Source: Comamonas flocculans
GTDB taxonomy: Bacteria > Pseudomonadota > Gammaproteobacteria > Burkholderiales > Burkholderiaceae_C
Direction: 5' to 3'
Assembly: GCF_007954405.1 (NCBI RefSeq)
Contig: NZ_CP042344.1
Coordinates: 2,232,001-2,296,000, forward strand
DNA: 64,000 bases
Made by a program: the position numbers and the translations under genes. The notes beneath the pieces were generated by a model. That model ran no database searches. It saw nothing but the letters and a program-made list of their open reading frames with translations, and had not been told where the DNA came from. Of the stretch, positions 1 to 64,000 are shown piece after piece (position 1 is the first letter of the stretch; the number at the start of each line of letters is the position of its first letter).

Positions 1-818
1 TCGAACACGATGAAAGGCGCATTGCCCCCCAGCTCCAGCGAGAGCTTCTTGACCGTGGGGGCGCACTGCGCCATCAAAATGCGCCCCACCTCGGTGGAGC
101 CGGTAAACGACAGATGGCGCACCACGGCACTCTCGCACAGCGCCTGGCCGATGGCCGGCGCATCCGTGCCCGTCACCACATTGACCACCCCTGCGGGGAA
201 GCCCGCACGCTGGGCCAGCTCGGCCGCCGCCAGCGCCGTGAGCGGCGTGAGCTCGGCCGGCTTGATCACCACGGTGCAGCCTGCCGCCAGCGCCGGAGCC
301 ACCTTGCGCGTGATCATCGCCAGCGGGAAATTCCACGGCGTGATCGCCGCGCACACCCCTATGGGCTGCTTGAGCACCAGATAGCGCTTGTTGGCATCGT
401 AGGTGGCCAGCGTCTGGCCGCTCACACGCTTGGCCTCCTCGGCAAACCACTGCACGAAGCTGGCGCCATAGGCCACCTCGGCGCGTGCCTCGGCCAGGGG
501 CTTGCCCTGCTCGGCCGTCATCAGGCGCGCCAGATCCTCCTGGTGCTGCATGAGCAGCTCATACCAGCGCATCAGGACGGCAAAGCGCTCCTTGGCGCTC
601 TTGCTGCGCCAGGGGCCCCAGGCGGCGTTGGCCGCCTCGATGGCCGTGCGCGTCTCCCTGGCGCCCAGGTCGGCCACGTCGGCGAGCTTGTGGCCGCTGG
701 CCGGGTCCAGCACGTCAAAGCGCTGGCGGCCCTTGAGCCAGCGGCCATTGATCAGACCGTCGGTGATGAGGAGGCTGGGGTCGGCCAGGTCGGCCAGGGG
801 GGAGGTGCGTGTGTCCAT
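1..818 (-). CDS. gabD: NAD(P)-dependent succinate-semialdehyde dehydrogenase, 5' part only
   Basis: Aldehyde dehydrogenase superfamily; the family oxidises succinate semialdehyde to succinate (GABA and related catabolism). About 272 residues are visible, starting MDTRTSPLADLADPSLL at an ATG at 818 with GGAGATT just upstream. The cofactor-binding half is clear: TPWNFPLAMITRKVAPAL, then VVIKPAELTP, FTGSTEVG and LELGG, which holds the general-base glutamate. The catalytic cysteine and the C-terminal third lie beyond the left edge. Divergent from the alcohol dehydrogenase at 977, with 158 bp between them. The GabD-like subclass is inferred from the N-terminal sequence; a related semialdehyde dehydrogenase remains possible. 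Confidence 0.85.
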   Translation of the reverse strand, partial: MDTRTSPLADLADPSLLITDGLINGRWLKGRQRFDVLDPASGHKLADVADLGARETRTAIEAANAAWGPWRSKSAKERFAVLMRWYELLMQHQEDLARLMTAEQGKPLAEARAEVAYGASFVQWFAEEAKRVSGQTLATYDANKRYLVLKQPIGVCAAITPWNFPLAMITRKVAPALAAGCTVVIKPAELTPLTALAAAELAQRAGFPAGVVNVVTGTDAPAIGQALCESAVVRHLSFTGSTEVGRILMAQCAPTVKKLSLELGGNAPFIVF

Positions 819-976
819 GTCTGAATCTCCTGCGCGTTCGCGAAGTGTCCTGTCGGTGTCTGCCGCATGCGCGACGGCGCGCGCATACTCGTGGACAACT
901 GTAGTGCGTTGAGGGTGTTTGCGCAGCGGCTCGCGCGCCCGGCCCTGGCGCCATCGGCAGGAAAAGGAGACCAAAG

Positions 977-2104
977 ATGAAGATGCGTGCTGCGGTATTG
1001 CGGCAGATGGGCCTGCCCGCGCCCTATGCCCTGAGCCGCCCGGTGCAGGTTGAAGAAGTGCAGCTGGACGCGCCCGGCGCCGGCGAGGTGCTGCTCAAGA
1101 TCCGGGTGGCGGGCCTGTGCCACTCCGACCTCTCGGTCATCAACGGCGACCGGCCGCGCGTCATGCCGCTGGCGCTGGGGCACGAGTCTTCGGGCGAGGT
1201 GGTCGAAGTCGGAGCGGGTGTGAAGGACCTGCGCGTGGGCGACCACGTGGTGACCGTCTTCGTGCCCAGTTGCGGCGGCTGCGGGCCTTGCATGTCCGGG
1301 CGCCCGGCCCTGTGCGAGCCGGGTGCGCAGGCCAACACCCAAGGGCTGCTGCTGGGCGGCGGGCGGCGCCTGCACACGGAAGGCGGGGAGCTCAACCACC
1401 ATCTGGGCGTGTCCTGTTTTGCCGAATACGCCGTGGTTTCCAGCCGTTCCTGCGTCAAGGTGGCAGAGGGCCTGAGCCACCGTGAGGCGGCGCTGTTCGG
1501 CTGCGCGGTGCTGACCGGCGCCGGTGCGGTGATCCACCGGGCGCGTCTGAAGGCAGGCGACAGCATTGCCATCGTCGGACTGGGCGGCGTGGGCCTGAGC
1601 GCGCTGCTGGCGGCGGTGGTGGCGGGAGCGCGGCGCGTCGTCGCCGTCGAGCCGGACGAGCGCAAACGCACGCTAGCACTGTCTTTGGGTGCCACCCGCG
1701 CGATAGATCCGCGCGCCGTCAAGGACAAGGCGCAGCTGCTGGCGGCGGCCGAGGGCCCGGTGGACGTCGGCTACGACACCGCGGGCGTGCTCGCCGCCTT
1801 TGAATCGGCGCATGCGCTCACGCGCCGTGGCGGCATGACCATCACTTCGGGCCTGCCCCACCCCCAGACCACCTTTGCATTGCCGATTTCGCAGCTGGTC
1901 GGCGAAGAGCGCGAAATCCGCGGCAGCTATCTGGGCTCGGGCGTGCCGGCGGTGGACATCCCGCGCTATATCGACCTGTATCGCGCCGGGCGCCTGCCGG
2001 TGGACAGGCTGCTGGGTGAAGCTTTCACGCTCGACCAGGTGAACGAGGGCTTCGACCACTTGGCCAGCGGTGCGGGCCTGCGCGACTGCATCGTGATGGA
2101 TTGA
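977..2104 (+). CDS. Zinc-dependent alcohol dehydrogenase (medium-chain family)
   Basis: A 375-residue medium-chain dehydrogenase/reductase. The GroES-like N-terminal domain carries catalytic-zinc ligands C48 (GLCHSD), H69/E70 (GHE) and C175 (LFGCAVLTG). Structural-zinc cysteines are C99, C102, C105 and C113. The Rossmann domain has GLGGVG at 201-206. The start is supported by AGGAAAAGGAGA just upstream. Family members oxidise primary or secondary alcohols with NAD. Together with the divergent aldehyde dehydrogenase it could form an alcohol-to-acid route, but the substrate cannot be read from sequence. Its 3' end converges on livF. Confidence 0.85.
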   Translation: MKMRAAVLRQMGLPAPYALSRPVQVEEVQLDAPGAGEVLLKIRVAGLCHSDLSVINGDRPRVMPLALGHESSGEVVEVGAGVKDLRVGDHVVTVFVPSCGGCGPCMSGRPALCEPGAQANTQGLLLGGGRRLHTEGGELNHHLGVSCFAEYAVVSSRSCVKVAEGLSHREAALFGCAVLTGAGAVIHRARLKAGDSIAIVGLGGVGLSALLAAVVAGARRVVAVEPDERKRTLALSLGATRAIDPRAVKDKAQLLAAAEGPVDVGYDTAGVLAAFESAHALTRRGGMTITSGLPHPQTTFALPISQLVGEEREIRGSYLGSGVPAVDIPRYIDLYRAGRLPVDRLLGEAFTLDQVNEGFDHLASGAGLRDCIVMD

Positions 2105-2121
2105 GCGGTTCGATCACCAAC

Positions 2122-2143
2122 AAAAAAGGGCCTGAAGGCCCTT
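2122..2143 (-). terminator. Rho-independent terminator of the liv operon
   Basis: Read on the minus strand, an AAGGGCC/GGCCCTT hairpin with a short loop is followed at once by six T residues. It lies 8 bp past the livF stop. The U-tract is on the minus strand, so it mainly ends the leftward liv transcript; the stem may also impede transcription from the convergent alcohol dehydrogenase. Confidence 0.85.
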
Positions 2144-2150
2144 CGTCGGC

Positions 2151-2938
<788 letters not shown>

Positions 2939-2942
<4 letters not shown>

Positions 2943-4204
2943 TTCTTTTCCTTGGCCTTGGCCTGGTCTTCCTTGATCAGATCCCAGACCACGTCCTGGT
3001 AGGCGCTGCCCCATTCGGACTTGGGCGCCCAGCGCTTGCCGTCCCATTCGGAGATCAGGCCCTGGCCGCCGCCCTGGTGGTCTTGCGCCGTGATGGTCAG
3101 CGGCGGCATCAGGCCGTCGGCGGTATAGCCCTTGATCATCTCGAAACCGGCCTTGAGCTTCTCGCCCGTGAGCGGCCCGCCGCCGTTCTTCAGGGCGAGC
3201 GTGGCCGCCTCCACCGCGATCGCCATGCTGGCCACGCCGATGTTGTAGCCGCTCCAGCCCACGCGCTTCTTGTCGCCGCTGCCGTTGCCGGGGGTGATCA
3301 CCTTCTCGATGATGCGCTTGAGGATGGGGTTGTCGCTGCCGGTATTCACCAGCGTCACGCGCTTGACGCCGACAACCTCGTTGCCCTTGAAGGCCGACAT
3401 GTCGCTCTCCGACAGCCAGAGCACGGAGTGGATGTCCTTGGGCGAAATGCCGTTGGTCACGGCGCCGCGGATCGACACCGCCTGACCCGGGCCGGCGCCC
3501 CAGATGATGATCTTGTCAGGGCGGTTCTTGCGCACCTCGCTCCAGGTGGCCGCCTGTTCGGTGCCGGGCACGGGGTAGGGGTAGAGCTTGAGTTCGAAAC
3601 CCTTGGTCTTGGCCACGCGCTCGAGCAACTCGATGGGCTCCTTGCCGAAGGCCGAGTCGATGTGCACGAAGGCGATCTTCTTGCCCTTGAGGCCCCCTTC
3701 GTGCTCGTCGATGTACTTGAGCAGCAGCGCCGCCTGCGAGCGGTAGATGGCCGCGGAGGGGAATACGTAGGGGAAGGCCTGGCCGTCGGCAGCGTCGGCG
3801 CGGCCGTGGGCGAAGGCGATCATCGGCAGGTGGTCTTCGTCCACGCGCGGCATCAGCGCGTTGGCCACGGGCGAGCTCAGGAAGTCGAAGAACACGGCTC
3901 CGGCCGCCTTGGCTTCGTTGTACTGGGCAATGCCGCGCTCGGGGTAGCTGGCGTGGTCCTTGATGATGAGCTTGATCGGGTGGCCGTCCACGCCGCCCTC
4001 CAGGTTCACCAGCTTGATGTAGTCCTGCTGGCCCTGGCTGTATTCGTCCGTCAGGAAGGTGTAGACGCGGGTGAAGTCCAGCAGCGTGGCGAACTGGATC
4101 GGGTCCTTGCCCTGGGCCCAGACGGGCAGGGTGGCGCCCAGGCCCGCTGCGGCAGCGGCCCCGAGCACGGTGCGGCGGCTAAGCGCCAGGTCGGTGTGTT
4201 TCAT
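2939..4204 (-). CDS. Periplasmic substrate-binding protein of the Liv-type transporter
   Basis: A 421-residue type-I periplasmic binding protein (Peripla_BP_6/LivK-like). The N-terminus has a twin-arginine-like signal, SRRTVLGAAAAAGLGATL, ending near VWAQ around residue 31. The mature protein begins KDPIQFATLLDFTRVYTF, and KLIIKDHASYPERG is typical of family members in acid-uptake operons. The start is backed by AAGGAGA eight bases upstream. The gene sits 64 bp after livM and overlaps livF by 4 bp. The ligand is unknown; a carboxylic acid is more likely than leucine given the operon partner. Confidence 0.88.
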
Positions 4205-4268
4205 CGCGTATGTCTCCTTAGGGTGGTTGGCGTGAATGAACTCGAAACGGAGTGCCGGGCGCGGCGCT

Positions 4269-5342
4269 TCAGCTCTGGGTGTGGCGGAAAGGCCAGACCA
4301 GCAGGTATTTGCGCGCGTTGTCGTAGATCTTGGCCAGCCCCAGCGGCTCGAACAGCAGGAAGCCGATGATCATGGCGCCGTAGAGCATGAGCGGGATGTG
4401 GGCCATCATCGAGGTGGAAATGCTCAGCCAGCCGGTGCCCGCCAGCCAGGCGATCAGGTTGAGCAGCACGATGGGCACGAGCAGCACGAAGCCCGCGCCG
4501 AGAAAGCCCCCGATGACGCTGCCCAGTCCGCCCACGAGCGCCATGGCCACGAGCTGGATAGTCACGTCGAAGTTGAATTGCGAGGGCGTGACCGCCTTGT
4601 AGAAGCAGAACGCCAGGATGGCGCCGGTCACGCCGCCGAGGAAGCTGCTGACGAAAAAGGCCAGCAGCTTGTAGCGGAAGATGTTCACGCCGATCACTGC
4701 GGCGGCGAAGTCCTTGTCGCGCACGGCCACCAGCGCGCGCCCCAGGCTGGTGCGCTTGATGTTCAGGATCAGCAGCGTGACCACCACCATCCACGCCAGC
4801 GCCAGGTAGTAGCGTGCCGCGAGGCTCTCCAGCGGGACGAACAGAAAGCGCACCTTGGGCGTCTGCAGCGTGGCCACGGCCCCGCCCGAGATGGCGGTGA
4901 CGTTGACGATGACCCAATCCACCAGAAATTGCATGGCCAGCGTGGCCATCACCAGATACAGGCCCTTGACGCGCAGCGCGGCCGCGCCAAACAGGCAGCC
5001 GATGACGGCGGACATCAGCCCGGCGCACAACAGCGCCAGCTCCAGCGGTACGCCGAAGCGCGTCAGGTGGATGCTGGTGTAGGCGCCGATGGCCATGACC
5101 GCGGCAAAGCCGAAGTGCAGCTGCCCGGCCATGCCCATGAGCAGCGTGAGCGAGAGCGTGGCGGTGCTGAAGATCAGCCAGGGCAGCATGTAGCTCGACA
5201 GGTACAGCTGCGACATGTACAGCGGCGCGGCGAGCGCCAGCACCAGCAGGATGCCGACCTGCCAGCGGTCGGCCGGAATCGGCCAGAGCTGGCGCGTCTG
5301 GCTGTAGCGCGTGTGGTGGACACCGGAGAGGCGATAGAACAT
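4269..5342 (-). CDS. livM: ABC transporter permease LivM
   Basis: A 357-residue hydrophobic inner-membrane permease of the LivM class. It has about 25-30 cytoplasmic residues, then multiple membrane segments, the family motif GMAGQLHFGFAAVMAIGAY and, near the C-terminus, VGGLGSVIGGFLGAGFV. It should form the channel with LivH. It begins 13 bp after livH stops, so the two are probably co-translated. Length and order fit the family; nothing looks truncated. Confidence 0.9.
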   Translation of the reverse strand: MFYRLSGVHHTRYSQTRQLWPIPADRWQVGILLVLALAAPLYMSQLYLSSYMLPWLIFSTATLSLTLLMGMAGQLHFGFAAVMAIGAYTSIHLTRFGVPLELALLCAGLMSAVIGCLFGAAALRVKGLYLVMATLAMQFLVDWVIVNVTAISGGAVATLQTPKVRFLFVPLESLAARYYLALAWMVVVTLLILNIKRTSLGRALVAVRDKDFAAAVIGVNIFRYKLLAFFVSSFLGGVTGAILAFCFYKAVTPSQFNFDVTIQLVAMALVGGLGSVIGGFLGAGFVLLVPIVLLNLIAWLAGTGWLSISTSMMAHIPLMLYGAMIIGFLLFEPLGLAKIYDNARKYLLVWPFRHTQS

Positions 5343-5355
5343 GGCGGGGTCTCGG

Positions 5356-6234
5356 TCAGATGCGTTCGATGTCTTCGCGGCCGAACATGCCGTAGGGCCG
5401 GATCAGGATGGTGAGCAGGATCACCAGCGAGGTCACCACGTCGCGCGTGCTGCCACCCACCATGGAGTCCACGTAGCCCGGGATCACGCTGCCCAGGATG
5501 CCGATGATCAGGCCACCCAGCAGCGCGCCGACGATGCTGTCGATGCCGCCCAGGATGACCACTGCCACGGCCGGAAAGAGCAGGGCGGTGAGCGACCAGT
5601 CCACGCCCTGGGCAGCGCCCCACATGGTGCCGCCCGCGACCGCGCACAGGCCGGCCAGGCCCCAGGAGATGGCTACCGCGCGCTCCACGGAGATGCCCAC
5701 CGACCAGCTGGAGACGTGATCGTCCGAGACGGCGCGCAGCTTGGTTCCGAGGCGGGTGCGGAAAAACAGCAGTGCCAGCACCACCAGCGCCAGCGCGATC
5801 AGCGCACCCACGGCATAGGTGCGGTTGGCCAGGATGTCGCCCATGATGAGTGGCGCCAGGCCGACGCCGATGTCAAGCTGCTTGGGCTCGGTCCCGAGCA
5901 GGCCGGGGCCGAAGCCGCGCAGGAAGACGTCCAGCCCGAGGGTCAGCATCACGATCATGATGATGGGCTGCCCGACCATGGTGCGCAGCAGCACCCGCTC
6001 TATCAGCAGGCCGAAGACGAACATCACCACCAGCGCCGCCATCGCGGCGAGCCAGATCGGCAGGCCCCATTCGGTGAGCTGCCACACCGCGTAGCCGCCC
6101 ATCATCACCAGCGCCCCCTGCGAGAAATTGAGTACGCCCGAGGACTTGTAGATCAGCACGATGCCCAGCGCCACCATGCTGTACATCAGCCCGGTGAGCG
6201 CCCCGTTGACCAGCAGTTCGAGAAAGTAGCTCAT
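5356..6234 (-). CDS. livH: ABC transporter permease LivH
   Basis: A 292-residue LivH-class permease with a typical N-terminus (MSYFLELLVNGALTGLMYSM, then GVLNFSQGALVMMGGY) and the late motif VILGGIDSIVGALLGG. About eight membrane segments. Its ATG overlaps the stop of the upstream acyl-CoA ligase gene as ATGA, which ties the transporter to the ligase at the level of translation. Confidence 0.9.
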   Translation of the reverse strand: MSYFLELLVNGALTGLMYSMVALGIVLIYKSSGVLNFSQGALVMMGGYAVWQLTEWGLPIWLAAMAALVVMFVFGLLIERVLLRTMVGQPIIMIVMLTLGLDVFLRGFGPGLLGTEPKQLDIGVGLAPLIMGDILANRTYAVGALIALALVVLALLFFRTRLGTKLRAVSDDHVSSWSVGISVERAVAISWGLAGLCAVAGGTMWGAAQGVDWSLTALLFPAVAVVILGGIDSIVGALLGGLIIGILGSVIPGYVDSMVGGSTRDVVTSLVILLTILIRPYGMFGREDIERI

Positions 6235-8189
6235 GCGTTCACCCCGCTGCCGGCCGGCACGTCACGGATCGCCAGCTGACGCTTGATGACACCCGATTCG
6301 CCCGTCTCGTATGTGATGGTTGCTATCGATTCCACGCTGCTCTGGCCTGCGTAAATGGCTTCGATGATGTCGGCATAGTGCTCGGCGATCACTCCGCGGC
6401 GCAGCTTGCGCGTGCGCGTGACTTCGCCGTCGTCCGGATCGAACTCCTTGTGCAGGTTGACGAAGCGGTGTATGCGCGTGCCCTGGGGCAGCCTGGCATT
6501 GACCGAGGCCATGAGCCCGGCCAGCAGGTCGTAGACGCCGCTTTGCTGCGACAAGTCGGCGAACGAGGTGTAGGCCACGCCGTGCTCCTGTGCCCAGTGG
6601 CCGACGGCCTCCCAGTCGATGGCCACCAGGGCCGCAAGGTAGTCGCGTCCGTCGCCCAGCACGCAGACGTCCTTGATGTAAGGGCTGAACTTGAGCTGGT
6701 TCTCGATGAAGGTGGGGATGAAGCGATCGCGTGCCCTGGTGTACACCACCTCGGAGACGCGTCCCAGTACCACGAGCTGACCGTCGTCCTCCAGGTAGCC
6801 GGCGTCGCCGGTGTGCAGCCAGCCGTCCTTGAGCGATTCGGCGGTGGCGGCCTCGTCGTCGAAGTAGCCGTCGAACACGTTGCCGCCGCGCACCAGGATC
6901 TCGCCGCTGTCGCTGATCTTGAGTTCCATGCCCGGGAAGGGCTTGCCCACGGTGTGCAGCTTGACGGTATCCAGGGCCTGTGCGGCGCACAGCGCGGAGT
7001 TCTCCGTCTGGCCGTAGAACTGGCGCAGCGGCAGGCCGAGCGCACGAAAAAACAGGAAGATCTCTTCGCCTATGGCCTCGCCCGCGGTATAGGCATGGTG
7101 GGCGCGCGCCAGGCCGAGCTGGTCCTTGATCGGCCCATAGACCAGCAGCTCACCCAGCGCCCGCATCAAACGCTGGCCGGCACTGGGTTCGCGCCCCTTC
7201 AGGCGCGCGCGCTCGATTTCGATGGCCAGCGGCATGAAGCGCCCGTAGAGCCAGCGCTTGAGCGCGGTGGATTCGGCGATGCCCACCTGCACGCGGGTGA
7301 GCATGGTGGACCATGCGCGCGGCGAGGTGAAGTACACCGTGGGCGCGATCTCGCGCAGGTCGCGCTGCACCGTCTCCTGCTTTTCCGGGATGTTGACCGA
7401 AAACTGAAGCGCCAGCGCGGCGGCGATGGTGAAGATGAAGTCGCCGACCCAGGCGATCGGCATGTAGGCCATGTGCGTTTCGCCGCGGTCGAAATAGCCG
7501 GCGGCGGCCGCGCTGCGCACCGCGAACAGCACGTGGCGGTGCTTGAGCGGTATGCCCTTGGGCGCACCCGTGGTGCCCGAAGAGTGCAGCAGGATGGCCA
7601 CGTCGTCGGCGCGCGGGCGGTTCTGCAGCGCGTTGGCAAGCGTCGGTTCGGCCGCCAGGCGCTCTCTGCCGCGACGCAGCAGCTCGGTGAAGGCCATCAC
7701 GCCCTCGGGCTCGTGACCGACCAGGCCGCGCGGGTCGTCGTAGATGATCCATTCGAGCTGAGCATGCTGCTGGCGCAGCGCGACCAGCTTGTCCACCTGT
7801 TCCTGGTCTTCGGCAATGGCAAAGCGCACCCCCTCGCGCGCAAGCTGGCCGAGCAGCTGTTCGGGCGTGAAGTCGGGGTAGGCGGGCGAGGCAATGGCGC
7901 GCAGCGCGATGGCGCCGAGCATGCCGAAATACAGCGCCGGCCGGTTGTCGCCCACGACCAGCACTTTTTCGTGTTCGGCCACGCCCAGCTGCTCCAGGCC
8001 GGCCGCCGCTTCCAGCACCTGCTGCAGGTAGGCCTGCCAGCTGGTCTCCTGCCAGATGCCGCGGTCGCGCTCGCGCATGGCCACCTCTGCGCCATGCGCC
8101 CTGGCGTTGGCTGCGAGGATGGCGATCAGGTGATCGTTCTGGTCGCCGGCCGCGCCCGGCGCGGGGTTGGATGGCTGCTCATGCCGCAT
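6231..8189 (-). CDS. AMP-forming acyl/aryl-CoA ligase embedded in the liv operon
   Basis: A 652-residue ANL-superfamily synthetase of the long-chain (FAA1-like) group. It activates a carboxylate as acyl-AMP and then acyl-CoA. P-loop SSGTTGAPKG at 203-212, YGQTE at 392-396, GWLHTGD near 456-462 and a C-terminal lysine-rich TRTRKLRRG are visible, so both half-reactions look possible. It overlaps livG by 11 bp at its start and livH by 4 bp at its end. The simplest reading is a transporter that imports an acid plus the ligase that traps it as a CoA thioester. The substrate is not determinable here. Confidence 0.88.
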   Translation of the reverse strand: MRHEQPSNPAPGAAGDQNDHLIAILAANARAHGAEVAMRERDRGIWQETSWQAYLQQVLEAAAGLEQLGVAEHEKVLVVGDNRPALYFGMLGAIALRAIASPAYPDFTPEQLLGQLAREGVRFAIAEDQEQVDKLVALRQQHAQLEWIIYDDPRGLVGHEPEGVMAFTELLRRGRERLAAEPTLANALQNRPRADDVAILLHSSGTTGAPKGIPLKHRHVLFAVRSAAAAGYFDRGETHMAYMPIAWVGDFIFTIAAALALQFSVNIPEKQETVQRDLREIAPTVYFTSPRAWSTMLTRVQVGIAESTALKRWLYGRFMPLAIEIERARLKGREPSAGQRLMRALGELLVYGPIKDQLGLARAHHAYTAGEAIGEEIFLFFRALGLPLRQFYGQTENSALCAAQALDTVKLHTVGKPFPGMELKISDSGEILVRGGNVFDGYFDDEAATAESLKDGWLHTGDAGYLEDDGQLVVLGRVSEVVYTRARDRFIPTFIENQLKFSPYIKDVCVLGDGRDYLAALVAIDWEAVGHWAQEHGVAYTSFADLSQQSGVYDLLAGLMASVNARLPQGTRIHRFVNLHKEFDPDDGEVTRTRKLRRGVIAEHYADIIEAIYAGQSSVESIATITYETGESGVIKRQLAIRDVPAGSGVNA

Positions 8190-9039
8190 CGCTCACCCCT
8201 CCGATGTAGGCCGCGATCACGGCCGGATGGTTCACCGCTTCGCGCACCGGCCCCTGCGCGATCATGCTGCCGTTGTTGAGCACCAGCGCGCGGTTGCAGA
8301 TGGCGGTGATCACGTCCATGTGGTGTTCGATGATGAGGATGGTGAGGTTCAGCGCTTCCTTGGCGTCCAGGATGAAGCGCACGATGTATTCCTTCTCTTC
8401 CTGGTTCATGCCGGCCATGGGCTCGTCCAGGATCAGCATGCGCGGCTCGGCGGCCAGCGCGCGGGCCAGCTCCACGCGCTTTTGCATGCCCAGGGGGATG
8501 ACTTCCACCGGTTCGTCACGCACGCTTTCGAGCTGCAGCAGGTCGATGATCTCCTCGACCTTGTCGCGGTTGCGGATCTCTTCCTTCTCGGCCCACCACC
8601 AGTAGAACAGCGAGGCCAGGGCGCTCGGGTGCATGAAGGCGTGGCGCCCCATGAGGATGTTGTCCAGCACGCTCATGCCCTTGAACAGCGCCACGTTCTG
8701 GAAGGTGCGCGCGATGCCCAGCGAGGCGATGCGGTGCGGGCGCACGCCGTTGATCTTCTGGCCTTCGAAATGGATGCTGCCCTGCTGCGGCGGGTAGAAG
8801 CCGGTGATGGAATTGACCAGCGTGGTCTTGCCCGAGCCGTTGGGCCCGACGAGGCCGAAAATCTCTCCCTGATCGACCGCCAGCGACACATCGGTGAGGG
8901 CGCGCACGCCGCCGAACCAGCGGCTGATGTTTTCGCAGCGCAGAACCGGCTGGCCCGGCGATGGCGTAGGTGCTGGATGGCCCAAATCTGTCTCCGTTGG
9001 CTGAACGCGCCACGGGGACCGGGGCGCCGCAATGTCCAT
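8179..9039 (-). CDS. livG: Branched-chain-type ABC transporter ATPase LivG
   Basis: A 286-residue ABC ATPase, first gene of the operon. Walker A GPNGSGKT at 65-72 and Walker B MLILDEP at 201-207 are intact. The signature region reads IPLGMQKRVE (181-190) instead of the usual LSxGQ, a variant that keeps the helix but loses the canonical serine. The first roughly 30 residues precede the usual family N-terminus; a shorter start is possible. The promoter presumably lies in the 144 bp shared with the divergent peroxidase-related gene. Confidence 0.87.
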   Translation of the reverse strand: MDIAAPRSPWRVQPTETDLGHPAPTPSPGQPVLRCENISRWFGGVRALTDVSLAVDQGEIFGLVGPNGSGKTTLVNSITGFYPPQQGSIHFEGQKINGVRPHRIASLGIARTFQNVALFKGMSVLDNILMGRHAFMHPSALASLFYWWWAEKEEIRNRDKVEEIIDLLQLESVRDEPVEVIPLGMQKRVELARALAAEPRMLILDEPMAGMNQEEKEYIVRFILDAKEALNLTILIIEHHMDVITAICNRALVLNNGSMIAQGPVREAVNHPAVIAAYIGGVSDAA

Positions 9040-9183
9040 GGGGGCTTACGTTAGCGTCAATTGCCGCGCGGGTGTGTGGGTGTAAACCCCGGGAAATGTC
9101 TGGCGGGCGACAGTCTCGCGCGAGGTCGCTGGGTAAGGTTCGATACTTGAGCCCCACGCCAACCAACCCTCAGGAGAAGCGCC

Positions 9184-9762
9184 ATGCACCAGCCCGACTA
9201 CCTCACCGCGCTTGACCTTCCGGTGCCGGCAACGTCCGAGCTCGATGAGGACATGCGCCGCTACTTCGAAGTCTGCCAGGAAAAGCTCGGCATGGTGCCC
9301 AACGTGCTGCGCGCGCTGTCCTTCAACCAGGACAAGCTGCGCAACTTCGCCAACTTCTACAACGAGGTGATGCTGGGCGATTCGGGCCTGTCGCGCCTGG
9401 AGCGCGAAATGATCGCGGTGGTGATCTCATCCATCAACCACTGCTATTACTGCCTGGTCTCGCATGGGCAGGCGGTGCGCAAGCTCTCGGGCGACCCGAC
9501 GCTCGGCGAGCTGCTGGTGATGAACTACCGCAGCGCCAAGCTGTCGCCGCGCGAGCGTGCGATGCTGGACTTCGCGACCAAGCTCACCGAGACGCCGGCC
9601 AAGGTGCAGGAGGAGGACCGCCAGGCGCTGCGCGACGCCGGCTTTTCCGATCGCGACATCTGGGACATCGTGTCCGCCACGGGCTTCTACAACATGACCA
9701 ATCGCATGTCTACCGGCGTGAGCATGATGCCCAACCTCGAGTACCACGGGCTCAACCGCTGA
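9184..9762 (+). CDS. Peroxidase-related (AhpD/carboxymuconolactone decarboxylase-like) protein
   Basis: A 192-residue all-helical protein of the AhpD-like superfamily (peroxidase-related enzyme group). The redox motif is present as C87-Y-Y-C90 followed by H94, with an upstream glutamate in RLEREM. Such proteins reduce peroxides through the CxxC pair, but this subgroup is biochemically little characterised. The start follows CAGGAGAAGCGCC. It is divergent from livG, and its 3' end overlaps the end of the convergent sensor kinase gene by 11 bp. Confidence 0.8.
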   Translation: MHQPDYLTALDLPVPATSELDEDMRRYFEVCQEKLGMVPNVLRALSFNQDKLRNFANFYNEVMLGDSGLSRLEREMIAVVISSINHCYYCLVSHGQAVRKLSGDPTLGELLVMNYRSAKLSPRERAMLDFATKLTETPAKVQEEDRQALRDAGFSDRDIWDIVSATGFYNMTNRMSTGVSMMPNLEYHGLNR

Positions 9763-12070
9763 ACCTTTCCGCGCCCGATGCCGGCGCCGCGGGCAGCAAC
9801 AGCAGGAATTCGCTGCCGCTCTCGCCGTCGCTGCGCACCCGGGCCGCGCCGGCGTGCCGGCGCATGGCTTCCTGCACGAAAGCCAGGCCCAGGCCGAAGC
9901 CTTCGGGCTGGCTGGGCCCGGGCGAGGGCAGGCGTTCGAAGACGTTGAAGATGCGCTGCTGCTGCTCGGGCGCGATGCCCGGGCCGTGGTCGCGCACACC
10001 GATCTGCCAGCAGCCCTGCACCGCGGTGAGGGAGCATTCGATGTCCGTGCGTGCGTTCGTGAACTTGATGGCGTTGTTCAGCAGATTGGCGATGGCGCGC
10101 GTGAGCATCTGGCGGTCGCCCTCGAACGGGGCTTGCGCCGGGGCCCGGACAATGCGCACCTGCACCCCGCGCGCCTGCGCCTGCGCCCAGCTTTGCTGCA
10201 CCGCTTCGTGCAGCAGCGCCACCAGGTCCAGCGCCTCGCGGCGCAGGCTCTGCGTCTGCGCGCTGGCCAGCTCGGTGAAGTCCTGGGCCATGGTGAGCAG
10301 CGAGCGGGCGTGGCGCGCGATGCGCGCCCGCAGTTGCGCTTCGGCCAGCGGCTGCGGCAGGCTGTGTTGCATCTCCAGCAGCGTCAGGATGGCGCTGGCG
10401 GGGCTGCGCAGGTCGTGCGATATGAAACGCAGGGCCTGGTCGCGCTGCTCCTGCGCCTGGCGCATCTCGGTCAGGTCCACCAGCGTGATCAGCCAGTGCT
10501 GCTGCTCGGCCTGCGCAAAGGTGCTGGTCAGCATCAGCCAGCGCCGGCCCTGGGCGTCGCGGCCTTCCTGGGGCTTGTGCAGGTGCTCGGTGCCCGGTGG
10601 CCAGCTGGCCAGCAGGGGCGCGCCGCTGGCCGGGTGCACCAGCCCTGCCAGCACCTGCGGGAGCGTCTCGCGCAGCAGCGGCCGGGCCGCATCGGCAAAG
10701 ACGTCGGCGGCCTGCGTGGCCAGAGTGATGCGCCCGGCCGCGTCGCAAACGAAGGTCGGCGATGGCAGGTGTTTCAGGCTGTCGGCGATGTAGTGGTGCA
10801 GGCTGCGCAGCTGGCGCGTCGCCGCTTCCACCGCATGGATGCGCTGGCCGAGCCGGTCTGCGCCCAGGCGGCGCGCCGTGTCCTCGGCCGGCCCGGCCAG
10901 GCCCTCCCGGTGCAGCGCGGCCAGTTCACGCTGCAGGAAGCGCGCCGCAAAGCTCAGGCGCCGCCAGCTCCACAGCGGGTAGGCGGCGGCGATGCCGACC
11001 AGCGCGCCCGAGGGGCTCCATTGCAAGCCCCAGAGCGCGGGCGCGAGCAAGGCCAGTGTCAGCGTGAGCAGTGCCAGTCCGATGCAGGCCAGCAGGCTGC
11101 CCAGCGGACCGAACAGCCAGAGCCCCATCAGCGCCGCCGCGACGGCAGCCAGGTTGAGCGCCAGCGTGGCCCCGGTGCCGGCGCTGGCGATGCCTTGCCC
11201 CGAAAGTTCCGTATTGAGGGCGTGGGCGAGCAACTGCACCCCGGCGATGCGGCTGGCTCCGATGCCGGCCGGGATGGCGTAGTGGTCGCCCAGGCCGGTT
11301 GCGGTCGCGCCGATGAGCACGTATTTGCCGGCGAAGGCGTCGGCGGGGATGCGACCGGTCAGTACGTCGATGTAGGAATGGCTTGCAAACGCCGGGTCGC
11401 CGCGGGCGAAGACGAGCTGGCGCGGCTGCAGCCGCGTCCAGGGGCCCTTGCCGGCTTCGGCATGGCCGCGGCAGGCGGGGTCTGCCTCGCCGGCGGCGCA
11501 GCGCAGTGCCCTGCTCAGGTGCGGCCAGGCGGCGTCGGCCGGACCCTCAAGTTCGTAGATGCCGCGAGCGACGCCATCGCTGCCGATCTGCACCTGGACA
11601 TGCCCGAGCTCGGCCGCCGCCGCGGCAAAAATCGGCAGCGGCAGGTCGGGCACGGTCAGGCCGCCCGGGCCGCGGCGCGCCACCGGCAGCACCAGGTGCG
11701 CGCTGCGCGCGATCGCGCGTGCGAGCAGCAGGTCGTCCTGCGGGTATTCGGGGTCTTCCTCGCCCAGTAGCACGTCCAGGCCGATGGCGCGCGGCCGCTG
11801 CGCCGAGATGCGGCCGATCAGCTCGGCATGCAGCGCGCGCCGCCAGGGCCAGCGGCCTATGGCGGCGATGCTGCGGTCGTCGATGGCCACCAGCACGATG
11901 TCGGTGCGGGCCGGCGGCGCCAGCAGCCGGGTGCCGAGGTCCTGCACCAGATAGTCCAGCCGCGGCAGGCTGGCGCGGCTGCTTACCAGCGCGGTCAGAC
12001 CCAGCAGCACCGCGGCCAGCAGCAGCCATTCGCGCAGGTAGGCCAGCCGGCGTGGCAGCGCCCTGGTCAT
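9752..12070 (-). CDS. CHASE2-domain sensor histidine kinase
   Basis: A 772-residue membrane kinase. Order: N-terminal membrane helix (about 12-30), extracytoplasmic CHASE2 domain (about 35-285, with DIVLVAIDDRSI and FAGKYVLIGATA), three membrane helices (about 300-370), a PAS-like region (about 430-535), a HisKA helix with phospho-acceptor H552 in RFISHDLRSP, and an HATPase domain with NLLNNAIKF and DHGPGIAPE. It lies 21 bp after the FecR-domain gene and in the same direction as the response regulator, so the three probably form one signalling unit. The stimulus is unknown. Confidence 0.87.
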   Translation of the reverse strand: MTRALPRRLAYLREWLLLAAVLLGLTALVSSRASLPRLDYLVQDLGTRLLAPPARTDIVLVAIDDRSIAAIGRWPWRRALHAELIGRISAQRPRAIGLDVLLGEEDPEYPQDDLLLARAIARSAHLVLPVARRGPGGLTVPDLPLPIFAAAAAELGHVQVQIGSDGVARGIYELEGPADAAWPHLSRALRCAAGEADPACRGHAEAGKGPWTRLQPRQLVFARGDPAFASHSYIDVLTGRIPADAFAGKYVLIGATATGLGDHYAIPAGIGASRIAGVQLLAHALNTELSGQGIASAGTGATLALNLAAVAAALMGLWLFGPLGSLLACIGLALLTLTLALLAPALWGLQWSPSGALVGIAAAYPLWSWRRLSFAARFLQRELAALHREGLAGPAEDTARRLGADRLGQRIHAVEAATRQLRSLHHYIADSLKHLPSPTFVCDAAGRITLATQAADVFADAARPLLRETLPQVLAGLVHPASGAPLLASWPPGTEHLHKPQEGRDAQGRRWLMLTSTFAQAEQQHWLITLVDLTEMRQAQEQRDQALRFISHDLRSPASAILTLLEMQHSLPQPLAEAQLRARIARHARSLLTMAQDFTELASAQTQSLRREALDLVALLHEAVQQSWAQAQARGVQVRIVRAPAQAPFEGDRQMLTRAIANLLNNAIKFTNARTDIECSLTAVQGCWQIGVRDHGPGIAPEQQQRIFNVFERLPSPGPSQPEGFGLGLAFVQEAMRRHAGAARVRSDGESGSEFLLLLPAAPASGAERFSG

Positions 12071-12091
12071 GGCCGTGCGCTGGCGCGTGCC

Positions 12092-13792
12092 TCAGGGGCG
12101 CTGTACCGCAGTGCCATCGCCGCTGGTGATGGCCTGGCCCGCGGAGCTGCGCAGCGGCGCGATCACGCTCAGCACATGGGGGGCGGAGAACGCGCTCTCC
12201 AGGCCCGAGGCGTCGATGCTGCGCAGCCGCACGAAATAATGGCCGGCGGGCAGGGCCGCGGCGGACCAGGTGGCCTGCTCCAGTGTCTCGTCGACCAGCA
12301 GGGTGGCGAAGCCGGCCTCGCGGGCCAGTTGCAGCCGGTAGCGCTGACCTGGCCGGGCCGGCCAGCTCAGCACGGTAGCCGCGTCGGCGGACTGCCTGCT
12401 GCGCAGCGCGTCTGCGGATGGCGCCTCGGGCAACAGGGTGAAGCCCTGCGGCTCGGCGTAGGGCCCCTGGTCCCAGCGGCCATCGTCCAGAGCGCGCAGA
12501 CTGGCCATGCGCCACAGGTAGCGCCCCGGCGCCAGCGTCGGCGTGAGCGCCTGGCAGTCGCCGTCGCTGGTGGCGTCGAACAGGGGCGCGTCGAAGTCGG
12601 CGTTGGTGGCCAGCTGAATGCGATAGCGCGCCGCTTCGGCGACGCGCGTGCATTGCAGTTGCACCGTCGGGCCAGTGAGGTGCGCGTCCCGCTGCGGGCT
12701 CTGGTAGAGCGGTGCGATCGGGTGCGCCTTCACGGTGAACTCGGCTTGCGCTCCCTGGCCGGGCAACCCGTGGGTGTCGATGGCGCGCACCGCCAGGTGG
12801 TAGTTGCCGTCCGCCACCGCCGGCAGGCTGAGCTCGGGCCCCGGCGCGGTGGCAGCGCGCACCACCTCGGTCAACTCGGGGTCGCGGGCAAGCTGTACCT
12901 GGTAGGCCCGGGCGCCTTGCACCGGGGGCAGCTTCAGGCGCAGGAAGTCAGCGTCGTGGGCATGGCTGGGCAGGGCGCGCGCATCGGGCGCCGCGAGCAA
13001 GGCCACGGGCGCCGCGGCCCGGCCGCTGGCATCGACCACCGCACCCCAGCCGTGCTGCAGCAGCGCTTCGCCGCCTGCGCGTTCACCGCCTCGCACCGCG
13101 ACCATGCCCTCGGAGACCGCGGTGAGCGTGCGGCCCGCCGCATCCGTCTGAACCGAAAACCGGGTCCCGCGCACGCTGGCGGTGGCATGGGGCGTGTGGA
13201 TGTCCAGTTGCTGCTGCCCGGCCGGATCGGGGGTGACGCTGGGCTCGAGCCTGCCGCGCTGCAGCTCCAGAACCGAACGTGCGCTGCCTGGGCGCGCGCG
13301 CTTGCGCAGGCGCTGCAGCTGCAGATCGGAGTCGGCGTGCACGCGCACGATGCTGCCGTCGCTGAGCCGTATGCTCAGGTAGGCGTCCGGCCCCAGCTGC
13401 AGCCGCGTGCCTTCGGGCAGTTCGGCGTCCGCCGCGACGGGGCTGGTGCTCTCCTTGCCGGGAAGCGCGGCCTGGGCGTCGCCGCGCACGTACTGCACTC
13501 TCGCGCTGGCCCAGGGCTGCAGGGTCCGTGGAATGTGCAGCACGCTGCCCGGCTGCAGGCGCCGCGGGTTGGCGATGCGATTGGCCTGCGCCAGCGCGGG
13601 CCACTGCGCGGCGTCGTCCAGGTAGCGCGCGGCCAGCGCATGCAGGGTGTCGCCGCGTACCACCTGGTGGGTGAGGTCCTGCGCGCCGGCCAGCGTCTGC
13701 GCCGCCAACGCCTGGGGCAGAGCCCACGTCAGCGCCGCCAGCGCCGGCCAGGCGGCCAGCGCCTTGCGTGGGGGTCGCGTCCTTGTGCTCAT
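12092..13792 (-). CDS. FecR-domain protein with LysM
   Basis: A 566-residue exported protein. A signal peptide (about 1-31, ending ALAAQ) is followed by a LysM peptidoglycan-binding module (about 41-89, HQVVRGDTLHALAARYL), a FecR domain (about 130-250, with LSIRLSDGSIVRVHADS and HATASVRGTRFSV), and fibronectin-III-like stretches with recurring LPAGHYFVRLR-type strands. FecR domains are known as periplasmic signal relays, but here there is no ECF sigma factor or TonB receptor nearby; the partner is more likely the CHASE2 kinase encoded immediately downstream. Role inferred from context. Confidence 0.82.
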   Translation of the reverse strand: MSTRTRPPRKALAAWPALAALTWALPQALAAQTLAGAQDLTHQVVRGDTLHALAARYLDDAAQWPALAQANRIANPRRLQPGSVLHIPRTLQPWASARVQYVRGDAQAALPGKESTSPVAADAELPEGTRLQLGPDAYLSIRLSDGSIVRVHADSDLQLQRLRKRARPGSARSVLELQRGRLEPSVTPDPAGQQQLDIHTPHATASVRGTRFSVQTDAAGRTLTAVSEGMVAVRGGERAGGEALLQHGWGAVVDASGRAAAPVALLAAPDARALPSHAHDADFLRLKLPPVQGARAYQVQLARDPELTEVVRAATAPGPELSLPAVADGNYHLAVRAIDTHGLPGQGAQAEFTVKAHPIAPLYQSPQRDAHLTGPTVQLQCTRVAEAARYRIQLATNADFDAPLFDATSDGDCQALTPTLAPGRYLWRMASLRALDDGRWDQGPYAEPQGFTLLPEAPSADALRSRQSADAATVLSWPARPGQRYRLQLAREAGFATLLVDETLEQATWSAAALPAGHYFVRLRSIDASGLESAFSAPHVLSVIAPLRSSAGQAITSGDGTAVQRP

Positions 13793-13826
13793 GTTCTCTC
13801 CGTGGTGCAGCGCCGGGGCCGGACCG

Positions 13827-14540
13827 CTAGGGTTGGGCGGCGCACGCCGGCTCGGGGTCCGGCACGCGCTCGAGCCGGTAGCCTATGCCGTAGACGGCGG
13901 TGATCACCAGGCCGCTGGCCGGCTGCAGGTCCAGCAGCGCGCGCAGGCGCGAGATGTGGGTGTCGAGCGAGCGCGAGATCACTCCGGCGCTGTAACCCCA
14001 GACGGCCTCGCGCAGATGGTCGCGCGAAAGCAGGCGGCCCATGTTGGTGAACAGCAGCAGCGCGATGTCGTATTCGCGTTCGCTCAGGGCCAGGGGCTGG
14101 CCATCCATCTCCAGGCGGCGCCGGTCGGCGTGAAAGCGGTAGCGGCCAAATTCCAGCGTCGATTCCTGGCTGTGGGGCCAGGCCCGGCGCAGCAGGGCGT
14201 TCAGGCGGGCGTTGAACTCGGCCAGGCGTACCGGCTTGGTCATGTAGTCGTCGCCGCCGCTGGCCAGACCGCGAACCAGGTCGGCCTCGCTGTCGCGCAG
14301 GGTGACGAAGAGGATGGGCATGTCGGCCCCGTACTGCGTGCGGATCTCGCGCACCAGGTCGGGGCCGTCGGCATCGGGCAGCTGCCAGTCGACGATGAGC
14401 AGGTCGAAGGTCTCGCGGCGCAGATGGCGGCGCAGCGCCTCGGCGTCGGCAAAACCGTGGAAGCCATGGTTTTGCGCGCCAAGCGCCTTGGCATAGAACT
14501 CGAGCTGTAGCGGGTCGTCGTCCACCGCAGCAATGCGCAT
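13827..14540 (-). CDS. OmpR-family response regulator, partner of the CHASE2 kinase
   Basis: A 237-residue regulator. The receiver domain has the acidic pocket D7-D9, phospho-acceptor D51 (LLIVDW), T80 and K102 (MTKP). The winged-helix DNA-binding domain (about 130-228) has SRDHLREAVWGY and SLDTHISRLRALL. First gene of the leftward regulator/FecR/CHASE2-kinase set, 34 bp before the FecR gene. The upstream region contains one copy of the interspersed repeat. Confidence 0.88.
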   Translation of the reverse strand: MRIAAVDDDPLQLEFYAKALGAQNHGFHGFADAEALRRHLRRETFDLLIVDWQLPDADGPDLVREIRTQYGADMPILFVTLRDSEADLVRGLASGGDDYMTKPVRLAEFNARLNALLRRAWPHSQESTLEFGRYRFHADRRRLEMDGQPLALSEREYDIALLLFTNMGRLLSRDHLREAVWGYSAGVISRSLDTHISRLRALLDLQPASGLVITAVYGIGYRLERVPDPEPACAAQP

Positions 14541-14558
14541 GCTGGCATCTCCTGATTA

Positions 14559-14616
14559 GAGTGTTTTATGCCTCTGGCGCTTGTCCTGACTGTGCTTACA
14601 GCTATGGAATGAAGAG
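14559..14616 (+). repeat. Interspersed repeat family 1, copy A
   Basis: The region between the response regulator and trpS reads GCCTCTGGCGCTTGTCCTGA, then TGTGCTTACAGCTATGGAAT. It shares the ordered blocks (C/G)GCGCTTGTC, GCnnACAGCTATG and a trailing A-rich stretch with seven other places in this window, notably 32389-32440. Alignment was by eye, so the boundaries are approximate. Confidence 0.6.
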
Positions 14617-14629
14617 CGATTCTATGGGT

Positions 14630-15925
14630 TCAATCCACCACCAGCGCTTCAAGGGCAGCCGCGATGGTAGCAAGCGCCACCCCGGGGGCCGCCGCTGCGC
14701 CGGCCGGCAGGGCGGTGAGCGAGCCCGCATCCTGGCGCAGCTGGGCGATCAGGCGGGCGGCGTCGCGCGGCGCCGCGAAACCCTCGCTTTGCAGCAGCAG
14801 CGCACCATCGGGCGCAACCAGCTTGAAGTAGAACCTGCCATCCTTCTCGCGGTATTGCTTGAACTGCGGCAGCTCGGCGGTGGCCGCTTTGGGTTTTGCC
14901 GTCGCCGAGCGCGGGGCGGCTTGCAGCGGACGCAGGCCGACGGCGCTGCGCAGGCGCAGCAGGAAGGGGTGGGAGAGCGCGCGTGCGCGTTCGCCACCGG
15001 CGCGCAGCACCGCTTCCACCTGCTCGGGGTGGGCCATGAGGTCTTCGTAGCGTGCGCGCATCGGGGTCAGTTCCTTGTCCACGCGCTCGAACAGCAGCTG
15101 CTTGGCCTCGCCCCAGGCGATGCCTTCGGCGTAGGCGCGGCGCATGGCCTCGGTTTCTTCGGGCGTGGCGAAGGCCTGGTAGATCTGGAACAGCGCCGAG
15201 CCTTGCACCTGCTTGGGTTCGCCCGGCGCGCGCGAGTCGGTGACGATGGTGGCGATCAGCTTCTTGAGTTCGGCGCGCGTGGCAAACAGCGGGATGGTGT
15301 TGTCGTAGCTCTTGCTCATCTTGCGGCCGTCGAGCCCCGCGAGCGTGGCCACGTTTTCTTCGATGGCCGCCTCGGGCAGCGTGAAGTGCTCGCCGTAGAG
15401 GTGGTTGAAGCTCGCCGCCATGTCGCGCGCCATCTCGATGTGCTGCACCTGGTCGCGCCCCACGGGTACCTTGTGCGCGTTGAACATCAGGATGTCGGCG
15501 GCCATCAGCACCGGGTACATGAACAGGCCGGCGCTCACGCCGTCGTCGATCTCGCGCCCGGCCTCGCGGTTCTTGTCCTGCGCCGCCTTGTAGGCGTGGG
15601 CACGGTTGAGCAGCCCCTTGCCCGCCACGCAGGTGAGCAGCCAGTGCAGCTCGGGGATTTCCGGGATGTCGCTCTGGCGGTAGAAGGTGACGTGCTCGGG
15701 GTCCAGGCCGGCGGCGAGCCAGCTGGCGGCGATCTCCAGCGTGGAGTGGTTCACGCGCTCGGGCTCCTGGCACTTGATGAGCGCGTGGTAGTCGGCGAGG
15801 AAATAGAAGCTCTGCACCGCCGGGTTTCGGCTGGCGGCCACCGAGGGACGGATGGAGCCGACGAAATTGCCCAGGTGCGGCGTGCCCGAGGGCGTGATGC
15901 CGGTGAGAAAACGGGTGATGGACAT
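14630..15925 (-). CDS. trpS: Tryptophanyl-tRNA synthetase with C-terminal YegP/DUF1508-like extension
   Basis: Class-Ic synthetase that charges tRNA-Trp. The HIGH-type motif is TPHLGN at 15-20, and KMSKS is exact at 202-206. The catalytic body ends near residue 333, the usual family length. It is followed by an Ala/Pro/Lys linker (about 334-352) and an extra module of about 48 residues (YREKDGRFYFKLVAPDGALL, then QSEGFAAPRDA) whose pattern resembles the small YegP/DUF1508 domain, then an Ala-rich tail. The total of 431 residues is about 95 longer than E. coli TrpS. The site-2 protease gene lies 10 bp upstream. Confidence 0.93.
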   Translation of the reverse strand: MSITRFLTGITPSGTPHLGNFVGSIRPSVAASRNPAVQSFYFLADYHALIKCQEPERVNHSTLEIAASWLAAGLDPEHVTFYRQSDIPEIPELHWLLTCVAGKGLLNRAHAYKAAQDKNREAGREIDDGVSAGLFMYPVLMAADILMFNAHKVPVGRDQVQHIEMARDMAASFNHLYGEHFTLPEAAIEENVATLAGLDGRKMSKSYDNTIPLFATRAELKKLIATIVTDSRAPGEPKQVQGSALFQIYQAFATPEETEAMRRAYAEGIAWGEAKQLLFERVDKELTPMRARYEDLMAHPEQVEAVLRAGGERARALSHPFLLRLRSAVGLRPLQAAPRSATAKPKAATAELPQFKQYREKDGRFYFKLVAPDGALLLQSEGFAAPRDAARLIAQLRQDAGSLTALPAGAAAAPGVALATIAAALEALVVD

Positions 15926-15935
15926 GCGAAAAAAG

Positions 15936-16601
15936 TCAGTTGAGCAGGGCTACGATGGGTGTGATGAGCCAGTGGATGAGCGCGTAGCCGAACTGCATCA
16001 ACGGCATCAGCCACCAGGTGCCGACCACGCCCACCAGGACCAGCGCCATGACGATGAAGAAGCCGTAGGGCTCCAGACGCGCCACCATCTGCGCCTGGCG
16101 CCAGGGCAGCAGCCCCACGAGCACGCGCCCGCCGTCGAGCGGGGGCAACGGAAACAGGTTGAAGGCCCACATGACGAGGTTGGCGAGGATGCCGCCCTGA
16201 GCCATCTTGACGAAGAAGACCTCGCTCACGCCCAGCGCCGCGTAGAGCACCAGCAGCAGCGCCCAGCCTATGGCCTGCGCCAGGTTGGATGCGGGGCCGG
16301 CCAGCGCTACCCAGACCATGTCGCGCTTGGGGTTCCTCAGCGCGCCGAAGTTGACCGGCACCGGCTTGGCGTAGCCAAAGAGAAAGCTGCCGGCGGTGGC
16401 GAAATACAGGAACAGCGGCATCGCGATGGTGCCGATCGGGTCGATGTGCTTGAGCGGATTGAGCGTGATGCGCCCCATCCTCTCGGCGGTGTGGTCGCCG
16501 AAGTGGCGCGCGGCGTAGCCGTGGGCTGCCTCGTGCACCGTGATGGACAGCAGCACGGGCAGGGCGTAGATGAGGATGGTCTGGATGGTGTCGGCGTTCA
16601 C
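15936..16601 (-). CDS. Site-2 protease family membrane metallopeptidase (M50)
   Basis: A 221-residue intramembrane zinc protease. The zinc motif HEAAH is at 23-27 within the first membrane helix, and the second active-site motif NLFPLPPLDGGRV is at 148-160. About six membrane segments, no PDZ domain, so it belongs to the compact rhomboid-sized M50 subgroup rather than RseP. It sits just upstream of trpS in the same direction, a pairing I recall from other betaproteobacteria. Its substrate is unknown. Confidence 0.88.
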   Translation of the reverse strand: MNADTIQTILIYALPVLLSITVHEAAHGYAARHFGDHTAERMGRITLNPLKHIDPIGTIAMPLFLYFATAGSFLFGYAKPVPVNFGALRNPKRDMVWVALAGPASNLAQAIGWALLLVLYAALGVSEVFFVKMAQGGILANLVMWAFNLFPLPPLDGGRVLVGLLPWRQAQMVARLEPYGFFIVMALVLVGVVGTWWLMPLMQFGYALIHWLITPIVALLN

Positions 16602-16644
16602 GGGGCGCGATTGTCTCAGACGCGGCCCCGTACCCTGGGGCCGA

Positions 16645-17991
<1,347 letters not shown>

Positions 17992-18018
17992 GATGCAAGG
18001 AGAGGGGCCAGCGTGCGG

Positions 18019-18741
18019 TCAGGGCGCGGCGCCAGCTTCCGCAGCCGGTGTTGGCGGCTGCGCCGTCAGCCGGTAGCCGCTGCCGCGCACGGTTTGCAGC
18101 ATGCAGGCAGCGTCGCCCAGGGCCTCGCGCAGGCGCTTGACGTGCACGTCCACCGTGCGCTCCTCGATGTACACCTGATCGCCCCAGACGCCGTCGAGCA
18201 GCTGCGCGCGGCTGTGCACGCGCTCGGCGCGGCCCATCAGGTAGAGCAGCAGCCTGAATTCGGTCGGGCCGAGCTTGAGCGGCGCGCCCGACAGGCTGGC
18301 CTGGCGCGTGCCGCTGTCCAGGCGCAAGGCGCCGAGGACGAGGGGCTCGCCCGCGTGCTCGGGCGCGCGCCTGCGCAGCACCGCGCGGATGCGTGCCAGC
18401 AGCTCGGCGGGGGAGAAGGGCTTGACGATGTAGTCGTCCGCGCCCGCTTCCAGTCCGGCGACCTTGTCCGCCTCGTCGCCGCGCGCGGTGAGCATCAGGA
18501 TGGGCACGAGGCGGGTGCGCGCATCTTGACGCCAGCGGCGCGTGAGCCGCAGACCGTCCTCGCCGGGCAGCATCCAGTCCAGCAGGATGACGTCGGGCAG
18601 GGCGGCGTCCACCTCGCGCCGCGCCGCGAGCCCGTCGGCGGCGATGACCGGCTCGAAGCCGTGGTGGCGAAGGTGCACCGCGATGAGTTCGGCGATCGCC
18701 GGTTCATCCTCGGCCACCAGGACGCGTGTGAACGGTTTCAT
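18019..18741 (-). CDS. phoB: Phosphate-regulon response regulator PhoB
   Basis: A 240-residue OmpR/PhoB regulator. Receiver residues E11/D12, phospho-acceptor D55 (VILLDWMLPG), T85 and K107 (IVKPFSP); winged-helix output with RAQLLDGVWGDQVYIEERTV and VRGSGYRLTAQ. It overlaps the phoU stop as ATGA and is followed by phoR. It should bind the Pho box at 23437-23454. Confidence 0.94.
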   Translation of the reverse strand: MKPFTRVLVAEDEPAIAELIAVHLRHHGFEPVIAADGLAARREVDAALPDVILLDWMLPGEDGLRLTRRWRQDARTRLVPILMLTARGDEADKVAGLEAGADDYIVKPFSPAELLARIRAVLRRRAPEHAGEPLVLGALRLDSGTRQASLSGAPLKLGPTEFRLLLYLMGRAERVHSRAQLLDGVWGDQVYIEERTVDVHVKRLREALGDAACMLQTVRGSGYRLTAQPPTPAAEAGAAP

Positions 18742-19439
18742 TTCAGTGCCGATTCAATGTCCTGCAGAGCGGTGTGGCGCACGTCCTTGCCCTGGACCAG
18801 GTAGATGATGAGCTCGGCGATGTTCTTGGAGTGGTCGCCGATGCGCTCGATCGCCTTGGCCAGGAAGAGCAGATCCAGGCTCGCCGAGATCGTGCGCGGA
18901 TCTTCCATCATGTAGGTGATGAGCTTGCGCACGAAGCCGTCGAATTCACGGTCGATCAGGTCGTCCTCCTTCAGGATCGCCAGTGCGACCTGCGTGTCCA
19001 GGCGGGCGAAGGCGTCCAGCGCCTTGCGCAGCAGCCCGGAGGCGAGATCCGCGGCCAGGCGCAGGTCGCTGGTAGGCAGCGCGCGCGCCGAACCGGCCTC
19101 GATGATGGAGCGCACCATGCGCGCCATCCGCTCGGCCTCGTCGCCCATGCGTTCCAGGTTGGCGGTGGCCTTGGAGAAGGCCATCAACAGGCGCAGATCG
19201 CGCGCCGTGGGCTGGCGCCGCGCGATGATGGTGATCAGCTCGTGGTCGATCTGCACCTCCATCGCGTTGACGCGCTGCTCGATCGCCTGCACCTGGGCGA
19301 CCGCCTCCAGGCTGAACTGCGACAGCGCCAGGATGGCCTGGCGGATCTGTTCCTCCACCAGGCCCCCCAGCTCCATCACGCGGGTGGAGACGGTACTGAG
19401 TTCGCTGTCGAACTGGGTGGAAAGGTGTTTGTCGGTCAT
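18738..19439 (-). CDS. phoU: Phosphate signalling protein PhoU
   Basis: A 233-residue all-helical protein with two tandem PhoU repeats (about 16-105 and 120-205), starting MTDKHLSTQFDSELSTVS. It links the PstSCAB transporter to PhoR and inhibits the kinase when phosphate is plentiful. It overlaps phoB by 4 bp. A palindromic repeat fills the gap to pstB. Confidence 0.94.
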   Translation of the reverse strand: MTDKHLSTQFDSELSTVSTRVMELGGLVEEQIRQAILALSQFSLEAVAQVQAIEQRVNAMEVQIDHELITIIARRQPTARDLRLLMAFSKATANLERMGDEAERMARMVRSIIEAGSARALPTSDLRLAADLASGLLRKALDAFARLDTQVALAILKEDDLIDREFDGFVRKLITYMMEDPRTISASLDLLFLAKAIERIGDHSKNIAELIIYLVQGKDVRHTALQDIESALK

Positions 19440-19466
19440 GGTGCGTCCAGAGTGTTGCGGTATCTG

Positions 19467-19575
19467 CTCCTTCCCCCTTTGGAGGAAGGCGGGGATGGGG
19501 GCTGGCCATGCATGGCGGGGGCGCCAAGCCAGCGCCGCTGGCCCCCGCCCCTGCCCTCCCCAAAGGGGGAGGGAG
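19467..19575. repeat. Repeat family 2 (pyrimidine/purine palindrome), copy 1
   Basis: The pstB-phoU gap begins CTCCTTCCCCCTTTGGAGG, has a GGGGATGGGGGC segment, and ends CCAAAGGGGGAGGGAG, the reverse complement of its left end in outline. It matches the copies at 21265-21373 and 42669-42772 in length, ends and order of blocks. It can fold into a long hairpin within the pst-pho transcript. Confidence 0.75.
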
Positions 19576-19583
19576 TCAAAGAA

Positions 19584-20378
19584 TCAGCCAAATCTTCCGG
19601 TGATGTAGTCCTCGGTTTCCTTGCGCTCGGGCTTGAAGAACATTCGCTCGGTGGCGCCGAACTCCACCACTTCGCCCAGGTACATGTATGCGGTGTAGTC
19701 GCTCACGCGCGCGGCCTGCTGCATGTTGTGCGTGACGATGACCACGGTGTAGTCGTTCTTGAGCTCGGCGATCAGTTCCTCGATCCTGGCAGTCGATATC
19801 GGATCGAGCGCCGAACAGGGTTCGTCGAGCAGCAGCACCTCGGGTTGCGCGGCGATGGCGCGCGCAATGCACAGGCGCTGCTGCTGGCCGCCCGACAGGC
19901 CCGCGCCGCTCTGGCCGAGCTTGTCCTTGACCTCGTCCCAGAGCGCCGCCTTCCTCAGCGCCCGCTCGACGCGCTCGTCCATGTCGGCGGCGTTCAGGCG
20001 TTCGAAAAGCTTCACGCCGAAGGCGATGTTGTCGCGGATCGACATCGGAAACGGCGTCGGCTTCTGGAACACCATGCCGACCCTGGCGCGCAGCAGCGCG
20101 ACGTCCTGCCGGCTGGTGAGCAGGTCTTCGCCGTCGAGCAGCACCTGGCCGCTGGCGCGCTGCTCGGGGTAGAGCTCGAACATGCGGTTGAAGGTGCGCA
20201 GCAAAGTGGACTTGCCGCAACCCGACGGGCCGATGAAGGCGGTGACCTGCTTGGGCGGCACGTCCAGATTGATGCCCTTGAGGGCCTCGAACTGGCCGTA
20301 GTGAAAGCGCAGGTTGCGCACCGCCAGCTTGGCGTTTTGGGGCGACTGCGCGGCAGAGGGCTTGGACATGGAAATCAT
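19584..20378 (-). CDS. pstB: Phosphate ABC transporter ATPase PstB
   Basis: A 264-residue ATPase. Walker [10 protein letters not shown] at 50-58, signature LSGGQQQR at 161-168 and Walker B VLLLDEP at 181-187; [15 protein letters not shown] is diagnostic of PstB. The start at 20378 gives ATGA overlap with the pstA stop and has GAAGGA upstream; an ATG three codons later (20369) is the alternative. Confidence 0.95.
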
Positions 20379-21247
20379 TTCCTTCGCGTCAGCACGCGGG
20401 CGAGGATGTTGAGCGCCAGCACGGCCAGGGTGATCAGGAGCACGGCCGCCCAGGCGAGTTGCTGCCAGTTTTCGTAAGGACTCATCGCGAACTTGAAGAT
20501 CGTCACCGTGAGGCTGGCCGTCGGCCTGGACAGGTCGGTACTCCAGAACTGGTTGTTCAGCGAGGTGAACAGCAGCGGCGCGGTCTCGCCCGCGATGCGC
20601 GCCAGCGCCAGCAGCACGCCGGTGACGACGCCGCTGGCGGCCGCGCGCAGCGTGATGCGGCCGATCACCTGCCACTTGGGGGCGCCCAGGGCGTAGGCGG
20701 CCTCGCGCAAGGCGGCGGGGACCAGGCTCAACATGTTTTCCGTCGTGCGGATGACCACCGGAATCACGATCAGCGCCAGCGCCATGATCCCGGCCCAGCC
20801 GGAGAAGCTCTTGAAGCGCGCGACCACCACCGCGTAAACGAACAGGCCGATGACGATGGAGGGTGCCGACAGCAGGATGTCGTTGACGAAGCGCACTGCG
20901 CTCGCCAGCCAGCTCTTGCCGCCGTATTCGGCCAGGTAGACCCCGGCCATCACGCCCACCGGCGCGCCGATGGCCGTCGCCAGGCCCACCATCAGCGCCG
21001 AGCCCGCGATGGCGTTGGCCAGCCCCCCGGCCTCGTTGGGCGGTGGCGTCATTTGCGTGAAAAGCTGCAGGGACAGCCCACCCAGGCCCAGGCGCAGCGT
21101 CTCCCAGAGCAGCCAGGCGAGCCAGAACAGACCGAAGGCCATCGCCGCCAGCGACAGGCCGAGGGCGATGCGGTTGACGCGGCGGCGGAGCGCGAAGCTG
21201 GCCTGGCGCAGGCGGGCCAGTTCGTTGGTATTCACGGCGCTGGTCAT
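20375..21247 (-). CDS. pstA: Phosphate ABC transporter permease PstA
   Basis: A 290-residue inner-membrane permease with about six helices and the cytoplasmic loop [19 protein letters not shown], the EAA-type contact site for PstB. It follows pstC after a palindromic repeat and overlaps pstB by 4 bp. Family length and motif order are normal. Confidence 0.94.
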
Positions 21248-21264
21248 GCGGTTGTGCGTTGATG

Positions 21265-21373
21265 CTCCCTCCCCCTTTGGGGGAGGGCAGGGGTGGGGGC
21301 CAGCGCTTTGGCGTGGCGTTCGCGCAGGTCGGGGCGGGCCCCCATCCCCACCTTCCCCCAGAGGGGGAAGGAG
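21265..21373. repeat. Repeat family 2 (pyrimidine/purine palindrome), copy 2
   Basis: The pstC-pstA gap runs from CTCCCTCCCCCTTTGGGGG, with GGGGTGGGGGCC, through a GC-rich centre to GGCCCCCATCCCC and CAGAGGGGGAAGGAG. The two ends are imperfect inverted repeats of about 40 bp. Same architecture as copies 1 and 3. Confidence 0.8.
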
Positions 21374-21389
21374 CAGAAACCGGAAGCCT

Positions 21390-22340
21390 TCATGCGCGCG
21401 CTCCTTCGCCTTTTTGCAGGCGGTTGAGCAGCAGCCTTGAGAGCGCCAGCACGACGAAGGTGATGAAGAACAGCACCAGGCCCAGGTAGATCAGCGAAGC
21501 CTGGTGCAGGCCTTCGCCAGCCTCGGCGAATTCGTTGGCCAATGCCGAGGTGATGGAGTTGGCCGCCTCGAACAGGGAGAACGACTGGAACTGGTTCATG
21601 TTGCCGATCACGAAAGTGACCGCCATCGTCTCGCCCAGCGCGCGGCCCAGGCCCAGCATCACGCCGCCGAGCACGCCGACCCTGGTATGGGGCAGCACCA
21701 CTTTCCACACCACCTCCCAGGTGGTCGCGCCCAGGCCATAGGCCGATTCCTTGAGCAGGGTGGGCGTGAGCTCGAACACGTCGCGCATGACCGAGGCGAT
21801 GAACGGAATGATCATGATCGCCAGGATGATGCCGGCCGACAGGATGCCTATGCCCACGGGCGGCCCCGCCACCAGCGCGCCCAGCACGGGCACGCCGTTG
21901 AACAGCGCTTGCAGCGGCTGCTGCACCCAGGCGGCGAGGATGGGGCCGAAGACCATCAGGCCCCACATGCCGTAGACGATGGAGGGCACGGCGGCCAGCA
22001 GTTCGATGGCCGTGCCGAGGGGCCGCCTGAGCCAGGCGGGTGCGAGTTCGGTCAGGAAGAGCGCGATGCCGAAGCTCACCGGCACGGCGATCGCGAGCGC
22101 GATGAAGGAGGTGGCCAGCGTGCCATGGATCATCGCCAGGCCGCCGAACTCGCCCGCCACCGGGTCCCACTGGCTGCGCGTGAGAAACGACAGGCCGTAG
22201 CGCTCGATCGCCGGCCAGGCGCCGACCACGAGCGAGGCGAGGATGCCCAGCAGCAGCGCCAGCGTGAGCAGCGCCGCCGCGCGCGCGGCGGCGGCGAAGC
22301 ACCGGTCTGCCAGGGTCTGCAGGCGCGGCAGCCGCTGCAT
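21390..22340 (-). CDS. pstC: Phosphate ABC transporter permease PstC
   Basis: A 316-residue permease beginning [15 protein letters not shown]; the same frame stays open further upstream, opposite pstS in another frame, but that is not coding. It has about six membrane helices and the EAA-type loop [20 protein letters not shown]. The ATG shares one base with the pstS stop (TGATG), implying translational reinitiation. Confidence 0.93.
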
Positions 22341-23380
22341 CACGGAAGCGCGATCGCCTTGCCCGCGGCGTCGGTGATCCGGCTCCAGGATTGCCGGATC
22401 ACGCCCTTGACCGCATCGGGCATGGGCACGTAGTCCAGCGCCGCCGCCGAGGGGTCGCCCTGACGGTAGGCCCAGTCGAAGAATTGCAGCACCGTGGCGG
22501 CTTGTGCCGGTTGGTCCTGCGTCCGGTGCATCAGGATGAAAGTTGCGCCGGTCAGCGGCCATGCACCCGGCCCCGGCTGGTTGGTCAGTATCTGGTGGAA
22601 GCTCTGGCTCCAGTCCGCCGAGGCGGCAGCCGCCTTGAAGGCCTCGTCTTTCGGCGCCACCCAGGCGCCGGCGGCGTTTTGCATGCTTACCCAAGCCATC
22701 TTGTTCTGCTTGACGTAGGCGTATTCCACGTAGCCGATGGCGTGGGGCAGGCGAGCCACGAAGGCCGCGACGCCCTCGTTGCCCTTGCCGCCCGCGCCCG
22801 TGGGCCAGTTCACCGCCGTGCCCTCGCCGACCTTGGCCTTCCAGTCGGCATTCACCTTGGAGAGATAGTTGGTGAAGATGAAACTGGTGCCCGAGCCGTC
22901 GGCGCGGCGCACCACGGTGATCGCGGCGTCGGGCAGGGCGAGGTCGGGGTTGAGCGCCTTGACGGCCGGGTCGTCCCAGCGCGCGATCTTGCCCAGGTAG
23001 ATGTCGCCCAGCACCTGGCCCGTCAAGCGCAGCGCGCCGGGCGCGACGCCCTTGAGGTTGACCACGGGCACCACGCCGCCGACCACGGTGGGGAATTGCA
23101 CCAGGCCTTTGCTGTTCAGGTCGGCGTCGGTGAGCGGCGCGTCCGAGGCGCCGAAGTCCACCGTCTTCGCCTCGATCTGGCGCAGCCCGGCGCCGGAGCC
23201 GACCGACTGGAAGTTGATCCTGACGCCGGTTGCCTTGTGGTAGTCGGCGGCCCACTTGGCGTAGAGCGGCGCGGGGAAACTGGCCCCGGCGCCGGTGGCT
23301 TCCTGTTGCGCCAGGACCGGGGTGGCCGCCGCGGCGCACAGCAGGGCGCTCAGGAGGAGATGTTTGATCGATGCGTTCAT
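22340..23380 (-). CDS. pstS: Periplasmic phosphate-binding protein PstS
   Basis: A 346-residue exported protein with a Sec signal peptide (1-24, ending PVLA) and PstS hallmarks: [35 protein letters not shown], and [19 protein letters not shown], which contact the anion. First gene of pstSCAB-phoU-phoBR. A perfect Pho box lies 57 bp upstream of its start codon, so PhoB-dependent induction under phosphate starvation is expected. Confidence 0.95.
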
Positions 23381-23436
23381 CAGCTTGGGCCTTCAGCAGG
23401 CGGTGTGGTTGACGCGGCCGATGATGCAGGCGCCAT

Positions 23437-23454
23437 GTGACAGTGGCGTGACAG
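23437..23454 (-). promoter_or_regulatory. Pho box upstream of pstS
   Basis: On the minus strand: CTGTCACGCCACTGTCAC, two identical 7-bp repeats with an 11-bp period, the classic PhoB recognition layout. A weak -10-like CATCAT begins 10 bp downstream, the spacing expected when the box replaces the -35 element. Confidence 0.92.
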
Positions 23455-23492
23455 GATGGGACGATCTGGCGAAGCTTGGCGCCGACGTTGTT

Positions 23493-23556
23493 TTTGGATG
23501 CAAAAAATGGCTCTGGCGCCCGTGGCTATTGCGCTGCCAGCTCTTGATCCAAGAGC
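23493..23556 (+). repeat. Interspersed repeat family 1, copy B
   Basis: Reads TTTGGATGCAAAAAATGGCT, then CTGGCGCCCGTGGCTATTGC, GCTGCCAGCTCTTGATCC. It shares the blocks GGCGCCCGT, GCGCTG and CAGCTnT with copies C, E and H. It overlaps the last codons of mdeB (stop at 23526-23528), so the repeat encodes the end of that protein. More diverged than the other copies. Confidence 0.5.
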
Positions 23557-26192
23557 ATTTGGCGCGCCGCATCAGCCATGTGGGCGGCATCGACGCCGAA
23601 GTGCGCGCGCAGCGCGGCGCGGGTGTCGCTGCGGCCAAAGCCGTCGGTGCCCAGCGTGCGGTAGCCGCGCCCGGCGGGGAGGTGGGCGCGCACGCTCTCG
23701 GCCACGCTGCTCACGTAGTCGCTGGCGGCGACGATGGGGCCTTGCGTCTGCGCCAGCACCTGGGCGAGCCAGGGCGCGGCGCCGCTGGCCAGGCAGGCGC
23801 GGCCGTCGCGTGCGAGTTCACTCCAGCTCGTGACGCTGAGCACGTCGGCCGCAATGCCGTCTTGCGCCAGCAGCTCGGCCGCCTGGAGCGCCTCGGGCAG
23901 GATCGCGCCCGAGGCCATGAGTGTGGCATGTTTTGTGAATGAAATCCGGCTTTCACGCCCGTCCAGCAAGCGCTGAGAGCTCTGGAACAAATAGCAGCCA
24001 CGCACCACGCCTTCGCGGGCCTCGTCGGGCAGATCGGGCTGGGCGTAGTTCTCGTTCATCAGCGTGACGTAGTAGAAAACGTCGCGCTGCTCGGCCAGCA
24101 TCTCCTGCATGCCGTGCTGCACGATCACGGCGAGCTCGCCGGCGAACGCCGGGTCATAGGCCTTGCAGTTGGGCACCGTGCTGGCCACCAGGTGACTGCT
24201 GCCGTCCTGGTGCTGCAGGCCTTCGCCCGCCAGCGTGGTGCGCCCGCTGGTGGCGCCGAGCAAAAAGCCGCGCGCGCGCTGGTCGGCGGCGGCCCAGATC
24301 AGGTCGCCCACGCGCTGGAAGCCGAACATGGAGTAGTAGATGTAGAAGGGCAGCATGGCCAGACCGTGCACGCTGTAGCTGGTGGCGGCGGCCGTCCAGC
24401 TTGCGAGCGCTCCGGCTTCGCTGATGCCTTCTTCCAGGATCTGGCCATCGCGCGCCTCGCGGTAGCTCAGGATGGAGCCGATGTCCTCGGGCGCATAGCG
24501 CTGGCCCACGTCGCTGTAGATGCCCACCTGCTTGAACAGATTGGCCATGCCGAAGGTGCGGGCCTCGTCGGCCACGATGGGCACCACGCGCTGGCCGAGC
24601 TGCGCGTCCTTGAGCAAGGCGCCGAGCATGCGCACGAAGGCCATGGTGGTGCTCATCTCCTTGCCCTGGGCGTTCAGGGCGAACCTGGCCCACTGGTCGA
24701 CGGGCGGTACGGGCAGCGGCTCGCACGCCGTCTGGCGCCGGGGCAGATGACCGCCGAGCTTTTCGCGGTGCTCGCGCAGGTAGCGCATCTCGGGGCTGTC
24801 GTCTGCGGGCTTGAGAAAGCGCAGGTTCACCGCTTCCTCGTCGCTCAAAGGCAGGTTGAAGCGGTTGCGAAATTCGATCAGCGCGGCCTCGTCCAGCTTC
24901 TTCTGGCTGTGCGTGGTCATCTTGCCCTGGCCCGCCGTGCCCATGCCGTAGCCCTTCTTGGTCAGTGCCAGGATGACGGTGGGCTGGCCTTTGTGCGCGC
25001 AGGCGGCAGCGTAGGCGGCGTGGATCTTCACCAGGTCGTGGCCGCCGCGCTTGAGGCGGTCGATCTGCTCGTCCGTCATGCCCTGCGCCAGGGCCTGGAG
25101 CTCGGGGTGCTGGCCGAAGAAGTGCTCGCGGTTGTAGCGCCCGTCCTTGGCGGCGAAGGTCTGCATCTGGCCGTCCACCGTCTCGCCCAGGGTGCGCACC
25201 AGCGTGCCGGTGAGGTCGCGCGCAAACAGCCCGTCCCAGTCGCTGCCCCACATCAGCTTGATGACGTTCCAGCCGCTGCCGGTAAACAGGCGCTCCAGTT
25301 CGTCGACGATGCGCCCGTTGCCACGCACCGGGCCGTCCAGGCGCTGCAGGTTGCAGTTGACCACCCACACGAGGTTGTCCAGGCGTTCGCGCGAGGCGAG
25401 CGTGAGTGCGCTGGTGCTCTCGGGCTCGTCCATCTCGCCGTCGCCGAACACGCCCCACACGCGCCGCGTCGCGGTGCGTCCCGTGGCGGCGTTGCGGCCA
25501 CCGCAGTCCAGCAAGCCGCGGTCGCTCAGGTAGTGCATGAAGCGCGCGTGGTAGATGCTGCTGATCGGCCCCAGGCCCATGGAGCCCGTGGGGAACTGCC
25601 AGAAGTCCGGCATGGACCAGGGGTGCGGGTAGCTGCACAGCCCGCGCGCGCCTTCGCTGGGCGCGGTGATCTCCTGGCGAAAGTGCAGCAGGTCGTCCTC
25701 GCTCAAAAAGCCTTCGAGGAAGGCGCGCGCGTACACGCCGGGTGCGCTGTGCGGCTGGAAGAACACCAGGTCGCCCCGGTGCTGGCCCGCGCCCAGGCCC
25801 TCGCGCGCATGGAAGAAGTGGTTGAAGCCGACCTCGAACAGGTCGGCCGCGCTGGCGTAGCTGGCGATGTGCCCGCCAAGCTCCCCATAGGCCTTGTTGG
25901 CGCGCACCACCATGGCCAGGGCATTCCAGCGCATCAGCGAGCCCAGGCGCTCTTCCACCGCCAGGTCGCCGGGGAAGGCAGGTTGCTCCTGCGCGGCGAT
26001 GGTGTTGACGTAGGGCGTGTTCAGGTCGGGTTGCCAGCCGATCTGCCGGGCGTGCGCGCTGCGCACCAGCGCGTCGAGGATGAAGCGCGCGCGCTCCGGG
26101 CCGTGCGTCGCCATCAAGGCCAGAAAGCCGTCGCGCCATTCGGCGGTTTCCTGTGGATCGATGTCGGTGGCGGGTGGCGGATCGAGTGTCAT
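23526..26192 (-). CDS. mdeB: Homodimeric pyruvate dehydrogenase E1-like 2-oxo acid dehydrogenase (MdeB type)
   Basis: An 888-residue thiamine-diphosphate enzyme of the AceE family. The TPP motif starts GDGEMDEPES at 250-259 and ends at the Asn in VVNCN. No aceF or lpd genes accompany it, unlike a true pyruvate dehydrogenase operon; instead it lies behind a methionine gamma-lyase gene. In Pseudomonas putida the AceE-like MdeB, next to mdeA, is a 2-oxobutyrate dehydrogenase component, and that role is inferred here, yielding propionyl-CoA. Oddity: residues about 732-755 (after RGCYLF) are encoded by a copy of the interspersed repeat and look like a roughly 10-residue in-frame insertion relative to E. 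coli AceE as I recall it. Confidence 0.85.
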   Translation of the reverse strand: MTLDPPPATDIDPQETAEWRDGFLALMATHGPERARFILDALVRSAHARQIGWQPDLNTPYVNTIAAQEQPAFPGDLAVEERLGSLMRWNALAMVVRANKAYGELGGHIASYASAADLFEVGFNHFFHAREGLGAGQHRGDLVFFQPHSAPGVYARAFLEGFLSEDDLLHFRQEITAPSEGARGLCSYPHPWSMPDFWQFPTGSMGLGPISSIYHARFMHYLSDRGLLDCGGRNAATGRTATRRVWGVFGDGEMDEPESTSALTLASRERLDNLVWVVNCNLQRLDGPVRGNGRIVDELERLFTGSGWNVIKLMWGSDWDGLFARDLTGTLVRTLGETVDGQMQTFAAKDGRYNREHFFGQHPELQALAQGMTDEQIDRLKRGGHDLVKIHAAYAAACAHKGQPTVILALTKKGYGMGTAGQGKMTTHSQKKLDEAALIEFRNRFNLPLSDEEAVNLRFLKPADDSPEMRYLREHREKLGGHLPRRQTACEPLPVPPVDQWARFALNAQGKEMSTTMAFVRMLGALLKDAQLGQRVVPIVADEARTFGMANLFKQVGIYSDVGQRYAPEDIGSILSYREARDGQILEEGISEAGALASWTAAATSYSVHGLAMLPFYIYYSMFGFQRVGDLIWAAADQRARGFLLGATSGRTTLAGEGLQHQDGSSHLVASTVPNCKAYDPAFAGELAVIVQHGMQEMLAEQRDVFYYVTLMNENYAQPDLPDEAREGVVRGCYLFQSSQRLLDGRESRISFTKHATLMASGAILPEALQAAELLAQDGIAADVLSVTSWSELARDGRACLASGAAPWLAQVLAQTQGPIVAASDYVSSVAESVRAHLPAGRGYRTLGTDGFGRSDTRAALRAHFGVDAAHMADAARQMLLDQELAAQ
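23930..23996 (+). repeat. Interspersed repeat family 1, copy C, inside mdeB
   Basis: Plus strand: GAATGAAATCCGGCTTTCAC, then GCCCGTCCAGCAAGCGCTGA, GAGCTCTGGAACAAATAG. The first block is identical over 15 bases to copy H (59167), which lies between genes. Here it is translated on the minus strand as part of mdeB (FQSSQRLLDGRESRISFTKH) without breaking the frame. Confidence 0.75.
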
Positions 26193-26231
26193 GGCAAGGC
26201 CTTGGAGCAGGGCGGGCGGCGCACCATCGTG

Positions 26232-27152
26232 CTACGCCGCCAGGATGAATTCAAGCGCCGCATTCGCCGCCGCGACCTGCGCGGCCACGCATTCGGCGGG
26301 GGTGGTGCGCGCGCTGTCGGGGTAGACCTCGGTGGTGCAGGTGGCGCGGGCAGCGCTCACGCTGGTGCACAAGCCCCATGCGCGCAGCGGGTAGCGGATG
26401 ACGCCGGGCGCCACCACCGGGCAGCCGATGATTTCGCCCTTGTCGTCGGCCGGGGCGATGTGCGTGACGCGCGAGACGGCCTCGATCACCGCCCGCTGCA
26501 ACGCGGGGCAGGGGGCTTCGGTGTCGTCGACCACGTAAAAGCCGTCGGGGATGGTGCCGGGCTCGAAGGCCTTGCCGTCGCGTGCGGCCAGCGCCGGGCG
26601 AAATTCGGTTTCGTCGCTGTCGGTGGTTTCGTGCAGGTCGATGTGGGCGCTGAACTGGCCCGCGTATCGGGCCACCAGCGCTTGCAGCGCGCGCGCTTCC
26701 TGCGCCGGGCTGTCCGCGCGGAAGGACCGGTTGGGATCGACCGCATCATGATTCCAGCGCTGCACGTGCTCCCAGCCCCAGGGGCTGACGCAGGGCGCGA
26801 TGAGCAGGTTGGCGCGGCCCGCGTAGCGTGGCGCATGCGCGTCGGCAAAGGCCAGCGCGCCGAGCACGCCGCTGGTCTCGTAGCCGTGCACGCCGCCGGT
26901 GACGAGCAGCGTGGGGCGGCCCGCCTGCCAGTCGCTGCTGGCCAGCGCATGCACCGGGTAGCGGTCCTGGCCGTAGACGAGCTCGCCATAGGGCAGGCAT
27001 GCGAGGCCGGCACGCGGGCGCAGCACCTCGCGCAGCACGTCCTCGGCGTAGCTGCGCTGGCGCCGCTGGCGGGTGCGCCATGCATGGATTTCAGCGGGGC
27101 CCCAGGGCTGGCCGGGGCTGCCCAGGGGATACGAGGAGGCCAGGGCGGTCAT
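26232..27152 (-). CDS. M14-type zinc metallohydrolase between mdeA and mdeB
   Basis: A 306-residue zinc-carboxypeptidase-fold protein. Metal ligands are H89-x-x-E92 (GGVHGYETSG) and a later His in AHIDLHETTD (H170 or H174). An Asn-Arg substrate motif is VDPNRSF at 138-144, and E275 in TCTTEVYPD is a likely catalytic glutamate. No signal peptide, so probably cytoplasmic. It may belong near the REP34-like or aspartoacylase-like M14 subgroups. It is 60 bp after mdeA and 39 bp before mdeB. Position suggests it releases methionine or another substrate for mdeA from a peptide or N-acyl derivative; this is inference only. Confidence 0.78.
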   Translation of the reverse strand: MTALASSYPLGSPGQPWGPAEIHAWRTRQRRQRSYAEDVLREVLRPRAGLACLPYGELVYGQDRYPVHALASSDWQAGRPTLLVTGGVHGYETSGVLGALAFADAHAPRYAGRANLLIAPCVSPWGWEHVQRWNHDAVDPNRSFRADSPAQEARALQALVARYAGQFSAHIDLHETTDSDETEFRPALAARDGKAFEPGTIPDGFYVVDDTEAPCPALQRAVIEAVSRVTHIAPADDKGEIIGCPVVAPGVIRYPLRAWGLCTSVSAARATCTTEVYPDSARTTPAECVAAQVAAANAALEFILAA

Positions 27153-27212
27153 CGTGGGTCTCGGGACGTGCTTGGTTTTGATCGAGGCCGATTGTCCGCC
27201 GCCCGGCGCGGC

Positions 27213-28460
27213 TCAGGCCGGCTCGGTGCAGGGTTGCGGCGGGATGCGCGCCGCATGGGCGGCGTGCACCCGGTCCAGCGCCTGGCCGATGTCGGCCAGG
27301 ATGTCTTCCACGTCTTCCAGTCCGACCGACAGGCGCACCAGCCCTTCGGAGATGCCGTGCGCCGCGCGCTCTTCGGGGCTGTAGGTGGAGTGCGTCATGC
27401 TCGCCGGGTGCTGGGCCAGGGATTCGGCGTCGCCCAGGCTGACCGCGCGCGCCACGAGCTGCAGCGCATCCATGAAGCAGATGCCCGCCTGCAGGCCACC
27501 GTGCAGCTCGAAGGCCATCATGCCGCCCATCTGGCGCATCTGCCGGCGTGCTAGCTGATGCTGGGGGAAGCTCGCCAGACCCGGGTAGAACACCCGTGCG
27601 GTGGTAGGGTGGATTTCGATGAATTTCGCCACCTTTTGCGCGTTCTCGCAATGCCGGTCCATGCGCAGCGCCAGGGTCTTCATGCCGCGCATCACCAGGT
27701 GCGCGTCCTGCGGCGACATCACCGCGCCCGTCATGTCCTTGAGGCCGTACAGGCGCACGCGCTGCGCCAGTTCGGCGTCGGCAAAGATGGCCGCGCCGGC
27801 GGTCACGTCGCCGTGGCCGCTCAGGTACTTGGTCATGGAATGCACGCTCACGTCCGCGCCCAGCGTGAGCGGCTGCTGCAGGTAGGGCGAGCAATAGGTG
27901 TTGTCCACCACCAGCCTGGCGCCCCTGGCGTGGGCCAGTTCAGCGATCGCTGCAATGTCGGCCAGGCGCATGTTGGGGTTGGCGGGCGACTCCAGGTAGA
28001 GCACGCGCGTCTTGTCGCTGAGGGCCGCCGCCACGTTGGCCGGGTCGGTCATGTCCACGTGGCGCACCTGCACGCCGAAATGCCCGATGCCGTGGTGCAG
28101 AAAGGCGAAGGTGCAGCCATACAGCGTCTGGTCGGTCAGGATCTCGTCGCCCGGCTCCAGCATCGACCAGAGCGTCGCGGTGATCGCCCCCATGCCCGAG
28201 CCGAAGACCACCGCGCCCGCGCCCTGCTCCAGGCTGGCCAGGCGCGCTTCGAGCAGCGCCAGCGTGGGGTTGGAAATGCGCGTGTAGATGTAGCCCTGCT
28301 CTTCGCCGGCAAAGCAGCGCGCGCCGTAGGCGGTGTCGGGGAACACCCAGGTGGCCGAGGTGTGGATGGGCGGCACCAGCGCGCCCTGGTTTTCGGCCGG
28401 GTTGTAGCCGTGGTGGATGGCGCGGGTGGAAAAGCCGGTGTGGGTGGCGGGGGTGCGCAT
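27213..28460 (-). CDS. mdeA: Methionine gamma-lyase
   Basis: A 415-residue PLP enzyme of the Cys/Met metabolism family. It cleaves L-methionine to methanethiol, ammonia and 2-oxobutyrate. Y114 and C116 in LYGCTFAF are the residues that mark gamma-lyases, and K211 (HSMTKYLSG) is the PLP lysine; all three have the same numbers as recalled for P. putida MdeA. The N-terminus TGFSTRAIHHGY and SLGDAESLAQHPASMTHS also agree. The start at 28460 has AGGAGAT seven bases upstream, preferred over longer in-frame starts. Divergent from the Lrp-type regulator. A cystathionine gamma-synthase is less likely because of C116. Confidence 0.92.
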   Translation of the reverse strand: MRTPATHTGFSTRAIHHGYNPAENQGALVPPIHTSATWVFPDTAYGARCFAGEEQGYIYTRISNPTLALLEARLASLEQGAGAVVFGSGMGAITATLWSMLEPGDEILTDQTLYGCTFAFLHHGIGHFGVQVRHVDMTDPANVAAALSDKTRVLYLESPANPNMRLADIAAIAELAHARGARLVVDNTYCSPYLQQPLTLGADVSVHSMTKYLSGHGDVTAGAAIFADAELAQRVRLYGLKDMTGAVMSPQDAHLVMRGMKTLALRMDRHCENAQKVAKFIEIHPTTARVFYPGLASFPQHQLARRQMRQMGGMMAFELHGGLQAGICFMDALQLVARAVSLGDAESLAQHPASMTHSTYSPEERAAHGISEGLVRLSVGLEDVEDILADIGQALDRVHAAHAARIPPQPCTEPA

Positions 28461-28530
28461 GGCGGTATCTCCTTGAGGGGCGGGTGCCTGCGCCCATTGT
28501 TGCGCCAGTACCGGGGCAAATTCAGCTCTA

Positions 28531-28565
28531 TTTATCAAGCAAAATATCTTTATCGGCAAAAATTG
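28531..28565. promoter_or_regulatory. AT-rich direct repeats in the mdeA-mdeR intergenic region
   Basis: Two near-identical segments, TTTATCAAGCAAAA and TTTATCGGCAAAAA, begin at 28531 and 28549 (18-bp period), in an unusually AT-rich patch. Lrp/AsnC proteins bind phased AT-rich sites, so this is a reasonable operator for the regulator just downstream and a likely promoter zone for mdeA. No defined consensus supports it beyond that. Confidence 0.5.
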
Positions 28566-28583
28566 CCTCTGGTGAGCGAGGTC

Positions 28584-29051
28584 ATGAGCAAGATCAACTT
28601 GGATGCGGTAGACCGCGAGCTGTTGGGGCGGCTGCAGCGCGACGGGCGCGCCACGGTGGGCGAACTCGCGGATGCGGTGTCGCTTTCCACCTCGCCGTGC
28701 TGGCGGCGCGTGCGCCAGCTGGAATCGGGTGGCGTCATCGCCGGCTACCACGCCCACCTGGACCGCGAGGCCGTGGGCTTTGGCGTGCTCGGCTTCGTGC
28801 ACCTGACCCTGCACGAGCACACCCCGGCGACCATGGCGGCATTCGAGCGCGAGATTGCCGCGGCCCCCCAGGTGCTGGCCTGCCACAACCTGTCGGGACG
28901 CTTCGACTACCAGCTGGAGGTGGTGGCGCCCGATCTGCAGGCGTTTTCCGACTACGTGCGCACCACGCTGCGCTCGCTGCCCGGCGTGCGCGAGATTTCA
29001 ACCAATTTCGTGCTCAAGGAAATCAAGCGCACGCACGTGCTGCCGCTGTAG
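28584..29051 (+). CDS. mdeR: Lrp/AsnC-family regulator of the methionine gamma-lyase locus
   Basis: A 155-residue Lrp-type protein: N-terminal winged HTH (about 4-60, DRELLGRLQRDGRATVGELA and SLSTSPCWRRVRQLE) and C-terminal RAM ligand domain (about 70-150, GRFDYQLEVVAPDLQAFSDY). In P. putida the divergent Lrp-type MdeR activates mdeAB in response to methionine; the same layout here supports the name. The start is the ATG at 28584, with GGTGAG/GAGG just upstream. Its 3' end converges on yciO. Confidence 0.88.
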   Translation: MSKINLDAVDRELLGRLQRDGRATVGELADAVSLSTSPCWRRVRQLESGGVIAGYHAHLDREAVGFGVLGFVHLTLHEHTPATMAAFEREIAAAPQVLACHNLSGRFDYQLEVVAPDLQAFSDYVRTTLRSLPGVREISTNFVLKEIKRTHVLPL

Positions 29052-29063
29052 CGCCGCGCGGCG

Positions 29064-29699
29064 CTACAGGCCCAGCGCAGCGAGCGATCCCGCGCCTTCG
29101 CGCAGCACGACGGCCGCGCCTCCTGTGCCCATGGGCGTGAGGTCCAGCACCGTGGTGGGCTGCAGCGGGCAGGCGCCCGAATCGACGATGCCGTCGATCA
29201 GCTTCTCGAAGTGCTCGCGGATTTCCTCGGGATCGTTCAGCGGCTCGCTCTCGCCCGGCGGGATCAGGGTGGTCGAGAGCAGCGGCGCTCCGTGCAGCTC
29301 CAGCAGCATCAGCGTGGTGCTGCGCGTGGGCACGCGCAGGCCGATGGTCTTCCTTTGCGGATGGCTCAGGCGCCGCGGCACTTCCTTGGTCGCGTCGAGG
29401 ATGAAGGTGTAGGGGCCTGGCGTCGCAAGCTTGAGCAGGCGGTACTGGCGGTTGTCCACGTGCGCGTAGCTGCTGAGCTCGGACAGGTCGCGGCACAAGA
29501 GCGTGAGGTGGTGCTTCTCGTCGACCTGGCGGATGCGGCGCAGGCGGTCTGCTGCGGCCTTGTCGTCGAGCTGGCAGACGAGGGCGTAGCTCGAATCGGT
29601 GGGCACGGCCAGGATGCCGCCATCGGCCAGCAGCGCCGCAGCCTGCTTGAGCAGGCGCGGCTGGGGGTTGTCGGGGTGGACCTCGAAGTATTGGGCCAT
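29064..29699 (-). CDS. yciO: YciO-type L-threonylcarbamoyladenylate synthase-like protein
   Basis: A 211-residue YrdC/Sua5-fold protein. MAQYFEVHPDNPQPRLLKQA and GILAVPTDSSYALVCQLDDK match YciO rather than TsaC. YrdC-fold members make threonylcarbamoyl-AMP for tRNA t6A; YciO's own role is less settled. It follows the PHP-domain gene by 19 bp, the same pairing as trpH-yciO in enterobacteria. Confidence 0.88.
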   Translation of the reverse strand: MAQYFEVHPDNPQPRLLKQAAALLADGGILAVPTDSSYALVCQLDDKAAADRLRRIRQVDEKHHLTLLCRDLSELSSYAHVDNRQYRLLKLATPGPYTFILDATKEVPRRLSHPQRKTIGLRVPTRSTTLMLLELHGAPLLSTTLIPPGESEPLNDPEEIREHFEKLIDGIVDSGACPLQPTTVLDLTPMGTGGAAVVLREGAGSLAALGL

Positions 29700-29718
29700 G
29701 TGCAGCTTCGTTGGCGGT

Positions 29719-30603
29719 TCAGTGGGCGCGCCGGATGCGCTCGGCCAGCGGCTGCCACACGGGGGTCAGTTCCTCGGGCAGCGGTGGCAGCGCGCCCAGA
29801 TCGGCGTGCGATTCCGTGGGGCTGTGAAAGTCGCTGCCGGTGGAGGCATACAGCCCGAACTCCAGCGCCGTCCTGGCGTAGGTGGCGTATTCCCCCCGGG
29901 TGTGGCTGCCCGTCACCACCTCCACGGCCTGCCCGCCGTGCGCCATGAATTCGGTGAACAGCGCGTATTCCTCATTGGGCGTGAAACGGTAGCGTCCCGG
30001 GTGGGCGACCACCGCCATGCCGCCTGCCTGCGTGATCCAGCGCACCGCATCGCCCAGGCGCGCCCAGCGGTGCGGCACGTAGCCGGGCTTGCCTTCGGTG
30101 AGGTATTTGCGAAACACCTCGCTCACCTCGGTGCAGATGCCGCGCTCGACGATGTAGCGCGCAAAGTGCGGTCGCGCCAGCAGGGCGGGGTTGCCGGCGT
30201 AGCGCATGGCGCCCTCGTAGGCGCCCGGGATGCCCGCCTTGGCCAGCTGTTCGGCCATTTCGCGCCCGCGGGCATCGCGTCCGCCGCGCGTGGCGGCCAG
30301 GCCCCGCATGAGCTGGGCGTCTTCGGGGTCGAAGCCCAGGCCGACGATGTGCACCGTGGTGTCGGCAAAGGTGACCGAGATCTCCACCCCCGTGAGGTAA
30401 TCCATGCCCAGCGCCGCTGCCTTCGCGGCCGCGCGCTGCTGGCCGGCGACCTCGTCGTGGTCGGTCAGCGCCCAGAGCGTGACGCCATTGGCGTGCGCGC
30501 GCGCGGCGACATCTTCGGGGCTGAGGGTGCCGTCGGAGATGGTGGAATGGCAGTGCAGATCGGCGCGCGATGGGCAGGACATGCCGGTCATTTTAGGAGG
30601 CAT
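29719..30603 (-). CDS. PHP-domain 3',5'-nucleotide phosphatase / 5'-3' exoribonuclease-like (RnmA/TrpH type)
   Basis: A PHP-fold metal phosphoesterase of up to 294 residues. Metal motifs DLHCHSTISDG (H17/H19), ALTDHDE, GVEIS, VVAHPGRYRF and TGSDFH are all present. Characterised relatives hydrolyse 3',5'-bisnucleotides or trim RNA 5' ends. No clear ribosome-binding site; starts at 30603, 30591 or 30582 are all possible. Confidence 0.87.
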   Translation of the reverse strand: MPPKMTGMSCPSRADLHCHSTISDGTLSPEDVAARAHANGVTLWALTDHDEVAGQQRAAAKAAALGMDYLTGVEISVTFADTTVHIVGLGFDPEDAQLMRGLAATRGGRDARGREMAEQLAKAGIPGAYEGAMRYAGNPALLARPHFARYIVERGICTEVSEVFRKYLTEGKPGYVPHRWARLGDAVRWITQAGGMAVVAHPGRYRFTPNEEYALFTEFMAHGGQAVEVVTGSHTRGEYATYARTALEFGLYASTGSDFHSPTESHADLGALPPLPEELTPVWQPLAERIRRAH

Positions 30604-30676
30604 GGCGCAAGGCGCCCCGGCATTCGGCGCCCGGCAGGCGCGGCGCCCGCGTGGCTCCGCGCCCGGCTGCCTGGGT

Positions 30677-32398
30677 TCAGGCCCTCTCCTGCATCCCTTG
30701 CACCAGCAACTGCACCCGCCGCTGGCCGCGCCATTCGTTCACGTCCAGCCGGAAGGCCAGCAGCGCCTGTGCGGGCACGGGTTCGGTGCGCGAGAACCAG
30801 ATCGCGTCCACCTCCTGGCCCAGATAGCGCAGCTTGAGCTGCAGGTGGTTGTGCGCCTCGCCCACCAGGCGCTGGCTGAGCACCTGCACCTGGTCGCTGA
30901 AGGTGGGCGCGGCAAAGCCCTGGCCCCAGACTTCCAGCGCGAGCAGGTCCACCAGGTCGGTGCGCAGGTATTCGGGGGCCAGGGGACCGTCGGTTTCCAC
31001 GCGGCGCGTGAGCGTGGCAGCGTCCAGCCATTCGCTGGCCACCTGGGCAAAGGCCTGCTCGAAGGTGGCCAGTTGCGTGCGCTCCACGGTGCAGCCGGCG
31101 GCCATGGCGTGGCCGCCAAAGCGCAGCAGCACGCCGGGGTGGCGCTTGGCGATGAGGTCCAGCGCGTCGCGCAGGTGAAAGCCGGGAATGGAGCGCCCCG
31201 AGCCCTTGAGCTCGTGCGCGTGGCCCGGCGCGCCGCTGCGGGCAAAGACGAAGGTGGGGCGGTGCAGCCTGTCCTTGATGCGCGAGGCGACGATGCCGAC
31301 CACGCCTTCGTGAAAGCTCGCGTCGAACACCGCCATCGCGGGCGGCGGGTCGGCTGCTGCATCCAGTTGCGCGTCGATGGTGGCCAGCGCCTGCTCGCGC
31401 ATGCCGCCTTCGATCTCGCGGCGTTCGCGGTTGATGGCGTCGAGCTGGCGCGCGAGCTCCTGCGCGCGGCCGGTGTCGTCGGTGGCCAGGCACTCTATGC
31501 CCAGGGTCATGTCGGCCAGCCGCCCGGCGGCGTTGATGCGCGGGCCCAGCGCAAAGCCGAAGTCAAAGCTGCTGGCCTGCGCCGCCCTGCGCCCGGCGGC
31601 GGCAAAGAGCGCGGCCATGCCCGGCGGCATCTGCCCGGCGCGCACGCGCTTGAGGCCCTGGGCCACCAGGCGGCGGTTGTTCGCGTCCAGCGGCACCACG
31701 TCGGCCACGGTGCCCAGGGCCACCAGCGGCAGCAGGGGCTCCAGGCGCGGCTGGCGGGCGGCGTCGAAGCTGCCGCGCGCGCGCAGTTCGGCGCGCAGGG
31801 CCGTCAAGACGTAGAACATCACGCCCACGCCGGCCAGGCATTTGCTGGCAAAGCTGCAGCCGGGCTGGTTGGGGTTGACGATGGCGTGCGCCGCCGGCAA
31901 TTCGCCGCCGGGCAGGTGGTGGTCGGTGACGACGACTTGCAGGCCGAGTTCGCGCGCGCGCCGCACGCCCTGCACGCTGGCGATGCCGTTGTCCACGGTG
32001 ATGAGCAGCTCGGCCCCGGCCGCGGCCACGCGCTCGGCGATGGGTGCGGTCAGGCCGTAGCCGTCCACCACGCGGTTGGGCACGAGGTAGTCCACGTGCC
32101 GCGCGCCCAGCAGGCGCAGGCCGCGCAGGCCGACGGCGCAGGCGGTGGCACCGTCGCAGTCGTAGTCGGCCACGATGCAGATGCGGGCCTGGCGCGCGAT
32201 GGCGTCGGCCAGCAGCTGCGCCGCCGGCTGCGCACCCTTGAGCGTGGCGGGTGGCAGCAGCCGGGCCAGGGCGTCGTCCAGCTCGCCCGCGCTGCGCACG
32301 CCGCGCGCGGCGTACAGGCGCGCCAGCAGCGGGTGCACGCCCGCCTGCTCCAGCGCCCAGGCGCTGCGGGGCGGTACGTCACGAACCACTATTTTCAT
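30677..32398 (-). CDS. recJ: Single-strand-specific 5'-3' exonuclease RecJ
   Basis: A 573-residue DHH-family exonuclease acting in RecF-type recombination and mismatch repair. Motifs: VADYDCDGATA (D78, D80, D82), VDNG near 136, DHH at 159-161, GPRINAAGRL and RFGGHAMAAG in the DHHA1 part. The start codon lies in the sequence AGCTATGAAAATAG, which belongs to an interspersed repeat copy and also forms the stop of the upstream gene (ATGA overlap). Confidence 0.93.
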   Translation of the reverse strand: MKIVVRDVPPRSAWALEQAGVHPLLARLYAARGVRSAGELDDALARLLPPATLKGAQPAAQLLADAIARQARICIVADYDCDGATACAVGLRGLRLLGARHVDYLVPNRVVDGYGLTAPIAERVAAAGAELLITVDNGIASVQGVRRARELGLQVVVTDHHLPGGELPAAHAIVNPNQPGCSFASKCLAGVGVMFYVLTALRAELRARGSFDAARQPRLEPLLPLVALGTVADVVPLDANNRRLVAQGLKRVRAGQMPPGMAALFAAAGRRAAQASSFDFGFALGPRINAAGRLADMTLGIECLATDDTGRAQELARQLDAINRERREIEGGMREQALATIDAQLDAAADPPPAMAVFDASFHEGVVGIVASRIKDRLHRPTFVFARSGAPGHAHELKGSGRSIPGFHLRDALDLIAKRHPGVLLRFGGHAMAAGCTVERTQLATFEQAFAQVASEWLDAATLTRRVETDGPLAPEYLRTDLVDLLALEVWGQGFAAPTFSDQVQVLSQRLVGEAHNHLQLKLRYLGQEVDAIWFSRTEPVPAQALLAFRLDVNEWRGQRRVQLLVQGMQERA

Positions 32399-32440
32399 AG
32401 CTGTTCGCGCAGGTCAGACAAGCGTTTGCGCTGGAAAATG
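32389..32440 (-). repeat. Interspersed repeat family 1, copy D, at the recJ start
   Basis: Minus strand: CATTTTCCAGCGCAAACGCT, TGTCTGACCTGCGCGAACAG, CTATGAAAATAG. The blocks CGCTTGTC, TGAC, TGnGCnnACAGCTATG match copy A closely. The element encodes the last residues of the conserved unknown protein, its TGA, and the ATG plus next codons of recJ. Confidence 0.65.
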
Positions 32441-33321
32441 CTTGTAATCCTTGCGCCCAGGCCGCGATGGGTGCTGCTGAAGTGCAGGCTGCTGCGCTCG
32501 CCGCACAGCGTCAGCTCCACCGTCTCGCCGCCGGCCAGCTCTTGCGCCAGCGCGGCCACTTCGGTGGCGTCCAGCTGTTGCCAGGCGGCGGCCCAGGCGG
32601 CCCAGTCCTGGCGCTGGGCGGCCTGCAGCAGCGCCATCGGCATCCGTGGTTCGGGCCGGTGTTCGGGCAGGCGGGCGAGCATGCCCGCGCCATGGAACCA
32701 CAGCGCGTTCACCGCCGGCAGGCCACGGGCGGCGCGCGCCTCGCTCCAGGGGTGGGTGTAGAGCAGCATCTGCAGCTCGCTGTGCAGGCGTTGCAGCCGC
32801 GTGGCCTGGGGGCCGCGCGGCAGCCAGGGGCGCACGTCGCGCCCCAGCACGCGCTGCAGCGGCGCGCACTGCAGCCCGGCAAACGGCGGGCCTTGCACCA
32901 GCCAGCGCGTGGGTTCGTGGTAGCTCAGGCGGATGCCGTCCTGCGCCAGCCAGGGGGCGAGGATGTCCACCAGTGCCCGGCCGTCCTCGGCGCTCAGGCC
33001 CAGGTGCTCGGGCGGCAACAGCACCACGTGGTCGGCGCCGATCTGCCAGTGGCAGGGGCTGACCCAGGCGCAGGGCTCGCCCACGGTGCGGGTCTGCCAG
33101 GCGGCCCAGGGGGTGGCCTCGGCGGGCAGGCCCAGGGTGCGGGCCAGCGCCCGTTCGTGCGGCGGGGCGTAGTCGGTTTCGCGGCCGGCGTCGGCGCCTT
33201 GCAGGCTCAGGCGGGCGAGCAGGCGCTCCAGCCCGGGCAGGCGCAGGCTTTGCAGCGCCTGGGTGCAGCCGGGCAGATCGGCCGCGGCCATGGGAATCAG
33301 TAGATGGCGCGCTGAAGGCAT
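32395..33321 (-). CDS. Conserved protein of unknown function upstream of recJ
   Basis: A 308-residue soluble protein, no recognised catalytic motif, rich in Leu/Ala with phrases such as HLLIPMAAADLPGC, CAWVSPCHWQIGADHVVLLP and VNALWFHGAG. I recall a similar protein encoded immediately before recJ in other betaproteobacteria, sometimes labelled phosphoglycerate-mutase-like without evidence of activity. The start MPSARHLLIPM at 33321 is preferred; an ATG at 33357 would add 12 residues. The 4-bp overlap with recJ suggests co-expression. Confidence 0.75.
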   Translation of the reverse strand: MPSARHLLIPMAAADLPGCTQALQSLRLPGLERLLARLSLQGADAGRETDYAPPHERALARTLGLPAEATPWAAWQTRTVGEPCAWVSPCHWQIGADHVVLLPPEHLGLSAEDGRALVDILAPWLAQDGIRLSYHEPTRWLVQGPPFAGLQCAPLQRVLGRDVRPWLPRGPQATRLQRLHSELQMLLYTHPWSEARAARGLPAVNALWFHGAGMLARLPEHRPEPRMPMALLQAAQRQDWAAWAAAWQQLDATEVAALAQELAGGETVELTLCGERSSLHFSSTHRGLGARITSIFQRKRLSDLREQL

Positions 33322-33383
33322 GGCGCCTATTGTCCGGGATGCCACAATCGCCCCCACCCGCTCAGGGTGGCTGTGCTCCTACC

Positions 33384-34629
33384 ATGCAAATTCCCTTTGA
33401 ACTGGCGCTGGGCTGGCGCTATACCCGCGCCGGCCGCGCCACGCGGCGCAATGGCTTCATCTCCTTCATCTCGGGCGTGTCCATGCTGGGCATCGCGCTG
33501 GGCGTGGCGGCGCTGATCATCGTGCTGTCGGTGATGAACGGCTTCCAGAAAGAGGTGCGCGACCGCATGCTCAGCGTGGTCGCGCACATCGAGGTGTTCG
33601 CGCCCGGCGGCGCGGCGCTGCCCGATCTGGACCGCACCCTGGCCGAGGTGCGCGCCAACCCCGAGGTGGTGGGCGCGGCGCCCTTCGTCTCCGCCCAGGC
33701 GCTGCTGGCGCGCGGCGAGGACATGAAGGGCGTGCTGGTGCGCGGCATAGACCCGGCGCAGGAGGGCCAGGTGACCGAGCTGCAAGATGCCAACCGCCGC
33801 GCCGTCGATACCCTGGCACCGGGCAGCTTCAACGTGGTGCTGGGCTCGGACCTGGCGCGCGCGCTGGGCGTGGGCGTGGGCGACAAGGTAACGCTGGTGG
33901 CCCCCAGCGGCCAGGTCACGCCCGCGGGCGTGGTGCCGCGGCTCAAGCAGATGACGGTCTCGGGCATGTTCCACTCGGGCCACTATGAATACGACTCCGC
34001 GCTGGTGCTGCTGCACCATGAAGACGCCGAGCGCATTTTCCGGCTCGAGGGCCCGACGGGCGTGCGTGTCAAGCTACGAAATCTGCACGATGCGCCGCGG
34101 GTCACGCAGCAGCTGGCGGGCACGCTCTCGGGCAACCTGCTGCTGCGCGACTGGACGCAGCAGAACCGAACCTGGTTTGCCGCGGTGCAGGTGGAAAAGC
34201 GCATGATGTTCATCATCCTGACGCTCATCGTCGCGGTGGCCGCGTTCAACCTGGTCAGCACGCTGGTGATGACGGTGCAGGACAAGCGCGCCGACATCGC
34301 CATCCTGCGCACCCTGGGCGCAAGCCCCGCGAGCATCATGGGCGTGTTCGTGGTGCAGGGCGCGGCGGTGGGCGTGATAGGGACGCTCGCCGGGCTGCTG
34401 CTGGGGCTGCTGGTGGCCTTCAACATCGACGTGATCGTGCCGGCCATAGAGCACCTGCTGGGCGTGAGCTTCCTGCCCAAGGACATCTACCTGATCAGCC
34501 GCATGCCCAGCGACCCGCAGGCGAGCGACATCGCGCCGATCGGCGTCATCTCCCTGCTGCTGGCGTTTGCCGCCACGCTCTACCCGAGCTGGCGCGCCAG
34601 CCGCGTCAACCCCGCACAGGCGCTGCGCT

Positions 34630-34637
<8 letters not shown>
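33384..34637 (+). CDS. lolC: Lipoprotein-releasing ABC transporter permease (LolC/LolE family)
   Basis: A 417-residue inner-membrane permease. N-terminal [23 protein letters not shown] precedes the first helix; a large periplasmic domain (about 50-265) and three more helices follow (about 270, 320 and 375), ending NPAQALRYE. It extracts mature lipoproteins for LolA. There is only one LolC/E-type gene here, so the transporter may be a homodimeric (LolF-like) form. No obvious Shine-Dalgarno. Divergent from the recJ-upstream gene by 62 bp. Confidence 0.92.
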
Positions 34638-35304
<667 letters not shown>

Positions 35305-35357
35305 GGCTCGCGTCGCCCCGCAAGCTGTCTGCCCTGTTGCAAAGGAAGGAGTCGTTC

Positions 35358-35948
35358 ATGCAAAAACGTGGTTTTCTCACGGCCGCCGCGGCTGGTGCGC
35401 TCTTGCCGCTGGCCAGCCGGGCCGCGCCGGCGCCGGGCACGACGCCGGCCAACCCCACGCTGCTCACGGTCAGCGGCGACATCGCCCGCTCCAACCGCGG
35501 GCCGCTGGATCCGGTGATGGACCAGATGATGTTCAAGCACGGCATCCAGTTCCAGCGCGCCTGGTCGTTCGATGCGCTGGCGCTGCGCAAGCTGGCCGCG
35601 CAATCCATCCGCACCACGCTGGAATACGACGGCAAGAAGCACACGCTGCTCGGTCCGCGCCTGAGCGACGTGCTGATGGTGGCCGGCGTGCGCGACGCCG
35701 AGGGCGTGCAACTGGGCCTGCGCGCGGTCGACGGCTACCGTGCGCCGGTGAGCCTGCGGCAGGTGCGCCAGTGGAACATGCTGGTGGCGCTGGAGATGGA
35801 CGGCAAGCCGCTGGCGCTCGGGGGCCTGGGCCCGCAGTGGGCGGTGTACGACGCCGACCAGCTGGCCGAATTCAGGGACAAGCCGCTGGCCGAGCGCTTT
35901 GCCGCCTGCCCCTGGGGGCTGTACAGCATCGAGGTCGGCCGCGGCTGA
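35358..35948 (+). CDS. Small periplasmic protein with molybdopterin-oxidoreductase-like domain
   Basis: A 196-residue exported protein; signal peptide about 1-23 (MQKRGFLTAAAAGALLPLAS). The mature part, LLTVSGDIARSN then YDGKKHTLLGPRLSDVLMVAGV and SLRQVRQWNMLVALEMDGKPL, resembles the Oxidored_molyb fold. There is no cysteine at the expected cofactor-ligand position (the only one is near the C-terminus, AACPWG), so it probably does not bind molybdopterin as an enzyme. The start has AAAGGAAGGAG eight bases upstream. Role unknown. Confidence 0.7.
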   Translation: MQKRGFLTAAAAGALLPLASRAAPAPGTTPANPTLLTVSGDIARSNRGPLDPVMDQMMFKHGIQFQRAWSFDALALRKLAAQSIRTTLEYDGKKHTLLGPRLSDVLMVAGVRDAEGVQLGLRAVDGYRAPVSLRQVRQWNMLVALEMDGKPLALGGLGPQWAVYDADQLAEFRDKPLAERFAACPWGLYSIEVGRG

Positions 35949-35979
35949 GGCGCCGCGCGCCCGGGCGGCGGCTGTCCGC

Positions 35980-36963
35980 TCAGTTCAGCCGTATGCCCTG
36001 GGCCTTGATGATGCCGCCCAGCAGCGCGCTTTCCTGGCGCACGCGCAGGGCCAGCCCTTCGGGCGAGGTGCCCACCGCCTGCCAGCCCTGCTGCAGCAAC
36101 TGCTGGCGCACCGGCGCGCTCTTCAGGATGTCGGTGACCGCGCTGGCCAGGCGCGCCTGCACGGTGGCCGGCAGGCTGGCCGGGCCGACCAGCGCGGTCC
36201 AGACCTCGAGGTTGAAGTCCTTCACGCCCAGCGCGCTCAGCGGTTCGAGCTCGGGCACCAGCGTGCTGCGCCCCGCGCTGCTCACGCCCACCGCATGCAG
36301 CTTGCCGGCCTTGACCTGGGGCATGGCCAGGCCCGGAGGCACGAGCGCCATCTGCACCTCGCCGGTGATCAGGGCGGTAACGACCGCCGGATTGCCGCTG
36401 TAGGGCACGTGCACCGGCTTCAGGCCGCTCACGCGCTGCTTGAGCAGCTCCATGCCGAGGTGTGCGACCGAGCCCGCGCCGACCGAGCCGTAGTTCCAGC
36501 GGTCGCCCTGGCGCGCGGCCTCGGCGAAGAAGGCCCGGCCTTCGGGCAGGCTGGCGGGCGTGACCAGGATGAGCGGCGCGGTGCTCAGCAGGCTGAGCAG
36601 ACAGAAGTCGCGCGCGGCGTCGTAGGGCAGCGAGGAATACAGCAGCGGCGAGGAGGTCAGGTTGCCGTTGATGACGATCCCCAGGGTGTGGTCGTCCGTG
36701 GCCTTGGCCACCTGGGCGGTGGCGATGTTGCCGCTGGCGCCGGGCCTGTTTTCCACCACCACGGGCTGGCCGAGCAGCGCGGCCAGCGGCTCGGCCAGGT
36801 CGCGCGCCACCATGTCGGGCGTGGAGCCGCCCGGGAAGCCCACCAGCAGGCGCACGGGCTTGTTCGGCCACGCGGCCTCGCGGGCCATGGCTGCGGGCAG
36901 GGTGGCGGCACCGGCCAGCGCGGCGGCGGCCAGGGTGAAATGTCGGCGTTGCATGCGCTTCAT
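35980..36963 (-). CDS. Bug-family (TctC-like) periplasmic solute-binding protein
   Basis: A 327-residue exported protein with signal MKRMQRRHFTLAAAALAGAA and cleavage near PAAMAREA. Bug hallmarks WPNKPVRLLVGFPGGSTPD, VVENRPGASGNIA, YGSVGAGSVAHLG and HVPYSGN. These proteins bind small carboxylates for tripartite tricarboxylate transporters or act as orphan receptors; no TctAB genes are nearby. The ATG at 36963 overlaps the upstream gene as ATGA; 36954 is an alternative. Confidence 0.88.
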   Translation of the reverse strand: MKRMQRRHFTLAAAALAGAATLPAAMAREAAWPNKPVRLLVGFPGGSTPDMVARDLAEPLAALLGQPVVVENRPGASGNIATAQVAKATDDHTLGIVINGNLTSSPLLYSSLPYDAARDFCLLSLLSTAPLILVTPASLPEGRAFFAEAARQGDRWNYGSVGAGSVAHLGMELLKQRVSGLKPVHVPYSGNPAVVTALITGEVQMALVPPGLAMPQVKAGKLHAVGVSSAGRSTLVPELEPLSALGVKDFNLEVWTALVGPASLPATVQARLASAVTDILKSAPVRQQLLQQGWQAVGTSPEGLALRVRQESALLGGIIKAQGIRLN

Positions 36964-37328
36964 TGGGCTTGGGCTCCGAGGGCTTCGTCGAACGCGGCGA
37001 CGGCGTTGGCGGCGTACATCAGCGAGGGGCCGCCGCCCATGTAGACCGCCACGCCCAGCATCTCGTTGACTTCTTCGCGCGTGGCGCCCAGGCGGGCCAG
37101 CGCCTGGGTGTGAAAGCCCAGGCAGCCGTCGCAGCGCGCCGCCACGCCGATGGCCAGCGCAATCAGCTCCTTGGTCTTGGCGTCCAGCACGCCCGGGGCC
37201 AGCGCCGCCTTGCCCATGGCGTTGAAGCCGGCGATGACCTCGGGCACGCCCGCCTTGAGCTTGCGCATGTTGCCGGAGATGGCGGTGGTCAGTTGCTTGT
37301 AGTCGGTGGTGGTCAGCGCTGCGCTCAT
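36960..37328 (-). CDS. Carboxymuconolactone-decarboxylase-family (AhpD-like) protein
   Basis: A 122-residue helical protein with the redox motif RCDGCLGFH (CxxC then His) and an upstream KELIALAIGVA. Likely peroxidase/disulfide-type activity as in AhpD, unproven for this subgroup. The start MSAALTTTDYK at 37328 has CAAGGAAATCCG upstream. Coupled to the Bug gene by a 4-bp overlap, so the two may work on the same substrate. Confidence 0.83.
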   Translation of the reverse strand: MSAALTTTDYKQLTTAISGNMRKLKAGVPEVIAGFNAMGKAALAPGVLDAKTKELIALAIGVAARCDGCLGFHTQALARLGATREEVNEMLGVAVYMGGGPSLMYAANAVAAFDEALGAQAQ

Positions 37329-37429
37329 CGGATTTCCTTGGGTTGGGATGCCAGAAAACGCTAGCGTAGCGGACAAACGCGCCGCGGCGGGCGCTTTTAT
37401 GATGGCCGCATCGCATTCGGAGTTTTCTC

Positions 37430-38131
37430 ATGGACAAGGACACAAGCACGGTGTGCATCACCGGCGCCGCGGGCAATCTGGGCGCTGCGGTGGCCGCATG
37501 GTTCGGGCAGCGCGGCGCGCGCCTGGTGTTGCTGGACCGCAATCAGGACGAACTGCAGCGCCGCTGCGGCGCGCTTGCGGGCGCGCTGCTGGTGCCGGTC
37601 GACCTGCTGGCGCCGGACGCGGTGCGCGCCGCCATCGAAGGAGCGCTGGCGCACGTGCAGCGCATCGACGCGCTGTGCCACCTGGCGGGCGGCTTTCACA
37701 TGGGCGAGCCGGTGCACGAGACGCCCGCCCGGGCCTGGGACTTCATGATGGACCTGAACGCCCGCAGCTTCATCCACATGGCGGCGGCGGTGGTGCCGCA
37801 GATGCGCCGCCAGCGGCGCGGGAGCATCGTTGCGGTGGGCGCCGCCGGCGGACTCAAGGGCGGCGCGGCGGCGGGGGCCTATGCCGCGTCCAAGAGCGCG
37901 CTGATGCGGCTGGTGGAATCGATGTCGGCCGAGCTGCGCGACGAGGACATCAACGTCAACGCGGTGCTGCCCTCGATCATCGACACGCCGCCCAACCGCA
38001 GCGCCATGCCCGATGCCGATTTCTCGCGCTGGGTCGCGCCCGAGGCGCTGGCCGAGGTGATCGGCTTTCTGGCTTCGGACGCGGCGCGCGCGGTGCATGG
38101 CGCGCTGCTGCCGGTGCTCGGGCGCGTGTGA
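37430..38131 (+). CDS. Short-chain dehydrogenase/reductase
   Basis: A 233-residue Rossmann-fold oxidoreductase. Cofactor motif TGAAGNLG at 11-18, LAGGFHMGE (the NNAG-equivalent) and active-site YAASK. D40 in VLLDRNQ hints at NAD preference. The substrate is unknown. It overlaps tatD as GTGA. Confidence 0.82.
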   Translation: MDKDTSTVCITGAAGNLGAAVAAWFGQRGARLVLLDRNQDELQRRCGALAGALLVPVDLLAPDAVRAAIEGALAHVQRIDALCHLAGGFHMGEPVHETPARAWDFMMDLNARSFIHMAAAVVPQMRRQRRGSIVAVGAAGGLKGGAAAGAYAASKSALMRLVESMSAELRDEDINVNAVLPSIIDTPPNRSAMPDADFSRWVAPEALAEVIGFLASDAARAVHGALLPVLGRV

Positions 38132-38961
38132 GCCTCTTCATCGACACCCATTGCCATCTGGACGCGCCCGAGTTCGCGCCCGACCGCGACGCCATGCGCG
38201 CAGCCGCGCGCTCGGCCGGGGTGGCGCACTGCGTGATTCCGGCGGTGGACCGCGGCAACTGGGAAGCGGTGCGCGCGCTGGCGCATGGCTGGGGCGACAG
38301 CTATGCGCTGGGCATACACCCGCTGTGTACGCCCGGGGCGCAGGACGCGGACCTGCAGGCGCTTGCCGCGCTGCTCGAGCAGCACTGCGGCGACGAGCGG
38401 CTGGTGGCGCTGGGCGAGATCGGGCTGGACTACTTTGCACCGGGGCTGGACAGTGCGCACCAGGAGGCCATGCTGCGCGCGCAACTCAGGCTCGCGCGGC
38501 GCTTCGATCTGCCGGTGCTGCTGCATGTGCGCAAGAGCGTGGACCGCGTGCACAAGGCCTTGCGCGAGCTGCCCGTGGCCGGCGGCATTGCGCACGCATT
38601 CAACGGCAGCGCGCAGCAGGCGCAAACCTTCATCGACATGGGCTTCAGGCTGGGCTTCGGCGGCGCACTGACCTTCGAGCGCGCGCGCCACCTGCGCCGC
38701 CTGGCCGCGGAACTGCCGCTCGATGCGCTGGTGCTGGAAACCGACGCGCCCGACATCCCGCCGCAGTGGCTCTACCGCAGCCGGGCCGAGCGGGCGGCCG
38801 GCGCGCCCCAGGGGCGCAACAGCCCGGCGGAGCTGCCGCGCATCGCGCGCGAACTGGCGGCGCTGCGCGGCATCGAGCCCGAGGCGCTGGCCCAGGCCTG
38901 CACGCGCAACGCGCTGGCCGCGCTGCCGCGCCTGGCGCCGCTGCTGCGCTCAGCGCCCTGA
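38128..38961 (+). CDS. TatD-family metal-dependent hydrolase
   Basis: A 277-residue amidohydrolase-fold nuclease. Metal ligands H8 and H10 (IDTHCHLD), LGEIGLDYF, LLHVRKS, HAFNGS, and VLETDAPDIPP. TatD proteins are DNases/deacylases in DNA repair and quality control. The start is a GTG overlapping the stop of the SDR gene. Longer in-frame extensions upstream are opposite-frame artefacts over the SDR. Confidence 0.88.
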   Translation: MSLFIDTHCHLDAPEFAPDRDAMRAAARSAGVAHCVIPAVDRGNWEAVRALAHGWGDSYALGIHPLCTPGAQDADLQALAALLEQHCGDERLVALGEIGLDYFAPGLDSAHQEAMLRAQLRLARRFDLPVLLHVRKSVDRVHKALRELPVAGGIAHAFNGSAQQAQTFIDMGFRLGFGGALTFERARHLRRLAAELPLDALVLETDAPDIPPQWLYRSRAERAAGAPQGRNSPAELPRIARELAALRGIEPEALAQACTRNALAALPRLAPLLRSAP

Positions 38962-38974
38962 GGGCAGGGGCGCG

Positions 38975-40108
38975 TCAGACCACGCTCAGGTGTTCCTCGG
39001 CCGCGCCGCGGCGATGGACGGCGACGCGGTTGCGCCCGGCCTTCTTGGCCTCGTACAGCGCCTGGTCGGCCTGCTGCAGCAGCTCCTGAAAGCCGCCCGG
39101 CGCCTGCACCGTGGTGCTGGCCATGCCCACGCTCATGGTGACCACCGCAGCGGCGCGCGAGTGGGCATGCGCGATCTGCAGTGCGCGCACCTCGGCCAGC
39201 AGGCGCCGGGCCAGGTGCAGTGCCTCGCTGGCGGGCGTATTGGACAGCACGATGGTGAATTCCTCGCCACCGTAGCGTGCCACCATGTCGGTGGGGCGCT
39301 GCGCAGCCGTGGCCAGCGGCAGCGCGATCCTGCGCAGCACCTGGTCACCGGCCGGGTGGCCGTAATGGTCGTTGTAGCTCTTGAAGTCGTCGATGTCGCA
39401 CATCAGGATGCTCAGGCTGCCCTGTTCGCGCTGCATGCGCGACCATTCGCGCTTGAGGAACTGCATCAGGCTGCGCCGGTTCATCAGGCCGGTGAGCTCG
39501 TCGGTCAGGCTCTGCCGGCGCAGGCTGCGGTTGTTGCGCGCCAGCGTGTTTTCCATGCGGATGATCTCGGCATTGAACAGGTAGGCGATCACGCCGATCA
39601 TGCCCATCGCACCGGCGGCGTTGGCCACGTACATCACCCGGAGGATGGGTTCGGGCAGCATCGCCGGTGTCCGGCCGAAATGTGCGAGCACGAACAGCAG
39701 CAGCACCACGGCGCCCAGCACCGCCAGGCGCCGCGCGCCCTGGCGGTGGTAGAGCAGCGGCAGCATGAACAGCAGGGTGAAGTAAAACAGGTGCACCTCG
39801 ATGCCGGCCAGCAGGTCCACCAGGTACAGGTGCACGCTGGTGGTCGCGACGAGGCCGTCGCGCGCCAGCTGGTAGCGGCCCCGGCGGTTGAGCCACAGGC
39901 ACAGCAGATAGGCGGCCAGGCAGCAGCCATTGAGCACGACGACCTGCGCGAAGGGCGCCAGGCCATAGGCGAGGTAGAAGAGCTGGTAGCTGACCGTGAC
40001 CACGGCCGCGCCCAGAGCCGCAAGGTTGACCAGCAGGATCTGGCGCACGCGCCGCGGGGAGCGTTCCTGAACGCCCCACAGCCCGATTCTGAGCAACAGC
40101 TTGGACAT
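38975..40108 (-). CDS. Membrane diguanylate cyclase
   Basis: A 377-residue protein: about five or six membrane helices (about 25-180), a short coiled segment, then a GGDEF domain with GGEEF at 280-284, so catalysis is expected. The inhibitory I-site RxxD is present (RPTD at 271-274), five residues upstream of the active motif. It makes cyclic di-GMP at the inner membrane. The start MSKLLLRIGLWGVQ at 40108 was chosen over longer in-frame options, which are Arg/Pro-rich and unlike protein. Confidence 0.87.
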   Translation of the reverse strand: MSKLLLRIGLWGVQERSPRRVRQILLVNLAALGAAVVTVSYQLFYLAYGLAPFAQVVVLNGCCLAAYLLCLWLNRRGRYQLARDGLVATTSVHLYLVDLLAGIEVHLFYFTLLFMLPLLYHRQGARRLAVLGAVVLLLFVLAHFGRTPAMLPEPILRVMYVANAAGAMGMIGVIAYLFNAEIIRMENTLARNNRSLRRQSLTDELTGLMNRRSLMQFLKREWSRMQREQGSLSILMCDIDDFKSYNDHYGHPAGDQVLRRIALPLATAAQRPTDMVARYGGEEFTIVLSNTPASEALHLARRLLAEVRALQIAHAHSRAAAVVTMSVGMASTTVQAPGGFQELLQQADQALYEAKKAGRNRVAVHRRGAAEEHLSVV

Positions 40109-40245
40109 GGCGCATGCTTCCCGTGCAGGCTGGCAGCGCCTGCCGCAGGCCGCCATGGTGGGGCATGCGGGCCGCGCAGGCAAGCAGCCCCGCCGCCGGC
40201 GCGGCCGCGCCCGGCCGAGCACGCGGCTGGGTTCAAGCCGGAATT

Positions 40246-40303
40246 TGGATGTTTTGTGCCGCAAACCCTTGCCTGGCAAGCGCTTGCAGCTATCAATAGA
40301 GAA
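40246..40303 (+). repeat. Interspersed repeat family 1, copy E
   Basis: Plus strand: GATGTTTTGTGCCGCAAACC, CTTGCCTGGCAAGCGCTTGC, AGCTATCAATAGAGAATC. It contains GGCAAGCGCTTGCAGCTAT, the best-preserved core among the copies, between the prpB-like gene and the diguanylate cyclase promoter region. It ends 5 bp from the stop codon of the prpB-like gene. Confidence 0.7.
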
Positions 40304-40308
40304 TCAGA

Positions 40309-41172
40309 TCAGCGGTAGCGCTGCTCCAGCGCATCCCAGGCCGGTTTGCCCACCAGCCGCTGGCGCTCGGCAAAGGGCGTGACCAGGCCGCTGGTCTCCT
40401 GCAACTCGCGCTCGTCGCGCAGCACGCGCAAGGCCTTTTGCATGCCCATGACCGCGCCCTGCAGCGCGGCATTGGCGTAGAGCACCAGACCAAAACCCAG
40501 CGTGGCCAGCTGCTCGGCGTTGAAGATGGGGGTTTTGCCGCCTATCACCATGTTCATCAGCTGGGGCGCGGCCAGGCGCCGGGGCAGGGCGCGCACCTGC
40601 TCGGCCTGGGTGACGGCTTCGACGAAGAGAATGTCCGCGCCCGCCTCGGCCATCTGCTGCGCGCGCTCCACCGCGGCTTCAAAGCCCAGGGTGGCGGCAG
40701 CGTCGGTGCGCGCCATGATGAGCAAATCATCGTCGTGCCGGGCGTCGACGGCGGCCTTGATCTTGTCCACGGCTTCTTCGGCGCTGATCACCGCCTTGCC
40801 GCTGAAGTGGCCGCAGCGCTTGGGCGCCACCTGGTCTTCAAGCTGGATGCAGTCCGCCCCGGCGCGTTCGAGCACGCGCACCGTGTGGTGCACGTTCAGT
40901 GCGTTGCCAAAGCCGGTATCGGCATCGACGATCAAGGGCAGCTCTACCGCATCGCGGATGCGCGCGGTGTGCTCGGCGATCTCATGCAAGCCCATGAAGC
41001 CCTGGTCGGGCAGGGCGAAGTGCATGTTGGTCACCCCTGCACCGGTCACGTAGATGGCTTCGAAGCCCAGGTCTTCGATGACCCTGGCCGAGAGCGCATT
41101 GAAGGCGCCGGGCACGAGCGCGCCGCGCCTGGCCTGGGCCAGGGTCTTGAGGGTCTGCTTGGTGTTGCTCAT
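40309..41172 (-). CDS. Isocitrate lyase/PEP mutase family lyase, PrpB-like
   Basis: A 287-residue TIM-barrel lyase. Active-site motif KRCGH at 118-122, Mg-binding DADTGFGN at 83-90, LEDQ at 111-114. In the prp cluster the expected job is cleavage of 2-methylisocitrate to pyruvate and succinate. The N-terminal third (LVPGAFNALSARVIEDLGFE) is closer to the dimethylmalate lyase/oxaloacetate decarboxylase branch than to E. coli PrpB as I recall it, so the exact substrate is uncertain. Last gene of the leftward prpC-prpD-lyase set, 4 bp after prpD. Confidence 0.78.
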   Translation of the reverse strand: MSNTKQTLKTLAQARRGALVPGAFNALSARVIEDLGFEAIYVTGAGVTNMHFALPDQGFMGLHEIAEHTARIRDAVELPLIVDADTGFGNALNVHHTVRVLERAGADCIQLEDQVAPKRCGHFSGKAVISAEEAVDKIKAAVDARHDDDLLIMARTDAAATLGFEAAVERAQQMAEAGADILFVEAVTQAEQVRALPRRLAAPQLMNMVIGGKTPIFNAEQLATLGFGLVLYANAALQGAVMGMQKALRVLRDERELQETSGLVTPFAERQRLVGKPAWDALEQRYR

Positions 41173-41176
41173 GGCG

Positions 41177-42628
41177 TCAGATCACGTACAGATCGACGTA
41201 CTCATGCACGGGCATCGCCGCCAGCGCGGGGGTGTCGAGTGACGCGGCAAGGATGGCGTCCTGCTGCTTTTGCGGAAAGCGCCGTGCCAGGTTGGTGCGG
41301 AACTTGGCCTGAAGCAGCGGGATGCCTTCGGCGCGGCGGCGCCGGTGGCCTATGGGGTACTCCACCGCCACCTCGGGCAGGCGGCTGCCGTCCTTGAACT
41401 GCACGGTGAGCGCGTTGGCGATGCTGCGCTTGTCCGGGTCGTGGTAGTCGCGCGTGTATTGCGGGTCTTCCTCGCACTGAATGCGTGCGCGCAGCGCGTC
41501 GATGCGCGGGTCGGCCGCGGCGGCGTCTTCGTAGTCGGCGGCCGTCAGGTTGCCCTTGATGAGCGGCACGGCCACCATGTACTGAATGCAATGGTCGCGG
41601 TCGGCCGGGTTGTTGAGCGGCCCCTGCTTGTCGATGATGCGGATGCAGGCCTCATGCGTGCGGATGGTGATCTTCTCGATGTCTTGCACGCGCTTGCCCG
41701 CATCCTTGAGCTGCTGGTGCAGCGTGACGGCCGCCTCCACCGCGGTCTGGCTGTGGAATTCGGCCGGGAAGCTGATCTTGAACAGCACGTTCTCGCTCAC
41801 ATAGCTGCCGTAGGAGCGCTGGAACTTGAACGGCTGGCCCTTGAACAGCACGTCGTAGAAGCCCCAGGTCCTGGCGGTGAGCGCGCTGGGGTAGCCCATC
41901 TCGCCGGTTTGCGCCATCAGCGCCAGGCGCACCGCGCGGCTGGTGGCGTCGCCCGCGGCCCAGCTCTTGCGGCTGCCAGCGTTGGGTGCGTGGCGGTAGG
42001 TGCGCAGGCTTTGCCCGTCCACCCAGGCGAGCGAGACGGCGGCCAGCGCTTCGTCCCGGGTGAGACCCAGCAGGCGGCTGACCACGGCGGTGGAGGCCAC
42101 CTTGACCAGCAGTACGTGGTCCAGACCTACCTGGTTGAAGGAGTTTTCCAGCGCGATCACGCCCTGGATTTCGTGCGCCTTGACGATGGCGTGCAGCACC
42201 TCGTTCATGGTCAGTGGCGGCTTGCCCGCGGCCACGGCGTTGCGGCTGAGCCAGTCGGCCACGGCCAGGATGGCGCCCAGGTTGTCGCTGGGGTGGCCCC
42301 ATTCGGCCGCCAGCCAGGTGTCGTTGAAGTCCAGCCAGCGAATCAGCGTGCCGATGTTGAACGCCGCCTGCACCGGGTCCAGCTCAAACTGCGTGCCCGG
42401 CACGCGCGCGCCGTGCGGCACCACCGTGCCCTTGACCACCGGGCCGAGCAGCTTGCAGGCCGCCGGGTAGGAGAGCGCCTCCAGGCCGCAACCCAGGGTG
42501 TCGATGAGGATGTGGCGGGCGGTTTCGATGGCGAGCTCCGACGTGACCTCGTAGCCCAGTGCGTAGTCGACGATGTCCTGGATGACCTGGTCGTAGTCGG
42601 GGCGGATGTTGGAGATGGGGGAAGACAT
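41177..42628 (-). CDS. prpD: 2-methylcitrate dehydratase
   Basis: A 483-residue MmgE/PrpD protein, the same length as E. coli PrpD. Family stretches LIDTLGCGLEAL, RWLDFNDTWLAAEWGHPSDN, AHEIQGVIALENSFNQVGLD and KISFPAEFHSQTAVEAA are clear. It dehydrates 2-methylcitrate in the propionate pathway. The start MSSPISNIRPDYD at 42628 follows a palindromic repeat; the same frame is open far upstream, opposite prpC in another frame, and is not coding. Confidence 0.93.
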   Translation of the reverse strand: MSSPISNIRPDYDQVIQDIVDYALGYEVTSELAIETARHILIDTLGCGLEALSYPAACKLLGPVVKGTVVPHGARVPGTQFELDPVQAAFNIGTLIRWLDFNDTWLAAEWGHPSDNLGAILAVADWLSRNAVAAGKPPLTMNEVLHAIVKAHEIQGVIALENSFNQVGLDHVLLVKVASTAVVSRLLGLTRDEALAAVSLAWVDGQSLRTYRHAPNAGSRKSWAAGDATSRAVRLALMAQTGEMGYPSALTARTWGFYDVLFKGQPFKFQRSYGSYVSENVLFKISFPAEFHSQTAVEAAVTLHQQLKDAGKRVQDIEKITIRTHEACIRIIDKQGPLNNPADRDHCIQYMVAVPLIKGNLTAADYEDAAAADPRIDALRARIQCEEDPQYTRDYHDPDKRSIANALTVQFKDGSRLPEVAVEYPIGHRRRRAEGIPLLQAKFRTNLARRFPQKQQDAILAASLDTPALAAMPVHEYVDLYVI

Positions 42629-42668
42629 GAAAAGGCTCTGCTTGGATGGAAGGTTTGGGTTGCTTTTA

Positions 42669-42772
42669 CTCCCTCCCCCTCTGGGGGAGAGCGGGGGTGG
42701 GGGCCAGCGGCGCAGACGGCGTTCGTGTGGCGCAAGGCCCCCATCCCGGCCTTCCCCCATAGGGGGAAGGAG
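42669..42772. repeat. Repeat family 2 (pyrimidine/purine palindrome), copy 3
   Basis: The prpC-prpD gap runs from CTCCCTCCCCCTCTGGGGG, through GGGGGTGGGGGCCAGCG, to AGGCCCCCATCCCGGC and CATAGGGGGAAGGAG. The left half closely matches the left half of copy 2 (21265) and the ends are inverted relative to each other. Confidence 0.8.
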
Positions 42773-42786
42773 TGGTGGGTTGGTCT

Positions 42787-43956
42787 TCAGGCGCGCTCGG
42801 CAATCGGGATGAAGGCCTGGTCCTCGGGCCCGGTGTAGTGGGCGCTGGGGCGAATGATCTTGTTGTCCTGGCGCTGCTCGATCACGTGCGCGGCCCAGCC
42901 GCTGGTGCGGGCGATGACGAAGATCGGCGTGAACAGGACGGTGGGCACCTGCATCATGTGGTAGCTCACGGCGCTGAACCAGTCCAGGTTGGGGAACATC
43001 TTCTTCACGTCCCACATCACGGCCTCCAGGCGCTCGGCGATGTCGAACATCCGGGTGGACCCGGCCTCTTGCGACAGGCGCCGGGCCACGCCCTTGATGA
43101 TGGTGTTGCGCGGGTCGCTCACGGTATAGACCGGATGGCCAAAGCCGATCACCACCTCCTTGCTCTCCACGCGGCGGCGGATGTCGGCCTCGGCCTCGTC
43201 GGGCGTGTCGTAGCGTTTCTGGATCTCGAAGGCCGCCTCGTTGGCGCCGCCATGCTTGGGGCCGCGCAGCGCACCGATGGCACCGGCGATGCTGGAATAC
43301 ATGTCGCTGCCCGTGCCGGCAATCACGCGCGCGGTGAAGGTGGAGGCGTTGAATTCGTGCTCGGCGTACAGGTTCAGCGAGGTGTGCATGGCATGCACCC
43401 AGCCCGCGCCGGGCCGCTTGCCGTGCAGCAGGTGCAGGAAGTGCCCGCCGATGGTGTCGTCGTCGGTTTCCACCTCGATGCGCCGGCCCGAGTTGCTGTA
43501 GTGGTACCAGTACAGCAGCATGGAGCCGAGCGAGGCCAGCAGCCGGTCGGCGATGTCTCTGCTGCCGGCCAGGTTGTGGTCGTCCTTTTCGGGCAGGGCG
43601 CAGCCCAGGGCGGAGACGCCGGTGCGCATCACGTCCATGGGGTGGCTGGCGGCGGGCAGTTGCTCCAGTGCCGCCTTGACGCTGCCGGGCAGGCCGCGCA
43701 GCGCCAGCAGCTTGGCTTTGTAGCCCTTGAGCTCGGCGCGCGTGGGCAGCTTGCCGTGCACCAGCAGGTAGGCGATCTCCTCGAACTCGCAGACCTCGGC
43801 GATGTCCAGGATGTCGTAGCCGCGGTAATGCAGGTCGTTGCCGGAGCGCCCCACGGTGCACAGCGCGGTGTTGCCCGCCGCCACGCCCGAAAGGGCGACG
43901 GCCTTCTTGGCCTTGGGGGTGGTGGTTGGAGCGGGGGCTTGGGTGGTCATGCTCAT
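42787..43956 (-). CDS. prpC: 2-methylcitrate synthase
   Basis: A 389-residue citrate-synthase-fold enzyme, the same length as E. coli PrpC. Joins propionyl-CoA and oxaloacetate. [20 protein letters not shown] at the N-terminus, [22 protein letters not shown] (catalytic His region) and [14 protein letters not shown] mark the PrpC group. The start at 43956 has AGGAAG six bases upstream; the in-frame extension upstream covers the regulatory region and is not coding. First gene of the leftward prp set, divergent from the ScfR-type regulator. Confidence 0.93.
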
Positions 43957-44001
43957 GCGGCTTCCTGGTGCGGTGTTCGGGAAAAGAAAGGCTTGTGTTG
44001 A

Positions 44002-44093
44002 TTCGCAATTTACGCAAAATCGCAAGCTCTGCCCAGCACTGAAAAGGCGAAATCTTGCGAAGCAAAAACCTGAAAATTGCAAATTTTGCAAAT
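44002..44093. promoter_or_regulatory. Cluster of TTGCAAA-type half-sites between prpC and the regulator gene
   Basis: An AT-rich patch carries ATTGCAAA (44076-44083) and TTTGCAAA (44085-44092) as 9-bp-phased repeats, plus TTCGCAAT (44002), ACGCAAAA (44012), TCGCAAG (44020) and TTGCGAAGCAAAA (44055-44067). TTTGCAAA is the core I recall for the actinobacterial RamB/PrpR regulators, relatives of the protein encoded next door. A good candidate operator and divergent promoter region. Confidence 0.65.
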
Positions 44094-44116
44094 CACTGCG
44101 CCCCGGCGAGGCAGCG

Positions 44117-45541
44117 ATGAAGAAGACCTTCATGGGCGTGCGCCTGCGCCGTCTGCGCGGTGAGCGCGGCCTGACGCAGGTGGCCATGGCGCAGTTGCTC
44201 GGCCTGTCGCCCAGCTACCTGAACCAGCTGGAACAGAACCAGCGGCCGCTGACGGTGGCGGTGCTGCTGAAGATCCACAGTGCGCTGGGCGTGGACGTGC
44301 AGCAGTTCTCGGAAGATGAAGAAGAGCGCCTGGCCGCCGCGATGCGCGAGGCGCTGGTGGATGCGGCCGCGCCCGTCTCCCTGCCTGAACTGCGCGAGGT
44401 GGCCGCGCACATGCCCGAGCTGGGCCGCGCGCTGGTGGGCCTGCACCAGCGCACGCTGCAGGCGCAGGCGCAGCTGGAGGCGATGGCGCTGCGCCTGGGG
44501 GACGACCGTGGCGGCACGCCGGTGGCGCGCGCCATGCCGTTCGAGGTGGTGCGTGATTTCTTCTTCGAGCACCGCAACTACTTCGACGAAGTCGACCGGC
44601 GCGCCGAAGCCCTGGCCAGCGAGGCCGGCGTCGGCACCGATCTGCTGGCGCCGTGGCTGGTGCGGCGGCTGCAGGCGCGCCACGGCGTGCAGGTGGAGCA
44701 GGCGCAGGAGGGCGAGGACAAGCGCGCCTACGATCCCGCGCGGCGCCTGCTGCGGCTGGCGCCGGGGCTGGCGGCGGCGCAGCAGGTGTTTCAGCTGGCC
44801 ACGCAACTGGCGCTGATCGAGCACGCGCCGCTGCTCGATGCGCTGACCGAAGCGCCGCCGCTGCGGGAGGACGCGGCCTCGCGCCGCTTGGCGCGCATTG
44901 GCCTGGCCAACTATTTTGCCGGGGCGCTGCTGCTGCCCTACGCGCCCTTTCTGGCGGCGGCCGAGCGCCTGCGCCATGACATCGACCTGCTGGGCCAGCA
45001 GTTCGGCGTGGGCTTCGAGACCGTGTGCCATCGCCTCTCCACCCTGCAGCGGCCGGGCGCGCCGGGGGTACCGTTTTTCTTCATCCGCGTGGACCGGGCG
45101 GGCAACATCAGCAAGCGCCAGTCGGCCACGCACTTTCACTTCAGCCGCACCGGCGGCACCTGCCCACTGTGGAAGGTATACGAAGCCTTTGCCCAGCCGG
45201 GGCGCATCCTCACGCAGCTGGCGCGCATGCCCGACGGGCGCGCCTACCTGTGGATCGCGCGCACCGTCACCAGCCACCGCGGCGGCTGGGGCACGCCGGC
45301 GCGCACCTTCTCCATCGGCCTGGGCTGCGACGTGCGCCATGCGCCGCGCCTGGTGTATTCCAGCGGTCTTAACCTGCGCGACCCCGAGGCGCCCACGCCC
45401 ATAGGCATGGGCTGCAAGGTGTGCGAGCGCGCCAACTGCCCGCAGCGCGCCTTTCCCTACATCGGCCGCCCGCTGGAGGTGGACGAGAACCGCAGCCGCT
45501 TCGTCCCTTATGGCGGCGCAGCAAGGCCCGGCGCGGCCTGA
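44117..45541 (+). CDS. XRE-family short-chain fatty acyl-CoA regulator (ScfR/RamB/PrpR type)
   Basis: A 474-residue regulator: N-terminal HTH (about 8-62, [20 protein letters not shown]), an ImmA/DUF955-like middle part with [20 protein letters not shown], and a C-terminal DUF2083/ScfR region with [18 protein letters not shown] and a cysteine cluster [18 protein letters not shown] (near residues 431-448). Relatives (RamB, PrpR) control propionate and acetate genes in response to acyl-CoA. Divergent from prpC, so control of prpCDB is inferred. The cysteines may bind a metal or Fe-S centre. Confidence 0.88.
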
Positions 45542-45584
45542 GTGCGGCTGGGCCCGGCTCAGGGATAACCCCGCCGCGGCCGTG

Positions 45585-45613
45585 TTGACACTGATTGTGC
45601 GGCGCAACAAAAT
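45585..45613 (+). promoter_or_regulatory. Sigma-70-type promoter of the CoA-transferase genes
   Basis: A consensus TTGACA (45585-45590), 17-bp spacer, then CAAAAT (45608-45613, 4 of 6 matches). It lies about 50 bp upstream of the GTG start at 45663, which has its own CAGGAGAAG. Confidence 0.55.
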
Positions 45614-45662
45614 CGCCTGCGTAGTATCGTAAAACGTTCAATACCGATTCAGGAGAAGACTC

Positions 45663-46370
45663 GTGAACAAGATTTATCCCTCCGCCGCAGAGGCGCTCAA
45701 GGGGATCGTGCACGATGGCCAGATGATCGCCGTGGGCGGCTTCGGCCTGTGTGGCATCCCGGAGGCGCTGATCGAAGCCTTGTGCGCCGCCGGGGTGAAG
45801 AACCTCACCGCGGTGTCCAACAACGCGGGCATCGACGGCGTGGGGCTGGGCAAGCTGCTCAACACGCGCCAGATCAAGAAGATGATCAGCTCCTACGTGG
45901 GCGAGAACAAGGAATTCGAGCGCCAGTACCTGGCGGGCGAGCTGGAGCTGGAGTTCACCCCCCAGGGCACGCTGGCCGAGAAGCTGCGCGCCGGCGGCGC
46001 CGGCATTCCGGCCTTCTTCACCCGCACGGGCGTGGGCACCATCGTCGCCGAAGGCAAGGAAACGCGCGAGTTCGACGGCCACACCTACCTGATGGAGCGC
46101 TCGCTGCTGCCCGACGTGTCGCTGGTGCATGCGGCCGTGGCCGACACCACCGGCAACCTGCGCTTCAACCTGACGGCGCGCAACTTCAACCCGGCCGTGG
46201 CCATGGCCGGCAAGATCTGCGTCGTCGAGGTGGAAAAGATCGTGCAGCCGGGCGAGCTCGCGCCCGACGACATCCATCTGCCGGGCATCTACGTGCACCG
46301 CATCGTACTCAACGCCCACCCGACCAAGCAGATCGAAAAACGCACCATCACCGAGAAAGCAGGAGCCTGA
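45663..46370 (+). CDS. 3-oxoacid CoA-transferase, subunit A
   Basis: A 235-residue class-I CoA-transferase alpha subunit. Glycine-rich [11 protein letters not shown] near residues 25-35, [28 protein letters not shown]. It transfers CoA between succinyl-CoA or acetyl-CoA and a 3-oxo acid such as acetoacetate. GTG start after CAGGAGAAGACTC. Followed by the beta subunit one base after its stop, forming an obligate pair. Confidence 0.92.
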
Positions 46371-46371
46371 C

Positions 46372-47010
46372 ATGCCGTGGACCAAGGAACAGATGGCGGC
46401 GCGCGCCGCGCAGGAGTTGCAGGACGGGTTCTACGTGAACCTGGGCATAGGCATCCCCACGCTGGTGGCCAACTACACCGGCGACAAGGAGGTCTGGCTG
46501 CAATCGGAAAACGGGCTGCTGGGCATCGGCCCCTTCCCGACCGAGGACCAGGTCGATGCCGACCTGATCAACGCCGGCAAGCAGACCGTGACCACGCTGC
46601 CCGGCTCGGCCATCTTCGGCAGCCACGACAGCTTCGCGATGATCCGCGGCGGCAAGATCAACCTGGCCATCCTCGGTGCGATGCAGGTCAGCGAGAAGGG
46701 CGACCTGGCCAACTGGATGATCCCGGGCAAGATGGTCAAGGGCATGGGCGGCGCCATGGACCTGGTGGGAGGTGTTCCGAAGGTCATCGTGCTGATGGAG
46801 CACGTGGCGCGCAAGAAGGACGGCAGCACCGACCTGAAGATCCTGCCGCAGTGCACGCTGCCGCTCACGGGCGTGGGCGTGGTGCACGAGATCATCACCG
46901 ACCTGGGCGTGATGGAAGTCACGTCCCAGGGCCTGAAGCTCAAGGAACTGGCGCCCGACGTGAGCTTTGACGAGATCCAGTCCAAGACCGGCGTCAAGCT
47001 GCTGCAGTAG
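46372..47010 (+). CDS. 3-oxoacid CoA-transferase, subunit B
   Basis: A 212-residue beta subunit carrying the catalytic glutamate in QSENGLLG (about 41-48). [30 protein letters not shown] and [10 protein letters not shown] are family features. Together with subunit A it would let the cell use or make acetoacetate-type acids. A strong terminator follows the stop. Confidence 0.93.
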
Positions 47011-47034
47011 CGCGTGGACGGCGCTGCGCCATGC

Positions 47035-47062
47035 AACCGGGCCCTGTGCCCGGTTTTTTTTT
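47035..47062 (+). terminator. Rho-independent terminator after the CoA-transferase genes
   Basis: CCGGGC, 5-base loop, GCCCGG stem (extended by two A:T pairs) followed by nine T residues; 25 bp past the subunit B stop. Confidence 0.93.
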
Positions 47063-47119
47063 GTCTGCGGCCATGCCGCCCGCCTGCGCGGTGCGGCCTG
47101 CGCCACGGACAATAGCGCC

Positions 47120-48601
47120 ATGCCTTTGACACCCGAATACATCGCCCCTACCCGCCACCGTGACGCTGCCGCGGCGCTGGCCCACATCCAGCAGATCTAC
47201 CAGCGCCAGACCAGCCACCTGCGCGAGGCCATGCAGCGCTTCGTCGCCGGGGACACGCCCGGCCAGCCGGTGCGCGCCTGCTACCCCTATGTGCGCCTGC
47301 GCACCGACACCGTGGCGCGCGCGCCCTCGCGCCTGGCCTTCGGCTTCGTGCAGGGGCCGGGGCACTACGAGACCACGCTGACCCGCCCGGACCTGTTCGC
47401 CCACTACTACCTGGAGCAGCTCTCGCTGCTGCAGCACAACCACGGCGTGGAGCTGGAGGTGGGCACCAGCAACCAGCCGATACCGGTGTATTTCGCGCTC
47501 GATGCGGACGACGCGCTGGAAGGCTCGCTCGACCAGCAGCGGCGCCTGCTGCTGCGCGACCTGTTCGATCTGCCCGACCTCAACGCCATGGACGACGGCA
47601 TTGCCAACGGCACCTGGCGCCCGCGCGCGGGCGAGCCGCAGCCGCTCTCGCTGTTCACCGCGCCGCGCGTGGACTATTCGCTGCAGCGCCTGCGCCACTA
47701 CACCGGCACGCGCCCCGAGTGGTTCCAGAACTTCGTGCTGTTCACCAACTACCAGTTCTACATCGACGAGTTCGTGCGCCTGGGCCGCGCGCAGATGCAA
47801 GACCCCGCCAGCCGCTACGAGGCCTTCGTCGAGCCGGGCAACGTGCTCACGCGCCGCATGGGTCTGGCGGCGCAGCCGGCCGACGCGCAGGGCGCGCTGC
47901 CCGAGCGCCTGCCGCAGATGCCCGCCTACCACCTGGTGCGCGAAGGCCATGGCGGCATCACCATGGTGAACATCGGCGTTGGGCCGGCCAACGCCAAGAC
48001 CATCACCGACCACGTGGCCGTGCTGCGACCGCACGCCTGGCTGATGCTGGGCCACTGCGCCGGGCTCAGAACCAGCCAGCAGCTGGGCGACTACGTGCTG
48101 GCCCACGCCTACGTGCGCGAGGACCACGTGCTCGACGAAGAGCTGCCGCTGTGGGTGCCGCTGCCGGCGCTGGCGGAAATCCAGGTCGCGCTGCAGCAGG
48201 CGGTGGCCGACGTGGCGCAGATGCCCGAAGACCAGCTCAAGCGCATCATGCGCACCGGCACCGTGGCCAGCACCGACAACCGCAACTGGGAGCTGCTGCC
48301 CGACAACACCCCGCAGCGGCGCTTCAGCCAGAGCCGCGCGGTCGCGCTGGACATGGAGAGCGCCACCATCGCGGCCAACGGCTTTCGCTTTCGCGTGCCC
48401 TACGGCACGCTCCTGTGCGTCTCCGACAAGCCGCTGCACGGCGAGATCAAGCTGCCCGGCATGGCCAACCACTTCTACCGCGAGCGCGTACAGCAGCACC
48501 TCTTGATCGGCATGCGCGCCATCGAGCTCTTGCAGGCCGGCGGCGCGGCGCGCCTGCACAGCCGCAAGCTGCGCAGCTTCGCCGAAGTCGCATTCCAGTA
48601 A
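47120..48601 (+). CDS. amn: AMP nucleosidase
   Basis: A 493-residue enzyme (E. coli Amn 484) that splits AMP into adenine and ribose 5-phosphate. An N-terminal AMN domain (about 15-170, RACYPYVRLRTDT, TLTRPDLFAHYYLEQL) precedes a nucleoside-phosphorylase-fold catalytic domain (about 260-470, GITMVNIGVGPANAKTITDH, MLGHCAGLR, ALDMESATIAANG). The start MPLTPEYIAPTRH at 47120 is after the terminator, so it is an independent unit. No near SD was found. Confidence 0.92.
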   Translation: MPLTPEYIAPTRHRDAAAALAHIQQIYQRQTSHLREAMQRFVAGDTPGQPVRACYPYVRLRTDTVARAPSRLAFGFVQGPGHYETTLTRPDLFAHYYLEQLSLLQHNHGVELEVGTSNQPIPVYFALDADDALEGSLDQQRRLLLRDLFDLPDLNAMDDGIANGTWRPRAGEPQPLSLFTAPRVDYSLQRLRHYTGTRPEWFQNFVLFTNYQFYIDEFVRLGRAQMQDPASRYEAFVEPGNVLTRRMGLAAQPADAQGALPERLPQMPAYHLVREGHGGITMVNIGVGPANAKTITDHVAVLRPHAWLMLGHCAGLRTSQQLGDYVLAHAYVREDHVLDEELPLWVPLPALAEIQVALQQAVADVAQMPEDQLKRIMRTGTVASTDNRNWELLPDNTPQRRFSQSRAVALDMESATIAANGFRFRVPYGTLLCVSDKPLHGEIKLPGMANHFYRERVQQHLLIGMRAIELLQAGGAARLHSRKLRSFAEVAFQ

Positions 48602-48607
48602 AAAATT

Positions 48608-48668
48608 CCTGAAAGCATAGCTGCCAGCGCTTGCTGGGCAGGCGTCAGGGCCGGATTTGTTGCTGATT
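48608..48668 (-). repeat. Interspersed repeat family 1, copy F
   Basis: Minus strand: CAACAAATCCGGCCCTGACG, CCTGCCCAGCAAGCGCTGGC, AGCTATGCTTTCAGG. It shares AAATCCGGC with copies C and H and CCAGCAAGCGCT with copy C. Sits between the convergent amn and GMC oxidoreductase genes. Confidence 0.75.
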
Positions 48669-48701
48669 TTTGCGTTTCGGCAGCAGGCAGCCGCCGGCGC
48701 T

Positions 48702-50282
48702 TCACGCAGCCTCTTTCATCCACGCCGCAGCGCGCTCGGCAATCATCAGGGTGGGCGCGTTGGTGTTGCCGCTGACCACGCTGGGCATGACGGAAGCGTC
48801 CACCACGCGCAGCCGCTCGATGCCGTGCACGCGCAGGCGGCTGTCCACCACGTCCATCGCGCCGCTGCCCATGCGGCAGCTCCCCACCGGGTGGTAGATG
48901 GTGTCCGCATGCTGGCGGATGAAGGCCTGGATCTCGGCGTCGCTGCGCACCCCCGCCGAGGTTTCGCGCGCGCCGCGCCCGGTCAGCGCCGGCTGGCTCA
49001 GCAGCTCGCGCATGCGCTTGAAGCCGGCCACCAGGCGGCGCAGGTCGTCGGGCTCCTGCAGGAAGGCCGGATCGATCAGCGGGGCGGCCAGCGGATTGCT
49101 GCTGGCCAGGCGCACGCTGCCGCGGCTGCGCGGGCGCAGCACGCAGACATGGCAGGAAAAGCCGTGGCCGGGCACCGCGGTGCGACCGTGGTTCACCAGC
49201 TTGCCGACGACGAAGTGCAGTTGCAGGTCGGGCCGCGGCTCGCCCGGCTCGCTCCTGATGAAGCCGCCGGCCTCGGCGAAGTTGGTGGTCAGCGGACCGC
49301 GGCGCTCGCGCCGCCAGCGCCGGATGTCGCCCACGGTGCGCCAGGCCCCGGCGGGCGACAGGCCGAAGAGCTCGCGCGCGCCCGGCACGTCCCAGACCTG
49401 CACCACGTCCGGGTGGTCGTGCAGGTGCGCGCCCACGCCGGGCAGGTCCAGGGCCACGGGCAGGCCATGCTCGCGCAGGTGCGCGCCCGGCCCTATGCCC
49501 GAGAGCATCAGCAGCTGCGGGGACTGGAACGCACCGGCGCTCAGGACGACCTCGCGCTCGGCGTGCAGCGTCCTTTCCTGCCCGCCATGGCGGTAGGCCA
49601 CGCCCACGGCGCGCTGGCCCTGCAGCAGCACGCGCGTGGCATGGGCGCCGGTGATCACGTGCAGGTTGGGCCGCTGCCGGTGGGGCGCGAGGTAGGCCTT
49701 GGCGGCGGAAAAGCGCTCGCCCGCCTTGTGCGTGACCTGGTACAGCCCCACACCCTCCTGGCTGGCGCCATTGAAGTCCGGGTTGTGCGCATGGCCCGCC
49801 TGCACGCCCGCCTGCACGAAGGCGTGCGCATAGGGGTTGGGGTCGCACAGGTCCATCACGTGCAGCGGCCCGCCCGTGCCGTGCCAGGCGTCGGCGCCGC
49901 GCAGGTTGTCTTCGCCGCGCCTGAAGACCGGCAGCACTTCGTCCCAGCCCCAGCCGGCATTGCCCTCGGCGGCCCAGGCGTCGTAGTCCTCGGGCGCGCC
50001 GCGCATGTAGATCATGGCGTTGACCGAGCTCGAACCGCCCAGCACCTTGCCGCGCGGCTGGTAGCCGCGCCGTCCTCCCAGCCCGGCCTGCGGCACCGTC
50101 TGAAAGCCCCAGTTGGCCGAGCCCAGCCGGGCCAGCAGGGCCAGGCCCGCGGGGCAGTGCAGCAGCACGCTCTTGTCCACCGGGCCGGCTTCGAGCAGCG
50201 TGACCTGCACGCCGGGGTCTTCGCTCAATCGGGCGGCCAGCACGCAGCCGGCCGAGCCGGCGCCCACGATCACATAGTCCAT
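48702..50282 (-). CDS. GMC-family FAD oxidoreductase (choline dehydrogenase-like)
   Basis: A 526-residue flavoenzyme. FAD motif VGAGSAG at 6-12, GGSSSVNAMIYMRG (GMC signature 1), LSAGAFQSPQLLMLSGIG (signature 2), and active-site HPVGSCRMG with a late NTNAPTLMIAERAA. GMC enzymes oxidise alcohols; choline dehydrogenase is the usual label, but no betaine genes lie nearby, so the substrate is open. The start has CAGGAGAAC upstream. Divergent from the hydroxyacyl-CoA dehydrogenase with 99 bp between them. Confidence 0.87.
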   Translation of the reverse strand: MDYVIVGAGSAGCVLAARLSEDPGVQVTLLEAGPVDKSVLLHCPAGLALLARLGSANWGFQTVPQAGLGGRRGYQPRGKVLGGSSSVNAMIYMRGAPEDYDAWAAEGNAGWGWDEVLPVFRRGEDNLRGADAWHGTGGPLHVMDLCDPNPYAHAFVQAGVQAGHAHNPDFNGASQEGVGLYQVTHKAGERFSAAKAYLAPHRQRPNLHVITGAHATRVLLQGQRAVGVAYRHGGQERTLHAEREVVLSAGAFQSPQLLMLSGIGPGAHLREHGLPVALDLPGVGAHLHDHPDVVQVWDVPGARELFGLSPAGAWRTVGDIRRWRRERRGPLTTNFAEAGGFIRSEPGEPRPDLQLHFVVGKLVNHGRTAVPGHGFSCHVCVLRPRSRGSVRLASSNPLAAPLIDPAFLQEPDDLRRLVAGFKRMRELLSQPALTGRGARETSAGVRSDAEIQAFIRQHADTIYHPVGSCRMGSGAMDVVDSRLRVHGIERLRVVDASVMPSVVSGNTNAPTLMIAERAAAWMKEAA

Positions 50283-50381
50283 GCAGAGTTCTCCTGTCGT
50301 CTGTCTCGCCCGCAGCCTGGAGGGTCGCGGCGCACCGCTAATATCGGCCGATTGCGGGTTTTGCACCATCAGGAGAACACT

Positions 50382-51230
50382 ATGCACATCCACACCGTCG
50401 GCGTCGTGGGCGCGGGCACCATGGGCAACGGCATCGCGCAGGCTTGCGCGGTCTCGGGCATCGAGGTCGTCATGATCGACATCGCCCAGGGCGCGGTGGA
50501 CAAGGGCCTGGCCACCGTCGCCAAAAGCCTGGAGCGGCTGCTGGCCAAGGAAAAGATCACCGAGGCGGACAAGGCCGCGGCGCTGGCGCGCATCAAAGGT
50601 TCGACCCGTTACGAGGACCTCCAGAGCGCCCAACTGGTGATCGAGGCGGCGACCGAGAACCACGAGCTCAAGAACAAGATCCTGGGGCAGCTCGACGCCC
50701 TGCTGGCGCCCGAGGTCATCATCGCCACCAACACCTCGTCGATCTCGATCACCCAGCTGGCAGCCGCCACCGGGCGCGCGGACCGCTTCGTCGGCATGCA
50801 CTTCTTCAACCCTGTGCCCATGATGGCGCTGGTGGAGATCATCCGCGGCCTGCAGACCTCGGACGCCACGCACGACGCGGTCAAGGCGCTGGCCGAACGC
50901 CTGGGCAAGACGCCGATCACCGTGAAGAACGCGCCCGGCTTCGTGGTCAACCGCATCCTCGTGCCCATGATCAACGAAGCCTTCTTCGTGCTGGCCGAAG
51001 GCCTGGCCACGCCCGAGGACATCGACGCCGGCATGAAGCTCGGCTGCAACCAGCCGATAGGCCCGCTGGCGCTGGCCGACATGGTGGGCCTGGACGTGTG
51101 CCTTGCGGTGATGGAGGTCTATCTCAAGGAATTCGGCGACAGCAAGTACCGTCCCTGCCCGCTGCTCAAGGAATACGTGGCCGCCGGGCGCCTGGGGCGC
51201 AAGAGCGGGCAGGGCGTGTACCGGTACTGA
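50382..51230 (+). CDS. 3-hydroxybutyryl-CoA dehydrogenase
   Basis: A 282-residue NAD(P) enzyme that interconverts 3-hydroxyacyl-CoA and 3-oxoacyl-CoA. Rossmann GAGTMGNG at 10-17, catalytic region GMHFFNPVPMM and NAPGFVVNRILVPMINEA, ending with LGRKSGQGVYRY. The length is typical of the short, single-function class used for short-chain substrates or PHB turnover. ATG preceded by AGGAGAACACT. Functionally it fits the acetoacetate-type CoA transferase about 4 kb away. Confidence 0.9.
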   Translation: MHIHTVGVVGAGTMGNGIAQACAVSGIEVVMIDIAQGAVDKGLATVAKSLERLLAKEKITEADKAAALARIKGSTRYEDLQSAQLVIEAATENHELKNKILGQLDALLAPEVIIATNTSSISITQLAAATGRADRFVGMHFFNPVPMMALVEIIRGLQTSDATHDAVKALAERLGKTPITVKNAPGFVVNRILVPMINEAFFVLAEGLATPEDIDAGMKLGCNQPIGPLALADMVGLDVCLAVMEVYLKEFGDSKYRPCPLLKEYVAAGRLGRKSGQGVYRY

Positions 51231-51464
51231 GGGCACGGGGCGGCGCCGGGGCGGACCGGCGGGTCCCGCCAGCGGCCGCGATCCGGACAGCGGGGTTGCC
51301 GCGTAGCCGCGTAGCCGCGCTGTGACGGCCGGGCGGTCCCATCCGGGCCATTGCCCATTTTTGGCCATCGAGGCGGCCTGAGAGGGCTGCCTGGCATGCG
51401 CCGGAGGCTCTCTTTCCAGGAGCATCTTGCACCGTCTGAGGTACGTTTGCCCTGCCGCTTATTC
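51231..51464. other. GC-rich intergenic region without recognised genes
   Basis: Downstream of the hydroxyacyl-CoA dehydrogenase and upstream of the ohrR operator. It contains a short tandem repeat (GTAGCCGC twice near 51304-51320) and a GGCC-rich start, but no convincing ORF, hairpin-plus-T terminator or RNA gene was seen. Confidence 0.5.
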
Positions 51465-51485
51465 AATTGTACACAATTCAATTGT
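51465..51485. promoter_or_regulatory. OhrR operator upstream of ohrR
   Basis: Three half-sites in tandem: AATTGT (51465-51470), ACAATT (51473-51478) and AATTGT (51480-51485), giving two overlapping palindromes, AATTGT-AC-ACAATT and ACAATT-C-AATTGT. The second resembles the ACAATT/AATTGT boxes known for OhrR. The site is 18 bp before the ohrR ATG in an AT-rich island. Confidence 0.8.
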
Positions 51486-51502
51486 GAGCAACAATACGCC
51501 CC

Positions 51503-51967
51503 ATGCCCGCCACCGAAGCCGCCGCCAGGCCCTGCAGTCCGCCGCTGCTGCAGCTGGACAACCAGCTGTGTTTTGCGCTGTATTCGACCTCGCTGGCGGT
51601 GACCCGGCTGTACAAGCCGCTGCTCGACGCCCTCGGCCTGACCTATCCGCAGTACCTCGTGATGCTGGTGCTGTGGGAGCAGGACGCCAGGGCCGTCTCC
51701 GAGCTCGGCGAGCGCCTGTTCCTCGATTCCGGCACGCTGACCCCCTTGCTCAAGCGCCTGGAGGCCGCCGGCCTCGTGGCGCGTCAGCGCGACGCGCGCG
51801 ACGAGCGGCGCGTGCGCGTCTCGCTCACGCCGCAGGGCCGCGCACTGCAGGCCAGCGCCGAGCGCGTGCCCGCCTGCATGCTGCGCGCCAGCCAATCCAC
51901 CCTGGCTGAGCTGCAGGCGCTCACGCGCCAGCTGCAGGGCTTGCGCGCCCGGCTCGGCCAGGCCTGA
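51503..51967 (+). CDS. ohrR: MarR-family organic-hydroperoxide sensor OhrR
   Basis: A 154-residue MarR protein. [20 protein letters not shown] contains the redox-sensing cysteine (C23) at the N-terminal helix, the OhrR hallmark. The wing-helix part is [20 protein letters not shown] and [13 protein letters not shown]. The protein should leave its operator when oxidised by organic hydroperoxides. Precedes ohr by 54 bp in the same direction, and a self-regulated unit is likely. Confidence 0.93.
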
Positions 51968-52021
51968 AGCCCATCGGTTCCACCCCGCCCGCACAGGGCA
52001 CCTCGCAAAGGAGAAAGCACC

Positions 52022-52441
52022 ATGACCAAGCTCGACAAAGTCCTCTACACCGCCCGCGCCCACACCACCGGCGGGCGCGACGGCGCAGCCCGTTCCGACG
52101 ACGGGCGTCTGGACGTGCAGATGTCCTCGCCCGGCTCCTCGGCGAGCGGCACCAACCCCGAGCAGCTGTTTGCCGCCGGCTATTCGGCCTGCTTCATCGG
52201 CGCGCTCAAGGCCGTGGGCGAAAAGCAGAAAACCGCCATTCCCGCGGACGTGGCGGTGGATGCCGAGGTGGACCTCGGGCCCATCCCCGGGGGCTACGGC
52301 ATCGCCGTGCGCATGCAGATACACCTGCCGGGCATGGAGCGCAGCCAGGCCGAGTCCCTGGTTGCCGCCGCGCACAAGGTCTGCCCCTACTCCAATGCGA
52401 CGCGGGGCAACATCGACGTGACGCTCACGGTCGCCGAATGA
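52022..52441 (+). CDS. ohr: Organic hydroperoxide resistance protein Ohr
   Basis: A 139-residue OsmC-family thiol peroxidase. Catalytic C57 (GYSACFIG) and resolving C121 ([13 protein letters not shown]) are present, with GGRDG near residue 17 supplying the conserved arginine. Reduces organic hydroperoxides with lipoyl-type reductants. Good ribosome-binding site AAAGGAGAAAGCACC. Confidence 0.95.
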
Positions 52442-52520
52442 GCGCTGTCCTGCCGCGCATGCTGCACAAGCAGGAGCGCAAGGCGCTTGCCTGTAAAGCC
52501 TTGCAGGCCCTTTGGACCGC

Positions 52521-52979
52521 ATGACGCCGGGCATCGATCCCGCCAGCCATTTCGTGCGCCAGCATGCGCGGCTGGACGCGCTGCTGCAGGCGCATCTGCT
52601 GGAGCTGATCGGCGGCGATTTCGCGCGTGCCGGGGAAACGTTCGCACGCTGGCGCAGCGCGCTTGCCGCGCACATCGCGATTGAAGAGCGCGAGCTGCTG
52701 CCGCATCTGCCCGCCCGGGCGCGCTGGGCGGCCAAGGTGTACGTCGCCGAGCATGAGCGCATCGCGCTGCTGGCGCAGGAGCATGCAGCGCGTCTGGCGC
52801 AGGTGCTGGCCAGCCCGCCCGGGGAGGGCGCGCCGCAGCGCCGCGCGGCGCTGTGGCTGATCGACGCCGCGCATCCGCTGCGCCACGTGCTGGAACACCA
52901 CCACCAGCGCGAGGAGGGCACGCTGGCGCTGGAGCTGGCGCAGGAGCTGCAGGCGCGGGCGTGGGGCGCGCATGGCTGA
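52521..52979 (+). CDS. Hemerythrin-like domain protein
   Basis: A 152-residue four-helix protein. Candidate di-iron ligands: H15 (FVRQHARLD), H51 and E55 (HIAIEERELLPHL), H78 (AEHER) and the C-terminal HVLEHHHQREE cluster. Hemerythrin-like proteins bind O2 or iron or act in redox defence. The ATG at 52521 is preferred over a TTG at 52512. It follows ohr by 79 bp and overlaps srkA by 8 bp, placing it in a stress-response group. Confidence 0.78.
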   Translation: MTPGIDPASHFVRQHARLDALLQAHLLELIGGDFARAGETFARWRSALAAHIAIEERELLPHLPARARWAAKVYVAEHERIALLAQEHAARLAQVLASPPGEGAPQRRAALWLIDAAHPLRHVLEHHHQREEGTLALELAQELQARAWGAHG

Positions 52980-53997
52980 AGCCGGCGCCCACGCCTACGC
53001 GGCGCTCACGCCCGACGTGGTGCTCGACGCGCTGGCCGCCTGCGGCCTGCAGGGCGATGGGCGCCTGATGGCGCTCGGTTCCTACGAGAACCGCGTCTAC
53101 CAGGTCGGCCTGGACGATGGCAGCCGCGTGGTCGCCAAGTTCTACCGCCCGGGGCGCTGGAGCGCCGCGCAGATAGGCGAGGAGCACGCCTTCGCCGGGG
53201 AGCTCGCCGCGGCCGAAGTGCCCATGGTCGCGCCGCTGGCGCTGGCCGGGCAGACCCTGCACCAGCATGCGGGCTTCGCCTTTTCGGTCAGCCCCTGGCG
53301 CGGCGGGCGCATGCCGGAGCTCGACGACTTCGAGGTGCTCGAATGGCTGGGCCGCTTCATCGCCCGGCTGCACCTGGTGGGCGAGCGCCGGCCCTTCACG
53401 CAGCGCCCGCGACTGGACCTTCAGAGCTTCGCCCTGGAGCCGCGCGACTGGCTGCTGGCGCACGAGGCCGTCGCGCCCGAGGTGCGCGGTGCATGGCGCG
53501 AGGTGGTCGAAGAAGCTATTGAAGAGATAGCTGCTGGCGCAGGCGGTACGGGTGTTGCAGCCAGATTTGGCTTGCAAGATGCGCAGTTGCTGCGGGTGCA
53601 TGGCGACTGCCACCCCGGCAATGTGCTCTGGACGCCGGTGGAGGAGGCCGAGGGCGGCCCGCACTTCGTGGACCTGGACGACGCGCGCATGGGCCCGGCG
53701 GTGCAGGACCTGTGGATGCTGCTCTCGGGCGAGCGGCGCCAGCGCACGCTGCAGCTGTCGGCGCTGCTCGACGGCTACGAGCAGGTGCGCGCCTTCGACC
53801 GGCGCGAGCTGGCGCTGATCGAGCCGCTGCGCACCCTGCGCCTGATCCACTACAGCGCCTGGCTGGCGCGGCGCTGGGGCGACCCGACCTTCCCCATCCA
53901 CTTTCCGTGGTTCGGCTCGGGCGACTACTGGCGCGGCCAGGTGGCGCTGCTGCGCGAGCAGGTGCAGGCCCTGCGCGAGCCGCCGCTGATGGCCTGA
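52972..53997 (+). CDS. srkA: Stress response kinase A-like Ser/Thr protein kinase
   Basis: A 341-residue YihE/SrkA-type kinase of the APH/ChoK fold. LGSYENRVYQVGL near the N-terminus (nucleotide loop), VVAKFYRPGRW (lysine), catalytic HGDCHPGNVLW at 210-220 and metal-binding FVDLDDARMGP. E. coli SrkA counters envelope and redox death signals. Oddity: residues about 181-200 (EEAIEEIAAGAGGTGVAARF) coincide with an interspersed repeat copy and form an extra Ala/Gly-rich segment before the catalytic loop. Confidence 0.88.
   Translation: MAEAGAHAYAALTPDVVLDALAACGLQGDGRLMALGSYENRVYQVGLDDGSRVVAKFYRPGRWSAAQIGEEHAFAGELAAAEVPMVAPLALAGQTLHQHAGFAFSVSPWRGGRMPELDDFEVLEWLGRFIARLHLVGERRPFTQRPRLDLQSFALEPRDWLLAHEAVAPEVRGAWREVVEEAIEEIAAGAGGTGVAARFGLQDAQLLRVHGDCHPGNVLWTPVEEAEGGPHFVDLDDARMGPAVQDLWMLLSGERRQRTLQLSALLDGYEQVRAFDRRELALIEPLRTLRLIHYSAWLARRWGDPTFPIHFPWFGSGDYWRGQVALLREQVQALREPPLMA
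53512..53574 (-). repeat. Interspersed repeat family 1, copy G, inside srkA
   Basis: Minus strand: GCCAAATCTGGCTGCAACAC, CCGTACCGCCTGCGCCAGCA, GCTATCTCTTCAATAGC. It shares CAAATCnGGCT, CCGT, GCGCCAGCAGCTAT with the other copies. On the plus strand it is read through in frame by srkA. Confidence 0.65.
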
Positions 53998-54025
53998 CGC
54001 GTGCGCGGCGCCGGGCCGCCGCGCC

Positions 54026-55816
54026 TCACTTGCCCCAGGAGTCCTTGAGCGCAGTGATGCGGTTGAACACCAGCCGCCCCGCCGCGTGGTCCTGGCGGTC
54101 GGCCACGAAGTAGCCGTGGCGCTCGAACTGGAACTTGTCGTCGGGCCGGGCCGCAGCCAGCGAAGGCTCGACCCAGGCCCTCACGGTCTTGAGGCTGTCG
54201 GGGTTCAGCAGCGCCAGGTAGTCCTTGCCGCCCGCGTCGGGCTGCGGGTCGGTGAACAGCCGGTCGTACAGGCGCACCTCGGCAGCCAGGCCGTCGTGCA
54301 CGCCCACCCAGGTGATGGCCGCCCTGGCCTTGACGCTGTCGGCGCCGGGCGTGCCGCTCTTGGTATCGGCCAGGACCACGGCGTGCACTTCGGTCACGGC
54401 GCCGGTGGCGTCGCGGGCAGCACCGGTGCATTCGATCACGTAGCCGCCCTTGAGGCGCACCCGGTTGCCCACGAACAGGCGCTTGTAGCCCTTGGGTGGT
54501 GCTTCGGCGAAGTCTTCGCGCTCGATCCACGCTTCGCGCCCGAGCAGGAAGCGGCGCACGGGCGGCGCCGCGCCTTCGGTGGCGTGGGGCAGGGCGGGCA
54601 GCTCGCAGGGCTCGAGGTGGCCGGCGCCCATCACCTCGTCCCAGTTGGTCAGCACCAGTTTGAGCGGCTCCAGCACCGCCATCGCGCGGGGCGCTTGCGC
54701 CTCCAGGTCCTCGCGCAGGCAGCCGTCCAGCGTCGCGTAGTCGATCCAGGCGTAGTCCTTGGTCACGCCGATGCGCTCGCAGAACGCGCGGATGGAGGCG
54801 GGCGTGTAGCCGCGCCGGCGCAGCCCGACGATGGTGGGCATGCGCGGGTCGTCCCAGCCGCTGACGGTGCCGCTGTCCACCAGGTGCTTGAGCTTGCGCT
54901 TGCTGGTGAGCACGTAGGTCAGGTTCAGCCGTGCGAACTCGTACTGGCGCGGCTGGGGCCGGGCGATCAGGCCGCCGTCGGCCAGATGGTCGAGCAGCCA
55001 GTCGTAGAACGGGCGCTGGTCCTCGAACTCCAGCGTGCAGATGCTGTGGGTGATGCACTCGAGCGCGTCCTCGATCGGGTGCGCGAAGGTGTACATCGGG
55101 TAGATGCACCACCGGTTGCCGGTGGCGTGGTGCTCCGCATGCTTGATGCGGTAGATGGCCGGGTCGCGCAGGTTGATGTTGGGCGAGGCCATGTCGATCT
55201 TGGCGCGCAGGACCATCGCGCCATCGGCATGCAGGCCGGCGCGCATCTCGTGAAAGCGCCGCAGGTTCTCTACCGGGCTGCGCTCGCGAAACGGGCTGTT
55301 CACGCCGGGTTTGCCAAAGTCGCCGCGGCTTGCGCGCATCTCTTCGGCCGTCTGTTCGTCCACGTAGGCAAGCCCGGCTTCGATCAGGTATTCGGCCGCC
55401 CGGTACATGAAGTCGAAATAGCTGCTGGCCCAGTACAGGTTCTCCCGGCCGTTGGTGTCGCGCCAGTCGAAGCCCAGCCAGCGCACCGCGTCGATGATGC
55501 CGTCGACGTACTCCTGCTCTTCCTTCTCGGGGTTGGTGTCGTCAAAACGCAGGTGGCAGACCCCGCCATAGTTGCGCGCAAGGCCGAAGTTCAGGCAGAT
55601 GCTCTTGGCGTGGCCCACATGCAGGTAACCATTGGGTTCCGGCGGAAAGCGCGTGCGGATGCGCGCCGTGTCCACCGCGCCGCCCGCCTGGTGCGCGGCA
55701 TCGCCCGGGCTGCCGGCCCAGCGCTTTTGCGCGTGCGTGCCCTGGGCCAGGTCGGCCTCGATGATCTGGCGCAGGAAGTTCGTGGGTGGCGGGACAGGTT
55801 GGGCGGACGTACTCAT
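54026..55816 (-). CDS. glnS: Glutaminyl-tRNA synthetase
   Basis: A 596-residue class-Ib synthetase. The HIGH motif is HVGH (66-69) in PPEPNGYLHVGHAKS, and the KMSKS equivalent is LTSKRKLKHL. RFDDTNPEKEEQEYVD and the C-terminal anticodon-binding beta-barrels (RVRLKGGYVIECTGA, FERHGYFVADRQDH) are complete. The start MSTSAQPVPPPTNFLRQIIE at 55816 is the family N-terminus; the frame is open further upstream but that part is antisense to other genes. Convergent with srkA. Confidence 0.94.
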   Translation of the reverse strand: MSTSAQPVPPPTNFLRQIIEADLAQGTHAQKRWAGSPGDAAHQAGGAVDTARIRTRFPPEPNGYLHVGHAKSICLNFGLARNYGGVCHLRFDDTNPEKEEQEYVDGIIDAVRWLGFDWRDTNGRENLYWASSYFDFMYRAAEYLIEAGLAYVDEQTAEEMRASRGDFGKPGVNSPFRERSPVENLRRFHEMRAGLHADGAMVLRAKIDMASPNINLRDPAIYRIKHAEHHATGNRWCIYPMYTFAHPIEDALECITHSICTLEFEDQRPFYDWLLDHLADGGLIARPQPRQYEFARLNLTYVLTSKRKLKHLVDSGTVSGWDDPRMPTIVGLRRRGYTPASIRAFCERIGVTKDYAWIDYATLDGCLREDLEAQAPRAMAVLEPLKLVLTNWDEVMGAGHLEPCELPALPHATEGAAPPVRRFLLGREAWIEREDFAEAPPKGYKRLFVGNRVRLKGGYVIECTGAARDATGAVTEVHAVVLADTKSGTPGADSVKARAAITWVGVHDGLAAEVRLYDRLFTDPQPDAGGKDYLALLNPDSLKTVRAWVEPSLAAARPDDKFQFERHGYFVADRQDHAAGRLVFNRITALKDSWGK

Positions 55817-55978
55817 GGCCGTGATTTTAGGCGGCGGGCATGCGCCGCCATTTACCTTCTGACACGCGGAGCACAACGTTCGGACACAAGAAAAACACCT
55901 TCCTGTGCCATCCTGAGGCTTCCCTCGTGCGTTGGTTGCACGTCTAGCGGCATGGGCCGCGTTTTCAAGGAGCAAACA

Positions 55979-56320
55979 ATGTTGGTTCGTCGTTCCTGGT
56001 TTTCGGCCATTGCCTCGGCGGGCCTGGTCTTCACGCTGGTGCTGGCTGCGGGCAGCGCCCAGGCGCGCAGTGACGTGAGCTGGTCGGTGGGCATAGGCGT
56101 GCCTGGCGTGGTGGTCGGCGCTTCCAACGCGGGCGTGGGCTATTACGCGCCGGCGCCGGTGTACTACACGCCGCCGCCCGTCTACCGCGTACCCGCGCCG
56201 GTGTATTACGCACCGCCGCCGGTGGTCTATGCGCCGCCGGTGTACTACGCCCCGCGCCCGCACTGGCGCGGCCACCATCGGGGCTGGGAGCACCGCGGCC
56301 ATCGGCGCGACCGGCGCTGA
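55979..56320 (+). CDS. Small secreted Tyr/Pro-rich protein
   Basis: A 113-residue exported protein: signal peptide 1-29 (ending GSAQARS), a short VSWSVGIGVPGVVVGASN part, then repeats of YYxPxPVYY/VY.PPPV type and a basic His/Arg tail (HWRGHHRGWEHRGHRR). No cysteine and no known domain; similar low-complexity exported proteins are common in betaproteobacteria. The tail could bind metal or anionic surface polymers. The start has CAAGGAGCAAACA upstream. Confidence 0.75.
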   Translation: MLVRRSWFSAIASAGLVFTLVLAAGSAQARSDVSWSVGIGVPGVVVGASNAGVGYYAPAPVYYTPPPVYRVPAPVYYAPPPVVYAPPVYYAPRPHWRGHHRGWEHRGHRRDRR

Positions 56321-56380
56321 GGCGCGTTGCGGGCGGGGCGGGCCGCATAATCGCGGCTCTGTCGCCCCGCGTCCGCCGCC

Positions 56381-56827
56381 ATGCCGCAACTCGTCTACGT
56401 TCTCAACGGTCCCAACCTGAATCTGCTCGGCACGCGCGAGCCCGAGGTCTATGGCGCGCAGACCCTGGCCGACGTGCAGCAGCTGTGCCGCCAAGCCTGC
56501 GAGCGCCACGGCCTGGAGCTGGTATTTCGCCAGAGCAACCATGAGGGCGCGCTGGTGGACAGCATCCACGAAGCCGGACGCGAGCATGCGGCCGGACGGC
56601 TGGCCGGCGTGGTGCTCAACGCCGGGGCCTACACCCACACCAGCGTGGCGCTGCCCGACGCCATCAAGGGCACCGGGGTGGCGTTGATCGAGCTGCACAT
56701 CAGCAACGTCTTCGCACGCGAGGCCTTTCGCCACCATTCCTGGATTTCGCCGGTCGCGCGCGGTCTCATTTGCGGGCTGGGGGTGCAGGGCTACGCTCTG
56801 GCCATAGATGCCATCGCCCGGTGGTAG
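56381..56827 (+). CDS. aroQ: 3-dehydroquinate dehydratase, type II
   Basis: A 148-residue flavodoxin-like dodecameric enzyme of the shikimate pathway. NGPNLNLLGTREPEVYG carries catalytic R19 and Y24; NHEGALVDSIHEA, LNAGAYTHTSVAL and ELHISNVFAREAFRHHS complete the active site. Its last codons overlap the next gene. Confidence 0.95.
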   Translation: MPQLVYVLNGPNLNLLGTREPEVYGAQTLADVQQLCRQACERHGLELVFRQSNHEGALVDSIHEAGREHAAGRLAGVVLNAGAYTHTSVALPDAIKGTGVALIELHISNVFAREAFRHHSWISPVARGLICGLGVQGYALAIDAIARW

Positions 56828-57687
56828 GGCAGCCCGAGGCGGTGGTGCGCCTGCAGGCGCAGGCGCGCTGCGTGCGCAGCCCGCTGGCGGGCTCGGGCGG
56901 CGCCATCGTCTGGCACGTCTGGGCCGATCGCCGGGGCGGCCATGCCCCGCTGGTGCTGCTGCATGGCGGCAGCGGCAGCTGGACGCACTGGCTGCGCAAT
57001 ATCGAAGCCTTGGCGTCCAGCGGGCGCGAGGTCTGGGCGGTGGACCTTCCGGGCTTCGGCGATTCGGCCGCGGTGCCCGGCGCGCAGGACGTGGATGCAC
57101 TGCTGCCCGCGCTGCTGGCCTCGCTGCGCAGCGTGGTTCCGGGCGCGCCCTGCGATCTGGTGGGCTTTTCTTTCGGGGCCATGGCGGCCGGGTTGCTGCA
57201 GGCCGCCCGGCCCGGGCTGGCCCGCAGCCTGGTGCTGGTGGGCGCGCCCGGCATGACGACGACGCGGCCGAACCGCGTGGACCTGCGTGGCTGGCGCCAT
57301 CTGCCGGAGCTGTCCGCACAGCTGGCGGTGCACCGGCACAACCTCGCGGCCATGATGTTTGCCGATGCGGCGCGCATCGACGAGGCGGCGCTGCAGCTGC
57401 ACGCGCGCAATGCCGAGCGCGACCGCCTGACGCGCCGGCGTCTGTCCAATACCGACATCCTTGCGCGTGCGCTGGAGCGGGTCGCCTGCCCGGTGCATGC
57501 CATCTATGGCGAGCACGACGCGCTCTACCGCGGGCGCTTTGCCGAGCTGCGCGCGGCCTGGGCCGCCAGCGCCCGCGATTTTCGCGGCCTGCACCTGCTG
57601 GAGGGCGTCGGGCACTGGGCGCCCTATGAGCAGGCGCCGGCCTTCAACCAGCTGCTGCTGCAGCTGCTGGACGCGCCTGCGCCCTGA
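56821..57687 (+). CDS. Alpha/beta-fold hydrolase
   Basis: A hydrolase of about 288 residues. Oxyanion segment LLHGGSGSWTHW (near 47-58), nucleophile S117 in GFSFG, acid D in YGEHDAL and catalytic His in GVGHWAPYEQA. Resembles meta-cleavage-product hydrolase or haloperoxidase-type enzymes; substrate unknown. The GTG at 56821, overlapping the aroQ stop by 7 bp, is the most likely start; GTGs a few codons on are alternatives. The palindromic element at 57688 begins right after its stop. Confidence 0.8.
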   Translation: MVGQPEAVVRLQAQARCVRSPLAGSGGAIVWHVWADRRGGHAPLVLLHGGSGSWTHWLRNIEALASSGREVWAVDLPGFGDSAAVPGAQDVDALLPALLASLRSVVPGAPCDLVGFSFGAMAAGLLQAARPGLARSLVLVGAPGMTTTRPNRVDLRGWRHLPELSAQLAVHRHNLAAMMFADAARIDEAALQLHARNAERDRLTRRRLSNTDILARALERVACPVHAIYGEHDALYRGRFAELRAAWAASARDFRGLHLLEGVGHWAPYEQAPAFNQLLLQLLDAPAP

Positions 57688-57848
57688 GGCGACGCTGAAC
57701 AAGTCCCTCGCGCGCCGCGCATCCCGGCTTGCTGCGGTCTGCGGCGTTGCAAATCCTCGCGATAGCTACGGCTGTCGCTGCGGTTTGCGCCTTGCAGCCC
57801 ATCCCCAGGCTGGGCGCGCGCCATCGCGGGAACTTGTTCAGCGTCGCC
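57688..57848. repeat. 161-bp element with perfect 17-bp terminal inverted repeats
   Basis: Left end GGCGACGCTGAACAAGT (57688-57704) is exactly repeated in reverse complement at 57832-57848. Inside, GCGATAGC-TACG-GCTGTCGC forms a near-perfect central hairpin, and flanking GGCG...CAAA / TTTGCGCC blocks extend the symmetry. It fills the whole gap between two convergent stop codons. No ORF inside. It looks like a non-autonomous mobile or repeated element, and could also act as a bidirectional terminator. Confidence 0.8.
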
Positions 57849-58727
57849 CTAATCGCGCCTGAGCAGCACCGCGCCGATGGCGACGACCACGCAGACCATG
57901 GCCGCGAGGTCTTGCCAGTGCGGCCATTCACCGATCACGAAGGGTGCGCTCAGGATGCCGACCATGGGCACGGCCATCACGCTCATCGCGCTGGTGGTGG
58001 GCGGCAGCACGCGCACCAGCGCAAACCAGATCACCTGGGCCAGCCCGTAGTTGATGAACACGCTCCACACCAGGCTGGCCCAGACCGGGGCGCTGAAATG
58101 CCACTGCTGCGGCGGCTCCAGCCAGATGGCCAGCGGCCACAGCGCCAGGGAGGCCAGCACCATCATCCAGACCACCAGGGTTTCGGCCGGCATGCTCAGG
58201 TGGGCGCGGCGCATCCAGATGGTGCCCAGCGCCCAGCTGAAGGCCGCGCCCTGCATCCAGGCGATGCCGGCCGGACGCCCGGCAATCTGGGCCAGCTCGT
58301 TCCACAGCAGCAGCGTGATGCCCGCCAGGACCGCCAGCACGCCCACCAGCAGCCGTCCGGTGAGCTTTTCGCGGTAGAACAGCACCGACAGCAGCACCGT
58401 CCAGACCGGCATGGTGAAGCCCAGCGTGGCCGCGCGTCCCGCAGGCAGTTGCGCCACGCCGATGATGGACAGGGCGTGCCAGCCCAGAATGTTGGGCAGC
58501 CCCAGCACCACCACCGCGCGCCATTCGGCCCAGCCGTGCGGCAGCAGGCGCAGGCCGCGCGAGCGAAAATACAGCGCCAGCACCAGCGCGCCGCCGAACA
58601 TGGTCAACGCGCGAAAATGCAGGGGCCCCATCTCGCGCAGCGTCACCTTCATGACCGGCCAGTTGATGCCCCAGGCAAGCACCAGCAGGACGAGGCCGAC
58701 CGTTTGTCGGCGCGAGAGCAGGGACAT
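57849..58727 (-). CDS. EamA/DMT-family transporter
   Basis: A 292-residue membrane protein with about ten helices in two EamA halves; LLVLAWGINWPVMKVTLREM and LGFTMPVWTVLLSVLFYREKL are typical of the first half, and LPPTTSAMSVMAVPMVGILS of the second. Drug/metabolite exporter family; the substrate is unknown. Start MSLLSRRQTVGL at 58727, divergent from arfB. Confidence 0.87.
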   Translation of the reverse strand: MSLLSRRQTVGLVLLVLAWGINWPVMKVTLREMGPLHFRALTMFGGALVLALYFRSRGLRLLPHGWAEWRAVVVLGLPNILGWHALSIIGVAQLPAGRAATLGFTMPVWTVLLSVLFYREKLTGRLLVGVLAVLAGITLLLWNELAQIAGRPAGIAWMQGAAFSWALGTIWMRRAHLSMPAETLVVWMMVLASLALWPLAIWLEPPQQWHFSAPVWASLVWSVFINYGLAQVIWFALVRVLPPTTSAMSVMAVPMVGILSAPFVIGEWPHWQDLAAMVCVVVAIGAVLLRRD

Positions 58728-58761
58728 TGGGGGCAATCGGCGAGGGCTAGAAGGGGCGGGG

Positions 58762-59166
58762 ATGGTAACCACGGCAGCGCTGCTCGAGCGCGAGGCGCAG
58801 ATCACCGCGATCCGCGCGCAGGGCGCGGGCGGGCAGAACGTGAACAAGGTCTCGAGCGCGGTGCACCTGCGCTTTGACGTGGCCGCCTCCGCCCTGCCCG
58901 CCGAGCTCAAGCAGCGCATCCTGGCGTTGTCCGACGCCCGCGTCACCACCGAGGGCCAGGTGCTCATCAAGGCGCAGCGCTACCGCACGCAGCAGGCCAA
59001 CCGGCGCGACGCGCTGGCGCGCCTGCGGGAGCTGGTGGAGCAGGCGGCGCGCCCCGTCCTGCCACGCAAGGCGACGCGGCCCACGCGCGCCTCGCGGGAG
59101 CGGCGCCTGCAGGCCAAGCGCCTGCGCGGGGCCGTGAAAGCCTTGCGCGGCCAGCCCCGAGATTGA
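58762..59166 (+). CDS. arfB: Alternative ribosome-rescue factor / peptidyl-tRNA hydrolase ArfB
   Basis: A 134-residue class-I release-factor-like protein. GGQ at 23-25 in RAQGAGGQNVNKVSSAVHLR, and a basic C-terminal tail (RKATRPTRASRERRLQAKRL) that inserts in the empty mRNA channel of stalled ribosomes. Length and motif match ArfB (YaeJ). Start after AAGGGGCGGGG. A repeat copy follows one base after its stop. Confidence 0.93.
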   Translation: MVTTAALLEREAQITAIRAQGAGGQNVNKVSSAVHLRFDVAASALPAELKQRILALSDARVTTEGQVLIKAQRYRTQQANRRDALARLRELVEQAARPVLPRKATRPTRASRERRLQAKRLRGAVKALRGQPRD

Positions 59167-59222
59167 GAATGAAATCCGGCTGAAACGCCCGCCCATCCAG
59201 CGCATCAAGCTATGTAAAACAG
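59167..59222 (+). repeat. Interspersed repeat family 1, copy H
   Basis: Plus strand: GAATGAAATCCGGCTGAAAC, GCCCGCCCATCCAGCGCATC, AAGCTATGTAAAAC. The first 15 bases are identical to copy C inside mdeB. It fills the gap between convergent arfB and fnr. Confidence 0.78.
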
Positions 59223-59227
59223 AGTTC

Positions 59228-59950
59228 TCAACGCCGGCTTCCGGCGCTGTCCACGATGGTCTGCAGGCCGGCGCCGTCCAGAATGCGCACCTGGCGGTGC
59301 TTGACCTCGATCAGCCCCTCGTCGGCAAAGCGCGAGAAGGTGCGGCTCACCGTCTCCAGCGTCAGCCCCAGGTAGCTGCCGATTTCCTCGCGCGTCATGC
59401 GCAGCACCAGCTCGGCCTCGGAGAAGCCGCGCACGTGCAGGCGCTGCAGCAGATTCATCAGGAAGGAGGCGACGCGCTCTTCGGCGCGCATGCTGCCCAG
59501 CAGCAGCATCACGCCATGGTCGCGCACGATCTCGCGGCTCATGATCTTGTGCACATGGGTCTGCAGCGCCGGCACCTCGCGCGACAGCGACTCGATGCGG
59601 TCGTAGGGCATTTCGCAGACCTCGGCGTCTTCCAGCGCCAGCGCGTCGCAGGTGTGCTCGTCCGAGACGATGCCGTCGAGCCCCATGATCTCGCCGGCCA
59701 TCTGAAAGCCCGTGACCTGCTCGCGCCCGTCGCTGGCGGTCACGCGCGTCTTGAAGAAGCCCGAGCGGATCGCGTACAGCGCGCTGAAACGGTCGCCGCG
59801 CGAATACAGCGGCTTGCCGCGCTTGACGCGCCGGCGCGTGGTCACCAGCGTATCGAGGCGCTCCATGTCGGCCGCGCTGATGTCCACGGGCATGCACAGT
59901 TCGCGCAGGCTGCAGCGCGAACAGGCGATCTGGAGGGCGCGGTGGGGCAT
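59228..59950 (-). CDS. fnr: FNR-type oxygen-sensing transcription regulator
   Basis: A 240-residue Crp/Fnr protein. The N-terminal cysteines C10, C13 and C19 (ACSRCSLRELC) plus C101 can ligate the oxygen-labile [4Fe-4S] cluster. The recognition helix in EIGSYLGLTLETVSRTFSRF keeps the E--SR pattern that reads TTGAT. Start MPHRALQIACSRC at 59950; longer in-frame starts are upstream. Divergent from hemN with an FNR box between, 59 bp from its own start. Confidence 0.93.
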   Translation of the reverse strand: MPHRALQIACSRCSLRELCMPVDISAADMERLDTLVTTRRRVKRGKPLYSRGDRFSALYAIRSGFFKTRVTASDGREQVTGFQMAGEIMGLDGIVSDEHTCDALALEDAEVCEMPYDRIESLSREVPALQTHVHKIMSREIVRDHGVMLLLGSMRAEERVASFLMNLLQRLHVRGFSEAELVLRMTREEIGSYLGLTLETVSRTFSRFADEGLIEVKHRQVRILDGAGLQTIVDSAGSRR

Positions 59951-60008
59951 GGCTGGCTTGTCCTCTGGGGCAGGGATGGGTGATTCTAGGATGGCCCGCC
60001 CCGATTCC

Positions 60009-60022
60009 TTGATGGCGATCAA
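60009..60022. promoter_or_regulatory. FNR box between fnr and hemN
   Basis: TTGATGGCGATCAA, a perfect TTGAT-N4-ATCAA inverted repeat. It is 71 bp before the hemN ATG and 58 bp before the fnr ATG, so it could activate hemN and control fnr itself. Confidence 0.93.
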
Positions 60023-60093
60023 AGACAGCGGCAGCAGCGACGGCGACAGTTCTGCGTTTGCATCGGATGGCCGCATTGCCATTCAGGACTGCC

Positions 60094-61479
60094 ATGCCCA
60101 CGATTACCCCAGAGCTCATCTCCCGCTTCGACGTGCCGGGGCCGCGCTACACCTCCTACCCGACGGCCGACCGCTTCGTCGAAGCCTTCGGCGAAGAAGA
60201 CTACCGCCATGCGCTCGCCCAGCGCCAGCTCGGCACGAGCCTGGCGGCGCAGCCGCTGTCGCTGTACGTGCACTTGCCGTTCTGCGAATCGCTGTGCTAC
60301 TACTGCGCCTGCAACAAGATCATCACCAAGCACCACGAGCGCGCCGCGCCCTATCTTGCCTACGTCGAGCGCGAGCTCGACCTGCACGTCAAGCACCTGG
60401 GCGGGCCCGGCCAGAGCGTGAGCCAGCTGCACTTTGGCGGCGGCACGCCCACCTTCCTGAACGACGAGGAACTGGCCGACCTGATGGCCATGCTGCGCAA
60501 GCGCTTTGCCTTTGCGCCCAAGGGTGAATACTCGATAGAGATAGACCCGCGCACCATCAGCGCCGAACGCCTGCAGGTGATCCGCGAGCTGGGCTTCAAC
60601 CGCCTGAGCTTCGGCGTGCAGGACTTCGACCCCGAGGTGCAGAAGGCGGTGCACCGCGTGCAGCCGGCCGAGCAGGTGTTCGAGCTGGTCGCGGCCGCGC
60701 GGCGCATCGGCTTTGATTCCATCAACGCCGACCTGATCTACGGCCTGCCCAAGCAGACGCCCGAATCGTTCGCGCGCACCATCGCGCAGATGGCCGAGCT
60801 GCGGCCCGACCGCATCGCGCTCTACGCCTACGCCCACCTGCCCGCGCGCGTGAAGTCGCAGCGCCACATCAAGACCGCCGACATTCCGGTGGCCAATCAC
60901 AAGGTGGCCATGCTGTCGCACTCGATAGCGGCCTTCGAGGAGGTGGGCTACGTCTACATCGGCATGGACCATTTCGCGCTCCCGGACGACTCGCTCGCCG
61001 TGGCCAAGCGCCAGGGGCGGCTGCACCGCAACTTCCAGGGCTACAGCACCCAGCCCGACTGCGACCTGATCTCGCTGGGCATCTCGGCCATAGGCAAGGT
61101 CGGCGCCACCTACAGCCAGAACGCCAAGGACCTGCTGCAATACCAGGACATGCTCGACCACGGGCACCTGCCCATCGTGCGCGGCGTGGCCCTGAGCCAT
61201 GACGACGTGTTGCGCCGCGCCGTCATCAACGCGCTGATGTGCCAGGGCCGCGTGCAGTTCGAGTCGGTGGAGGCGGCGCACCTGATCGACTTTCGCGCCA
61301 CCTTCGCCAGCGAGCTCGCGCGTCTGCGCGCCATGCACGACGACGGCCTGGTGCATCTGAGCGCCAACGCCATCGACGTCACCCCCATGGGCTGGTTCTT
61401 CGTGCGCGGCATCGCCATGGTGTTCGACAAGTACCTGCAGGCGCGCGAGAGCCGCGCGCAGTATTCCAAGATCCTCTGA
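60094..61479 (+). CDS. hemN: Oxygen-independent coproporphyrinogen III oxidase
   Basis: A 461-residue radical-SAM enzyme. Cluster cysteines C64, C68 and C71 (CESLCYYC), FGGGTPTFL, SIEIDPRTI, and NRLSFGVQDFDPEVQKAV typical of HemN. It makes protoporphyrinogen IX without oxygen, consistent with FNR control. Start MPTITPELISRFDVPGPRYT with AGGA seven bases upstream. Confidence 0.95.
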   Translation: MPTITPELISRFDVPGPRYTSYPTADRFVEAFGEEDYRHALAQRQLGTSLAAQPLSLYVHLPFCESLCYYCACNKIITKHHERAAPYLAYVERELDLHVKHLGGPGQSVSQLHFGGGTPTFLNDEELADLMAMLRKRFAFAPKGEYSIEIDPRTISAERLQVIRELGFNRLSFGVQDFDPEVQKAVHRVQPAEQVFELVAAARRIGFDSINADLIYGLPKQTPESFARTIAQMAELRPDRIALYAYAHLPARVKSQRHIKTADIPVANHKVAMLSHSIAAFEEVGYVYIGMDHFALPDDSLAVAKRQGRLHRNFQGYSTQPDCDLISLGISAIGKVGATYSQNAKDLLQYQDMLDHGHLPIVRGVALSHDDVLRRAVINALMCQGRVQFESVEAAHLIDFRATFASELARLRAMHDDGLVHLSANAIDVTPMGWFFVRGIAMVFDKYLQARESRAQYSKIL

Positions 61480-61630
61480 CGCGGCGTCGCCTTCCAGGGT
61501 GGCAACTGCATGCAATGCCCCGGGCCTGCGCTGCAATGCAAGGCCGAATGACGCCGCCACCGCGGCCGGCGCGACGTGCGGGGGCCTTCGTATACAGTGG
61601 CGGCTGCCCGGGTGATCGACGGAGTCCTTT

Positions 61631-64000
61631 TTGTCAGCCACACCTTCCTTGCAGCCATCGCATGCGCGCAGCCCATGGTGGTGGCTGGGGCTGGCATGGT
61701 TGGCGGCGGGCCTGGTGCTGGTGCTCAACGGCTGGCAGGAGCACCGCGCCACGGCCGAGCGCGCGCGCCAGCAGCTGAGCCTGCAGGCCGCAGGACTGCA
61801 CGACAACCTGGCGCTGCAGCTCGACGCCACCAACGACGCGCTGCACAGCCTGCTGGCCGAACTGCCGGACTTGCAGGCCCTGGGCGACGGCCCGGCCCAA
61901 CTCACCGTGCGGCTGCGCGCCTATGCCGACGCCATGCCGGTGGTGCAGTACCTGAGCCTGCTCGACGCCGAGGGCAACATCACTGTCAGCAGCGACCCCA
62001 ACCTGGTCGGCAAGAACTCCGGCCAGCGTGACTATTTCGCGGCGGCGCGGGCCGCGGCGTCGCCGCAGACGCTGGTGGTGTCGCCGCCATTTCGCGGCGC
62101 CCTGGGCGGCTGGTTGATGGTGCTGGCGCGCCAGGTGCGTTCCGCCGACGGGCGCTTTGCCGGCGTGCTGGTGGCGGCGGTGGACGCCGATTACTTTCGC
62201 CTGCTGATGCGCCCGCTGGGCCAGGCGCCGGACATGCTGGTGAGCCTGTCGCACGGCGACGGCCTGCGCTTTCTGGCGCTGGGCCGCGAAGGCGAGGCCG
62301 AGGGCGTGGACCTGCGCGTGGCCGGTAGTGCCTGGTTGCGCCACCACGACAGCGGCCAGCGCGCCAGCTTCCTGCGCGCGCCCATGCGCCCGGGCGAGGC
62401 CAAGCTGCAGATGGTGGCGCTGCGTACGCTGCAGCCACCCGAGCTGCACATGGACAAGCCGCTGGTGCTGGCCGTCGGGCGCGATCAAGCAGCCGTCTTC
62501 GCCGCCTGGCGCCGTGACGCCCGCTGGAGCCTGCTGCTGTGGCTGGCTGCCGGCGTGCTGGCTGCCGGCACGCTGGCGCGGATGCAGCGCAAGCGCCGCC
62601 AGCTGCAGCGCGAGCAGGCCGAGCGCGCCGCGCGCGAGGCAGAAAACCAGGCGCACTGGGACGTGGTACTGTCGGCCACCCGCCAGGGTTTGTGGGACTA
62701 CGACGCCGCCAGCGGCAAGGTCAGCCATTCGCCGCAGTGGTATGGGCTGCTGGGCTACGTGCAAGAGGCCTTCGAGCGCGACGGCCAGACCTGGGAAGAC
62801 CTCACCCATCCGGACGACCGCGCCAAGGTGGCGCAGGAATGGCAGCAGCTGCTGAGCGGTGAAAAAGAGCATTTCGAGGCCACGCACCGCCTGCGCTGCG
62901 CCGACGGCAGCTATCGCTGGTTCGCCTGCCAGGGGCGCGTGACGGCGCAGGACGCACGGGGCCTGCCCGAGCGGGTGTTCGGCACGCTCTCGGACGTTTC
63001 CGAGCGGCGCCAGCAGGAAGAGATGCTGCAGCGCCTGACGGAAAACCTGCCCGGCGTGCTCTACCAGTACCAGCTCGACCCCGATGGCCACCACCATTTC
63101 CCCTACGCCAGCCCGGGCGTGGTGAACATCTACGGCTTCAGCGCGCAAGAGCTCAAGCACGACGCCGAGCCGCTGTTCGCGCACATCCGCCCCGGCGACC
63201 TGCAGCGGGTGGCCGAGGGCGTGCGCCGTTCGGCGCGCGAGCTGAGCGAATGGACTGCCGAATACCGCTACGAGATTCCGGGGCGCGGCCCGCGCTGGCT
63301 GTCCGGACATGCGCGGCCGCAGCGCCTGCCCAGCGGCGCCACGCTCTGGAACGGCTACATCAGCGACGTGACCGAGGCCAAGGAGCAGAGCCTGCGCCTG
63401 CAGGCCACCGAGCGCGTGCTGCAGCAGCTCATGAGCGAGATGCCCGTGGGGCTGTGCATGGTCGACGCCCGGCACCACATGTACTTTCGCAACCAGCGCT
63501 TTCTCGACCAGCTCGGCTACGACGAACACGCCGTGCCCACGCTGCGTGAATGGGCGCTCAAGGCCTATCCCGACGCCGACTACCGCGCCGAGGTCGCCGC
63601 GCGCTGGAAGCAGGCCAAAGCCGAGGCGGTAAACGGCCAGATTGCGGCGCAGTCCTACCGCATCGTCTCGCGCGACGGCGCGCACCATGTGATGGACGTC
63701 GCCGGGCTGATCTTTGGCGACAAGCTGCTCATCACCTTCCAGGACCACACCGCCCACCTGGCACAGAATGAATGGCTGCGCAAGCTGGCCTATGTCGATG
63801 GCCTCACGGGCATAGCCAACCGGCGCAGCTTCGACGAGGCGCTGGCCGCCGAATGGAGCCGCTGCGCCCGCGCGGGGCTGCCGCTGTCGGTATTGATGAT
63901 AGACATCGACCACTTCAAGGCCTACAACGACTTGTACGGCCACCAGAAGGGTGACGCCTGCCTGCAAACCGTGGCGCGTACGCTGAGCGAGAGCATGGCC
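61631..64000 (+). CDS. Cache/PAS/GGDEF-domain protein, 5' part, runs off the right edge
   Basis: About 790 codons are visible with no stop. TTG start at 61631 with CGGAG seven bases upstream; no earlier ATG fits the frame better. Order: membrane helix (about 17-36, WWWLGLAWLAAGLVLVLNGW), extracytoplasmic dCache-like domain (about 40-280, DYFAAARAA, VDADYF), second helix (about 298-316), three PAS regions (about 338-455, 460-585, 590-715) and the start of a GGDEF domain (LAYVDGLTGIANRRSFDEAL, MIDIDHFKAYNDLYGH). The GGDEF motif lies outside the window, so activity and any EAL domain cannot be judged. Confidence 0.85.
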   Translation, partial: MSATPSLQPSHARSPWWWLGLAWLAAGLVLVLNGWQEHRATAERARQQLSLQAAGLHDNLALQLDATNDALHSLLAELPDLQALGDGPAQLTVRLRAYADAMPVVQYLSLLDAEGNITVSSDPNLVGKNSGQRDYFAAARAAASPQTLVVSPPFRGALGGWLMVLARQVRSADGRFAGVLVAAVDADYFRLLMRPLGQAPDMLVSLSHGDGLRFLALGREGEAEGVDLRVAGSAWLRHHDSGQRASFLRAPMRPGEAKLQMVALRTLQPPELHMDKPLVLAVGRDQAAVFAAWRRDARWSLLLWLAAGVLAAGTLARMQRKRRQLQREQAERAAREAENQAHWDVVLSATRQGLWDYDAASGKVSHSPQWYGLLGYVQEAFERDGQTWEDLTHPDDRAKVAQEWQQLLSGEKEHFEATHRLRCADGSYRWFACQGRVTAQDARGLPERVFGTLSDVSERRQQEEMLQRLTENLPGVLYQYQLDPDGHHHFPYASPGVVNIYGFSAQELKHDAEPLFAHIRPGDLQRVAEGVRRSARELSEWTAEYRYEIPGRGPRWLSGHARPQRLPSGATLWNGYISDVTEAKEQSLRLQATERVLQQLMSEMPVGLCMVDARHHMYFRNQRFLDQLGYDEHAVPTLREWALKAYPDADYRAEVAARWKQAKAEAVNGQIAAQSYRIVSRDGAHHVMDVAGLIFGDKLLITFQDHTAHLAQNEWLRKLAYVDGLTGIANRRSFDEALAAEWSRCARAGLPLSVLMIDIDHFKAYNDLYGHQKGDACLQTVARTLSESMA

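Follow-up and report, generated by a model that had tools for sequence, protein, structure and literature searches.

A dispersed 62-bp motif of the Comamonadaceae as a probable recognition site under selection

The chromosome of G000, the genome to which the window belongs (the whole stretch of DNA analysed, 64,000 nucleotides), carries the same 62-bp sequence several hundred times, both between and inside genes. The copies form one genuine repeat family that is spread through the Comamonadaceae, as the earlier note had suspected, and also through close kin. The motif of about 62 bp is rigid and almost without gaps, and reads ATAGCTG-N3-GCGCTTG-N5-CAAGCG-N5-GSC-NN-ATTT-N7-AA on the reference strand. 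Its sites hold fixed, ancient places, their behaviour is unlike that of a mobile repeat, and the family looks like one kept recognisable now by column-specific purifying selection at the DNA level. From these sequence patterns, we consider the sites probably to be a selected double-stranded recognition site, and we propose that the motif works in either orientation, in coding and non-coding DNA alike.

Copies in the window and along the chromosome

The repeat is real: all eight copies listed in the earlier note are confirmed, with a weak ninth at 51360. Against an ungapped 48-bp consensus the eight match at 30, 27, 34, 29, 36, 37, 31 and 34 of 48 positions (in the order of that note), compared to a best match of 25 of 48 in three letter shuffles of the window; the weakest, 23493, is equalled at 27 by one other place in the window, 51368. 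A 64-column matrix scores the eight at 42–73 bits. It was built on 35 rows that include all eight window copies (one as L001), and sites elsewhere in the genome therefore serve as the independent test; two seed copies were left out of the alignment, L014 with odd spacing and L015, which is the window copy at 23932. The profile search against shuffled sequence proposed in the earlier note bears the family out. At 16 bits or more there are 65 sites in 464 kb of G000 and none in the reversed or the shuffled sequence; reversed and block-shuffled G000 sequence has no match of even 10 bits or more. A set of 20 stretches of G000, each 20 kb long and evenly spaced, overlaps the 464-kb set by 28 kb and shares some seed copies with it; it contains 53 sites of at least 22 bits, vs none in the reversed control. 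These matrix searches lead us to estimate roughly 450 sites per chromosome. Scores across 111 sites form a broad distribution with a low tail, and the 44 best matches range from 43 to 66% G+C.

Strands are given here in the coordinates of the window, where the plus of the earlier note is minus. Site 1 (14554..14617, −, 52.6 bits) lies between a response-regulator gene (13827–14540, −) and trpS (14630–15925, −); it has a counterpart of 48.1 bits at the same place in G007, a genome of about 90% DNA identity, and degenerate ones in G005 and G002. Site 2 (23493..23556, −), the lowest of the eight at 42.4 bits, covers the 3′ end of an aceE-type gene (23526–26192, −), and its G007 counterpart is degenerate at 20.6 bits. 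Site 3 (23932..23995, −, 65.3 bits) is within the same gene, where it codes for a variable loop (CYLFQSSQRLLDGRESRISFTK) that exceeds the one of the solved pyruvate dehydrogenase E1 by 10 residues; the G007 counterpart scores 56.2 bits. At the start of recJ (30677–32398, −), site 4 (32385..32448, +, 53.4 bits) codes for the C-terminus of the minus-strand gene upstream and contains its ATGA stop/start overlap with recJ. The intergenic site 5 (40242..40305, −, 66.7 bits) adjoins a prpB-like gene (40309–41172, −) and is also present in G007, where the other flank is rearranged. Site 6 (48605..48668, +, 72.5 bits) separates a convergent pair, an AMP nucleosidase gene ending at 48601 and a GMC-oxidoreductase-like gene on the minus strand; it is missing from G007, at a junction where the neighbouring gene is also lost, and in G005 a site adjoins its left flank. 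The ninth site (51360..51423, −), absent from the first list, is weak (23.6 bits, E 0.0087) and lies between divergent genes. Site 7 (53515..53578, +, 50.5 bits) falls within a SrkA/YihE-type kinase gene (52972–53997, +) and codes for a loop before RVHGDCH that is 10 residues longer than in the solved YihE, with a G007 counterpart of 40.8 bits. Site 8 (59162..59225, −, 61.0 bits) takes in the end of the ArfB gene (58762–59166, +) ahead of a convergent gene, and element-like sequence occurs at the orthologous junction in G007, G005, G004 and G008. The settings described earlier, namely gene ends, convergent junctions and gene interiors in both orientations, hold by our gene calls, which come from a purpose-made simple caller.

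Beyond the window, sites occur about once per 7 kb, 33 on each strand in the 464 kb, and the 150 best matches are even along the chromosome, with no uneven spread or strand signal seen among them. Most sites lie at gene ends and in the gaps between genes. Convergent junctions are enriched (11 of 47 intergenic sites vs 8.5% of intergenic bases, p=0.0016) and divergent ones depleted (2 of 47 vs 20.8%, p=0.003). About 3 in 10 sites are inside genes, in open reading frames of core enzymes, where they encode loops and linkers, read in several frames and from either strand. The loops of site-bearing genes are 5–15 residues longer than in homologues, which hints at some insertion; for a cobD-like gene, no solved homologue was found for this comparison.

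Fixed places and conserved columns

Forty-nine sites can be placed in G007 by both flanks, and 47 of them have counterparts there (44 at 22 bits or more), all in unchanged orientation; in 36 cases the flanks are exactly 64 bp apart. The remaining 17 of the 66 sites of at least 14 bits, window site 6 included, are not placeable in this way; for four of these, one or both flanks were found in G007. The recJ-start site is common to many genera (at least 22 bits in 38 of 89 rows, or 35 of 85 distinct ones, four row pairs being identical) and is scattered over a RecJ tree, made by a quick method, with at least 14 changes. Orthologous sites are kept over divergences that scramble their flanks, and sites have been lost in many lineages.

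The earlier note took the density of copies to imply an active or once-active dispersal mechanism. Some ancient spreading must, on this pattern, have happened; present activity is not supported, with 47 of 49 sites shared with G007 and the closest pair among 111 sites only 83% identical. The empty sites and target duplications that the note would have had us look for did not appear in a clean case among the 49 placeable sites. A single gap-1 case in G007, at 2352884, concerns a gene with only 60% identity between the two products. A simple 62-bp insertion was not seen in recJ, aceE, srkA, glmU, cobU, pepN or a flavoprotein gene, and a plasmid or phage origin was rejected after blastn of one copy gave no match in plasmids or phages.

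Selection on particular columns is suggested by 46 aligned ortholog pairs, four of which partially overlap genes and were excluded from the coding and non-coding sets. In 22 non-coding pairs between G000 and G007, 25 high-information seed columns are 0.918 identical vs 0.731 for the rest, a contrast that persists when each base is taken separately and is present in 21 of the 22 copies. None of the 88 cells of AGCT and none of the 88 of ATTT has changed, compared to an unchanged share of 0.56–0.76 for spacer blocks (37/66 in columns 11–13); outside sites the same words are kept whole less often (AGCT in 60% of 53, ATTT in 74% of 43). The same data partly shaped the grouping into four blocks, and the 25-column set is independent of them. 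At third codon positions in 20 coding pairs, motif columns are unchanged in 160 of 176 cases vs 280 of 373 in the flanks (p=6.5e-6). Two replicate genome pairs go in the same direction without significance (G004/G008, 9 site pairs, p=0.09; G005/G002, 5 pairs, p=0.11), and the AAGCG block of G004/G008 (36/45) is no better kept than its surroundings; a pooled test on the 25 columns gives 0.874 vs 0.804 (p=0.006). Block conservation is strong in one genome pair only. Taken whole, the non-coding sites do not stand out in conservation: they score 0.804, compared to 0.81 for their 30-bp flanks and 0.879 for intergenic DNA that can be aligned.

Possible readers of the sites and competing explanations

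In the mechanism that we favour, copies would have spread long ago and then kept their places through purifying selection or biased renewal acting on short blocks (ATAGCTG, GCGC, AAGCG, GSC, ATTT, AA) with fixed spacing over about 62 bp. Something that reads double-stranded DNA would recognise them; we infer the existence of such a trans-acting reader, and likewise its identity and a role in uptake. The most likely candidate is the natural-transformation machinery, the site then being a long DNA-uptake sequence with the logic of DUS and USS. Where a lineage lost DNA uptake, its sites would no longer be renewed and would decay in place by substitution. Of our confidence in a recognition site, a little under half goes to this uptake reading. 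The full proposal, a 62-bp uptake signal of the Comamonadaceae that would be the longest self-recognition sequence in natural transformation, sits in hundreds of ancient places, loops of core enzymes among them, and decays whenever uptake is lost, is tentative and less likely than not. No reader protein for the site was found, which counts against the recognition reading.

The link to uptake comes from G003, of the same genus, which has 2 sites in 228.6 kb vs 32 expected; two mapped sites have visibly decayed in place, at 64 and 66 bp. PF03772 (ComEC) occurs in 31 of 32 genomes, the sole exception being G003, a 210-contig assembly with 5% contamination. G003 retains the neighbours of comEC on one side, and an inversion edge lies beside the place where comEC begins in G000. 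All 15 site-rich genomes examined have PF03772, in G011 in pieces; this genome, with comEC fragments in different frames, has few sites in 80 kb, yet 127 of its 132 scored matches reach E up to 0.001. Two genomes carry the comEC link, one without the gene and one with a broken copy. Outside the genus the correlation fails: PF03772 is also present in all 16 site-free genomes tested from other genera, and comEC is therefore not sufficient for sites.

A chromosome-organising site, bound about every 7 kb by a nucleoid, topology or segregation protein of its own, is the strongest of the alternatives, though we regard it as rather unlikely. It draws equally on the selection seen by column and at third codon positions, and the even spread over both strands and the bias toward convergent and away from divergent junctions would suit it. 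No candidate protein emerged, however, nor any uneven spread or strand preference, and such a role alone leaves unexplained why the site-losing G003 is also without a ComEC domain. Less probable again is descent from an ancient REP- or MITE-like mobile element, non-autonomous, whose copies are now decaying and have no function. Hundreds of dispersed copies, extra loop residues in genes, the low tail of scores, losses in many lineages, the weak replicate pairs and whole sites no better conserved than flanks all speak for such an origin. Neutral decay would not, however, give the contrast of 0.918 vs 0.731 by column, protect third codon positions or retain orthologous sites where flanks are scrambled.

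A structured RNA or single-stranded DNA hairpin with the stem GCGCTTG/CAAGCG is very improbable. The core is a near palindrome, and on one strand G-U pairs would survive a change of AA to GG, but the covariation that the earlier note proposed to look for is absent, and such an element is rejected on that ground: 19 candidate pairs in 111 sites pair no better than shuffled ones (z −1.8 to 1.9). The near-palindromic part is limited to the core, mirror pairs outside it having been tested for pairing only. RNAalifold gives an energy of −0.09 on the 35 rows, Rfam has no match at gathering score in the window and four weaker ones in six loci, none over the site, and between codirectional genes orientation is 21 same vs 13 opposite (p=0.23).

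As for transposases, six of the eight site-rich genomes of the genus (G000, G001, G004–G007; two single-contig, G001 86% and G006 84% complete) lack a Y1_Tnp domain, and the other two have one below (G002) and one above (G008) the cut-off. Most of the site-rich genomes examined in other genera have some Y1_Tnp match, and so do the site-free G009, G013, G015 and G021; presence of the domain does not correlate with sites. Copy number, dispersion and those matches in other genera speak for a selfish repeat that a RAYT or other transposase still mobilises in trans. Such a repeat is largely contradicted by this distribution, the lack of a clean empty site and the 83% closest pair, and is the least credible explanation of all.

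Known systems and meaning for the family

DUS of Neisseriaceae (Neisseria) and USS of Pasteurellaceae (Haemophilus) have cores of 9–12 bp. The sites share with both their hundreds of copies in fixed places, in either orientation and in coding and non-coding DNA, the large excess over chance used as a criterion for them (65 vs 0 and 0 in 464 kb) and, in G003, site loss alongside a missing ComEC domain; as in USS, A/T blocks are spaced from a G+C core. Unlike either, they have blocks throughout about 62 bp, which to our knowledge is far longer than any uptake sequence, and occur about every 7 kb, for the most part at gene ends and in intergenic gaps. We do not file them as DUS or USS; possibly they work like one.

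High copy number, intergenic bias and a near-palindromic core resemble those of REP, BIME and REPIN elements; that identity is rejected, with no RAYT in G000, no covariation, no mobility seen and about 3 in 10 sites inside genes. As in Rickettsia palindromic elements, copies lie in loops and linkers of core-enzyme reading frames; the loops here are only 5–15 residues longer rather than about 21, most sites are outside genes and third codon positions are conserved in motif columns. MITEs are likewise short, non-coding and dispersed, but the sites have neither target duplications nor a clean empty site among the 49. The Beta-proteobacterial repeat element (BRE), as described in PMC3110155, is also dispersed in Comamonadaceae with some copies inside open reading frames; it is 75–91 bp at full length, averages 69% G+C in Bordetella, is often tandem and has 1–29 copies per listed genome. 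Our sites, at about 62 bp and 43–66% G+C, single and in several hundred copies, are set apart from it by this description rather than letter by letter.

None of six sequence words was found in the literature searched, nor was a paper on dispersed intergenic repeats of Comamonadaceae or on an uptake sequence with natural transformation in that family; six betaproteobacterial terms had no hit in the text of PMC3733652. Constraints at the DNA level, several hundred of them within ordinary genes and between them, appear undescribed in that literature. If the uptake machinery reads the sites, a large environmental family would gain a signal by which kin are recognised in gene exchange. If a chromosome protein does, the family would have an architecture system of its own, and the loss in G003 would be a natural experiment on it. 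In both cases, short dispersed bacterial repeats should not be assumed to be inert or selfish.

A fixed, strand-neutral motif repeated across the chromosome

The earlier note named eight places in the window as copies of one repeat, and the same motif is present at all eight. Aligned on one strand without gaps, these copies have 27–37 matches to a 48-bp consensus, whereas three shuffled versions of the window reach no more than 25; the weakest copy, at 23493, equals one further place, 51368. In the 3.33-Mb single-contig genome, blastn with one copy gave at least 42 matches with E no higher than 10; 40 of the 93 candidates were scored. A sequence-only profile from a seed alignment of 35 copies (64 columns, zero gaps) gave at least 150, the weakest E among the matches listed being 2.7e-8. 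Scored on the 64-column matrix from this alignment, a contiguous 464 kb holds 65 sites of at least 16 bits and its reversed or block-shuffled sequence none at that level. The relative G007, about 90% identical to C. flocculans in DNA across most of the window, has 56 such sites in 480 kb. In 20 evenly spaced 20-kb stretches of C. flocculans we found 53 sites of at least 22 bits, and extrapolation gives roughly 450 sites per chromosome. Under stricter filters, matches with E no higher than 1e-6 occur in 32 of 120 genomes of the wider family, representing 30 of 115 genera; in other families of the order, 1 of 16 genomes has a match, single and borderline.

The motif, given on the reference strand, is approximately as follows: CT-N-YTGA and then a run of A/T; ATAGCTG, separated by three unconstrained bases from GCGCTTG; a weakly conserved middle; CAAGCG, followed by Y-T and GSC; and, two unconstrained bases on, ATTT, which some seven more unconstrained bases separate from AA. 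Among 27 copies from other genomes, picked by an exact left-half pattern, AAAA and TTTT also occur as the right A/T block. AAGCG is AATGG in three of nine aligned sites of another genome of the genus, G008 (stretches L244–L247), perhaps a motif shift in that species. The motif centre is a near palindrome. A hairpin, for which covariation had been proposed as a check, found no support: across 111 sites, 19 candidate pairs paired no better than under random dealing (z −1.8 to 1.9).

Old dispersal and block-wise constraint

Dispersal of the sites is old and today's pattern is one of retention and loss, because the sites are retained in G007, because of how the site at the recJ start is distributed, and because identity between copies is low. 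Of the sites placeable in G007 by both flanks, 47 of 49 have an identically oriented counterpart there of at least 12 bits (at least 22 bits in 44 cases), and the flank-to-flank distance is exactly 64 bp in 36 of the 47. The two exceptions are a replaced gene and a 993-base gap. Among 17 further sites not placeable by both flanks, site 6 (48605..48668, plus strand) is missing from G007, where the adjoining gene is also lost. The two genomes do not align at 39002-40248 and 48599-50370, which border site 5 (40242..40305, minus strand) and site 6, reflecting gene replacement and gene loss. The recJ-start site has the same offset in Acidovorax, Comamonas, Giesbergeria, Simplicispira and others, and is shifted in Polaromonas. 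It reaches 22 bits in 38 of 89 rows of a RecJ tree (35 of 85 distinct), requiring at least 14 state changes. The Variovorax and Limnohabitans rows lack it; in one Variovorax row counted by eye (L124 against L092), coding length is equal though the site is absent. Mean identity among 111 C. flocculans sites is 53%. Thus, of the suggested dispersal mechanism, active or once active, the ancient part holds, while retention in G007 and a closest pair of only 83% identity speak against present activity.

A second family of about 110–145 bp, whose G+C-rich arms are arranged in inverted order (CTCCCTCCCCCTTTGGGGGAGGG...), lies at 19440-19583, 21251-21389 and ~42664-42772. This family may have moved recently, because G007 lacks two of its three copies at the corresponding loci; the interval of the third has a similar length there. 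Similar sequence directly adjoins two 62-bp sites, in stretches L010 and L016.

Conservation within the sites is block-wise. In 22 non-coding ortholog pairs between C. flocculans and G007, the 25 columns of high seed-alignment information are 0.918 identical and the remaining columns 0.731, and column conservation gives a Spearman coefficient of 0.56 (p 2e-6). The contrast is present for A, C, G and T each alone and in 21 of the 22 copies. Consensus letters are retained in 94.7% of 435 cells in the 25 columns versus 78.7% of 319 and 79.0% of 105 elsewhere. In these pairs AGCT and ATTT are each unchanged in 88 of 88 cells and columns 11-13 in only 37 of 66; outside sites, AGCT is kept whole in 60% of 53 cases and ATTT in 74% of 43. 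Third codon positions in 20 coding pairs are kept at 160/176 in motif columns, 171/242 in other site columns and 280/373 in flanks. Together, the third positions and the block contrast argue for constraint on the sites at the level of DNA, not solely of protein. Whole sites (0.804) are not better conserved than 30-bp flanks (0.81) or alignable intergenic DNA (0.879), which counts against selection. In two more relative pairs (9 and 5 site pairs) the contrast is weak (p 0.09 and 0.11; pooled 25 columns, p 0.006), and the AAGCG block drifts in the G004/G008 pair of the genus.

Gene setting

We judged gene setting with our own gene caller for 66 sites of at least 14 bits. Gene ends are favoured. 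Codirectional genes flank 34 sites, of which 21 follow the gene orientation and 13 oppose it; another 11 are at convergent junctions, 2 at divergent ones and 19 inside genes, with convergent gaps preferred and divergent gaps avoided. Several sites start at a stop codon and occupy the whole gap between two genes. Intragenic sites encode loops, linkers or ends, as in an aceE-type enzyme, SrkA, GlmU, CobU, PepN and an AddA-like helicase, whose gene (L287:12261-15611) has three (62.8, 38.9 and a weak 26.6 bits). In a 736-aa ORF (L283:13463-15673) the site sits just ahead of the second half, MnmH; the first half we take to be SelD. Site-encoded loops are 5–11 residues longer than in solved homologues, and in one flavoprotein 15 residues longer than in its 60%-identical G007 counterpart; a whole 62-bp insertion was not seen in the site-bearing genes compared with solved homologues or G007.

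Natural loss and a putative reader of the sites

The 62-bp motif works unlike REP, MITE and BRE elements and lacks their listed features. It may work like DUS/USS, but is too long for that definition and is not classed there. A protein or machine would contact the motif along some six helical turns. A chromosome protein could be this reader instead of an uptake system.

One prior idea, the uptake channel ComEC, we tested via PF03772, which is present in 31 of 32 genomes; the sole genome without it, G003 of the same genus, has 2 sites of at least 22 bits in 228.6 kb, where 32 are expected. Two of its mapped sites, one of them that at recJ, have decayed in place, at 64 and 66 bp; the recJ site scores 33–56 bits in eight genomes of the genus, C. 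flocculans included, and −15 in G003. G003 retains the genes from one side of the C. flocculans comEC, an inversion edge falls where comEC should begin, and no remnant was found in the 20 kb fetched at that locus. All seven site-rich genomes tested in the genus have comEC (G000, which is C. flocculans, G001, G002, G004, G005, G007 and G008). In G011, a single-contig genome of another genus, comEC is broken into pieces in several reading frames (L346), with aceE-like and srkA frames open. Stretches not chosen for sites hold 3 in 80 kb there versus 6 in 60 kb in G012, and G011 still has 127 of 132 scored genome-wide matches.

The G003 and G011 pattern is consistent with sites renewed by transformation, a lead and not proof, because it comes from one comEC-less genome and one broken gene, and PF03772 is present in 16 of 16 site-free genomes tested from other genera. 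More tentatively, then, the reader might be a DNA-uptake system that prefers kin DNA, with recombination renewing the sites.
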